The position numbers and the translations under genes were made by a program. 33,651 nucleotides of DNA from Acidobacteriota bacterium (GTDB taxonomy: Bacteria > Acidobacteriota > Aminicenantia > UBA2199): assembly GCA_025456205.1 (NCBI GenBank), contig JALOLA010000040.1, forward strand, positions 1 through 33,651, given 5' to 3'. Shown here one piece after another: positions 1 to 33,651 of this stretch. The notes beneath the pieces are model-generated. The model ran no database searches and was not told where the DNA came from. It worked only from the letters and a program-made list of their open reading frames with translations. Position 1 is the first letter of the stretch, and the number at the start of each line of letters is the position of its first letter.

Positions 1-1
1 C

Positions 2-265
2 ATCGCCCTGGCCAAGGACGGCTTCCAGTTCGACCTGGCCTATCTCGACCCGCCCTACGCCATGCTGGAGTACGCCAACCCGCTCAAGGTCATCCACAAA
101 CGCGGCGTGCTCAAGCCGGACGGCATGATCGTCCTGGAGCGGCCGGAGCGCATCCGTTTCGAGTCGCCCTATTTCACCAGGGTACGCAGCCAGCACATCG
201 GCCGCGAATGCCTGGATTTCTTCAGGTACGGCGATCCCGCGGCGGGAGCGAGCCCTCCACCCTGA
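2..265 (+). CDS. rsmD: 16S rRNA (guanine-N2)-methyltransferase RsmD, C-terminal part (5' end outside window)
   Basis: This open frame enters from the left edge and ends at TGA 263-265, giving the last 87 residues of a protein. It contains the N6/N2-methyltransferase catalytic motif DPPY (about residues 19-22 of the visible part), preceded by a hydrophobic strand (FDLAYL) and followed by a 'LKPDGMIVLE' strand-turn that is typical of RsmD. RsmD methylates G966 of 16S rRNA in the small-subunit head using S-adenosylmethionine. The family C-terminus normally ends soon after the segment corresponding to 'ECLDFFRYG', so the 3' end looks complete apart from a short Pro/Ala-rich tail. The SAM-binding N-terminal half is not visible. 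Another DPPY methyltransferase is possible but less likely given the spacing of motifs. Confidence 0.8.
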   Translation: MALAKDGFQFDLAYLDPPYAMLEYANPLKVIHKRGVLKPDGMIVLERPERIRFESPYFTRVRSQHIGRECLDFFRYGDPAAGASPPP

Positions 266-297
266 GTCTGCCGCCGGCGGTGGCGGCGGGAGGAATC

Positions 298-1797
298 ATG
301 ATGCAATTGTGGAATCGACGCACCGGCGGTCGCGTGTTCTCCTGTTCGGCGGCGGCGCTGCTGGGCCTGCTGTTGATCTCCTGTTCCCGCGACCCGGAGT
401 TTCCCGCCCGTGTCGAGGCCTGGGACAACGACTACCCGGCCTATGCCGACGAGCAGGCGCTCCTGGACGAAGCGTTCCGCATCGACATCGCGGCCCTGGA
501 TGTCACCCTGACCTATCATCCGCAGGACGCCGCCGTCGACGGCCTGGCGCGGATGCGCTTCCGCATGCGGCCGGGGCAGAGGCGGCCGCGCATCCATTTC
601 GACCCCGCCTGCCGCGGCCCGGTCATCACCGGCTGGCGGCTGGACGGCAGGGAGCGGGAGGTGCCGGAGGCCGCCTACCGCGTGGTCGACGTCGCCGGCA
701 GCACCCAGCAGGCCCTGGAGTTCGTCGAGGATGTCGATCCCGCCGGCGAGCATGAGCTGGTCGTCACCTATCGCCTGGCCCTGGCGCCCGGCTACCCGCG
801 CTTCACCTCACAGGTCCATGACCTGAAGGGCAGCGGCAACGAGGAGTGGTTCCCCACGCTGAACACGCCGCACGAGCTGGCGCGCCACCGCCTCACCTTG
901 CGCGTGGCCGGCGCCGTTCCCTACCGCTGCCTGGGATCGGGAAAGGTCGAGAGGACGGGGAGCGCGGCCTGGCAGGAATGGGTCCTCGACACCGAACGCG
1001 AGGTGGCCTCCTACACCCTGATGTTCGTCCTGCTCCCCGAGGCCGACACGCTGCTGCGCGAAGGGGTGATCGCCGGCATCCCGGTGCGCATGGCCGCCTT
1101 CGCCGGCGGAGCGGCCATCGACCTGGCCTGGGCGGAGCTGGAGTCCTGGCTGCCGCAGCTGGTCGCCGAGATCGGCCCCTTTCCCATGCCGCGCGGCCTG
1201 AGCGTCTTCCTGACCAGCGGCGGCGGCGGCATGGAATACTTCGGCGGCACCATCTCCTCGGCCTCGGCCCTGAGCCACGAGGTGTTCCACATGTACTTCG
1301 CCTGCAGCGCCGTGGCGCGCACCTACCGCGATTCCTGGCTCGACGAGGCCATCACCTCCTGGTACGACCGCACCTATCCCGATTACCTGGTGCCGATCGC
1401 CGCCGGCTATCGCTCCAACATGGTCAGCGGCCGCTCGCCGGTCGCCGTCGGCTTTGATGTCCGCGCCTACTACCAGGGCACGCAGATCATAGAGACTATG
1501 GCCCGGCTCCTGGGCGGGCGCGGCGCCATGACCGCTTTTCTGAGCGATGTTCATCGCCGGCACGCCTTCGCGCCGTTCTCCACCATGGACCTGGCCGGGT
1601 ATTTCCGGCAATACTCCGGGATCGACCTGAGCCGAGAGTTCCGCGAATGGCTCTATGATGGGCAGGGAGATGCTGCGGCCGTCCTGCCCGTTCCCTGCGG
1701 CTTTGAATATCCGCCCGACCTGACCCCTCCCGAGGAGATCCTGCGCCGCTACGGCCTCGAGCGGCCTCGGCCCGGTCGCGCCGGAGGCGAACGATGA
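298..1797 (+). CDS. M1-type (gluzincin) metallopeptidase, lipoprotein
   Basis: A 499-residue protein. The start at 298 is chosen because GGAGG lies at 289-293; an open frame extends upstream but has no ribosome site. Residues 1-27 form a lipoprotein signal with lipobox L-I-S-C, so the mature protein is probably anchored to a membrane. The zinc site is clear: HEVFH at residues 327-331 followed 18 residues later by E350 (HExxH-x18-E, the M1 spacing). A GGGMEY motif about 18 residues upstream corresponds to the substrate-binding GAMEN loop. The N-terminal about 200 residues look like the beta-sandwich of M1 enzymes. The protein is shorter than classical aminopeptidase N (about 600-870 residues), so it lacks most of the C-terminal helical domain. 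Its stop overlaps the next start by ATGA, implying coupled translation. The peptidase class is well supported; the substrate is unknown. Confidence 0.85.
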   Translation: MMQLWNRRTGGRVFSCSAAALLGLLLISCSRDPEFPARVEAWDNDYPAYADEQALLDEAFRIDIAALDVTLTYHPQDAAVDGLARMRFRMRPGQRRPRIHFDPACRGPVITGWRLDGREREVPEAAYRVVDVAGSTQQALEFVEDVDPAGEHELVVTYRLALAPGYPRFTSQVHDLKGSGNEEWFPTLNTPHELARHRLTLRVAGAVPYRCLGSGKVERTGSAAWQEWVLDTEREVASYTLMFVLLPEADTLLREGVIAGIPVRMAAFAGGAAIDLAWAELESWLPQLVAEIGPFPMPRGLSVFLTSGGGGMEYFGGTISSASALSHEVFHMYFACSAVARTYRDSWLDEAITSWYDRTYPDYLVPIAAGYRSNMVSGRSPVAVGFDVRAYYQGTQIIETMARLLGGRGAMTAFLSDVHRRHAFAPFSTMDLAGYFRQYSGIDLSREFREWLYDGQGDAAAVLPVPCGFEYPPDLTPPEEILRRYGLERPRPGRAGGER

Positions 1798-2798
1798 GAA
1801 AACACGTCACCGTCTTCACCCTGCTTTTCCTGGCCACGGGCCTGGCGTTGGCCTCAGGCGGGCGGCCGCGAGGCTGGTTCGTCGCCGCTTCGGCTGCCTT
1901 CTCCTGGCTGGCCCCCGGCGACCTGAACGCCCGGGCCGAGGCCCAGCAGGCGATTACGGATTTCACCTACGAGGCGGGATACGAGGCGCAGCAGCGCCAG
2001 GCGGCCGGCACCTTCACCTACGCGCTGCAGGAGGCGGAGGGATCGGGACTGAAGGGAATCCGCGATGGCTTCCCCCTCACCCTGCGCGCCGGCCGCGTCA
2101 TCGGCCCGCGCGTCGCGGTCTTCGCCGGGCTGCAATTCCTCGGGCGCCGCCGCACCTCGATGCTGCGGCAGGAATACCAGGTCAGCGACCGGCGCCCCGA
2201 CCAGGTGACCCCCGCCGGGGACTACCGGGTCGAGATCGCCTATCCCGATTATTTCCTGGCCGCGCGGGCCTGGATCCCGCAGTTGGGAGTGACCATCGAC
2301 CTGGCGCAAAAAAAGAACTGGACGGCCGGTGTCAGCCTGGCCGCCGGCCCCATGTTCGCGTCGCTGCGCACCATCGAGGCGCAGCATTACAAAAAGACGG
2401 ATGCGGACGGCTACTGGACCGAGTCGCGATACGTTTACGACATGAAGGGCAAGGGCATCGGCGCCGCCGTGGAGGCGCTGGCCCGCCTGGCGCTGCCGCT
2501 CGGCCGGCGCCTCAGCCTGGACCTGGCGGCCGGCTACGCGCTGCGCATCGGCTCGCGCTTTTCCGGCCCCGGGTCCTATGAATACCGCTACCGCGACAGC
2601 AACGCCGCCCGCGACGGGGTGAGCTACTCCTGGGAAGACGGGGCGTGGCGCACGCGGCGCCTGGAGATCCAGCGCCAATGGGGCGAACTGGCCTACACCC
2701 TCTCCGGGAACGACCTGGCCGGCTTCGCGGACAGCGGCGAATTCCGCCTCGACCTCTCGGGCTGGCAGCTGGCGCTCGGGCTGACGCTGGCCTTGTAG
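1794..2798 (+). CDS. predicted secreted/outer-membrane beta-barrel-like protein
   Basis: A 334-residue protein translationally coupled to the M1 peptidase (ATGA overlap at 1794-1797). It begins with a typical signal peptide (basic MRKH, hydrophobic core about residues 5-19, cleavage near ALASGG). The rest has many alternating polar/hydrophobic strands rich in Tyr, Arg and Asp. The final segment ends with alternating hydrophobic residues (GWQLALGLTLAL), which suits a last transmembrane beta-strand. I see no enzymatic motif. The partnership with a lipoprotein peptidase suggests an envelope role, but no function can be named. Confidence 0.6.
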   Translation: MRKHVTVFTLLFLATGLALASGGRPRGWFVAASAAFSWLAPGDLNARAEAQQAITDFTYEAGYEAQQRQAAGTFTYALQEAEGSGLKGIRDGFPLTLRAGRVIGPRVAVFAGLQFLGRRRTSMLRQEYQVSDRRPDQVTPAGDYRVEIAYPDYFLAARAWIPQLGVTIDLAQKKNWTAGVSLAAGPMFASLRTIEAQHYKKTDADGYWTESRYVYDMKGKGIGAAVEALARLALPLGRRLSLDLAAGYALRIGSRFSGPGSYEYRYRDSNAARDGVSYSWEDGAWRTRRLEIQRQWGELAYTLSGNDLAGFADSGEFRLDLSGWQLALGLTLAL

Positions 2799-2826
2799 CC
2801 GGCATGGGTCGGCGCCGGGCGGGCGG

Positions 2827-2855
2827 TTGAAGTCCGGGCGGATCTCCATTACAAT
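2827..2855 (+). promoter_or_regulatory. sigma-70-type promoter of the first epimerase gene; predicts leaderless mRNA
   Basis: A -35 box TTGAAG (2827-2832) and a -10 box TACAAT (2850-2855) are separated by 17 bp. Only 6 nt separate the -10 box from ATG 2862, so the expected +1 is the A of that ATG. There is no Shine-Dalgarno sequence. This decides against the GTG at 2856. Confidence 0.6.
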
Positions 2856-2861
2856 GTGGGC

Positions 2862-3896
2862 ATGGTAGAGATCGAGCTGCGCGCACATCATGACGATGAC
2901 CCCGGCCTGAGGAACAAGACCATCCTGGTGACCGGGGCGGCCGGGTTCATCGGCAGCCATCTCGTGCGCGAGCTGCGGCGTCGCTGCGACCGGGTGATCT
3001 GCCTGGTCCGGCCGGGCGAGGACATTTCCCGGATCGCCGACCTGGGTTGCCGAATCCACTATGGTGACCTGCTGGACACATCGACCCTCACTGGCGCCGT
3101 CGGCGGCGTCGATACCATCTTTCACCTTGCGGCCGTGATGGGCGGCGTGTCGCCCGAGAGGCTTTTCCAGGTGAATTTTCAGGGGACAAAGAACCTCGTC
3201 GAGGCCTGTCGCGAGCAGGGCGTGGTGCCGGAGCGCTTCATCTTCGCTTCCAGCGTGACGGTCATGGGGCCTTCGGGGAAAGATCGTTTGTTGAATGAGG
3301 ACGCGCCCTGCCGGCCGTTGAGCGTCTATGGCAAGAGCAAGCTGGCGGCCGAGGAATTCCTGGCTTCCAGGGAGAACACCCTGCCCTACACGATCATCCG
3401 CCTGCCCGTGGTATACGGCCCCGGGAGCGACGGCGGCCTGTATATTTTTTTCAAGCTCATGAGCAAGGGGCTGCAGGTGAATGTCGGCACGCTGGAGGCG
3501 ACGGTCTGTTTCGTCTGGGACGTGGTCCAGGGCATGATCGCCGCCGCCGGGTGCCCGCGGACGCGCGGGGAAACCTATATCCTGGGGGAGGAGAAATCCT
3601 ATCAGCTGAGGCAGATCTACCAGACGATCGCCGCGATCCTGGGCAGGCGCACCATCACTCTGCCCTTGCCCTATTTCGTGCTGCACGTGCTCTCGTTTTT
3701 CGTGGAGATCCATTCCAGGCTGACCAGGTCCATCCCGGTCATGACCCGGGAGGAGCTCACCATGTACCTGAAGAACCATTACTGGAAGTACGACACCCGC
3801 AAGGCGCGCCGGGACTTCGGCTTTCAAAGCCGCTATCCGTTCGCCGAGGGCGCGGGAATCACCATCGACTGGTACCGGAAGAATGGCTACATGTGA
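2862..3896 (+). CDS. NAD-dependent epimerase/dehydratase-like protein (extended SDR), copy 1
   Basis: A 344-residue extended short-chain dehydrogenase/reductase. The nucleotide-binding glycine motif GAAGFIG is at residues 25-31. A serine-bearing strand (FIFASSVTVMG) precedes the catalytic pair YGKSK (Y156, K160). The substrate half includes VVYGPGSDGG, and the C-terminus carries a KYDTRKARRDFGF segment, common in 3-beta-HSD-like and sugar epimerase-like members. The start at ATG 2862 follows from the promoter just upstream. The gene is followed 30 bp later by a paralogue with the same motif order, so the two were probably duplicated in place. Substrate is unknown: sugar nucleotide, sterol/hopanoid-like and flavonoid-like reductases share this fold. 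Confidence 0.85.
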   Translation: MVEIELRAHHDDDPGLRNKTILVTGAAGFIGSHLVRELRRRCDRVICLVRPGEDISRIADLGCRIHYGDLLDTSTLTGAVGGVDTIFHLAAVMGGVSPERLFQVNFQGTKNLVEACREQGVVPERFIFASSVTVMGPSGKDRLLNEDAPCRPLSVYGKSKLAAEEFLASRENTLPYTIIRLPVVYGPGSDGGLYIFFKLMSKGLQVNVGTLEATVCFVWDVVQGMIAAAGCPRTRGETYILGEEKSYQLRQIYQTIAAILGRRTITLPLPYFVLHVLSFFVEIHSRLTRSIPVMTREELTMYLKNHYWKYDTRKARRDFGFQSRYPFAEGAGITIDWYRKNGYM

Positions 3897-3926
3897 TCGC
3901 GGTCTCCTCTGGCGGCGCCGGGAAAA

Positions 3927-4904
3927 ATGAAGGCCCTGGTCACCGGCAGCAGCGGCTTTATCGGCAGCCACCTGGTGCGCCACCTGCTGCAGCGCGGCTA
4001 CGATGTCTCCTGCCTGGTCCGCGCCGACAGCCGGCCTGGCGTTCTGTCGGGGCTTCCGGTCACGCTCGTCAGCGGCAGTTATTTCGACCTGGAGTCCCTG
4101 CGCCGGGCCGTGCGCGGCATGGATTATGTTTTTCATGCCGGGGCCGTGCTGAGCGCTCCCGATTGGCCCGGTTACTTCAAGACCAACGTGGAGGGCACGG
4201 CCAACATCCTGGAGGCCTGCGCCCAGGCCAATCCCGGCCTGCGGAAATTTGTCCATGTTTCGAGCATTTCCGCCGCCGGGCCGGCGCTGGACCGCAAGCC
4301 GCTGGTGGAAACGGATGAGTGCCGGCCGGTATCGCTGTACGGGCAAAGCAAGCGCCAGGCCGAGTTGGCGGCGACGGCATTTTTCAGCAGGCTGCCGGTC
4401 GTGATCGTGCGGCCGCCGAACGTGCTGGGCGCCGGGCAGCGGGAGCTGCTCGCCGTCATGACGCTGCTCCGGCGCCGCATCGTCCCCTTGATCGGCCGCC
4501 TGGAGAAGCAGACGAGCATCTGCTTCGTGCAGGACCTGGTCCGGGCGCTGGTCCTGGCCGCGGAGCATGACCGGGCCGGCGGCAGGACCTATTTCGTGGC
4601 GGCGGACGAAGCCTATTCATGGCGCGAGATCATGGCCGAGCTGCTCCGGGCCCTGGACATGAAATTCGTCCTGAAGATACCCCATGCGCTGCTGCTGGGC
4701 GTGGCCCTTGTTTCCGAGGCCGTTGCCAGGCTGAGCGGCAAACCGCCCCTGGTCACGCGCAGCGACCTGCGCAGCGCCCGCGGCAATTTCTGGCTCTGCG
4801 ACGCGAGCCGGATCCGCGCTGAGCTCGGCTTCCGCACCGAGGTGGAATTCACCGCGGGGATACTCGATATCGTGCGGCAGTTCCGGGCCGGCGCCAATGA
4901 TTGA
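3927..4904 (+). CDS. NAD-dependent epimerase/dehydratase-like protein (extended SDR), copy 2
   Basis: A 325-residue extended SDR, paralogous to the preceding gene. The GSSGFIG dinucleotide-binding motif is at residues 7-13 and the catalytic YGQSK at Y138/K142. Both copies share the 'ICFV.D.V' strand mid-protein and the C-terminal 'DASRIRAELGF'-type segment, although overall identity looks moderate. It starts 30 bp after copy 1, so it is probably co-transcribed. I see no good -10 box in that gap. It converges with thiI, leaving only 27 bp between the two stop codons. The nearby glycosyltransferase operon makes a carbohydrate or lipid-glycan role plausible, but this is inference. Confidence 0.85.
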   Translation: MKALVTGSSGFIGSHLVRHLLQRGYDVSCLVRADSRPGVLSGLPVTLVSGSYFDLESLRRAVRGMDYVFHAGAVLSAPDWPGYFKTNVEGTANILEACAQANPGLRKFVHVSSISAAGPALDRKPLVETDECRPVSLYGQSKRQAELAATAFFSRLPVVIVRPPNVLGAGQRELLAVMTLLRRRIVPLIGRLEKQTSICFVQDLVRALVLAAEHDRAGGRTYFVAADEAYSWREIMAELLRALDMKFVLKIPHALLLGVALVSEAVARLSGKPPLVTRSDLRSARGNFWLCDASRIRAELGFRTEVEFTAGILDIVRQFRAGAND

Positions 4905-4931
4905 CCCAGAGGGACCGGCCGCGGCGCGGGA

Positions 4932-6056
4932 TTATTTCAGGCCCGTCCGCTCCAGGATCCGCAGCAGCCGCTCGCAGTCCACTCCGGTCTTGGGGTTGCG
5001 CGGCGTTGTGCAGCCCTCGCTGTTTGAGATCGAGATGTCGTAGGTGCCGATCTGCCGGGCCAGGGCCATGGTCTCGCCTTTCTCCCAGGCGATCAACGGG
5101 CTGTAGACCGGGAACTCGGCGGCGCTGCGCGAAGCGTAGAGGTTTTTCAGGGTCTGCGACGCCACCTGAGCCAGGTTGTCGCCGCTGATGACGCCCAGGG
5201 CCCCCTCGCGGCGGGCGATCTCCGAGGCCTTCTTGTGCATCAGGTACTTGCAGATGACGCAGACGTAGGGCTCATGGCGGCTGCCATAAAGCGAGGCGAG
5301 CTTGCCCAGGAAGAGGTCTTCGCGGGGGATGACGATCAGCTCGAGCTCCTGGCCGGCGGCGAACTCCTGCAGGCGGTCGCGCAGGCGCAGCACTTTCGCC
5401 GTTTCGCTCTCCGACACCGCGAAGTGCAGCAGCAGCGGCAGCACGCCGCGCTTCATCATCAGGAAGGTGGCCACCGGCGAGTCGATGCCGCCCGAGATCA
5501 GCGAGACCAGCCGGCCGGCGCTGCCCACCGGGAAGCCGCCGAAGCCGCGGATCTTTTCGCTGAACAGGTAGAAGTGGCGCTGGCCGATCTCGACGTGCAG
5601 CTCGAAATCCGGGTCCTTCAGGCGCACCGGCGTGCCGGTGTTCTCGGTGATGAGGGTGCCGATCTCCTTCTCGACTCCCATGGAGTCCGGGGAAAAATCC
5701 TTGGCGATGCGCTGGCAGGAGACCCGGAAGCTCCGCCGCAGGCGGATCTCGGGAAAGTAGCGGGCGGTCTCCGCCTTGAGCGCCTCGATGTCGCGCGGCA
5801 GCTCCAGCGCCGGGCTGTAGGAATAGACGCCCAGGACCATGCGCAGGTCGGGCACCCCCTCCGTGCCGCGGATGTAGATGCGGCCGCGCTCGACCGCGAT
5901 CCCGGCATAGGGGTGGCCGTGGCGGCCCATGAACCAGGCCAGGTCGTTCCTGAGCTTCTGTTCGAACTGGCTGCGGTTGCGCCCCTTGAGGCTGATCTCG
6001 CCGTAGCGGACGATGACGGCGTTTGCCCCCGGGCGCGGGACTTCCGGGACGCTCAT
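4932..6056 (-). CDS. thiI: tRNA 4-thiouridine synthase ThiI (no rhodanese domain)
   Basis: A 374-residue protein. The start is placed at 6056 (MSVPEVPRPG...) because it forms an ATGA overlap with the upstream glycosyltransferase; the open frame continues further upstream but is antisense-like there. The N-terminal part (VRYGEISLKGRN) is the ferredoxin-like/THUMP entry typical of ThiI. The ATP-pyrophosphatase PP-loop SGGIDS is at residues 188-193. A GDNLAQVASQ signature at 292-301 and C266/C269 also match the family. Family role: adenylation of U8 in tRNA and transfer of persulfide sulfur to give s4U, sometimes also thiazole sulfur transfer. The C-terminal rhodanese domain of E. coli ThiI is absent, so this is the short form, for which the sulfur-relay cysteines must be internal or on a partner. 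Confidence 0.92.
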   Translation of the reverse strand: MSVPEVPRPGANAVIVRYGEISLKGRNRSQFEQKLRNDLAWFMGRHGHPYAGIAVERGRIYIRGTEGVPDLRMVLGVYSYSPALELPRDIEALKAETARYFPEIRLRRSFRVSCQRIAKDFSPDSMGVEKEIGTLITENTGTPVRLKDPDFELHVEIGQRHFYLFSEKIRGFGGFPVGSAGRLVSLISGGIDSPVATFLMMKRGVLPLLLHFAVSESETAKVLRLRDRLQEFAAGQELELIVIPREDLFLGKLASLYGSRHEPYVCVICKYLMHKKASEIARREGALGVISGDNLAQVASQTLKNLYASRSAAEFPVYSPLIAWEKGETMALARQIGTYDISISNSEGCTTPRNPKTGVDCERLLRILERTGLK

Positions 6057-7126
6057 GGCCGCGGTTCGGGCTGGGCGCCCAGGAACTCGAGCAGGATCGC
6101 GCCGGTGCGCCGCCGGCGGTACTTCTCCAGCGCCCGCCCCTGGCCGGCCAGGATGGCGGCGCTCAGCTCCGGCCGGGAGAGGATCTCGTGGCACAGGGCG
6201 GCCAGGCGCAGCGGGTCCTTCTGGCGGACCAGCATGCCGCCGCCGTTCAGGGTCTCGGCCACGGCACCGGCGTCGAAGGCCACCACCGGGATGCCGAGGT
6301 GGAAGCACTCCAGCACCGGGGCGCAGAAGCCCTCGTGCTCGCTCATGTGCAGGTAGAGGTGGGACAGCTTGGCGTAGGAGACCACTTCGGCCAGCGGGAT
6401 GTGGCCGCTGAAGAGGACGTCGCGGGTCCCCAGCGCGGCCACCAGTCCCTGCAGGGCCGAGACGTAGCGCTCGAAGCCGCGGTATTCGCCGACGAGGAAA
6501 AGGCGGGAAGCGGGGTTGAAGTAGCGCTGGTAGTGGTGGAAGACGCGGATGACGTCCTCGATCTTCTTGTTGGGTATGATGCGGCCGATATAGAGGAGGT
6601 TGGCCTTGCCGTCGTCAAAGAGCGAGCGGAACACCGGCAGCACCGGCAGGTCGAACTTGGCGAAATCCATGACCAGGGGCAGGACCCCGGTGCGGCGGAA
6701 GCCGGCCTCCACCAGCTCGCGGCGGTTGTATTCCGAGTCGCCCAGGGCCAGGTCGACCTGGTCGGCCAGGCTCCTCAGCTCCAGCCGCCCCTTGAAGCAG
6801 TCCTTGGCCAGGATGCGGTGATAGTCCAGGAAAAAGTGGTGCGGCGTGATGTTGTGGTAGATGATGACCTTGCGGTCGCTCAGGCGCAGGAACTTCTTGG
6901 TCACCGGCGAGCCGATGGAAAAATGAAAAATGACCGTGTTGCCGGCTCCGGCCAAGCGGTCGTAGTCGAGATAGTTGCGCACCTGGTGGGCGTAGCGCGG
7001 GTGAAAATGCTTGGTGAAGATCTCGGAGCCGATGCCCTGGGCGCGCAGGAAGTCGCGGATCTCCAGGGCCTCGTTGCCGATGGCGTCGCCGTAGGAATAG
7101 GAGGTGAGGAACTGGTGGACGTTCAT
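6053..7126 (-). CDS. family 4 glycosyltransferase (GT-B fold)
   Basis: A 357-residue protein, the middle gene of a three-gene overlapping operon. Its start codon directly abuts the stop of the upstream coiled-coil gene, and its stop overlaps thiI by 4 nt. The C-terminal half carries the GT4 signatures: LLYIGRIIPNKKIEDVI (about residues 177-193) and the nucleotide-sugar-binding EX7E motif (E265 and E273, within SEHEGFCAPVLE). This is followed by GIPVVAFDAGAVAETL. No membrane segment or signal is seen, so it probably acts on the cytoplasmic side of the inner membrane on a lipid-linked acceptor. Mannosyl/rhamnosyl transferases of O-antigen clusters share these features. Donor and acceptor cannot be read from sequence. 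Confidence 0.88.
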   Translation of the reverse strand: MNVHQFLTSYSYGDAIGNEALEIRDFLRAQGIGSEIFTKHFHPRYAHQVRNYLDYDRLAGAGNTVIFHFSIGSPVTKKFLRLSDRKVIIYHNITPHHFFLDYHRILAKDCFKGRLELRSLADQVDLALGDSEYNRRELVEAGFRRTGVLPLVMDFAKFDLPVLPVFRSLFDDGKANLLYIGRIIPNKKIEDVIRVFHHYQRYFNPASRLFLVGEYRGFERYVSALQGLVAALGTRDVLFSGHIPLAEVVSYAKLSHLYLHMSEHEGFCAPVLECFHLGIPVVAFDAGAVAETLNGGGMLVRQKDPLRLAALCHEILSRPELSAAILAGQGRALEKYRRRRTGAILLEFLGAQPEPRP

Positions 7127-7684
7127 TTAGGATGGCAGCTTCTTCTCCAAAGCCCGCTGGCGGTTCTCCAGGAATTCGACCTTGTCCTCGAGGATGCGCA
7201 GGCGCGTCTTGAGCAGCTCCTCCTCGGTCTTCAGCTTCGTGGCCTCGACGATCAGGTTATGCGCGGCGTTGTGCAGCAGGCGGATGTATTCGCTGCTCTG
7301 CAGCACGATGGGCACTTTTTTCTGCAGGTCGAGGATGTTCGTCTTCAGCTCGACGTACATGGGGCGGTTCATGAAGCGCAGCAGGGGCGACAGCAGGCGG
7401 CGCACCTTCTTCAGGACGGCCTTGGCCGGTCCCGTCTCCTGCATGGCCTCCTGCAGCTGCTCCGGGGCGGCCATGTTCTCGGCGAAGCCGGGATACAGGA
7501 CGGGCTCGTAGATATGGGGGATATCGAGAAAATCGGGGAGGGGCTGCAGCTCCATCTCGGAGATCTCGTCGATCTCGCTCTGCTTCAGCAGCCCCGCGTC
7601 CTTCTTTTCCTGGATCTTTTTCTGGATGGCGGCCATGATCTCGTCGACGTCGATCTCGGCCGCGGCCTGGATGAAAGGTTCCAT
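7127..7684 (-). CDS. coiled-coil protein of a glycosyltransferase operon, function unknown
   Basis: A 185-residue protein. The start at 7684 is set by a strong GGAGGT ribosome site a few bases upstream. The N-terminal segment (IDVDEIMAAIQKKI, about residues 10-23) resembles a short helix often seen at the N-terminus of polysaccharide-cluster methyltransferases and glycosyltransferases, here without a following catalytic domain. Residues about 145-183 are rich in Lys/Glu/Leu with heptad spacing and probably form a coiled coil. No catalytic motif is visible. Direct abutment with the glycosyltransferase suggests the proteins work together, perhaps as scaffold or length control, but that is speculation. 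Confidence 0.6.
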   Translation of the reverse strand: MEPFIQAAAEIDVDEIMAAIQKKIQEKKDAGLLKQSEIDEISEMELQPLPDFLDIPHIYEPVLYPGFAENMAAPEQLQEAMQETGPAKAVLKKVRRLLSPLLRFMNRPMYVELKTNILDLQKKVPIVLQSSEYIRLLHNAAHNLIVEATKLKTEEELLKTRLRILEDKVEFLENRQRALEKKLPS

Positions 7685-7706
7685 GAAGGCACCTCCTGCG
7701 CCGTTG

Positions 7707-7735
7707 ATTATACAGGAAGCGCCGGGGCTCCACAA
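7707..7735 (-). promoter_or_regulatory. promoter of the coiled-coil/glycosyltransferase/thiI operon
   Basis: On the minus strand, a -35 box TTGTGG (7730-7735) and a perfect -10 box TATAAT (7707-7712) are spaced by 17 bp. The expected transcript starts near 7700 and has a short leader containing the GGAGGT site. Confidence 0.6.
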
Positions 7736-7853
7736 GGGCGTCATGCCGGGCGGCGGAGCCTTGTCCAGAGAGGGTTTTCGGGGGGTCATCCCCGGAATAT
7801 CCTGTCATATCAAGGGTTTAAGGGAAAATAATTATTAAAACCCTCATTATGAC

Positions 7854-7882
7854 TTGACTTTTGAGTTTTCACACTCTAGAAT
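7854..7882 (+). promoter_or_regulatory. strong promoter of the HU gene
   Basis: TTGACT (7854-7859) and TAGAAT (7877-7882) are separated by 17 bp. An A/T-rich stretch directly upstream (about 7826-7852) could act as an UP element. The expected start near 7889 lies downstream of ATG 7886 and leaves a leader of about 12 nt containing GGAGG. Confidence 0.7.
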
Positions 7883-7900
7883 CCCATGCAGGAGGCAATG

Positions 7901-8173
7901 ATGAACAAAACCGAACTGGTGAAGGCGATCGCCGAAAATGCGAACCTGAAAGTGTCCGAGACGGAAAAAATGGTCAACGCGTTCCTGGATTCCGTGGCCA
8001 CCTGCCTGAAGAAAAAGAACAAAGTGACCCTGGTCGGCTTCGGGACCTTCGCCGTCGCCCACAGAAAGCAGAAGATGGGCATCAACCCCAAGACCGGCCA
8101 GAAGATCTCCATCAAAGCCAAGAACGTCCCCGTCTTCAGAGCCGGCAAGGCCCTGAAGGACAGAGTGAAATAA
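7901..8173 (+). CDS. HU/IHF-family DNA-binding protein
   Basis: A 90-residue protein of standard HU length. The start at 7901 is chosen over ATG 7886 and 7898 because GGAGG (7891-7895) is 5 nt upstream and the promoter start falls after 7886. It has the HU N-terminal helices (NKTELVKAIAE), the dimer-core GFGTF motif and the DNA-binding arm with NPKTG. It ends with the conserved P-x-F-x-AGKALK segment. HU dimers bind and bend DNA with low sequence specificity and compact the nucleoid. The single-gene transcription unit with a near-consensus promoter fits an abundant protein. HU versus IHF subunit cannot be separated with certainty; the arm sequence favours HU. Confidence 0.95.
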   Translation: MNKTELVKAIAENANLKVSETEKMVNAFLDSVATCLKKKNKVTLVGFGTFAVAHRKQKMGINPKTGQKISIKAKNVPVFRAGKALKDRVK

Positions 8174-8219
8174 AGCGGTCACCTGCCGACGGTCATCGGG
8201 AGAGGGGGCGACTCCACTC

Positions 8220-8236
8220 CGGGACGAGCGGTCCCG
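8220..8236. other. small hairpin in the convergent HU/secretin gap
   Basis: CGGGAC and GTCCCG form a 6-bp perfect stem with a 5-nt loop in the 135-bp gap between the two converging genes (8174-8308). No T-run follows on either strand, so it is at best a weak terminator or RNA-end structure. Confidence 0.35.
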
Positions 8237-8308
8237 CATCGGGTGGAGGGTTTCGCGACGAAATAAATCCAGGTCAATTCCCCACCGGGGGATTGGTCTG
8301 CCTGCAGT

Positions 8309-10438
8309 TCAATAGATGTCGATCGGGCAGCTGACGCCGGCGATATCCAGCTTGTTGCGCTGGGCGTCGTAGGCGTTGACGCCGCCGATGTTCAGGACGT
8401 ACTTGCCCTTGGCGCTGAACTTGAGCTTCAGCTGGATGGCGGCGGCGGCCAGCGCCTGGGTGCTGTCGCGGTTGAACGACAACCCCAGGTCGAAAGTGCT
8501 TCCCGAGATGTTCTTCAATACCTTCACGTCGCTGGCGCTGAGGGCGTCGGTCTTGATCTCGACGATCTCGCAGCTGCCGCCGGAGACGCCGCCCCGGAGC
8601 GACAGGCTGGCCAGCGGCTTTCCGGCCACGATGCCCAGGGTGAAGTAGGCGTCGGAGTTGACGGGCAGGCTGGCCTGGCCGGGGGTGATGGTCACGCGGT
8701 CGCCGGCATCGGGCGGCGGCAGGGCTTGCGGCCCGTCCTCGTCCACGGCGCCTTCATCCGGTTCCGGCGCCTCGCCCTCGACCACCGGCGCGGCGCTGCC
8801 GGCGGACTGCTCGCTGCCGCTCCAGATGGCCTCGTTGTCCTGGGCGCTGATCGGCGTGCGGCGGATGATCTTCGGGGTGATGGAGAAGATCAGGTCGGTC
8901 TGGCTGATGTTCTTCTCCGAGTTGCCGAACAGCTTTCCCAGCAGCGGGATGCGCGCCAGGGCCGGGATGCCGTTCAGCGAGCCGCGCACGTCGTCGCGGA
9001 TCAGGCCGCCGATGATGTTGGTCTCCCCTTCCTTCAGGCGGATCTTGTTCTCGATCTCGCGCTTGCCGAAGGTGGGGAACGAGGAGGAGGCCCCGGAGGA
9101 GATGAAGTTGATGGTCAGCTTGGTCTTGAGCGTGACCTCGTTGTTCTGGTGGATGAAAGGCGTGATCTTGATCTCCACGCCGACGTTGCGGTAGCGGTAG
9201 GTGGTCACCGGCGAGGAATTGATGCCGCCGGCGGCGATGGCCTGGAACTGCGTCTCGGGGATGGGCACTTCGTCGCCGACCATGAAGGAGATCTCCTCGC
9301 CGTCGATGCCGCGCAGGTTGGGCTTGGCCAGGATCTTGTTGTTGCTGTCCGATTCCAGGAAATTCATGGCCACGGTGGGGATGGTCATGAAGAAGTTCGT
9401 GCCCGCGAGGTCCTCGATGTTCATGGTGGAGGAGATCTTGCCGTCGCTGTCCGTCAGGCCGGCGGCCAGGCCGATGGTGCCGGAGGCGAAGTCGGCCCCC
9501 AGCTTGTTGATCAGGCTGCGGTTGATCTCCAGGATCTCGATGTGGATCTCGACCTCGCTCTTGCTCTTGTCGATCTTGGCCAGGAAGCGCTCGACGTCGG
9601 CCAGGGCGTTGAAGTCGGCGCGGATGACCAGGGCATTGAGGTTGGCATCTTCCTGGATCAGCAGCTGCTCGTCGCGGAACACCGTCTGCACGATCTTGCG
9701 GGCGTCCTCGGCCTTGATGTCGGAGAGGTAGAACGTCTTGATGCCGCGCAGGTCGAAGGTCTTCTTCTTGGCGAAGATGTCGGGGTAGACGATGACGGTC
9801 ATGGGGTCCAGCACGCGGTACTGAGAGCCGGAGACCAGGCACAGGACCTTGATGATCTCGTAGAAGCTCGTGTTCTCGATCTCCAGGCTGTGCAGGAAAT
9901 CGCGGAAGTCCTTGTCGAAGATGAAGTTGATGTTGAACGACCGGCCCAGGCTCTTGAAGATGTTGGTGATCGGCGTGTTCTTCAGGCTCAGGCTGACCTT
10001 CTCGTCCTTGCGGACGTTCAGCTGCACGGGCGGCACGACGGTCGGCTTCGCCTTTTCCGCGGGCGCGGCCTTGCGCGCGTCGCTGAAGGCGTCGAACTCC
10101 GCCTGCAGCTCGGCATTGCCCGGGAAAACGGCCAGGGCCTTCTGGTACTCGAGCACGGCACCCGGGCGGTCGCCGCCCTTGCGCATGGCGCGGGCCAGGT
10201 AGAGATGGCGGTTGTAGCTGCTGAGCTGGGCGCGGAAGAGCAGGGTCTTGATCTCGGCGTTGCTCGGGTTGGCGGCCGACTCGCGCAGCAGGATCTCCCG
10301 CGCCTGGTCATATTCGCCGGACTTGAACAGGTCCCGCGCCTGGCGCAGGCTGGAGGTGGTGGTCAGGCAGCCTTGCCAGGCGAGCAGGGCGGCGAGCAGG
10401 AACGCCAGGCGGCCCGTATGGTGACGCTTCTTAGCCAT
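8309..10438 (-). CDS. pilQ: secretin of type IV pilus/type II secretion (PilQ/GspD-like) with N-terminal TPR-like region and C-terminal cohesin-like domain
   Basis: A 709-residue protein. The start at 10438 is supported by an AAAGGAGA ribosome site and by the signal sequence that follows (hydrophobic residues 10-23, then C24; the -3 residue is Trp, so the lipobox is not canonical). Residues about 27-110 resemble two or three TPR units (LFKSGEYDQAREIL, GDRPGAVLEYQKAL). Residues about 140-310 contain secretin N-domains (IFKSLGRSFNINFIFD; FYLSDIKAEDARKIVQTVF). Residues about 310-540 are the secretin barrel, with the VPIPETQ-type gate region and a G-x-P-x-L-x-x-I-P-LLGKLF ending. The last about 120 residues look like a cohesin-type beta-sandwich. 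It forms the outer-membrane channel of the pilus or secretion machine. It is last in the serS-pil operon. The open frame runs in from the pilP-like gene without a stop. Confidence 0.9.
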   Translation of the reverse strand: MAKKRHHTGRLAFLLAALLAWQGCLTTTSSLRQARDLFKSGEYDQAREILLRESAANPSNAEIKTLLFRAQLSSYNRHLYLARAMRKGGDRPGAVLEYQKALAVFPGNAELQAEFDAFSDARKAAPAEKAKPTVVPPVQLNVRKDEKVSLSLKNTPITNIFKSLGRSFNINFIFDKDFRDFLHSLEIENTSFYEIIKVLCLVSGSQYRVLDPMTVIVYPDIFAKKKTFDLRGIKTFYLSDIKAEDARKIVQTVFRDEQLLIQEDANLNALVIRADFNALADVERFLAKIDKSKSEVEIHIEILEINRSLINKLGADFASGTIGLAAGLTDSDGKISSTMNIEDLAGTNFFMTIPTVAMNFLESDSNNKILAKPNLRGIDGEEISFMVGDEVPIPETQFQAIAAGGINSSPVTTYRYRNVGVEIKITPFIHQNNEVTLKTKLTINFISSGASSSFPTFGKREIENKIRLKEGETNIIGGLIRDDVRGSLNGIPALARIPLLGKLFGNSEKNISQTDLIFSITPKIIRRTPISAQDNEAIWSGSEQSAGSAAPVVEGEAPEPDEGAVDEDGPQALPPPDAGDRVTITPGQASLPVNSDAYFTLGIVAGKPLASLSLRGGVSGGSCEIVEIKTDALSASDVKVLKNISGSTFDLGLSFNRDSTQALAAAAIQLKLKFSAKGKYVLNIGGVNAYDAQRNKLDIAGVSCPIDIY

Positions 10439-10795
10439 TTTGGTCTCCTTTGATGCGGATTTCGTAGGGCTGTCGCCCACAGTGAAAAATTCGCCGCTGA
10501 CGTTGAGCAGCGCCAGGGTCCGGGCGTTCTTCATGATCGATCCCTCGTAACTGATCGACTGGGCGATCTCCTCGGCGATGGAACGCTGCAGGACCTCGGC
10601 CTGGGCCGGGGTAGGCTCGGCGGCAACCGCGGGCGCGCCCATGTCGGCGCCGCCGCGGAAGATGTCCAGCTTCAGGGTGAAGCGCGGGGCAGGGCGGCGC
10701 AGCCGCTCCAGCTGGAGCAGCTCGGCGCGCACCGGCAGGGCCGCGGCTGCGGCCAGCAGCGCGGCCAGGGCCAGGCGGGCGGCCTTATTCTTCAA
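10431..10795 (-). CDS. PilP-like pilus assembly protein, frame apparently disturbed at its 3' end
   Basis: It starts at TTG 10795, with GGAGG (10802-10806) 6 nt upstream and a 11-nt overlap with pilO. Residues 1-24 are a signal peptide (ALLAAAAALPVRA). The conserved core is ISYEGSIMKNARTLALLNVSGEFFTVGD, which matches the PilP/GspC-type small beta-domain that docks on the secretin. In the actual frame there is then no stop, and translation would run into the secretin at 10438. Adding one C to the CCC run at 10467-10469 would instead give SPYEIRIKGDQNG and a TAA at 10431-10433. That would overlap the secretin start by 8 nt, like the other junctions of this operon. Family members usually have about 150 residues or more, so part of the domain may also be missing. 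Identification as PilP rests mainly on position, size and the SYEG...LLNV pattern. Confidence 0.6.
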
Positions 10796-11303
10796 GGTAA
10801 GCCTCCATGCTGAAGCTGCCGATGACCGCGTCGGCGGACTCGGTCAGCTTGATCGACTCGAAGAACTGCATCTTGGGCTTGCGCTCCATGTCGTAGATGA
10901 ACTTTTTCAGGCTGCGGTAGGAGCCGTTCAGGGTGAACTGGAAGCTGACGCGCTGCAGGCTGCCGCGGCTGCGGCCGTAGCGGAAGGAGATGCTGGGGGC
11001 CGGGAAGCCGTTGTCGTCCAGGCACAGGTTCAGGTCGCGGCGGAAGCGGTCGAAGTCGGCCATGCTGATGACGTGCTGGCGGCGGAACTGCAGCAGGTCC
11101 GCCGGGAGCTTCTTCCAGTCGCCGTGCTCGGCCGCGAGCTTGCTGAACTCCTCCTCCTGCAGGCGGGCGGCGGCGAGCTTCTGCAACCGGGCCTGCTGCG
11201 CCCGGTCCTGGATGGAGCCGTAGGCGAAGGAGAACAGGCAGGCGAGGGCGCTGAGCGCCAGCAAGGCCAGCAGGACCTGCACCGCGATCTTATAGGTTTT
11301 CAT
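10785..11303 (-). CDS. pilO: PilO-like pilus/secretion assembly protein
   Basis: A 172-residue bitopic membrane protein: short cytoplasmic N-terminus, one transmembrane segment (about residues 8-29), a Gln/Ala/Leu-rich coiled coil (about 30-58), then a periplasmic ferredoxin-like domain. NGSYRSLKKFIYDMERKPKM, near residue 125-145, is the characteristic PilO/GspM-type helix-loop. PilO pairs with PilN in the inner-membrane alignment complex that connects PilM to PilP and the secretin. The gene overlaps pilN by 14 nt and the next gene by 11 nt. Confidence 0.85.
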   Translation of the reverse strand: MKTYKIAVQVLLALLALSALACLFSFAYGSIQDRAQQARLQKLAAARLQEEEFSKLAAEHGDWKKLPADLLQFRRQHVISMADFDRFRRDLNLCLDDNGFPAPSISFRYGRSRGSLQRVSFQFTLNGSYRSLKKFIYDMERKPKMQFFESIKLTESADAVIGSFSMEAYLEE

Positions 11304-11832
11304 CGGGGACCTTGAAGCTCAGGTTGACCAGGTATTCTCCCTGGGCCTGGGTCTCGCTGGCGATGACCAGCTCGTAGGGGGCCAGCTTCCTGTACAATGC
11401 GAACAGCTCCCGCAGTGACCGGGCGCTGATGGCCATGACGATGCGGCCGGAGACGGAGTTGTTCAGGGTAAGCTGGCGGACGCGGATGCCTTGGCTGGAA
11501 ACGCTTTCCAGGAGGTCCAGCCGGGCGATGAAGGAGAAGCTCTTGCGCTGGATCAGCGAGTTGGCCATGGCCAGCTCGGTCGCCAGCGATTTTTTCCAGG
11601 CGGCGATCTCCCGGCGCAGGCGGGTGCTCTCCCGGCCCATCTCGGCGAGCAGGCGCTTGCCGGCGCCGGCCTCCTCGCGCTCCAGGCGGTCCTGCTGGCT
11701 GCGGCCGGCCAGGTTGCCGAGGGCCAGGGCGCCCAGCAGCAGCGCGGCCAGGGCCAGCAGGGCGGCGCGCAGGGCGAAGGCGCCGGCGTTCACTTGCCGG
11801 TCCCGGGCGAGGTTGTAGTTCAGTTTTTTCAT
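11290..11832 (-). CDS. pilN: PilN-like pilus/secretion assembly protein
   Basis: A 180-residue bitopic membrane protein with a short cytoplasmic N-terminus (KKLNYNLARDRQ) that corresponds to the PilM-binding 'INLLP' peptide of PilN, although the classic INLLP is not conserved. One transmembrane segment lies at about residues 21-42, followed by a Glu/Arg-rich coiled coil and a periplasmic ferredoxin-like domain (residues about 100-180). Overlaps of 4 nt with pilM and 14 nt with pilO indicate a coupled operon. The order pilM-N-O-P-Q is the canonical type IVa pilus order, which supports the assignment more than the sequence alone. Confidence 0.82.
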   Translation of the reverse strand: MKKLNYNLARDRQVNAGAFALRAALLALAALLLGALALGNLAGRSQQDRLEREEAGAGKRLLAEMGRESTRLRREIAAWKKSLATELAMANSLIQRKSFSFIARLDLLESVSSQGIRVRQLTLNNSVSGRIVMAISARSLRELFALYRKLAPYELVIASETQAQGEYLVNLSFKVPDENL

Positions 11833-12617
11833 CGGCTGCCGGGGATGTGCGGCGCCTCGCCCATGCCGGCTCTCAGGCGGGCGAATTCGCCGCCGGCCAG
11901 CAGGGCCTCGACGGCGCCGTCCTCGCCCTGGTGGTCAAGGAGCCAATAGCGGCGGGGCTCGATGCCGTACTGGTTGCGCACGAAGGCCACGGTCTTGCCG
12001 ATCTCCTCGACGGTGTCGGCAACCGGGCCGCTCTTGAACTTGCGGATGTAGATGGGCGCCCGCCGGCTCAGGAAGACCATGCAGCAGCCGGCGCTGTCCC
12101 TCTCGAGGAAGAAATCCGGCGCGGTCTTCGCCCTGCGGGCGCGGGCCAGCATCTCCATGGTGGAGTTGCCGATGTAGGTCAGCGGCGCCCGCTGGCCGTG
12201 GAACGCCTCTTCCACGCGTTCCAGAAGCGCGCGGCGCACCAGGATGGAGAACACGCGGCGGCGGTCCAGCACGAAGAAGCGATGGTCGTAAGCCGCGATA
12301 TCCTCGGGAAAGATCTTCTGCAGGCGCCAGGCCACCAGCTCGCGCAGGCCCTTGCGCTGCCAGGGCAGCTGGTCGAAATCGAAGAAGTTGTAGATGAAGG
12401 GGGCGGCGTTGAATACGACGCCGGTCTCCTCGGCGCGCAGCGCCCCCGCGACGCCGGCCCAGTCGCCGCCGCCGTCGTCGGCCAGCGCCGTTCCGTCCGT
12501 CCGCGAGCGGCCGTCGACCCGGCCGTCGCGCAGGCGGACGGTCTCGGCATGGCGGTCGCCGGCATAGACGAATTGCCGCGGCAGGCGCTCGGGCAGGAAG
12601 AGGTCGATCAGACCCAT
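11829..12617 (-). CDS. PilM/GspL-like cytoplasmic assembly protein (short)
   Basis: A 262-residue protein. The start at 12617 overlaps the pilB stop by 10 nt; a longer open frame exists upstream but lies antiparallel to pilB coding sense and is rejected. It has no signal or membrane segment. Its position between pilB and pilN, and its composition (FIYNFFDFDQLPW, then LVAWRLQKIFPED), match the actin-like PilM/GspL cytoplasmic module. That module recruits the ATPase to the PilN/PilO membrane complex. PilM is usually about 350 residues, so the protein is about a quarter shorter, and I cannot point to intact ATP-binding phosphate loops. PilM-like is therefore assigned largely from synteny. Confidence 0.65.
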   Translation of the reverse strand: MGLIDLFLPERLPRQFVYAGDRHAETVRLRDGRVDGRSRTDGTALADDGGGDWAGVAGALRAEETGVVFNAAPFIYNFFDFDQLPWQRKGLRELVAWRLQKIFPEDIAAYDHRFFVLDRRRVFSILVRRALLERVEEAFHGQRAPLTYIGNSTMEMLARARRAKTAPDFFLERDSAGCCMVFLSRRAPIYIRKFKSGPVADTVEEIGKTVAFVRNQYGIEPRRYWLLDHQGEDGAVEALLAGGEFARLRAGMGEAPHIPGSR

Positions 12618-14155
12618 TCTTTCACCGTCACCCGGTTCAGTTCCTCGATGGAGGTGAAGCCGGCCTTGACCCGCAGCAGGCCGTTCTTGCGGATGGGTGT
12701 CATGCACTGTTCCATGGCCACCTTCTTGATCTCCGAGGTCGGTTTCTTGGCCAGGATCATCTCCTTGATCTCGTCGGTCAGCTCGAGAACCTCGCCGATG
12801 GCCGTGCGCCCGGAATAGCCCAGGCCCGAGCACTCCTCGCAGCCGGCGGCGCGGAAGACGGGCTGGTTGAAGAATCCCTTTTCGACGCGATTGTAGGCCA
12901 GGTCCTCCTTGCCGAGGGTGACGGGCTTCTTGCACAGGGGGCAGAGCACGCGCACCAGGCGCTGGGCGGCGATGCAGTTCAGGGCCGAGATGAAGCTGTA
13001 GGTGTCGATGCCCATGTGGATGAAGCGGCCCAGCACGTCGAAGACGTTGTTGGCGTGGACGGTGGTGAACACCAGGTGGCCGGTCAGGGCCGACTGGATG
13101 GCGATCTGGGCCGTCTCCGGGTCGCGGATCTCGCCGACCATGATCTTGTCCGGGTCGTGGCGCAGGATGGAGCGCAGGCCGCGAGCGAAGGTCAGGCCCT
13201 TCTTCTCGTTGACCGGGATCTGCATGATGCCTTCCACCTGGTACTCCACCGGGTCCTCGATGGTGATGATCTTGTCGGCCGGGTCCTTGATCTCGTTCAG
13301 CGCCGCGTACAGCGTTGTGGTCTTGCCGCTGCCCGTCGGCCCCGTCACCAGGAACATGCCGTAGGGCTGGCGGATGTAATAGTTGATCTTCTCCAGGATG
13401 TCGGGGGAGAAGCCCAACTGGCTCAGCTTCAGCTCGCCGATGTTCTCGGTGATCATCTCGCGGTCCAGGATGCGGATGACGGCGTTCTCGCCGTAGATGC
13501 CGGGCATGACCGAGACGCGGAAATCGATGGTCTTCTGCTTGAACTTCATGCGGAAGCGGCCATCCTGGGGGACGCGCTTCTCGGCGATGTCCAGTTCGGA
13601 GATGACCTTGAGGCGGGTGAGCAGGAAGGAGTGGAAGGAGCTGTCCAGCGGCTCCATGATCTGGTGCAGGATGCCGTCGATGCGGTACTTGATGACCAGG
13701 GCGTCGCCGCTGATCTCGATATGGATGTCGGAGGCCTTCTTGTTGACCGCGGTCAGGATGATGTTGTTGAGCAGCTTGATGACCGAGTCGTCCTCCTCGG
13801 TGATGCTCTCGATGGTCACGACCGACTCGGCGTCCTCGGCCGCCTGCGCCTCGCTCGTCTTCTTCTGGGCGAAGGTCTCGGTCTTGTCGCGCAGCACCTT
13901 GGTGTAGGTGTCGCTTTTCTTGAGGAATTTCTCCAGCTCGTCGCGGTTGGCCAGGAAGGGCACGACCTTCTTGCGCGTGAAGTTCTCGATCATGCCGATC
14001 TTGTCGAGGTTGTCCGGGTCGGGCATGGCCACGGAGATGGAGCCGTCGTTCTCCTCGATGGGGAAGAAAAGGTTCTTGATCAGGAATTCGGCCGGGAACC
14101 TGGCCAGCAGCGCGTAATCGATCTTGACGTCGGCGATATGGATGGATTTTTTCAC
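12608..14155 (-). CDS. pilB: type IV pilus assembly / type II secretion ATPase (PilB/GspE)
   Basis: A 515-residue protein with a GTG start (GTGA overlap with the pilC stop). The N-terminal about 100 residues resemble the MshEN-type domain. Walker A GPTGSGKT is at residues 272-279, the Asp box EDPVEY at 300-305 and Walker B IMVGEIRDPE at 338-347. His boxes surround ALTGHLVFTTVHAN (about 356-369). A zinc-binding tetracysteine is complete: C405, C408, C439, C442. The hexameric ATPase drives pilin extraction from the membrane. No pilT retraction ATPase, pilin or prepilin peptidase gene is in the window, so pilus versus secretion system cannot be decided from this locus alone; the pilM-Q order favours a type IV pilus. 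Confidence 0.95.
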   Translation of the reverse strand: MKKSIHIADVKIDYALLARFPAEFLIKNLFFPIEENDGSISVAMPDPDNLDKIGMIENFTRKKVVPFLANRDELEKFLKKSDTYTKVLRDKTETFAQKKTSEAQAAEDAESVVTIESITEEDDSVIKLLNNIILTAVNKKASDIHIEISGDALVIKYRIDGILHQIMEPLDSSFHSFLLTRLKVISELDIAEKRVPQDGRFRMKFKQKTIDFRVSVMPGIYGENAVIRILDREMITENIGELKLSQLGFSPDILEKINYYIRQPYGMFLVTGPTGSGKTTTLYAALNEIKDPADKIITIEDPVEYQVEGIMQIPVNEKKGLTFARGLRSILRHDPDKIMVGEIRDPETAQIAIQSALTGHLVFTTVHANNVFDVLGRFIHMGIDTYSFISALNCIAAQRLVRVLCPLCKKPVTLGKEDLAYNRVEKGFFNQPVFRAAGCEECSGLGYSGRTAIGEVLELTDEIKEMILAKKPTSEIKKVAMEQCMTPIRKNGLLRVKAGFTSIEELNRVTVKEWV

Positions 14156-15360
14156 TGGATGATCCTGATGGAACTGAATATCGGCAAGTATACGGAAACA
14201 AGCATCAAGGCGATCACCATGCCCAAGGCGATGATTATAACAGGTTCGATCAGCGAAATCAACGCGTTGATGCGGCTGTCCAGGGAGCGCTCATAGTATT
14301 CGGCGCACTCGTCGAGCACGGAGGTCAGGTTGCCCGAGGTCTCGCCGACGCGCACCATCTCGACCAGGATGCGGGGCATGATGGCGATCCCGGCCAGCAC
14401 CTCCGAGAGCAGGTTGCCCTGGCGGATCTTCTCGGGCACGTCCCTGACCTGGCGGTAATAGAAGCGATTGGCGAAGGTCTCGACGGCGATCTCGGACGAC
14501 TCGGGCACGGGAATGCCTCCCGAAATGAGGATGGCCAGGGTGCGGGCGAAGACGGCGATGGCGCTCTCGTGGGCGATGCGGCCCAGGAAGGGGGTCTTGA
14601 GCTTGGCCTGGTCGATGAGGTTCACCTTGGGGTTGAAGTGCTCGAGCAGGCGGATGCCGGCGAAGGCCAGGACCAGGAAGGCGGTCAGGGGCACGATGTT
14701 CTCGCGGATGTAATCGGTGAGGCCCATGAAGAACAGGGTCACGGCCGGCAGCTGGGCGTCCATGTCCGCGAAGAAGGCCGAGAACTTGGGGATGACGAAG
14801 ATGGCGATCACCAGCACCATGGAGATCATGAACAGCAGCAGGATGATCGGGTAGGTCAGGCCGCTGACCAGCTTGCGGCGCAGGTTGCTGATCTTGCCCA
14901 GGTAGACGTTGAACTTTTCCAGGATCTGCTCCAGGTGGCCGCTTTTTTCGCCGGCCAGCAGCGAGGCCCGGTAGATCTTGGGGTAGGGGATCTGCGGCGA
15001 GGCGAAGGCCTCGGAGATCTGCATGCCGTTGCGGATGTTGCCGGCGGCCCGGGCCAGGATCTCGCGCAGCACGCCGAAGCGCGTGTTCTGGATGATGATC
15101 TCCAGGGCGCGGATCATGGGGATGCCGGCCTTGAGCAGGGTGATCAGCTCCTGGTTGAACAGCAGGAACTCGGTGGTGCCGATCTTGCCCTTGAACAGCT
15201 TCTTCAGCGACATGTCCTTGAACCACAGGCGCTGCACCCGCACCAGCTTCTCGTCCAGGCCGGCCAGCGCCGCGGCGATCTCCGCGCGGTTCTCGGCGTA
15301 GTACTCGCGGGCCTGGTAGTGTCCCTGCTCGTCGACCAGGGTGCATTTGTAGTAGGGCAT
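14152..15360 (-). CDS. pilC: inner-membrane platform protein (PilC/GspF)
   Basis: A 402-residue protein of normal family length. The start at 15360 overlaps the serS stop (ATGA); the open frame continues upstream antisense-like within serS and is rejected. It has two repeated GspF domains, each with the F-x-x-x-L-x-x-L-x-x-x-G-I pattern: FNQELITLLKAGIPMIRALE and FARTLAILISGGIPVPESSE. The second copy is followed by MVRVGETSGNL. Three hydrophobic segments are visible: about residues 170-195, 220-240 and the C-terminal 375-400. PilC is the rotor-like membrane platform acted on by PilB. Confidence 0.95.
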   Translation of the reverse strand: MPYYKCTLVDEQGHYQAREYYAENRAEIAAALAGLDEKLVRVQRLWFKDMSLKKLFKGKIGTTEFLLFNQELITLLKAGIPMIRALEIIIQNTRFGVLREILARAAGNIRNGMQISEAFASPQIPYPKIYRASLLAGEKSGHLEQILEKFNVYLGKISNLRRKLVSGLTYPIILLLFMISMVLVIAIFVIPKFSAFFADMDAQLPAVTLFFMGLTDYIRENIVPLTAFLVLAFAGIRLLEHFNPKVNLIDQAKLKTPFLGRIAHESAIAVFARTLAILISGGIPVPESSEIAVETFANRFYYRQVRDVPEKIRQGNLLSEVLAGIAIMPRILVEMVRVGETSGNLTSVLDECAEYYERSLDSRINALISLIEPVIIIALGMVIALMLVSVYLPIFSSIRIIQ

Positions 15361-16625
15361 CAGATCAGGTCGCGGCCGGGGAAATAGGGGCGCAGGGCTT
15401 CCGGAATGCGGATGCGGCCGTCGGCAGTCTGGTAGTTCTCCATGATGGCGGCCACGGTGCGGCCCACCGCCAGGCCCGAGCCGTTCAGGGTGTGGACGTA
15501 ATCCTTGCGGCCGTCCCGGCCCTTGAACTTGATGTGCGCCCGCCGCGCCTGGAAGCTCTCGAAATTCGAGCAGGAGGATATCTCCAGGTAGCCGGCGCGG
15601 GCCGGCATCCAGACCTCGATGTCGTAGGTCTTGGCCGAGGAGAAGGAGAGGTCGCCGCTGCACAGGGCCATGGTGCGGAAAGGCAGGCCCAGCTTGCGCA
15701 GGATGGACTCGGCGTCGGCGGTCAGCTCCTCCAGCTCGAGGTACGACTTGCCGGGGTGGGTGAACTTCAGCAGCTCGACCTTGTTGAACTGGTGCTGGCG
15801 CACCAGGCCGCGGATGTCCTTGCCGTGTGAGCCGGCCTCGCTGCGGAAGCAGGGGGTGTAGGCCACGTACTTGACCGGCAGCTGGTCCTCGTCCAGCGTC
15901 TCGTCGCGGTGGATGTTGGTCAGCGGCACCTCGGCAGTGGGCACCAGGTAGAGGTTGTAGTCCTCGATCTTGAAGAGGTCGGCCTTGAACTTGGGCAGGT
16001 TGCCGGTGCCGATCAGGCTGGCGTCGTTGACCAGGAAGGGCGGCAGCACCTCGCGGTAGCCGTGCTCGCCGGCGTGGCAGTCGAGCATGAACTGGATCAG
16101 CACCCGCTCCAGCTTGGCCAGGCCGTCGAAGTAGACGGTGAAGCGCGAGCCCGATATCTTGGCGGCGCGGCTGAAATCCAGTTCGCCCGCGGCTTCGCCC
16201 AGTTCCCAGTGCGGGCGCGGCGCAAAGTCGAACGCCGGCGGGTCGCCCCATTCGCGCACCATCTCGTTGGCGCCGGCATCGTGGCCCACCGGCACCGAGT
16301 CATGGAACAGGTTGGGGATGCTCAGCAGGAATTCCTGGAACCCGGCCTCCAGGGCCTCCAGCTCATTTTCTCCGTTGGCGATCTGCTTGGAGAGCTCGAT
16401 CGACTGGAGCTCCATCTCGCGCGTCGGGGCGCCGCTCTTCTTCAGGAAGCCCGTTTCCTTGGCCAGCTTGTTCTTCCGGCTTTTCAACTCCTCGCTGCGG
16501 GCGAGCAGCTGGCGCCGGCGCAGGTCCATGGCGCTGAAGCGCTCCTCGGCGAAGGGCACCCCCTTGGCCTCAACCTTCTTCTTGACCAGCTCCAGGTTGT
16601 TCCTGACGAAATTGGTGTCCAGCAT
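15360..16625 (-). CDS. serS: seryl-tRNA synthetase
   Basis: A 421-residue class II synthetase. The start ATG 16625 gives [10 protein letters not shown], the usual SerRS N-terminus, and lies 7 nt after a TATAAT box. Residues about 25-100 are the long antiparallel coiled-coil arm that recognises the tRNA-Ser long variable arm. Motif 2 ([21 protein letters not shown]) and motif 3 ([17 protein letters not shown]) are intact, as is the TAEVPL serine pocket. It charges tRNA-Ser. Its stop overlaps the pilC start, so a housekeeping synthetase is the first gene of the pilus operon and is read from the only convincing promoter upstream. Confidence 0.97.
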
Positions 16626-16632
16626 GGGAAAA

Positions 16633-16661
16633 ATTATAGCACAGGGCTTTTTTTTGCGCAA
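16633..16661 (-). promoter_or_regulatory. serS/pilus operon promoter; predicts leaderless mRNA
   Basis: On the minus strand: -35 TTGCGC (16656-16661), 17 bp, then an extended -10 TGC-TATAAT (TATAAT at 16633-16638). Seven nt later is ATG 16625 and no ribosome site is present, so the transcript should start at or 1 nt before the ATG. Confidence 0.65.
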
Positions 16662-16708
16662 AATGATTAATCCCGGCCCGGGGGAAAACCATCTCCCCGG
16701 TTTTCAGG

Positions 16709-16714
16709 TATAAT
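16709..16714 (+). promoter_or_regulatory. -10 box of the M19 dipeptidase gene
   Basis: A perfect TATAAT lies 16 nt before ATG 16731, with GAGGT (16721-16725) between them. No convincing -35 box is seen at the expected position. It is back to back with the serS promoter. Confidence 0.5.
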
Positions 16715-16730
16715 CCTGCTGAGGTGCCCC

Positions 16731-17993
16731 ATGAAGATCGACCGCCTGACCGTACTGTCGCTTCTTATCACGATCATTATTGCCCCATTCCTGCTGCCGG
16801 GAGCGGATGACGCTGCCGACGAGGCCCTGGTCGCGAAGGCCCTGCTCTGGCACGAGCGCGCCCTCACCGTCGACACCCACTGCGACACTCCCTTCAAGCT
16901 CCTGGAAAAGGGCTGGGATATCGGCCAATACCACAAGACCGGCGAGCGCGGCAGCGGCTGCCAGGACCTGCCGCGCATGAAGGAGGGCGGGCTCGACGCT
17001 TCGTTCTTCGCCGTCTTCGTCGGCCAGGGGCCGCGGACGCCGGAAGGGCATGCCCGGGCGAAGGAAAAAGCCGTCGCCACCCTCGACGCCATGGACGCCA
17101 TGTACCGGAAATATCCCGACCTCTGCGGCCTGGCCCTGACGCCCGCCGACGCCCGGCGCCTGGAAAAGGAAGGCAAGCGCGCCATCTTTATCGGCATGGA
17201 GAACGGCTACCCCCTGGGCCAGGACCCGGCGCTGATCGATTATTTCTACAAGCGAGGCGTGCGCTACGTCACCCTGGCCCACACCGCCGACAACGATATC
17301 TGCGATTCCTCGACCGACCGCAAGGACCCCGAGGACCGCGGCCTGAGCGAGTGGGGCCGGCAGGTGGTGCGGCGCCTGAACGACCTGGGCGTCATGGTCG
17401 ACGTCTCGCACATCTCCGACCGCTCCTTCAGCGAAGTGCTGGCGCTCTCCCGCGCCCCGGTCATCGCCTCGCACTCCTGCGCCCGCGCCCTCTCCGCCAG
17501 CCCGCGCAACCTCAGCGACGACATGCTGCTGGCGTTGAAGAGGAACGGCGGCGTCATCCAGCTGTGCATCCTCGACGACTACATCAAGCAGCCGCCGGCC
17601 AATCCCGAGCGCGACCGGGCCTTCGCCGAACTGTGGCAGAGGATCGATGAAACCTACGGCGGCTGGGGCGGCATCAAGGACAAGGCCGTGCGCGACAAGG
17701 TGGAGGCGGAATACGACGCCCTGGGCGCCCGCTACCCGAACCCGCCGGTCTATGTCAAGGACGCCGTCGACCACATCGACCACATCGTCCGGCTCATCGG
17801 CATCGAGCATGTGGGCATCGGCACCGACTTCGACGGCGGCGGCGGCCTGGCCGATTGCCGCGACGTCACCGAGCTGAAGAACATCACCATCGAGCTCGTG
17901 CGCCGCGGCTACGACGAGGACGCGGTGGCAAAGATCTGGGGCGGCAATGCCATGAGGGTGATGCAAAAGGTTATGGATCTAGCCAAGAAGTAA
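16731..17993 (+). CDS. membrane/renal-type dipeptidase (peptidase family M19)
   Basis: A 420-residue protein with a signal peptide or N-terminal anchor (residues 6-24). The amidohydrolase-fold metal ligands of M19 are all in place: HCD at H50/D52, bridging Glu E157 in IGMENG, H227 in VDVSHIS, H248 in ASHSCARAL. D366 is in GIGTDFDGG. The family cleaves dipeptides with unusual specificity, including those with D-residues at the C-terminal side, outside the cytoplasm. It is a stand-alone gene, transcribed away from serS. No neighbouring peptide transporter is present. Confidence 0.93.
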   Translation: MKIDRLTVLSLLITIIIAPFLLPGADDAADEALVAKALLWHERALTVDTHCDTPFKLLEKGWDIGQYHKTGERGSGCQDLPRMKEGGLDASFFAVFVGQGPRTPEGHARAKEKAVATLDAMDAMYRKYPDLCGLALTPADARRLEKEGKRAIFIGMENGYPLGQDPALIDYFYKRGVRYVTLAHTADNDICDSSTDRKDPEDRGLSEWGRQVVRRLNDLGVMVDVSHISDRSFSEVLALSRAPVIASHSCARALSASPRNLSDDMLLALKRNGGVIQLCILDDYIKQPPANPERDRAFAELWQRIDETYGGWGGIKDKAVRDKVEAEYDALGARYPNPPVYVKDAVDHIDHIVRLIGIEHVGIGTDFDGGGGLADCRDVTELKNITIELVRRGYDEDAVAKIWGGNAMRVMQKVMDLAKK

Positions 17994-18211
17994 TTGGTCA
18001 GTACTCGGTGTAAGGCGGACGGTTGACGGTGAACGGTTTACGGCAAGAATCAGGAAGGAACTATGGGGATAAGTGATGAGTGATGCGTGATGAGCAAGAG
18101 CAATGGTTCGAGATTTTTTAAAAGATGCTTGTTCTTTCTCAGCGCTCAGCGGTTTTTTACAAAGCTGCAGGCATCTTCTGATGGATTCACCGGGTTTTAA
18201 AAAAATGCCCT
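17994..18211. repeat. gap with three heptameric repeat patches (ACGGTNN, GTGATGN, CTCAGCG)
   Basis: The 302-bp gap before the next gene is non-coding. It holds ACGGT/C spaced exactly every 7 nt at 18019, 18026, 18033 and 18040; GTGATG every 7 nt at 18073, 18080 and 18087; and CTCAGCG twice in tandem at 18138-18151. The last two patches face each other imperfectly (GAGCAAGAG versus CTTGTTCTTTCTC). The remainder to 18295 is the promoter and leader of the next gene. Confidence 0.7.
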
Positions 18212-18240
18212 TTGAGATTTCCTGCGAAATTCTTTATTCT
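18212..18240 (+). promoter_or_regulatory. promoter of the secreted unknown protein gene
   Basis: TTGAGA (18212-18217) and TATTCT (18235-18240) are separated by 17 bp. The expected leader is about 50 nt and ends in a strong AGGAGG ribosome site. Confidence 0.55.
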
Positions 18241-18295
18241 GGAGTCTAGGCAACGTCACGTGAATTGACGGATTGCGTTCCTGAGGAGGAAATAA

Positions 18296-18877
18296 ATGAA
18301 GCCTTTTGTCGCGGTCGTTGCGCTACTTGTGCTGGCGGCTACGGCGGCCGCCCAAGGGGGCGGTCAAAGTCACCCGGCCGACTGCCCGAAGGCGAACATC
18401 ATCACGATAATGATGTCCGCCATGCAGGCGTTCAGGGACGCCTTGCCTCTGGACCGCTCATCCCTGAAGGCATGCGGCGCCCAACTGTCCAAGGACGGCA
18501 AGGAGCTCCGCGTCTGCCTGGCCAACGGCGATTTCGCCATCGCCGACATGGCCAACAGCTTCGTGCTGCCGCTGAAGCACAAGGGGCAATTCATCCTGCA
18601 GGTCAATTTTTCCAATGGCGCCGGCATCGTGCCCGGCAAATATGATCCCGCCGCTGGCTACGGCAAGCCTTTCTGGGTGACCGGCGAGGTAAAAGTACCG
18701 CTGGGAGAGAAAGGCACGATTGTCATGCTGGGAGCGCGGGAGGGAACGGCCGAGATCATCGCCATGTCCGGCTCCACGGTCTGCGGCCGGTTCCATCTGA
18801 AAACCGTTGCCGGGCATCCGCAGCCTTCCGAAGTCGCCGGCGAGTTCAACGTGCCTATGGAACGCTCGCGCTGGTAA
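18296..18877 (+). CDS. secreted protein of unknown function
   Basis: A 193-residue protein. A strong AGGAGG lies just upstream of ATG 18296. Residues 1-19 form a clear signal peptide with likely cleavage at AAA-QGG. The mature protein has four cysteines (C30, C60, C74 and one near residue 163), enough for two disulfides in an oxidising compartment. Alternating hydrophobic/polar stretches (FILQVNFSN, TIVMLGAREG, GRFHLKTV) suggest mostly beta structure. I recognise no family motif. It is a single-gene unit flanked by heptameric repeats on both sides. Confidence 0.7.
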   Translation: MKPFVAVVALLVLAATAAAQGGGQSHPADCPKANIITIMMSAMQAFRDALPLDRSSLKACGAQLSKDGKELRVCLANGDFAIADMANSFVLPLKHKGQFILQVNFSNGAGIVPGKYDPAAGYGKPFWVTGEVKVPLGEKGTIVMLGAREGTAEIIAMSGSTVCGRFHLKTVAGHPQPSEVAGEFNVPMERSRW

Positions 18878-18911
18878 CGAGAGGCCGGCGTCCTAGCCTT
18901 CACGCTCTGTT

Positions 18912-18978
18912 CGTGACGCCTCATGAAGGACCAATAGCGGTCTCTTTTTCTTCCGCGTCACGCGTTGCGCGTCGCGAA
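18912..18978. repeat. ACGCGT-type heptameric repeat, one full and one degenerate arm
   Basis: CGCGTCA, CGCGTTG and CGCGTCG follow one another at 18954-18974. The facing left arm is reduced to CGTGACGC at 18912-18919, an exact reverse complement of 18955-18962. It lies between the converging ends of the secreted protein and LiaF-like genes. Confidence 0.65.
18929..18950 (+). terminator. weak terminator-like hairpin after the secreted protein gene
   Basis: GACC (18929-18932) pairs with GGTC (18939-18942) and is followed by a T-rich run (18943-18950). The stem is only 4 bp, so termination would be inefficient. It lies inside a wider inverted pair CGTGACGC (18912-18919) / GCGTCACG (18955-18962). 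Confidence 0.3.
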
Positions 18979-18988
18979 GTCCCTTCTT

Positions 18989-19693
18989 CTAGTTCTTGAT
19001 CTCCACTTCCCCAAGCAGTGCCGAGGCCTTGATGATCAGCTTGCCGCCGGTGGCGTCGGGGTTCTGCCGGGTGCGGTCGTCGACCGAGCCCAGCATGGCC
19101 GTGGGCTGGATCTCGAGTCGCCATTCGCGCGGCACGCGGATCTCCACGCCGCCCAGTACCGAGGAGACAGAGAGCAGCCAGTCCCCGGGGGCCAGCTTGG
19201 CCTCGAGCAGGTCGATCTCGGTGCCGCCCAGGACGTTGGCGATGTCGCCGCCCTTGAACTCGCGGCTGTTGATGCGGCGGTCGGTGCCGGCCAGGATGTT
19301 GCTGACGCGCACGCTGTCCTCGCCGCTGGCGGGGGCGGGGCGGGCGCTGCCGGGCAGCGGCACGGGGCTTCTCTTGAACACGATGGAGATGCCCAGCAGG
19401 ATGAGCACCGCAGGCCACCAGCGCCAGATGTCGCCCCAGCGGACAACGTCGAGCTCGGCCAGCAGGAAGACGAGGCCGAGCAGGATGAGGAACAGCCCGG
19501 AGAAGTCGAAGATGTTGCGGTTGTTCCAGAGATGGACCACCCCGAGCGCGATCAGGATCAGCGGCCACCAGTCGCCCAGGTTGAAGTCGAATGAGAATAT
19601 ATCCATGTTGTCCAGCAGCGCCAGGGTGCCGGCGACGATCAGCACCAGTCCCAAAAGTATCGCGCCGCTTGAAAGTTGTTTTTTCTCGCTCAT
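18989..19693 (-). CDS. LiaF-like four-helix membrane protein with C-terminal LiaF/toast_rack-type domain
   Basis: A 234-residue protein. The start at 19693 is supported by an AGGAGG site 6 nt upstream. Four hydrophobic helices lie at about residues 9-28, 42-57, 64-80 and 92-107. Aromatic turns 'GDWWPLILIALG' and 'WRWWPAVLILLG' are typical of the LiaI/LiaF membrane module. The cytoplasmic part (about 130-234) has repeated 'LGGTEIDL', 'LGGVEIRVP' and 'LGEVEI' strands, as in the beta-helix-like LiaF C-terminal domain. LiaF proteins modulate envelope-stress two-component systems in Firmicutes; related stand-alone proteins elsewhere are poorly understood. No LiaRS-like pair is nearby. Confidence 0.8.
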   Translation of the reverse strand: MSEKKQLSSGAILLGLVLIVAGTLALLDNMDIFSFDFNLGDWWPLILIALGVVHLWNNRNIFDFSGLFLILLGLVFLLAELDVVRWGDIWRWWPAVLILLGISIVFKRSPVPLPGSARPAPASGEDSVRVSNILAGTDRRINSREFKGGDIANVLGGTEIDLLEAKLAPGDWLLSVSSVLGGVEIRVPREWRLEIQPTAMLGSVDDRTRQNPDATGGKLIIKASALLGEVEIKN

Positions 19694-19717
19694 GATTGCC
19701 TCCTGTGGATCGAGACC

Positions 19718-19747
19718 AGTATAAAAAACATCGCAGGGAGTTGTCAA
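19718..19747 (-). promoter_or_regulatory. promoter of the LiaF-like gene
   Basis: On the minus strand, a perfect -35 TTGACA (19742-19747), 18 bp, then -10 TATACT (19718-19723). Expected start near 19711, about 18 nt before the ATG, with the ribosome site inside the leader. Confidence 0.65.
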
Positions 19748-19756
19748 ATGGAGATC

Positions 19757-19858
19757 GGCGTAAGGCGTAGGGCATGAGGCGCAGGGCAAGAGAAAAGTCA
19801 TTGTTGAGTTCGCTTGAGGCTTTTTTCTTGCCTTACACCATACGCCTTGTGCCCTCTT
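19757..19858. repeat. GGCGNAA-type heptameric inverted repeat pair
   Basis: Left arm 19757-19791 consists of five 7-nt units (GGCGTAA, GGCGTAG, GGCATGA, GGCGCAG, GGCAAGA). Right arm 19826-19857 is the facing version (TCTTGCC, TTACACC, ATACGCC, TTGTGCC), with about 35 nt between. It fills the gap between the nhaC stop and the LiaF-like promoter. Confidence 0.8.
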
Positions 19859-21280
19859 CTAACTGCCGACCTGCGTCTCGTCCTCGCGCGTGCGCCTGGC
19901 CATGGTGAAGCCGGTGCCGCCGTACAGCGCCAGCAGCAGCACCGAGAAATAATTCATGAAGGCGAAGGGCAGGTAGCTGGTCACCGGCACGCGCAGGATG
20001 CCCGAGATGTAGACGCCGGCCATGCTCCAGGGGACCAGCGGCACCATGATCGCCCCGCACTCCTCGACGATGCGCGACAGGTTCTTGGCCGCCAGGTCCA
20101 TTTTGCGGAAGGCCGGGGCGAGCAGCTCGCCCGGGATGAGCATCGAAAGGTAGGAACTGCCGGTGACCAGGGCGGTGACCAGGGTCGTGGCCATGGCCGT
20201 CAGCGACAGGCTCCAGGCGCGGCGGGCCAGGCGCGTCACCCGCTCCAGCACGACGGCGAGCATGCCGGTGCGCTGCATGATGCCGCCGAAGCTGAAGGCG
20301 GCCAGGGCGATGAGCAGCGTCTCCATCATGCTCATGATGCCGCCGCGCGAAATGAGGCGGTCGATGTCGGCCAGGCCGGTGCCTGACTTGTAGCCGCCGC
20401 TGAGGAAGCCGGCCAGGGAGACGAGCGTCTGGCGCTGCAGCCAGGCGGCCAGGGCGCAGGCGGTCGCCACCGACAGCATCATGCCGGGGATGACCGGCTT
20501 CTTCGCCAGGGCGAACCAGAAGACGATCAGCAGGGGCAGCAGCAGTACCGCGTGGAAGGTGAAATGGGCGCGCAGCCCGGACGTGATCAGGCCGATCTGC
20601 GGGGCGCTGGCGCCGGCGCGGCCGAACTTCAGGCCCATGAAGAAATACACGGCCAGCCCCGCCAGCCACGCCGGCACGGCCGACCACAGCATGTGGCGCA
20701 GGTGGTCGAAGAGGTTGGTGCCGGTCGCCACCGGCGCCAGGTTGGGGATGTCGGAGAAGGGCGACAGCTTGTCGCCGAGGTAGGCGCCGGCGACGATGGC
20801 CCCGGCCGCAGGCCCCAGCGGCACCTGCAGGGCCTGGGCGATGCCGATGAAGGCCACGCCGACGGTGCCCACCGTGCCCCAGGAGGTGCCGGTGGCCAGC
20901 GAGGTCACGCTGCAGGCCAGGCAGGCGGTGACCAGGAAAAAGCGCGGCGACACGAGCTTCAATCCGTAATAGAGGAGCATGGGGATGGTGCCGCTGGCCA
21001 TCCAGGCGGCGATGAGCATGCCGACGCAGAGCATGATCAGGATCGCCGGCAGCGCCTTGCGCACGCTCTCGACGATGCCCTGCTGCATCTCGTCCCACGA
21101 GTAGCCCAGGCGCCAGCCGACCAGGCCGGCGCAGACGGCGGCGCAGATGAGCAGCACCTGGGCCTGCAGGTGGAACATGCCGTAGCCCACGCCCAGCAGC
21201 AGCGCCATTACCGCCAGGGGCAGGCAGGCCAGCAGCAGGCCGGGTTGCCGGTGAGTTGTCGATGCGCTCGTTTCAGCCAT
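19859..21280 (-). CDS. nhaC: NhaC-family Na+/H+ (or organic acid) antiporter
   Basis: A 473-residue polytopic membrane protein with about 11-12 hydrophobic segments. GTSWGTVGTVG (about residues 132-142) and AGAYLGDKLSPFSD (about 163-176) are the hallmark ion-binding loops of the NhaC superfamily; the second inverted half has VTGSSYLSMLIPGEL. An AAGGAG site is 8 nt before ATG 21280. NhaC proteins exchange cytoplasmic Na+ for protons; close relatives (MleN) exchange malate/lactate with cation coupling. The stop lies directly against the heptameric repeat. Confidence 0.88.
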   Translation of the reverse strand: MAETSASTTHRQPGLLLACLPLAVMALLLGVGYGMFHLQAQVLLICAAVCAGLVGWRLGYSWDEMQQGIVESVRKALPAILIMLCVGMLIAAWMASGTIPMLLYYGLKLVSPRFFLVTACLACSVTSLATGTSWGTVGTVGVAFIGIAQALQVPLGPAAGAIVAGAYLGDKLSPFSDIPNLAPVATGTNLFDHLRHMLWSAVPAWLAGLAVYFFMGLKFGRAGASAPQIGLITSGLRAHFTFHAVLLLPLLIVFWFALAKKPVIPGMMLSVATACALAAWLQRQTLVSLAGFLSGGYKSGTGLADIDRLISRGGIMSMMETLLIALAAFSFGGIMQRTGMLAVVLERVTRLARRAWSLSLTAMATTLVTALVTGSSYLSMLIPGELLAPAFRKMDLAAKNLSRIVEECGAIMVPLVPWSMAGVYISGILRVPVTSYLPFAFMNYFSVLLLALYGGTGFTMARRTREDETQVGS

Positions 21281-21308
21281 TGAAAGATCTCCTTCTTAAA
21301 ACTTGCTT

Positions 21309-21336
21309 ATTATATATGTCCGCCTCATTGATGCAA
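21309..21336 (-). promoter_or_regulatory. promoter of nhaC
   Basis: On the minus strand, TTGCAT (21331-21336), 16 bp, TATAAT (21309-21314); the leader is about 20-25 nt with the ribosome site. Confidence 0.55.
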
Positions 21337-21348
21337 TACGTCTCCTCA

Positions 21349-21449
21349 AACTCACCCCCGAACCCCCTCTCTTGCGAAGAGAGGGGGAGCCTCTCAATAT
21401 TTCTTTTGACCCCTTCTCTTTGGGAAGAGAAGGGGGTGGGGGATGAGTT
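21349..21449. repeat. C/G-rich inverted repeat with two internal hairpins between divergent promoters
   Basis: Outer arms AACTCACCCCC (21349-21359) and GGGGGATGAGTT (21438-21449) face each other with one extra base. Inside are two strong hairpins: CCCCCTCTC...GAGAGGGGG (about 21363-21387) and CCCCTTCTC...GAGAAGGGG (about 21410-21436). The left arm reads in 7-nt steps (CTCACCC, CCGAACC, CCCTCTC). It lies exactly between the nhaC and rmuC promoters. Confidence 0.8.
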
Positions 21450-21476
21450 GACCGATTGTCCTTGGATGTTCTTGAA

Positions 21477-21505
21477 TTGCTATTTTCCCCTTCCTCTGTT
21501 ATGGT
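21477..21505 (+). promoter_or_regulatory. possible promoter of rmuC
   Basis: TTGCTA (21477-21482), 17 bp, then extended -10 TGT-TATGGT (TATGGT 21500-21505). The -10 box matches consensus at four of six positions. Confidence 0.4.
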
Positions 21506-21535
21506 GATTTTATAGGAGTATCAAAGGAACCCGCA

Positions 21536-22621
21536 ATGGAAACCGTTCTTTTTATAGTGCTGCTGGCCGTCGCCGTGGTGCTGCTGCTGGCGGTGCTGGC
21601 GCTGCAGCTGCGGCCGCGCGACGCCTCCCTCAACCAGCAGATGCTGGACCTGAAGAACCAGGTGCAGGAGCTGAAGACCGAGCAGCTGCAGGCGCAGAAC
21701 AAGGCGCTGATGCAGCAGAGCGGGCAGCTCAACGAGATCATGCGCACGGTCAACGAGACCCTGAGCAAGGGCCAGGGCAGCATCTCCAGCCAGCTGCGCG
21801 TGGTGGGCGAGATCCAGCAGAAGCTGGGGCTGCTCGAGGAATCGACCAACCAGATGAAGGCCATCGGCAAGGACATCTCCTCCCTGCAGGACATCCTGCG
21901 CGCGCCCAAGCTGCGCGGCAACCTGGGCGAATACCTGCTGGAGGACCTGCTGCGCCAGGTGCTGCCGGCCGGCAATTTCACCCTGCAGTACGCCTTTCCC
22001 GACGGCGCCAAGGTCGACGCCGTCATCACCCTGGGCGAGCGCCTGATCCCGGTCGACGCCAAGTTCCCACTGGAAAGCTTCGTGCGTCTCTTCGATGCCG
22101 GCGACGAGGAAGGCCGGAAGAAGCACAGGAAGGAATTCGTCAAGAGCTTCAAGCTGCGCGTCGACGAGATCGCCGCCAAGTACATCCGCCCCGAATGCGG
22201 CACCTACGACTTCGCCCTGGTCTACATCCCGGCCGAGAACGTCTTCTACGAGGCCGTGATCAGCGACGGCCTGGACGGCCGCAACTACGGCATCTTCAAC
22301 TACGCCGTGGAGAAGCACGTCATCCCCGTCTCACCCAACAGCTTCTACGCCTACCTGATGGCCATCGCCTTCGGCCTCAAGGGCCTGAAGATCGAGCAGC
22401 AGACCCGGCAGATCCTCAAGGACCTGGTCAAGGTGCAGGAGAGCTTCGCCCAGTTCTACGGCGACTTCTGCCTGCTGGGCAAGCACCTGGGCTACGCCGC
22501 CGGCAAGTACGACGAGACGGCCAAGAAGGCCGAGAAGTTCCAGGACCGCCTGGCCGACTTCACCGGCGCCCGCGGCGAGCTGCACGTGCCGGAAGACAAG
22601 GTCCCGGGACTCGATGAGTGA
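21536..22621 (+). CDS. rmuC: RmuC-family DNA recombination protein
   Basis: A 361-residue protein: N-terminal membrane anchor (residues 4-24), Gln/Leu-rich coiled coil (about 32-110), then the RmuC nuclease-like domain. The domain begins at LQDILRAPKLRGNLGEYLLEDLL (about 117-139) and contains the PD-(D/E)XK-like strand 'KVDAVITL...LIPVDAKFPLE' and later 'FALVYIPAENVFYEA'. RmuC limits inversions at short inverted repeats in E. coli. That is suggestive given the many inverted repeats here, but the link is only an inference. A single-gene unit with an AAGGA ribosome site. Confidence 0.92.
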   Translation: METVLFIVLLAVAVVLLLAVLALQLRPRDASLNQQMLDLKNQVQELKTEQLQAQNKALMQQSGQLNEIMRTVNETLSKGQGSISSQLRVVGEIQQKLGLLEESTNQMKAIGKDISSLQDILRAPKLRGNLGEYLLEDLLRQVLPAGNFTLQYAFPDGAKVDAVITLGERLIPVDAKFPLESFVRLFDAGDEEGRKKHRKEFVKSFKLRVDEIAAKYIRPECGTYDFALVYIPAENVFYEAVISDGLDGRNYGIFNYAVEKHVIPVSPNSFYAYLMAIAFGLKGLKIEQQTRQILKDLVKVQESFAQFYGDFCLLGKHLGYAAGKYDETAKKAEKFQDRLADFTGARGELHVPEDKVPGLDE

Positions 22622-22636
22622 TCCGCGACGATCCTT

Positions 22637-22826
22637 CGTAACGCGTGACGCGTAACGCGGGAAGAAATGGACTTAAATTCCAAGCACCAAGCACCAAATT
22701 CCAAATAAATTCAAAGCTCCAAATTCCAATGTCAAAAACGAAGGCCCTTTCATTGCCTTATTTTTTGTTTGGGTCATTGGATTTTGGTGCTTGTTTGTGA
22801 TTTGGTACTTATGATTTGGAATTTTA
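22637..22826. repeat. ACGCGT heptads followed by a large AAATTCC-type inverted repeat
   Basis: ACGCGTG, ACGCGTA and ACGCGGG lie in tandem at 22641-22661 with no facing partner. Then comes an imperfect palindrome of about 150 bp: left arm 22674-22736 in 7-nt steps (AAATTCC, AAGCACC, AAGCACC, AAATTCC), right arm about 22746-22826 whose reverse complement reads AAATTCC, AAATCAT, AAGTACC, AAATCAC. The A/T-rich composition contrasts sharply with the flanking genes. No coding potential. Confidence 0.8.
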
Positions 22827-22842
22827 GTTCTTACTCTCTGAT

Positions 22843-22870
22843 TTGCAAAAAATATTCCCGTTCATATAAT
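22843..22870 (+). promoter_or_regulatory. promoter of the P-loop/OPA transporter operon
   Basis: TTGCAA (22843-22848), 16 bp, perfect TATAAT (22865-22870). The leader is about 36 nt with GGGAGG shortly before ATG 22914. Confidence 0.6.
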
Positions 22871-22913
22871 ACAGGTTCACGGCAGAATAAACGCTTCCCG
22901 GGAGGAACGCGCC

Positions 22914-23669
22914 ATGGAAAAGAAGACATTCGACGTCATCGTCCTGATCGGCCGGCCGGCCGCCGGCAAGTCCGAGGTCATCGACTATTTGAAGAAGGTG
23001 CCGCTGGCGGATCGCGTCAAGCGCTTCCACATCGGCGAGTTCCAGGAGATCGACGATTTCCCCATCCTCTGGGAGCGCTTCGAGGACGACGACCTGATGG
23101 AGGAGATGGGGCAGCCGCGCCTGATCACCGACAAGGAGTTCACCTACGAGGGCAAGACCATGCCCGGCTACGTCTTCAAGCACAAGTGGTTCTGGAACTT
23201 CCTGATCAAGAAACTGAACCTGCAGTACTCCAAGCTGCTGCGCGACGACCCCGCCTTCCACGAGAAGAAGACGCTGTTCATCGAGTTCGCGCGCGGCAGC
23301 GAGCACGGCGGCTTCCGCGAGGCCTTTTCCCACCTCGCGCCGCAGGTGCTGGACCGCGCCGCCTGCATGTACATCAAGGTCGACTGGCCGGAATCGCTGC
23401 GCAAGAACCGCCGGCGCTACAACCCCGACCGGCCCGACTCCATCCTGCAGCACGCCCTGGAGGACAAGAAGATCGAGATGCTCTACAAGGAGTCGGATTG
23501 GGACGAGTTCGCCTCTGACCCGAAGTTCCTGCCGGCGGGCGGGCGCCGGGTCCCCTACGCCGTCTTCGACAACATGCCCGAGAAGACCGACCAGCCCGAG
23601 GTGCTGGGCGCCCACCTGGAGGAAGTGCTCGCTGGGCTCTGGAAAACCTGGCGTGAGGTGAAAAAATGA
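22914..23669 (+). CDS. P-loop NTPase/kinase-like protein, function unknown
   Basis: A 251-residue cytoplasmic protein. Residues 7-20 form a beta strand plus Walker A (VIVLIGRPAAGKS, K19), in the GxxxxGKS form of small-molecule or nucleotide kinases. A second acidic strand (TLFIEFARGSEHGG, about residue 120-133) could be Walker B. An Arg-rich 'SLRKNRRRYNPDRP' (about 161-174) could be a lid. No nucleotide- or sugar-kinase subfamily signature is recognised. Its stop overlaps the start of an OPA-type transporter (ATGA), suggesting a shared substrate or pathway, perhaps acting on what the transporter imports. Confidence 0.7.
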   Translation: MEKKTFDVIVLIGRPAAGKSEVIDYLKKVPLADRVKRFHIGEFQEIDDFPILWERFEDDDLMEEMGQPRLITDKEFTYEGKTMPGYVFKHKWFWNFLIKKLNLQYSKLLRDDPAFHEKKTLFIEFARGSEHGGFREAFSHLAPQVLDRAACMYIKVDWPESLRKNRRRYNPDRPDSILQHALEDKKIEMLYKESDWDEFASDPKFLPAGGRRVPYAVFDNMPEKTDQPEVLGAHLEEVLAGLWKTWREVKK

Positions 23670-25033
23670 GCTTCCTGACGCGCAATCCCATGAAGCACTG
23701 CAAGGAGTTCCGCCACCGGCGCTTCCTGAACTGGTTCCCGCTGGGACTGACCTACGCCACCATGTACATGGGGCGCTACAACTTCAACATCGTCAAGAAC
23801 GACATCGGCGCCTGGTACCACCTGGACAAGGCGCAGATGGGGCTGATCGCCACTTTCGGCTTCTGGACCTACGGGCTGAGCGTCATGCTCAACGGCCCGC
23901 TGGCTGACCGCATCGGCGGGCGCAAGGCGATCCTGATCGGCTCCCTGGGCGCCGCGCTGCTCAACCTGGGCATCGGCCTGATGTTCTTCAACGGCTGGAC
24001 GGCCCACGTCCTCTGGAGCATGAGCTGGCTGTGGAGCCTGAACATGTACTTCCAGAGCTTCGGCGCCCTGTCGGTGGTCAAGGTCAACTCCACCTGGTTC
24101 CACGTGCATGAGCGCGGCATTTTCGGCGGCATCTTCGGCATCATGATCTCCTCCGGCTACTTCCTGGCCACGACGATCGGCTCGGTGCTGCTGGCCAGCT
24201 TTGCCAACTGGAATGTCATCTGGTTCGTGCCGGCCGCGGCCATGGGCGTGATGTTCCTCGTGGACCTGCTGCTGGTGCGCAACCGCCCCAGCCACGCCGG
24301 GCATGCCGACTTCGACACCGGCGACGGCTCCAACGCCCACCTGGCCGAGGATGCGCCGCTGCCCCTGAAGGACCTGCTGGCCAAGGTGTTCAGCAACAAG
24401 GTGATCCTTTTCCTGATCGGCGCCGAATTCTGCACCGGCTTCGTGCGCCAGGGCGTCATGCTGTATTTCACCGAGTACCTGGACGAAGTGTACCACCTGG
24501 CGAAGAAGGAGCCGCTCTTCTGGTGGACCGGCGTGGCCTTCATGCTCGGCGGCATTCTGGGCGGCCTGCTGTGCGGCTGGATGAGCGACAGATTGTTCCA
24601 ATCGCGGCGTCCGCCCGTGGCCTTCACCTTCTACCTGGTGCAGGTACTGATGCTGACGCTGCTGGGCTTCAGCCTGGGCCGCGGCACCTGGCTCGGCCAG
24701 GTCTGGGCGGTCGTGCTGCTGGGGCTGACGGCCATGTTCATCTTCGGGGTCCACGGCATGCTCTCGGGAACGGCATCCATGGACTTCGGCGGCCGCAAGG
24801 CGGCGGCCACCGTGGCCGGGGCGCTGGACGGCATCCAGTATATCGGCAGCGGCCTGACCGGCTTCGGCCTGGGCTGGATACTGAAGACCTATGGCTGGGA
24901 CGGCATTGCCGTTGCCGGCCATGACCCGACCGGCGCCTGGGTCTGGGTGGCAAGCATCATCCCTTTCAGCCTGATCGGCGCCTTGATCATGACCCGCATC
25001 TGGCACGCCAAGCCGGGTGCGGCCGCGCATTGA
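23666..25033 (+). CDS. MFS transporter of the organophosphate:phosphate antiporter (GlpT/UhpT-like) family
   Basis: A 455-residue protein with about 12 transmembrane helices. TYATMYMGRYNFNIVKNDIG (about residues 30-49) corresponds to the first-helix signature of GlpT/UhpT-type antiporters, and GPLADRIGGRKAI (about 75-87) is the MFS loop 2-3 motif. The family exchanges sugar phosphates or glycerol-3-phosphate for inorganic phosphate. The exact substrate is unknown. It overlaps the P-loop gene by 4 nt. Confidence 0.87.
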   Translation: MSFLTRNPMKHCKEFRHRRFLNWFPLGLTYATMYMGRYNFNIVKNDIGAWYHLDKAQMGLIATFGFWTYGLSVMLNGPLADRIGGRKAILIGSLGAALLNLGIGLMFFNGWTAHVLWSMSWLWSLNMYFQSFGALSVVKVNSTWFHVHERGIFGGIFGIMISSGYFLATTIGSVLLASFANWNVIWFVPAAAMGVMFLVDLLLVRNRPSHAGHADFDTGDGSNAHLAEDAPLPLKDLLAKVFSNKVILFLIGAEFCTGFVRQGVMLYFTEYLDEVYHLAKKEPLFWWTGVAFMLGGILGGLLCGWMSDRLFQSRRPPVAFTFYLVQVLMLTLLGFSLGRGTWLGQVWAVVLLGLTAMFIFGVHGMLSGTASMDFGGRKAAATVAGALDGIQYIGSGLTGFGLGWILKTYGWDGIAVAGHDPTGAWVWVASIIPFSLIGALIMTRIWHAKPGAAAH

Positions 25034-25103
25034 GTGCCGGCTGGAGCCCGGTGAAATGACACGGCGCCGGGCGCTGTAGGATTCCGGGTCCTTTCGCGCC
25101 CGT

Positions 25104-25132
25104 TTGCCCCGGCGCGTTTGCCGTGCTAAAAT
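25104..25132 (+). promoter_or_regulatory. promoter of the TPR protein gene
   Basis: TTGCCC (25104-25109), 17 bp, extended -10 TGC-TAAAAT (TAAAAT 25127-25132). A short leader contains GAGGT before ATG 25150. Confidence 0.5.
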
Positions 25133-25149
25133 ACTGGCCAGAGGTCACC

Positions 25150-25941
25150 ATGCGCGCAATCTTCTTAACGGTCCTGCTGCTGGTTTTCCTGAGCGCCGGC
25201 GCCATGCCGGCTTCCGGCGCCGGGCCCGCGGCGGTCGGGGAGGAGACGGCCGTCGGCCGCACGCTCAAATACAAGGCTTGCGAAAAAGACCTGGCCCGGG
25301 CCGTAAAGCTGCTGAAGAAGCGCCAGGCGGCTGACGCCGAGGCCAGCCTGCGGCAATGCCTGAAGATCGTCCCCGAGCACTACGAGGCCCACTACCTGCT
25401 GGCGCAGGTGGCGGCGGAGCGCGGCGATTACGCGGCGGCCGTCGGTCATTTGCAGCAGGCCGAGGCCGAGATGGAACGAATGGCCGGCTTGTGCCGCGCC
25501 TGGCAGGCGGAGAGCGAGCGCGAGGAGACCGCCGAGCGCGAGCTGGTCAGCGGCGAGGCGCAGGACACGATGATCAAGTCGCCCTGCGCGGCCAACAGCA
25601 CCAAGATCGACACCGGCCGCCTGGACCGGGAACGGGGCATCACCTCCGGCTCGCGGCTGGCGCCACTCGATCCGCGGCGCTTCGAGGTCCCTGCCGCCTG
25701 GCATTTCGCCCACGGCAATTTCCTGTACAAGTCGCGGCGCTGGGCCGACGCCGCCGCGCGCTACCGCCTGGCGCTGGAGCGCGACCCGCGCCTGGGCGCG
25801 GCCTGGAACAACCTACTCGGCGCCCTGATGCTTGCCGGGCAGGTCGAAGCGGCGCGCAGCGAGCTGCAGCAGGCCCTGCAGGCCGGTGCCGACGTGAATC
25901 CGGAATTACGGCGGGCGGTCGAGGCGGGCGCGGTCCGCTAG
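25150..25941 (+). CDS. exported TPR-repeat protein
   Basis: A 263-residue protein. The start ATG 25150 has GAGGT 4 nt upstream; an in-frame ATG at 25123 lies before the -10 box and is rejected. Residues 1-23 are a signal peptide. Two TPR pairs are visible: about 45-105 (LKKRQAADAEASLRQCLKIVPEHYEAHYLLAQVAAERGDYAAAVGHLQQA-type spacing) and about 190-255. They are separated by a charged linker with two cysteines. TPRs bind partner proteins; the partner is unknown. Its TAG shares the palindromic CTAG (25938-25941) with the stop of the converging MBL gene. Confidence 0.8.
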   Translation: MRAIFLTVLLLVFLSAGAMPASGAGPAAVGEETAVGRTLKYKACEKDLARAVKLLKKRQAADAEASLRQCLKIVPEHYEAHYLLAQVAAERGDYAAAVGHLQQAEAEMERMAGLCRAWQAESEREETAERELVSGEAQDTMIKSPCAANSTKIDTGRLDRERGITSGSRLAPLDPRRFEVPAAWHFAHGNFLYKSRRWADAAARYRLALERDPRLGAAWNNLLGALMLAGQVEAARSELQQALQAGADVNPELRRAVEAGAVR

Positions 25942-26624
25942 TTCAGGAAGGGGTTCAGCAGCCCTTCTTCGCCGATGGTGGTCGGCCGCCCGTGGCCGGG
26001 CCAGACGACGGTGGCGGCGGGGAGCGCCAGCAGTTTTCGCCGGATCACCCGCGCCAGGGCTTTCAGCGCTTTTTCCTCGTTCTTTCCCTCCGGCACGCGG
26101 CCGACGCCGCCGGCCATCAGCGTGTCGCCGCTGAACAGTTGCCCGCCGATGAGGAAACAGGAGCTCCCCGGCGTATGGCCCGGGGTGGCCAGGACCTGCA
26201 CCGGGAATCCCCCCGCGTCCAGCGCCTGCCCGTCCTGGAACCACGTATCGACCGCGGCGGCGTTGCCGCTCTTTTCGTAGAGCGGCCGGTCGCCGGCCGG
26301 GGCGGCCAATCTGGCGGCGAAGCGCTCGCGCAGGGCGCGGTTGCCGCCGACGTGGTCGAAATGACCGTGGGTATTGAGAACCAGGCGCACCTGCACGCCC
26401 AGCTCGCCGGCAACGGCGGCAAAGCGCTCGTCGTCGGCCCCGGGGTCGATGAGCACGGCGCTGCGGCTGGGCCGGTGGCAGACCAGGTAGCTGTTCACCG
26501 GGAACGGCTCCGCGGCCGTTCCCGCGTTGACCACGAAGCGCTTCACCACCAGGTCATCGGCGGCATAGCTGAGCGTCGCCGCCGCCAGCAGCAGCGCCAG
26601 CAGCAGCCCGCGGGGCGATCTCAT
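25938..26624 (-). CDS. MBL-fold metallo-hydrolase (glyoxalase II-like), exported
   Basis: A 228-residue protein with a signal peptide (residues 5-21). The metal site is intact: THGHFDH (H86, H88, D90, H91), TPGHTPGS (about 150-157), FSGDTL and WPGHGRPTTIGEE near the C-terminus. This is the glyoxalase II/persulfide dioxygenase/lactonase-like branch. Substrate is unknown. The export signal is unusual for glyoxalase II. The start overlaps the deaminase stop by 4 nt. Confidence 0.85.
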   Translation of the reverse strand: MRSPRGLLLALLLAAATLSYAADDLVVKRFVVNAGTAAEPFPVNSYLVCHRPSRSAVLIDPGADDERFAAVAGELGVQVRLVLNTHGHFDHVGGNRALRERFAARLAAPAGDRPLYEKSGNAAAVDTWFQDGQALDAGGFPVQVLATPGHTPGSSCFLIGGQLFSGDTLMAGGVGRVPEGKNEEKALKALARVIRRKLLALPAATVVWPGHGRPTTIGEEGLLNPFLN

Positions 26625-27226
26625 GGCTTGCCTCCCCGGGCAACACCCCGGCGGCCGTTATAGACCGTCCCCTGGCCCTGGCGGTACAGCTCGAGCACGG
26701 CGGTCGCCTCGGCGCGCAGGTACTCGCCGACGACGGTGATGCCGCGCTTGTTCAGCTCCAGCGGCCAGTCCCTGGGCAGCGGTCCTTCGTCGAATCCCAG
26801 CGTGCCGGTGACGTCGGCGGCGATGGCGCCGTAGGTCAGGCGGGTGACCCCGGACCACAGGGTGGCGCCCAGGCACATCAGGCAGGGCTGGGAGCTGGTC
26901 ACCAGCTCGCCGCCGGCGCCGGCGGAGTCCAGGTCGAAGGTTTTCAGCTTCTGCTGGGCGAACGAGAAGGCCATGATTTCGGCGTGGGCCGAAGAAAGGT
27001 TCAGCGGTTCGACGCGATTGACGCCGGCGCCCAGCAGCCGGCCCGACTCGCGCTCAAAGACGGCGGCGGCGAACGGGCCGCCGGTCCTGTGCTCGACGTT
27101 GAGCCGCGACAGGCCGATGACCCAGCGCATGCGGGCCTCTGGATCGGGGATGAAAATTTCGTTCCCGGTCAGCATTTCATCCAGCCAGGGGGGCAGGGTC
27201 AGAGTGACAATGGATGGGTTTTTCAT
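26621..27226 (-). CDS. cytidine/guanine deaminase-family nucleoside deaminase
   Basis: A 201-residue protein. The zinc deaminase motifs are complete: HAE at H81-E83 and PCLMC at C115/C118. The middle DLDSAGAGGELVTSSQPC region resembles guanine deaminase and tRNA adenosine deaminase relatives. It carries extra N-terminal (about 30) and C-terminal residues compared with the about 155-residue family core. Guanine deamination to xanthine would fit the xanthine-dehydrogenase-type gene 5 kb away, but the substrate is not proven. The start codon lies 7 nt after a TATAAT box with no ribosome site. Confidence 0.82.
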   Translation of the reverse strand: MKNPSIVTLTLPPWLDEMLTGNEIFIPDPEARMRWVIGLSRLNVEHRTGGPFAAAVFERESGRLLGAGVNRVEPLNLSSAHAEIMAFSFAQQKLKTFDLDSAGAGGELVTSSQPCLMCLGATLWSGVTRLTYGAIAADVTGTLGFDEGPLPRDWPLELNKRGITVVGEYLRAEATAVLELYRQGQGTVYNGRRGVARGGKP

Positions 27227-27233
27227 TGGATCA

Positions 27234-27242
27234 ATTATAGCA
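27234..27242 (-). promoter_or_regulatory. extended -10 promoter of the deaminase/MBL operon; predicts leaderless mRNA
   Basis: Minus-strand TGC-TATAAT (TATAAT at 27234-27239), then 7 nt, then ATG 27226. This is the same nine bases and spacing as at serS. The -35 position falls in the edge of the ACGCGT heptad repeat and has no match to TTGACA. Confidence 0.6.
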
Positions 27243-27252
27243 TACCGAGCTT

Positions 27253-27375
27253 ACGTGACGCGTAACGCGTGACGCGTGACGCGAAAGAATAAAATAGTGC
27301 CTTTCTCTTTTGAATCACGAATTCCGAATTACGTAGTTCTGAAAGCTCATTCACGGATCACGCAGACCTGAAAGC
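27253..27375. repeat. ACGCGT heptads plus GAATNNC heptads in a divergent gap
   Basis: ACGCGTA, ACGCGTG, ACGCGTG, ACGCGAA in tandem at 27258-27285. Then GAATCAC, GAATTCC, GAATTAC at 27312-27332. CTGAAAGC occurs as a direct repeat at 27339-27346 and 27368-27375. No facing ACGCGT arm is seen. The gap separates the divergently read deaminase and beta-grasp genes. Confidence 0.7.
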
Positions 27376-27423
27376 CTTGCCGGCTTGCCTCTGACCTCTC
27401 CCGGCAGGAGATGCCGGCCATTC

Positions 27424-27452
27424 TTGACAATAGGTGCCGACTTACTTATTAT
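27424..27452 (+). promoter_or_regulatory. strong promoter of the beta-grasp/5'-nucleotidase genes
   Basis: Perfect TTGACA (27424-27429), 17 bp, TATTAT (27447-27452). The leader is about 20 nt and contains GGAG before ATG 27479. Confidence 0.7.
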
Positions 27453-27478
27453 TGGTTTCTTTAAACGGAGTTGTCATC

Positions 27479-27697
27479 ATGAACATAAAAGTGAACGGCA
27501 GAGAGGTGGAGATCTTTTCCGGCGCGCGGGTGGCAGATGTCCTGCGCAAGTACTCCCGGATCTCCTGGAAGCAGGTGCAGAACGGCAGCAAGACGGTCTG
27601 CGACGGCCTCGGCCATGAGATCGCCCACGACGGCGAGCTGAACGGCGGCGAGGCGCTTTTTGTCCGCATGGCCGGGAAAAGGAGGGCGGGCAAATGA
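27479..27697 (+). CDS. small ThiS/TGS-like beta-grasp protein
   Basis: A 72-residue protein with GGAG 8 nt before ATG 27479. The pattern MNIKVNGREVEIFSGARVADVLRKY, then an acidic turn and 'DGELNGGEALFVR', resembles the ThiS/MoaD/TGS beta-grasp fold. It lacks the C-terminal Gly-Gly needed for sulfur carriage and ends in a basic tail (KRRAGK). A carrier role is therefore unlikely. A 4-nt overlap with the 5'-nucleotidase suggests co-expression; function unknown. Confidence 0.6.
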   Translation: MNIKVNGREVEIFSGARVADVLRKYSRISWKQVQNGSKTVCDGLGHEIAHDGELNGGEALFVRMAGKRRAGK

Positions 27698-29181
27698 AGC
27701 GGACCAAGCGTAGCCTGATCGTATCCTTCCTGCCGCTGCTGCTGCTGGCCGGCCTGGCCTGCTCCTCGTGCGCCTCGCTGCCGCCGGCGCCCGCTGACGC
27801 CCGCATCGTCATCTTCCATTTCAACGACGTCCACGGCAAGATCGACAACTTCGCCAAGGTGGCGGCCATCGTGGAGCGCGAGCGCCGCCAGGGCGGCGAC
27901 GTCTACCTGTTCTGCGCCGGCGACAACTTCACCGGCAACCCGATCATCGACCAGTACGAGCCGCCGGGCGAGCCGATGCTGGAGCTGCTCAATCGCCTGG
28001 GGGTCGACCTGCTCAGTCCCGGCAACCACGAGTTCGATATCGGCCTGGACAACCTCAGGCGCTTCGCGGCCAGGACGAGCTTTCCCTTCGTCTCGGCCAA
28101 CATCCAAGCCGGCGCCGACGGCTTCCCCCAGCTCAAGCCCTACGTCGAGCTGAAGACGAAAAGCGGGGTCCGCATCGCCGTCTTCGGCCTGATCCAGATC
28201 GAGGCCGGCAACGGCCTGCCCTCGACCCATCCCGACAAGGTCAAGGGCCTGCGCTTCAGCGAACCGCTGCAGCAGGCCCTGGAAATGAAGGCGCTGCGCT
28301 CCGGCAACCATGTCCTGCTGGGCCTGACCCACCTGGGCTTCGACGTGGACCAGAAGCTGGCCGAGCGGATGCCCGAGCTCGACGCCATTATCGGCGGCCA
28401 CTCCCATACCCGCGTCGACCCGGCCGAGATCATCAACGGCGTGCTGGTGGCCCAGGCCGGCAGCGACAACCGCTACCTGGGCCGGGTGGAACTGCGCGTG
28501 CGCAACGGCAGCGTGGCCGAGAAAAAGGGCGAGCTCATCGAGCTGAAGGCGCAGCGCGAGGAGGACCCCGAGGTCAAGGCCATGATCGCCAGGTTCAACC
28601 AGAACCCGGCCTTCGCCCGCGTCATCGCCGAGGCCCCGTTCGCCATCGAGGGCAAGGACGCGCTGGGCTCCCTGATGACCGACGCCATCCGCTGGGCCCA
28701 CGGCCTGGACGTCGCCTTCCAGAACCAGGGCGGCATCCGCCTGAACCGTCTGAGCGAAAAGATCACCCTCAAGGACATCTTCACCCTCGACCCCTTCGGC
28801 AACCAGGTGATCGAGATCGTCATGAGCGCCGAGGAGATCCGCTCGCTGGTCCGCGACTCCTTCGCCAAGGGCGACGAGATCGACCTGCAGGTCTCCGGCC
28901 TCTCCTACCTGGTGCGCACCGACGAGCAGCGGCGCATCCAGGAGATCCTGCTGCGCCGCCCCGACGGCAGCCCCCTGCCCGAGGAGGGGAAGTACAAGGT
29001 CGGCGTCTCCAGCTACGTCGCCAGCTCCTACAGCTTCGCCCACAAGGACCCGGGCCGGGCCCTGGCCTCGACCACCGCCGACGCCCTGATCCGCTTCCTG
29101 GAAAGCCGCCCCGACCTGTCGCTGTATCGCGGCATCCAGCGAGCTTTCCAGGACCCGCCGGGACGCCCCGGGCGCTATTGA
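27694..29181 (+). CDS. 5'-nucleotidase/metallophosphoesterase (UshA family), exported
   Basis: A 495-residue protein. The N-terminal signal (residues 7-26) ends in a Cys-rich stretch (LACSSC), possibly a lipoprotein but without a standard lipobox. The two-metal phosphoesterase motifs are present: FNDVHG (D45, H47), GDNFTGN, GNHEFD, and GGHSHTRV. The C-terminal substrate domain has 'FQNQGGIRLN' and 'LDPFGNQV', typical of 5'-nucleotidases. It would hydrolyse extracellular or periplasmic nucleotides to nucleosides, in keeping with the adjacent thymidine kinase and deaminase. Confidence 0.9.
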   Translation: MKRTKRSLIVSFLPLLLLAGLACSSCASLPPAPADARIVIFHFNDVHGKIDNFAKVAAIVERERRQGGDVYLFCAGDNFTGNPIIDQYEPPGEPMLELLNRLGVDLLSPGNHEFDIGLDNLRRFAARTSFPFVSANIQAGADGFPQLKPYVELKTKSGVRIAVFGLIQIEAGNGLPSTHPDKVKGLRFSEPLQQALEMKALRSGNHVLLGLTHLGFDVDQKLAERMPELDAIIGGHSHTRVDPAEIINGVLVAQAGSDNRYLGRVELRVRNGSVAEKKGELIELKAQREEDPEVKAMIARFNQNPAFARVIAEAPFAIEGKDALGSLMTDAIRWAHGLDVAFQNQGGIRLNRLSEKITLKDIFTLDPFGNQVIEIVMSAEEIRSLVRDSFAKGDEIDLQVSGLSYLVRTDEQRRIQEILLRRPDGSPLPEEGKYKVGVSSYVASSYSFAHKDPGRALASTTADALIRFLESRPDLSLYRGIQRAFQDPPGRPGRY

Positions 29182-29201
29182 CCGCCCAAGGAGATTGATC
29201 C

Positions 29202-29705
29202 ATGGCCCAGCTCTATTTCCGCTATTCGACCATGAACGCCGGCAAGTCCACCGAGATCCTCAAGATTGCCCACAACTACGAGGAACAGAACAAGCACGCC
29301 CTGCTGTTCACCCCGGCCATCGACGACCGCTTCGGCCGCGGCAAGATCACCTCGCGCATGGGTTTTCAGCGCGACGCCCAGATCATCAGCAGCGACGTCG
29401 ACATGATGCGCCTGGCCCGCGAGGCGAAGCCCGACTGCGTGCTGGTCGACGAAGGGCAGTTCCTCACCCGCGAGCAGGTGGTCACGCTGACGCGCATCGT
29501 CGACCAGCTGAATATCCCGGTCATCGTCTACGGCCTGAAGAACGACTACCGCAACCACCTCTTCTCCGGCAGCGAGGCGCTGCTGCTCTTCGCCGACAAG
29601 GTCGAGGAGGTCAAGGCCGTCTGCTGGTACTGCACCAAGAAGGCGACCATGCTGCTCAAGTACAAGGGAAATGTTACGGGCAGAGGCTGGAGATCAAGTA
29701 ACTGA
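29202..29705 (+). CDS. tdk: thymidine kinase, C-terminus truncated
   Basis: A 167-residue type II thymidine kinase. The P-loop STMNAGKST is at residues 9-17, the catalytic base E84 in LVDEGQFL, and IPVIVYGLKNDYRNHLFSGSEALL (about 105-128) is the hallmark helix/strand. The first zinc pair C141/C144 (CWYC) is present, but the second pair (C...H near residues 180-190) is missing because the frame ends after NVTGRGWRSSN. The neighbouring frame reads GKCYGQRLEIK and would be joined by one extra G in the GGG run at 29666-29668. Family proteins usually reach about 190 residues. The repeat element begins 8 bp after the stop. AAGGAG lies upstream of the ATG. It phosphorylates thymidine to dTMP; whether this copy is active is uncertain. 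Confidence 0.88.
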   Translation: MAQLYFRYSTMNAGKSTEILKIAHNYEEQNKHALLFTPAIDDRFGRGKITSRMGFQRDAQIISSDVDMMRLAREAKPDCVLVDEGQFLTREQVVTLTRIVDQLNIPVIVYGLKNDYRNHLFSGSEALLLFADKVEEVKAVCWYCTKKATMLLKYKGNVTGRGWRSSN

Positions 29706-29712
29706 CACGGCT

Positions 29713-29874
29713 CCGTGACGCGTAACGCGTGACGCGTGACACGCGGCAGCCAGTTGGCAACTTTTTTTATTTCGGGGTAAAAAAGTATGGTTGAGTAATG
29801 AATGAGAAGAGTAAGTAAGTTCAAGACAGACATCTTGCTTTTTCGCGTTACGCGTTACGCGTCACGCGTCACGT
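29713..29874. repeat. ACGCGT-type heptameric inverted repeat pair
   Basis: Left arm 29713-29746 has ACGCGTA, ACGCGTG, ACGCGTG. Right arm 29844-29871 has CGCGTTA, CGCGTTA, CGCGTCA, CGCGTCA. The arms are near-perfect reverse complements with about 97 nt between. The loop contains AGTT-GGC-AACT followed by seven T (about 29753-29769), which could act as a weak terminator for tdk. It occupies most of the tdk/EamA gap. Confidence 0.85.
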
Positions 29875-29895
29875 AGGCTTAGTGACAAGCGACTC

Positions 29896-30765
29896 ATGAA
29901 TGAATTGATCTCCCACCGTCAACCTCGCGAACTGCGCCTGGGCATCCTGGCCATGGTCGCCACCGCCTTCCTGTGGAGCATCGCCGGGCTGTTCATCAAG
30001 GTTATCGACTGGAACCCGTTCGCCATCGCCGGCGCCCGCAGCCTTATCTCCTCGCTGGTCGTGCTGGCCTGGCTGCGCCGGCCGCGCTTCCACTGGTCGC
30101 CGGCGCAGGTCGGCGCCGCCCTCACCCAGGCAATGACCATGCTGCTCTTCGTCTCGGCCAACAAGACCACCACCGCGGCCAACGCCATCCTGCTGCAGTA
30201 CGTGGGGCCGGTGTTCACCGCCATCATCGGCGCCTGGCTGCTCAAGGAGCGGGCGCGCTGGGAGCACTGGCTCGCCTTTGCCTTCGTCGGCGCCGGCATG
30301 GTCCTTCTCTTCATGGACAAGCTGGGCGGCGGCCGCCTGCTGGGCAACGTCCTGGCGCTGCTGTCGGGGCTGGTCTTCAGCTTCTACTACATCTTCATGC
30401 GCATGCAGAAGGACGGGTCGCCGCTGGAGTCGATCCTGCTGGCGCACTGGCTCACCGCCGCCATCGGCCTGGGGGTGGCGCTCTTCCTGCCGTGCCCCGT
30501 CCTCACCTGGAAGGCGGCCGGCGCCATCGCCATGCTGGGGATCTTCCAGGTCGGGGCTGCGGCCATCCTCTTCTCCTACGCCATCAAGCGCATCACGGCC
30601 ATCTCCGCCAACCTGGTCGCCGTCATCGAGCCGGTCTTCAACCCGTTGTGGGTGTTCCTGGCCCTGCGCGAGCGGCCGGGCGTCCATGCCATCGTCGGCG
30701 GCGCCATCATCATCGCCGCCGTGACCGGAGCGTCCATCATCAGTGCCCGGAGGGCGGCTACGTGA
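29896..30765 (+). CDS. EamA/DMT-superfamily transporter
   Basis: A 289-residue protein with ten hydrophobic helices in two EamA halves (about residues 16-140 and 150-285). It has the usual 'NKTTTAANAILLQYVGPVFTAIIGAWLLKER' signature region near the end of the first half and 'ANLVAVIEPVFNPLWVFLALRER' in the second. This family exports amino acids or other metabolites. No ribosome site or good -10 box is visible before ATG 29896. The stop codon TGA (30763-30765) is formed by the first bases of the following heptameric repeat. Confidence 0.88.
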   Translation: MNELISHRQPRELRLGILAMVATAFLWSIAGLFIKVIDWNPFAIAGARSLISSLVVLAWLRRPRFHWSPAQVGAALTQAMTMLLFVSANKTTTAANAILLQYVGPVFTAIIGAWLLKERARWEHWLAFAFVGAGMVLLFMDKLGGGRLLGNVLALLSGLVFSFYYIFMRMQKDGSPLESILLAHWLTAAIGLGVALFLPCPVLTWKAAGAIAMLGIFQVGAAAILFSYAIKRITAISANLVAVIEPVFNPLWVFLALRERPGVHAIVGGAIIIAAVTGASIISARRAAT

Positions 30766-31013
30766 CGCGTGACGCGTGACGCGTAACGCGGAAGAATTAG
30801 GCATAAATTTCCAATCACAAACATATCCCAAGTTCCAAGTTCCAACGACCAAATCAAACGCAATTTAAATTTTCTTCAGGTAGGGGTTTGATTAATCCAA
30901 CCCTACACCGTCGTTTTGATTCTTTTTCTTCGTTTATGTTATTGGTGTTTGTCAGGTGCAGGGAATTTCAGCCTGCTTCTTCTCATGTCACGCGTTACGC
31001 GTCACGCGTCACA
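30760..31013. repeat. nested heptameric inverted repeat (ACGCGT outer arms, TTCCAAN inner arms, central hairpin)
   Basis: Outer left arm 30765-30792: ACGCGTG, ACGCGTG, ACGCGTA, ACGCGGA. Outer right arm 30991-31011: CGCGTTA, CGCGTCA, CGCGTCA. Inner arms: TTCCAAG, TTCCAAC and CACAAAC motifs at about 30809-30870, facing GATTC...TATTGGTGTTTGTC at about 30916-30953. Centre: GTAGGG (30880-30885) and CCCTAC (30901-30906) form a hairpin. The whole gap between the EamA and YjbQ genes is this structure. Confidence 0.82.
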
Positions 31014-31042
31014 TATTTCTATGCCGGACGTTCATATTCGGT

Positions 31043-31048
31043 TATAAT
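31043..31048 (+). promoter_or_regulatory. -10 box of yjbQ; predicts leaderless mRNA
   Basis: Perfect TATAAT lies 6 nt before ATG 31055 with no ribosome site. No convincing -35 box; the repeat arm ends 29 bp upstream of it. Confidence 0.5.
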
Positions 31049-31054
31049 CCCTCT

Positions 31055-31474
31055 ATGAAAAGCTATCGCAAGGAACTGTGGTTCCAGACCCCCGGCCGGC
31101 GCGCCTTCATCAACATCACCCCCGACGTCGAGCGGGCGCTGGCCGAGAGCGGCGTCCGCGAGGGCCTGGCGCTGGTCAACGCCATGCACATCACGGCCTC
31201 GGTGTTCATCAATGACGACGAGTCGGGGCTGCACCAGGACTATGAAAAGTGGCTGGAAAAGCTGGCCCCGCACGAGCCGGTCTCGGCCTACCGCCACAAC
31301 CTCAGCGGCGAGGACAACGGCGATGCCCACCTGAAGCGCCAGGTCATGGGCCGCGAGGTGGTGGTGGCGGTCAGCGGCGGCCGCCTCGACTTCGGCCCCT
31401 GGGAGCGGATCTTCTACGGCGAGTTCGACGGCAGGAGGAAGAAGCGCGTGCTGGTCAAGATCATAGGAGAATAA
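31055..31474 (+). CDS. yjbQ: YjbQ/UPF0047-family protein
   Basis: A 139-residue protein, the usual family length. The start ATG 31055 ([12 protein letters not shown]) matches the family N-terminus. It carries the characteristic [31 protein letters not shown] core and the C-terminal [31 protein letters not shown] segment. Members form trimers with a metal-like site from His residues and can substitute weakly for thiamine phosphate synthase in E. coli; the physiological role is unclear. Confidence 0.93.
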
Positions 31475-31479
31475 CCCTC

Positions 31480-31584
31480 GGCGCAGGGTGCAAGGCGCAA
31501 GGTGCAAGGCAAGAAAATTTGCATGCCATTTTTATGCTCCTTATCTTTCTTCCCTACGCCCTTCGCCCTTCACCTTACGCCGAG
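31480..31584. repeat. GGCGNAA-type heptameric inverted repeat pair, second copy
   Basis: Left arm 31480-31514: GGCGCAG, GGTGCAA, GGCGCAA, GGTGCAA, GGCAAGA. Right arm about 31550-31584: CGCCCTT, CGCCCTT, CACCTTA, CGCCGAG. Same unit type and geometry as the element at 19757-19858. It starts 5 bp after the yjbQ stop and ends 18 bp before the next -35 box. Confidence 0.82.
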
Positions 31585-31601
31585 TCTACCTTCGCTTCGC
31601 G

Positions 31602-31630
31602 TTGACAAATCGTCTCCGGGCCTTTAAGAT
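31602..31630 (+). promoter_or_regulatory. promoter of the membrane protein/xanthine dehydrogenase genes
   Basis: Perfect TTGACA (31602-31607), 17 bp, TAAGAT (31625-31630). The leader is about 28 nt with AGAGGT (31655-31660) before ATG 31665. Confidence 0.65.
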
Positions 31631-31664
31631 AAGCCATGCTCTCGACGAGTTCCAAGAGGTGCTA

Positions 31665-32354
31665 ATGGCGAGCCATAACGACTCCCTGTCCTGGAAATTT
31701 TATTTGTTGAATATCCTGGTGCTGGGCGCGCTGCTCGGCCTGGTCGAGGCCGCCCTGGGCGGGTTGATCCGCCAGGCCGGCCTGCCGCTGCGCGGCCCCC
31801 TGGTCACCGCCGCCGGCTTCGCCATCATGGCCGCCGGGCTGGCCATCTTCAAGCAGGCCCGGCTGATCCCCGGTGTCACCCTCGTGGGCATCCTCGGCAA
31901 GTGGCTGGCCGTGCCGCTGCTGGGCCTGCCCGTCTTTTGCCAGGCCAACGCCCACCTGGCCATCCTGCTCAACGGCGCCTGCCTCTATGCCGGCGTCAGC
32001 CTGTTCAGGAAGAAGATCGCCGACAACCCGCGCGGGCAAAGCGTCGTGGCCGGGATCGCGGCTTTCGCCGGCGGCTCGGCCTTCTTCGCCCTCGGTGGCT
32101 TCTGGGCCCCCTGCCGCCACCTGCTCTCCTTCCACCATGCCGGCGGGGCCGTCCCCTACATGCTGACGCGCGTCGCGCCCGCCGCCCTGCTGGCCGCCCT
32201 GCTCTTCCCGCTGGGCTACGCCCTGGGGCGGCGCCTGGAAAAATGGCTGCTGCCCCTGTGGCTGGCGCGCCGGCCCCTGCTCATCCCCCTGGCCGCGACC
32301 ATCGCTTTGGCCTGCTGGGGAGGGACGGTGCTGCTCACCGCCGCCGGATTCTGA
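31665..32354 (+). CDS. polytopic membrane protein of unknown function
   Basis: A 229-residue protein with about six to seven hydrophobic helices. The start at 31665 follows an AGAGGT site; the frame extends upstream through the repeat but that part is not coding. There are scattered Arg/Lys residues at helix ends, two loop cysteines (FCQAN, APCRHLLSFHH) and a short His-rich loop (RHLLSFHHAGG). I recognise no family. It is read together with the xanthine-dehydrogenase-type gene 20 bp downstream, so a role in purine or cofactor transport is conceivable but unproven. Confidence 0.65.
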   Translation: MASHNDSLSWKFYLLNILVLGALLGLVEAALGGLIRQAGLPLRGPLVTAAGFAIMAAGLAIFKQARLIPGVTLVGILGKWLAVPLLGLPVFCQANAHLAILLNGACLYAGVSLFRKKIADNPRGQSVVAGIAAFAGGSAFFALGGFWAPCRHLLSFHHAGGAVPYMLTRVAPAALLAALLFPLGYALGRRLEKWLLPLWLARRPLLIPLAATIALACWGGTVLLTAAGF

Positions 32355-32374
32355 GGGCGCCGCCGCGCCTGGCG

Positions 32375-33651
32375 ATGGACAAGAAGATCGTTTTCATCCT
32401 GAACGACCGCGAGGTGCGCACCTCCCTGCCCGCGGGCACCGCCCTGGTCGATTTCATCCGCGACGACCAGCGCCTGACCGGCACCCGCGTCGGCTGCCGC
32501 GAAGGCGACTGCGGGGCCTGCACCGTGCTGCTGGGCATGCTGGCGGCGGGCGGCGTGCGCTACCGCTCCATGGCCTCCTGCCTCTTTCCCCTGGCCGATG
32601 CCGCCGGCTGCCACGTGGTCACCGTCGAGGGGCTGAACCGCGTCGACCTGACCCCGGTGCAGCAGGCCATCGTCAGCGAAGGCGCCAGCCAGTGCGGCTT
32701 TTGCACCCCCGGCCTGGTGGTCAGCCTCAGCGGCTTCCTGCTCAATGACGCGCGGCTGCTGGACGACGACGCGGTCACGGCCATCGAGGGCAACGTCTGC
32801 CGCTGCACCGGCTACGCGTCGATCCGTCGCGCCGTCGAGCGCCTGCTGCGCGAGCTGCGGCCGCCGCTGCTGGCCGCGCCCGACCGGCTCCAGGCGCTGG
32901 TCGGCCTCGGCGTCTTTCCCGCCTATTTCCCCGCCATCGCCGGGCGCCTGCGGGCGCTGCCCGCCAGCGGGCCCGGGACGGCGAAAAAGGCCGCCATGAT
33001 CGTGGCTGGCGGCACGGACCTGTACGTGCAGCGCGGCCCCGAACTGCCGGAAAAAGAGCTGCAGCTGCTCTCGCGGCGCGGGGGCTTCGCCGCCATCTGG
33101 CCCGACGCCGAGCGCATCTTCATCGGCGCCGCCGCCACGGTCGCGGACATGATGGAGTCGGCGCTGCTCACGGCCGCCCTGCCGCGCCTGCCCATTTTCC
33201 TGCGCCGCGTCTCCTCCACCCAGGTGCGCAACCGGGCCACCGTCGGCGGCAACATCGTCAATGCCTCGCCCATCGGCGACCTCAGCGTCATGCTCCTGGC
33301 CCTCGACGCCGTTATCGGCCTGCGCCTGGGCGCCAGGGTCCGCGAGCTGAAGCTGCGCGAGTTTTTCCTGGGCTACAAGAAGCTGGCGCTGCGGCCGGGC
33401 GAAGTGGCGGCCTGGGTGAGCATCCCCGTGGCCGGCGACGGCTGGCGCTTCCATTTCGAGAAGGTGGCCCGCCGCGAGCAACAGGACATCGCCTCGGTGA
33501 ACTCGGCCATCGGCCTGCAGCTGGCCGGCGGGCGCATCGCCGTTGCCCACGTCGCCGTCGGCGGCGTGGCCCCGGTGCCGCTCTACCTGAAAAAAGCGTC
33601 GGCGCTGCTCGTCGGCCGGGAGGTCTCGCCGGCGCTGCTGAAGGAATTCCT
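32375..33651 (+). CDS. xanthine dehydrogenase-type small subunit: two [2Fe-2S] domains plus FAD domain (3' end outside window)
   Basis: The visible 425 residues start at ATG 32375. Plant-type [2Fe-2S] ligands are C41, C46, C49 and C69. The second, helical [2Fe-2S] domain has C107/C110 (QCGFCTPG) and C142/C144 (NVCRCTGY). A flavin domain follows, with AGGTDL at residues 211-216 and a VRNRATVGGNIVNASPIGD segment (about 288-306). This is the XdhA arrangement of bacterial xanthine dehydrogenase. The molybdopterin subunit would be expected just downstream, outside the window. Close relatives act on aldehydes, CO or other N-heterocycles, so purine specificity is inferred. Confidence 0.88.
   Translation, partial: MDKKIVFILNDREVRTSLPAGTALVDFIRDDQRLTGTRVGCREGDCGACTVLLGMLAAGGVRYRSMASCLFPLADAAGCHVVTVEGLNRVDLTPVQQAIVSEGASQCGFCTPGLVVSLSGFLLNDARLLDDDAVTAIEGNVCRCTGYASIRRAVERLLRELRPPLLAAPDRLQALVGLGVFPAYFPAIAGRLRALPASGPGTAKKAAMIVAGGTDLYVQRGPELPEKELQLLSRRGGFAAIWPDAERIFIGAAATVADMMESALLTAALPRLPIFLRRVSSTQVRNRATVGGNIVNASPIGDLSVMLLALDAVIGLRLGARVRELKLREFFLGYKKLALRPGEVAAWVSIPVAGDGWRFHFEKVARREQQDIASVNSAIGLQLAGGRIAVAHVAVGGVAPVPLYLKKASALLVGREVSPALLKEF

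What the first reader, a model, noticed from the sequence alone, without database searches (positions are those of the whole stretch)
18010..31584. Many unrelated unit sequences, one rule: intergenic repeats with an exact 7-nt period
From 18 kb on, most longer gaps contain degenerate tandem repeats whose unit is always 7 nt although the unit sequence differs: ACGGTNN, GTGATGN, CTCAGCG, ACGCGTR, GGCGNAA, AAATTCC/AAGCACC, GAATNNC, CTCACCC-like. Most are arranged as facing arms. They lie outside promoters, in co-directional and divergent gaps. The form recalls the short tandemly repeated repetitive (STRR) heptamers of heterocystous cyanobacteria, but here several unit types coexist in 14 kb and are paired as inverted arms. 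A shared generating process (slippage or template-switch, or mobile hairpin elements) is an inference.
Basis: partly seen in the sequence, partly recalled or inferred. Interest (0 to 1): 0.75.

Follow-up and report, generated by a model that had tools for sequence, protein, structure and literature searches.

The report
Paired heptamer arms between bacterial genes
The gaps between genes in this uncultured bacterium are littered with small hairpin-like elements whose two facing ends are each built from four copies of a 7-letter word; at least ten different words obey the same layout, and the same gap in sister species holds a different word, which looks like fast-moving mobile DNA and bears on the unexplained excess of 7-base repeats across bacteria.

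Summary
Gaps of the window carry 11 period-7 arrays (shuffles 0.06); in unselected stretches of the same genome the density is 6.9 per 10 kb of gap against 0.28 in coding DNA and 0.4-0.8 for neighbouring periods. The arrays are not free-running microsatellites. They are arms of about four units plus 2 nt (30-31 nt modal), with fixed and degenerate positions (CGTRACG, AGTRACN, TTCGTRA, GTTCGAN, AGACGYY and others), set as facing pairs (31 of 37 same-family neighbours, p=1e-13) with a purine-rich inner flank. A hexamer family (AGTGDY) follows the same layout, so 7 is the rule but not exclusive. In eight orthologous gaps across up to nine species both arms change family together, or the gap is empty or holds genes. 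Two arms of one element are no more alike than arms of different elements, which argues against hairpin copying or slippage. Best reading: non-autonomous, palindromic, mobile elements that invade the stretch between a stop codon and the next promoter and nest in each other; the mobilising enzyme was not found. Paired four-unit heptamers are known in Xanthomonas and Geobacter; the many-family grammar and block turnover are new.

The parts
18011..18046 (+). CGGTNNA array, forward arm, gap 1
   Evidence: TRF 18018-18043 period 7
18068..18094 (+). GTGATGM array, forward arm, gap 1
   Evidence: TRF period 7, 3.9 copies
18138..18151 (-). CTCAGCG x2, weak facing arm (two copies only)
   Evidence: read directly; marked
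18954..18976 (-). CGTYACG array, reverse arm of the CGTRACG family
   Evidence: TRF period 7
19757..19786 (+). GGCGYAR arm, forward, gap 2
   Evidence: hairpin with its partner z -3.0
19831..19854 (-). GGCGYAR arm, reverse, gap 2
   Evidence: read directly; pairs with 19757-19786
21350..21450 (.). CTCACCC-like palindrome pair, not a heptamer array
   Evidence: no period-7 array found
22637..22659 (+). CGTRACG arm, forward, gap 4
   Evidence: TRF; genome pattern hit
22671..22826 (.). CCAAATT/CCAAGCA long hairpin element, dispersed in sister genomes
   Evidence: many dispersed hits of this stretch in G034 and G083; RNA fold -73.8 kcal/mol, z -7.6
27254..27283 (+). CGTRACG arm, 30-mer with unit order G-A-G-G, gap 5
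   Evidence: TRF
27313..27333 (-).
   Evidence: read directly
29714..29740 (+). CGTRACG arm, forward, gap 6
   Evidence: TRF
29844..29873 (-). CGTRACG arm, reverse, gap 6
   Evidence: TRF
30761..30790 (+). CGTRACG arm, forward, gap 7
   Evidence: TRF; outer stem of a 266-nt nested hairpin, z -8.5
30816..30845 (+). CCAAGTT array nested inside the gap 7 element
   Evidence: TRF 30828-30845
30987..31012 (-). CGTRACG arm, reverse, gap 7
   Evidence: TRF
31478..31510 (+). GGCGYAR arm, forward, gap 8
   Evidence: TRF 31480-31510, period 14/7
31552..31581 (-). GGCGYAR arm, reverse, gap 8
   Evidence: TRF 31552-31571; read directly

Best explanation
The arrays are the ends of a population of small, non-autonomous, palindromic mobile elements, typically about 100-300 bp. 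Each end is a roughly 30-nt arm of four degenerate heptamers plus a purine-rich AAGAAAA-like inner flank; the other end is an arm of the same or another family in the opposite direction. Elements enter the stretch between a gene's stop codon and the next promoter, where they do little harm, and also enter each other, giving nested hairpins. Old ones are lost or overwritten, so the same gap in a sister species has another family. The arm sequence itself is what is kept, probably because a protein reads the fixed positions of several heptamers in a row. Shown: period, arm size, polarity, position, nesting, block turnover, dispersed copies, slower change of arms than of spacers in one species pair. 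Inferred: mobility by an enzyme, recognition by a protein, and that selection against harm places them.
For: Block turnover: in eight orthologous gaps flanking genes are 72-97% identical, yet the arms switch family together, e.g. gap 6: CGTRACG in G000, AGACGYY in G083, AAAAGGC (+GTTCGAN) in G134/G135, GTGACRA in G145, CGGTNNA in G141, none in G146; empty versus roughly 500-bp filled site at L013:15629-15755 vs G083 C1:43191-43812. Dispersed copies as composite blocks: CGGTNNA+CCAAATT and GTGATGM+hexamer composites at 85-97% identity in different G083 gaps; an AGACGYY arm plus spacer joined to different outer flanks. Arm order conserved: G-A-G-G is the commonest of the CGTRACG 30-mers in G000 and G083. 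Polarity 63 facing vs 11 back-to-back. Long nested hairpins z -7.6 and -8.5. Arms within co-directional gaps lie a median 23 nt from the upstream stop and 94 nt from the downstream start. G134/G135: arms 199/202 identical, spacers 256/286, p=4e-5.
Against: No mobilising enzyme found: G000 has no DDE_Tnp_1 or rve hit and one Y1 gene, and Y1 genes of the genus are not bounded by heptamer arms. For most families the spacers of different elements are unrelated, unlike ordinary MITEs. Target-site duplications were not demonstrable. Half of adjacent facing pairs join different families (32 of 63). Arms of the same family in orthologous and in unrelated gaps are about equally alike, so retention and re-insertion cannot be told apart there.
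Confidence: 0.5

Rival explanations
1. Host-maintained binding sites: each family is an array of four sites for a DNA- or RNA-binding protein (regulator, nucleoid protein or insulator), placed as facing pairs so that bound proteins bridge the two arms; the host uses them to separate neighbouring transcription units.
For: Position-specific constraint inside units (fixed positions mostly 98-100%); arms change more slowly than spacers in G134/G135; more frequent in convergent gaps (55%) than in co-directional (25%) or divergent ones (22%). The Geobacter metallireducens paper reads its paired heptamers as global regulator sites (PMC2700814).
Against: The family in a given gap is not conserved between sister species, and some species have none in that gap; present also in divergent gaps; at least ten families would each need a protein.
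Confidence: 0.2
2. Slippage: heptamer arrays arise in place by polymerase slippage favoured at 7 nt, as proposed for bacterial heptamers in general, and facing arms by template switching.
For: A period-7 excess with unrelated units is what a unit-length-biased mutation process predicts; a few arrays are long (AGACGYY up to 110 nt or more) and heptamer excess is widespread (PMC6344855, PMC4692102).
Against: Unit number is set near four; the same units recur in many separate gaps; variable positions are family-specific; facing arms are not copies of each other (p=0.99); hexamers with the same layout; whole blocks swapped between species.
Confidence: 0.1
3. Arms spread by homologous recombination or gene conversion between copies, without a dedicated enzyme; the population is a by-product of repair at palindromes.
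For: Local tandem duplications of elements (G083_C5:38147-38613); composite and mixed-family pairs; arms alike while spacers differ.
Against: Does not explain entry into gaps that had no copy, nor why both arms switch family together.
Confidence: 0.12
4. Three-frame translation stops: because 7 is not a multiple of 3, a stop-bearing heptamer repeated four times closes all reading frames for ribosomes entering from the flanking gene.
For: Read inward, 95 of 186 arms have stops in all three frames, 13 read outward, 4% in shuffles and 1.4% in random gap 30-mers; in three families the degenerate base is the R of T-R-A.
Against: GTTCGAN and CCAAATT arms have none, CGGTNNA and AAAAGGC almost none, AGACGYY has them in both directions; period 6 cannot do it. 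With about ten families the family-level test is weak, and the inward strand is purine-rich anyway.
Confidence: 0.06
5. REPINs mobilised by the RAYT (Y1) transposase.
For: Similar layout: two inverted arms around a spacer, extragenic, nested; Y1 genes in 15 of 16 genomes of the genus.
Against: The Y1 gene of G000 is flanked by GTAG-type palindromes, not heptamer arms; single arms are not palindromic REPs; G145 has heptamer pairs but no Y1 hit (MAG, 93% complete).
Confidence: 0.02

Closest known systems
GGGANTN heptamer repeats of Xanthomonas (Rehm et al. 2015, PMC4692102)
   Same: Heptamers with fixed and variable positions, most often four units, intergenic, 70-75 convergent pairs per genome.
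   Different: One G-rich family explained by G-quadruplexes; here at least ten families, most without G-tracts, so four units cannot be due to quadruplexes. Between the two Xanthomonas genomes 83% of repeats stay in the same gene context; in this more divergent genus the gaps are re-populated.
Paired 'global regulator binding sites' and Gmet_H4 elements of Geobacter metallireducens (PMC2700814)
   Same: Several classes of 3-5 tandem short repeats (mostly heptamers), mostly paired on opposite strands at variable distance.
   Different: Read there as regulator sites; no comparison of the same gaps in sister species was seen; unit sequences differ.
STRR heptamers of heterocystous cyanobacteria and TAACTGA repeats of Beggiatoaceae (PMC4679880)
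   Same: Intergenic heptamers, several kinds per genome, present in distant phyla.
   Different: Described as one-directional arrays of varying length; inverted pairs reported as rare (one indirect repeat in Maribeggiatoa; few pairs in Nostoc).
REPINs/BIMEs with RAYT (PMC3116915, PMC2817692)
   Same: Facing arms, extragenic, population-like, non-autonomous.
   Different: No palindromic REP in each arm, no RAYT link.
MITEs
   Same: Short, inverted ends, dispersed, no gene.
   Different: Ends inexact and mixed between families, interiors mostly unrelated, no matching transposase or target duplication shown.
Genome-wide heptamer excess (SPADE survey, PMC6344855)
   Same: Heptamers reported as the most abundant tandem repeats in prokaryotic intergenic regions, function unknown.
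   Different: That survey gives no architecture; here a layout and an evolutionary behaviour are shown.

Membership tests
Slippage microsatellite (SSR) | Open-ended unit number | tested here: not met
   Arm lengths cluster at 30-31 nt; 10 of 231 are 40 nt or more
Slippage microsatellite (SSR) | Excess of one period over neighbours in non-coding DNA | tested here: met
REPIN/RAYT | Tagged palindromic REP in each arm (GTAG/CGTC) | tested here: not met
   Arms are degenerate direct repeats; GTAG palindromes exist separately
REPIN/RAYT | RAYT gene flanked by the same repeats | tested here: not met
   13 Y1 loci: none bounded by heptamer arms; two have a facing pair some 800 nt away
MITE | Terminal inverted repeats | tested here: met
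   31 of 37 same-family neighbours face each other
MITE | Conserved interior among copies | tested here: inconclusive
   Met for CCAAATT/CGGTNNA and GTGATGM composites, not for most AGACGYY, GTGACRA, GTTCGAN elements
MITE | Target-site duplication | tested here: inconclusive
   Empty and filled sites are from species too divergent to define ends
MITE | Related autonomous element with transposase | tested here: not met
   No DDE_Tnp_1 or rve in G000, Y1 unrelated; other transposase families not searched
Intrinsic terminators | GC stem followed by T-run, enriched at the site | tested here: not met
   15 found vs 11.5 +/- 3.9 expected, none formed by heptamer arms; the T-run precedes the 3' arm instead
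Xanthomonas-type paired heptamers | About four units, degenerate positions, convergent pairs, intergenic | tested here: met
   paper features
Xanthomonas-type paired heptamers | Four G-tracts able to form a quadruplex | tested here: not met
   GTTCGAN, CGTRACG, TTCGTRA, CCAAATT units contain no GGG
Geobacter paired regulator sites | Binding by a regulator | not testable with these tools
   No binding data
Cyanobacterial STRR | Heptamer arrays, several unit types per genome | tested here: met
   homology to STRR units was not tested

The most novel reading that the evidence does not exclude
Four-unit heptamer arms in facing pairs are the recognition ends of a so far unnamed, pan-bacterial class of mobile hairpin elements, with many interchangeable end sequences, and this class accounts for much of the unexplained intergenic heptamer excess of prokaryotes.
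Probability: 0.25. Interest if true: 0.85.

Novelty: new variant of a known kind. Interest (0 to 1): 0.6.

Why it matters
Heptamers are reported as the commonest short tandem repeats between prokaryotic genes and have had no explanation (PMC6344855). A shared grammar (four units, fixed and free positions, facing pair, purine inner flank, block turnover) turns a statistical curiosity into a countable element with ends, which can be tested for mobility and for a binding protein. It also weakens two earlier explanations: slippage, and quadruplex formation as the reason for four units.

Tried and rejected
Hairpin copying: arms of one element not more alike than arms of others. RAYT/REPIN: Y1 loci carry other repeats. 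DDE transposases PF01609 and PF00665: none in G000. Terminators: no enrichment. Rfam: only a sub-threshold MIR841 match to the long hairpin at 22668-22830, a chance resemblance to a hairpin (33.7 bits vs gathering 200). Autonomous copies: same-family facing arms 0.45-6 kb apart gave no transposon-like core; the best case, G134 gap 5, encloses ordinary-looking genes. Exact CCAAATTCCAAATTCCAA and GTTCGAN patterns outside the genus: none or single hits, so those families look lineage-specific (the exact CCAAATT pattern is also absent from G000 itself, so that test is strict), whereas AGTGACV is shared with Bacteroidales (42), Thermoanaerobaculia (9), Nitrospira (4) and Nitrospiraceae (2) genomes with control 0. 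Many Streptomyces, Burkholderia and Cryobacterium hits are lone perfect arrays and are not counted as the same thing.
Full report
What the window is. The window is one whole contig of a 2.59-Mb, 124-contig, 87%-complete genome. Its nearest relatives in a 16-genome genus include G083, whose contig lengths (497,758; 412,349; 333,395) equal those of 'Candidatus Aminicenantes bacterium UBA6072', so this is an uncultured Aminicenantes-type bacterium.

Is the period real. Genes were called with a simple codon-bias caller. In window gaps lag 7 stands out (z 9.7) with echoes at 14 and 21, and coding DNA shows nothing at 7. Across 592 kb of the same genome lags 7, 14, 21 and 28 stand out in gaps only. 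Counting arrays, gaps have 126 at period 7 against 5-11 at periods 5, 8, 10, 11, 13; coding DNA has 16. Half of those stretches had been picked for a CGTGACG match, so I repeated the count in the unselected half: 17 arrays in 24.6 kb of gap (6.9/10 kb) against 0.28/10 kb in coding and 0.4-0.8 for neighbouring periods; shuffled gaps of that half plus the window give 0.9 where 28 are seen. G083 shows the same (20.8 vs 0.39 per 10 kb, again partly picked).

Anatomy. The arrays fall into at least ten families with fixed and free positions: CGTRACG (99-100% fixed except R and a slightly looser last base), AGTRACN, TTCGTRA, GTTCGAN (last base any), AGACGYY, GGCGYAR, CGGTNNA, AAAAGGC, CCAAATT, GTGATGM. 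Arms peak at 30-31 nt, four units plus two bases. Unit order is not random: G-A-G-G is the commonest CGTRACG order in G000 and G083. A hexamer family, AGTGDY, has arms of 26-27 nt, again four units plus two, so four units is the firmer rule and 7 the usual unit length. Neighbouring arms face each other (63) far more than they turn away (11); among same-family neighbours 31 of 37 face, with a median spacer of 81 nt. Inside each arm follows a purine-rich AAGAAAA-like flank. Elements nest, giving long concentric hairpins: 266 nt in gap 7 (z -8.5) and 211 nt in gap 4 (z -7.6). Simple single elements fold less convincingly (z -1.9 to -3.0, one not at all).

Position. 133 of 451 gaps (G000 plus sister stretches) hold arrays: 55% of convergent, 25% of co-directional and 22% of divergent gaps. 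In co-directional gaps the outer arm lies a median 23 nt after the stop codon and 94 nt before the next start; promoter-like sites lie between element and start codon, and in gap 4 that promoter stretch is conserved across species while the element changes.

Behaviour. In eight window gaps compared with up to nine sister species, flanking genes are conserved but the element is not. Both arms change family together: gap 6 holds CGTRACG (G000), AGACGYY (G083), AAAAGGC with GTTCGAN (G134, G135), GTGACRA (G145), CGGTNNA (G141) or nothing (G146). Another gap is empty in G000 and filled with about 500 bp of nested arms in G083. Dispersed copies of composite blocks are found at 85-97% identity. In the closest pair, G134/G135, arms are 199/202 identical and spacers 256/286 (p=4e-5), so arms change more slowly than what they enclose.

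What this excludes. If arms were made by hairpin copying or template switching, the two arms of an element should match each other best; they do not (0.864 vs 0.880 +/- 0.007 for shuffled partners). Slippage would give open-ended lengths and no family-specific free positions. Quadruplexes, proposed for the four-unit Xanthomonas repeats (PMC4692102), cannot apply to families without G-tracts. Terminators are not enriched. Y1/RAYT genes are not bounded by the arms.

Spread. The exact CGTRACG triple is in three genus members and in none of 116 other genomes drawn from the phylum. Single stretches from other genomes of the phylum rarely show a period-7 excess; G009, from another genus, does, with AAAAGGC arms facing each other. 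In named genomes of other phyla CGTRACG arrays also occur, and of 43 close array pairs there 13 face as the same unit, in Planctomycetota, Nitrospira-type, Chloroflexi, Acetothermia, Thermoanaerobaculia and Bacteroidetes records. AGTGACV, with the same free position, is multi-copy in a Bacteroidales genome (42) and present in Nitrospira and Thermoanaerobaculia. GTTCGAN and the exact CCAAATT triple are nearly confined to the genus. These are mostly metagenome bins, so misbinning cannot be excluded for single hits.

Best reading. Small palindromic mobile elements with interchangeable four-unit ends, tolerated between stop codon and promoter, nesting in one another, and turning over as blocks. 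The enzyme is missing from the account: G000 has no DDE_Tnp_1 or rve match and one Y1 gene, and only three transposase families were searched in an 87%-complete genome. A host-maintained site array is the main rival, because arms are constrained and enriched in convergent gaps; it does poorly on the family swaps. A curious extra is that inward-read arms often close all three frames (95 of 186 vs 13 outward), with T-R-A degeneracy in three families; families without stops make this an unlikely general function.

Known or new. Paired four-unit heptamers are known from Xanthomonas and Geobacter, and the general heptamer excess from surveys. New here are the number of families under one layout, the hexamer variant, the independence of the two arms, and the block replacement in orthologous gaps. 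I file it as a new variant of a known kind.

Noticed in passing
window 29202-29705 (tdk), 3' end: Sister species carry about 70 nt more at the 3' end of tdk (cysteine-containing end VCRKCYGQRLEIK) than this genome; here the frame ends ...KYKGNVTGRGWRSSN beside the gap 6 element. Deletion or assembly error.
   Followed up: partly
L026 1400-2040 (G000:C109): The only Y1 (RAYT-like) gene of the genome is flanked by GTAG-type palindromes GGGCGGGTTTAAAACCCGCCC, a separate repeat population; similar palindromes also sit inside a CGTRACG pair in G034 gap 1.
   Followed up: partly
L163 5298-8660 and the G134 counterpart of gap 4: Gap 4 holds a 3.4-kb gene cassette starting with an ATPase-like gene and no heptamer element in two sister species.
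   Followed up: no
L236, gap 5 of G134: 2.9 kb with a nucleotidyltransferase/antitoxin-like gene pair and a repeat protein lies between facing AAAAGGC arms, where G145 has the same arms with a short spacer.
   Followed up: partly
gap 1 of G083, G134, G135: A facing hairpin with an apparent 8-nt unit (gttcaaga gttcatga gttgaagg gttgaagc) nested inside GTTCGAN arms.
   Followed up: no
gap 5 of G083/G135, gap 7 of G145, gap 4 of G142: Purine-rich palindromes gggaagagagaggg... facing their complement, another recurrent element type.
   Followed up: no
arms of CGTRACG, AGTRACN and TTCGTRA families: The degenerate base is the R of T-R-A, so every variant keeps a stop codon (TAA or TGA) read inward.
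   Followed up: partly
window 21350-21450: Two CTCACCCCC...GAGAGGGGG palindromes in divergent gap 3; sister species have heptamer elements there instead.
   Followed up: no

Follow-up and report, generated by a model that had tools for sequence, protein, structure and literature searches.

Layered heptad-repeat hairpins behind the genes of an Acidobacteriota genus differ between species at the same sites

The gap between the EamA transporter and UPF0047/YjbQ genes of an Acidobacteriota bacterium (lineage Aminicenantia, assembly GCA_025456205.1) carries a long imperfect hairpin, which on balance is probably one copy of a modular, REP/MITE-like intergenic repeat that forms hairpins, is dispersed genus-wide and turns over fast, here with an A-type (CGTRACG) arm pair around a B-type core and a small palindrome in the middle. 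Copies of the repeat are dispersed, keep a fixed arm size and orientation, lie preferentially at gene 3' ends, combine their layers independently and change in content between species. Positions given below refer to the window, that is, the whole stretch of 33,651 nt analysed (contig JALOLA010000040.1), and its features are collected in Table 1.

A layered hairpin between EamA and YjbQ

A preliminary description had placed a nested inverted repeat at 30760-31013, and it is real: the hairpin spans 30759-31015 and folds as RNA with a minimum free energy of -96 kcal/mol, compared with -56.2 +/- 4.6 for 200 shuffled sequences, none of which is as low (z = -8.6). Its outer arms (30759-30787 and 30987-31015) are 29 nt long and 90% complementary, and include a perfect (100%) inverted repeat of 22 nt (30769-30790/30991-31012). 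They had been described as ACGCGT heptad arms; the arms are present, but their unit is better written as CGTRACG, seven bases in four copies. The left arm of 28 nt is itself quasi-palindromic (30761-30774/30775-30788, 86%). The inner TTCCAA/CACAAAC arms exist as well (30806-30859 versus 30886-30955), although they form a looser and weaker layer than the outer ones, and the B-type core to which they belong is about 79% identical over 57-58 nt to cores in three other species (G002, G009 and G015). The hairpin reported at the centre is likewise found as a near-palindrome. A second copy of it was not detected in the approximately 2 Mb sampled, and the GTAGGG hairpin was therefore rejected as a repeat family. 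The interior of the element (30791-30985) is AT-rich, with 38% GC compared to 64.8% in the window and 67.5% in EamA. The element lacks the T run that would follow the GC-rich stem of an intrinsic terminator, and no Rfam covariance model matched at the gathering threshold or at E <= 1. The claim that the whole gap is filled holds up to about 31015, but some 40 nt, a promoter-sized stretch, remain before the YjbQ ATG at 31055.

Table 1. Coordinates of the repeat layers, flanking genes and further arrays in the window
Feature	Position	Strand	Remarks
A array, then B-type array	22637..22706	+	
A array	27254..27283	+	adjoins start of a minus-strand gene (divergent gap)
Second CGTRACG inverted pair	29714..29873	no strand	29714-29741 and 29844-29873; fills tdk-EamA gap
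EamA transporter gene (PF00892)	29896..30765	+	
Left outer arm, four CGTRACG heptads (states G,G,G,A) and CG	30761..30790	+	about 45 copies of this arm in the genome
EamA stop codon TGA	30763..30765	+	within heptad 1 (ACG-TGA)
Second layer, left side, GAAGAATTAGGCATAAATTTCC	30791..30812	+	77% complementary to 30961-30982
B-type core, left side, TTCCAAG heptads and CACAAAC	30806..30859	+	resembles cores of other elements in the genus
Central near-palindrome GTAGGGGTTTGATTAATCCAACCCTAC	30880..30906	no strand	27 nt
Second layer, right side	30961..30982	-	pairs with 30791-30812
Right outer arm, reverse complement of left type	30987..31013	-	states from outside G,G,A,G
UPF0047/YjbQ gene (PF01894)	31055..31474	+	
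Inverted pair of another heptad type (GGCGCAA ... CCCTACG)	31480..31581	no strand	behind YjbQ; arrays at 31480 and 31552

The nearest EamA relatives are found in Candidatus Aminicenantes, including UBA2199, UBA6072 and UBA2190. As proposed, the EamA stop codon is supplied by the first heptad, and in most of 11 orthologs from the same genus it is read inside a heptad, too. The further claim that the element defines the C-terminus did not survive the comparison, since the protein of close relatives ends 2-5 residues past ISARR whether a repeat is present or not. Relatives without any repeat thus share the EamA end, which indicates that the element reached the stop codon and did not reshape the protein. 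In accordance with the boundary expected there, alignable sequence between EamA orthologs stops at the stop codon. On the other side of the element, the plus strand is open in all frames across the right arms (30956-31474 and 30888-31058), so that automatic gene calling may place the YjbQ start too far upstream and add a peptide resembling ALRVTRHI. Annotators should treat such N-terminal extensions as false, while the stop codons supplied by left arms are genuine.

A repeat family of four-unit arms

All genomes used are metagenome-assembled, each was read in part, and genes were called with a codon model for this analysis. The window's own genome was sampled as stretches totalling 377 kb, of which 58 kb are noncoding, and contains 86 matches to the window region. 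A search for exact four-heptad A arms through 60 genomes, whose reversed-pattern control gave 0, found 46 in the window's genome, between 0 and 130 in each of 15 other species of the genus, and a single match in 44 genomes from other genera of the class. The CGTRACG arm type is hence nearly confined to the genus. More generally, the 58 kb of noncoding DNA hold 79 arrays of period 7, compared with none in shuffled sequence and 8 in coding DNA, and periods 5, 8 and 10 give near-zero counts in the same sample. Most arrays have about four units, stand in facing inverted pairs and begin some 0-25 nt after a stop codon. They represent at least ten heptad types, among them CGTRACG, GTTCGAN, AAAAGGC, GTGACAA, TTAGACG, CAGTAGT, GGCGTAR, CGGTTGA, GTGATGC, ATTCGTG, GTGAAAA and CCAAATT.

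The size of the arm is fixed. Allowing up to two mismatches, 171 A arms were detected, 146 of them with exactly four heptads, and four whole units are the mode in every sampled species, with shorter arrays under-counted because the detection pattern is itself four units long. The variant order G-A-G-G is preferred in four of five species. Together, length and order reject a simple slippage array. The consensus flanking the arm varies by species (CTA, CGANCTAT, CTT), and in one of them (G005) conservation extends well past the heptads, with CGANCTAT on the outer and GARCAGCA on the inner side.

Some arrays depart from this format or from this genus. One A array (L081, G000:C102:4457-4570) comprises 16 heptads as alternating ACGTGACGCGTAAC 14-mers, far above the usual four. 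In another genome (L135/L136, G005:C56, around 2650-3150), units of about 155 bp, every one with a full A array plus an AAAAGGC array, are repeated in tandem, which makes this a composite element amplified locally. Multiple copies of the GTTCGAN type are also present in one further Acidobacteriota genus, which means that some of the heptad types are not exclusive to the genus studied here. Period-7 arrays also occur in Desulfobacteraceae and other proteobacterial genomes (L042-L046), one of them of the same TTCGAAC type (L042:3130), an indication that some heptad types are common to several phyla.

Arms and cores assort independently

The interiors enclosed by A arms have little in common. In G005 they range from 34 to 263 nt and are mostly unrelated to one another, and A-pair interiors are mostly without structure of their own (median z -0.6), the 12 of 47 that fall below -2 being chiefly type B cores. 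These cores are 88-96% identical at unlinked gaps, where the outer arms can differ. Two gaps of one contig (G015 C5, gaps 16 and 49) share cores with 90% identity over 234 nt inside different outer arrays, and G002 has, between EamA and YjbQ, a core that matches another one elsewhere in its genome with 90% identity over 271 nt. Between two close species (G009C31 gap 23 versus G015C11 gap 13), one has an extra heptad array outside the shared core, adjoining the stop codon. The purine/pyrimidine (R/Y) states of left and right arms are no more alike than those of shuffled pairs or than the genome consensus predicts, so the two arms need not have arrived together. The layers thus assort independently. 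The earlier suggestion of insertion or stepwise growth gains from these separable, freely combined layers and from the array added outside a shared core, whereas the target-site duplication that would mark an insertion was absent from all 46 paired elements (offsets 0-21, k = 2-9).

Elements sit behind stop codons

The placement of the arms follows the reading direction of the neighbouring genes. A arms facing gene 3' ends mostly begin between -19 and +24 nt from the stop codon, and their starts cluster at -5, -12 and -19, meaning that the stop is supplied by heptad 1, 2 or 3. Those facing gene starts are mostly 50-130 nt away, beyond the promoter. Paired elements occupy 18 convergent, 24 tandem and 4 divergent gaps, out of 55, 112 and 64 such gaps of at least 100 nt, and the difference between convergent (18/55) and divergent gaps (4/64) has p = 0.0003. 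Since 7 mod 3 = 1, the inward strand of an arm, as read from the gene, often has stops in all three frames. This applies to 72 of 158 arrays on the inward but to 15 of 158 on the opposite strand; by consensus unit, the values are 57% inward, 15% opposite and 35% for shuffled units. An element landing in the last codons consequently terminates the protein at once, which may explain why elements are tolerated at gene ends.

Turnover at orthologous gaps

The gap between tdk and EamA illustrates how the content of one site varies. In seven species of the genus it holds CGTGACG, AGACGTY, GTTCGAA with AAAAGGC (two species), GTGACAA, ACGGCGT with CCAAATT, or nothing, the empty gap belonging to the species of L014. 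Across ortholog gap comparisons, which are not independent of one another, arrays are present in both species in 45 cases, in neither in 33 and in one only in 10, and the heptad types usually differ. They do so even where the flanking genes are about 94% identical. None of the ortholog gaps compared showed an element cleanly inserted into an empty site with no other change.

Three close species (G015, G009 and G002), with coding sequences 91-94% identical and third positions 84-89%, allow the gaps themselves to be aligned. Element-free gaps are alignable over a median 99% of their length, compared with 72% for gaps with elements. At most 38% is alignable in 6 of 13 element gaps versus 2 of 12 element-free ones. 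The difference in alignability is of borderline significance (p = 0.049). In one divergent gap with near-identical flanks, an AGGGAAG-type hairpin in one species and a GGTGTAA-type hairpin in the other occupy the same coordinates.

How the elements may arise and spread

In the reading that we favour, elements would be assembled from single arms, each about 28-48 nt long and in most cases made of four 7-bp units, which form inverted pairs as the ends of MITEs or the halves of REP dimers do. Several types of arm would be copied around the genome, presumably by transposition, and so would at least one larger palindromic core, that of type B. Copies would build up downstream of a stop codon, in the dispensable sequence that extends to the next promoter and where they do least harm, and would stack or nest there. 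The instability of palindromes is established, and deletion of such sequences, along with recombination between copies, could account for loss and exchange and would leave sister species with different hairpins in the same gap. Copying is favoured over local slippage by three features: the four-unit format is fixed, copies share a master sequence, and cores are paralogous. At the same time, the missing target duplications, the unlinked RAYT genes and the mixed arm types set the elements apart from a textbook MITE or REPIN.

The RAYT-type genes examined are linked to other repeats. Y1_Tnp matches occur in 33 of 41 genomes. Four full-length RAYT-type genes of 288-327 aa in G015 (C1:8618-9482, C1:22447-23311, C13:4521-5502 and C17 at about 464 kb; L165-L169) are flanked by GGTCAGGTCT...AGACCTGACC inverted repeats and make up a REP system of their own within the genus. 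A fifth Y1_Tnp gene is flanked by GTAGGGG repeats and is the sole one of the five near heptad arrays, at about 130 nt. A transposase with heptad-element ends was not found among the Y1_Tnp loci examined, and a RAYT-mobilised REP was rejected because RAYT-type loci carry other repeats. Autonomous copies were rejected as well, as the large array-flanked inserts between orthologs of G009 and G015 held ordinary genes or Y1_Tnp with REPs of its own. At one locus (L166, G015:C11, about 212955-213564), a 203-aa Y1_Tnp amid GTAGGGGCGGG-type REPs is inserted beside a GTTCGAN/AAAAGGC heptad element.

A more specific proposal, which we regard as rather unlikely, is a mobile repeat class not described before. 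Its unit would be the single arm of four 7-mers, moved by some enzyme that acts immediately after stop codons, where it would insert arms or exchange them; as the 7-bp period gives many arms three-frame stops on the gene-facing strand, gene ends could be replaced repeatedly without harm to the protein.

The elements might instead owe their position to a function. A 3'-end structure or protein-binding array, acting as a transcription roadblock, a stabiliser of mRNA 3' ends or a nucleoid or regulator site, could be kept in place by selection while its sequence types are exchanged. The gap position is indeed maintained across species though its content changes, the arm sequence is defined, and the elements strongly prefer sites behind stop codons and in convergent gaps. 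Similar four-heptanucleotide elements of Geobacter have been proposed as regulatory or IHF/HU sites (PMC2700814). We nevertheless find a functional array improbable. The window element has no terminator-like site, and at another locus (G000C102 gap 67 versus G002C48 gap 111) a perfectly conserved bidirectional terminator adjoins a swapped element, which is therefore unneeded for termination there. Compensatory R/Y pairing was not found, A-C mismatches numbering 39 versus 36.5 expected from shuffled pairs; mixed, non-complementary arm pairs are common, and one species does without any element between tdk and EamA.

Origin in situ, by 7-bp slippage at 3'-end palindromes and by strand switching in which one arm serves as the template for the other, would require no mobility. 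Period-7 arrays are compatible with slippage, and slippage over the polymerase contact length has been proposed for bacterial heptamers (PMC4692102). Mixed arrays of types A and E exist (L143, L144 and L146), and in L013 an EamA array of another type (GTGATGC) begins at nearly the same codon. However, slippage would not confine arms so sharply to four units in place of a broad range, nor would it explain why one arm sequence recurs, variant order included, at dozens of unlinked loci, or why near-identical cores occur at unlinked gaps. Copying of one arm onto the other is, in addition, at odds with R/Y states that agree no better within an element than in shuffled pairs. Already weakened by the shared master sequences, this origin appears distinctly unlikely. 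Finally, arms and cores at fixed sites could be swapped without new insertion if dispersed copies undergo gene conversion or homologous recombination with one another. This process would suit the mosaics with a common core but different arms, the converse cases and the independent exchange of left and right arrays, but it is very unlikely given that the unrelated arrays swapped at tdk-EamA (five types in seven species) share no sequence except their flanks on which to recombine.

Relation to known repeats

The element resembles known small mobile repeats and fully matches none. Layered hairpins of many heptad types swapped at orthologous sites are not described in the open-access literature that we found, which also yielded nothing on tandem repeats of Aminicenantes.

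REP sequences and their BIME/REPIN dimers come close: they too have arm-sized units (28 nt here) in inverted pairs, lie behind genes in tandem and convergent gaps, and form genus-specific families (PMC3733652). The 28-nt arm, in about 45 copies, corresponds to a dispersed, self-palindromic REP unit of 20-40 nt, and it too lies behind genes in tandem or convergent orientation, often as inverted dimers. Unlike REPs, its flanks have no conserved GTAG or CGTC 5' tag, its units are heptads, and repeats of other kinds surround the RAYT genes of the genus. MITEs and the small mobile RU/ERIC-type sequences of enterobacteria are likewise noncoding, dispersed and 100-350 bp long with terminal inverted repeats, and the common B core recalls their interior. 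In contrast to them, the present elements lack target duplications and may differ in type between left and right ends; most A pairs are unrelated inside, while B cores share up to 90% over 234-271 nt.

Among heptad repeats, Geobacter metallireducens contains four-heptanucleotide elements, GGGACCG in four units and 49 copies, as well as paired MTYCTGA arrays (class 3), which its authors interpreted as regulator (IHF/HU) sites (PMC2700814). Four or five tandem 7-mers are dispersed mostly in noncoding DNA, those of class 3 as inverted pairs on both strands. A arrays share the four tandem 7-mers, dispersal and pairing, a similarity of kind only, as the sequences differ. The Geobacter elements use other heptads, also occur inside genes and have one type per class, whereas many types are swapped at the same gaps here; turnover across species is not described in the parts consulted.

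Similarly, the heptameric repeats of Xanthomonas (GGGAATC) and Nostoc (GGGGAYT) have 7-bp units enriched 0-50 bp from stop codons on the coding strand, with some inverted pairs, and relatives keep the gene context while the content varies. They differ in having one type per genome, which is retained between relatives, in forming G-quadruplexes, in their variable copy number and in the absence of layered cores (PMC4692102). TAACTGA repeats of Beggiatoaceae, Cyanobacteria and Bacteroidetes are also dispersed intergenic heptamer arrays, patchy across phyla and with stop codons in the heptad, but they are direct, lie upstream of start codons and are hardly ever inverted (PMC4679880).

Heptamer arrays are thus known in several bacterial phyla, and their origin has no accepted explanation. 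A single genus with many types, a fixed four-unit format, a consistent orientation behind genes and sister species that differ site by site makes slippage, transposition and recombination directly testable by the comparison of close strains.
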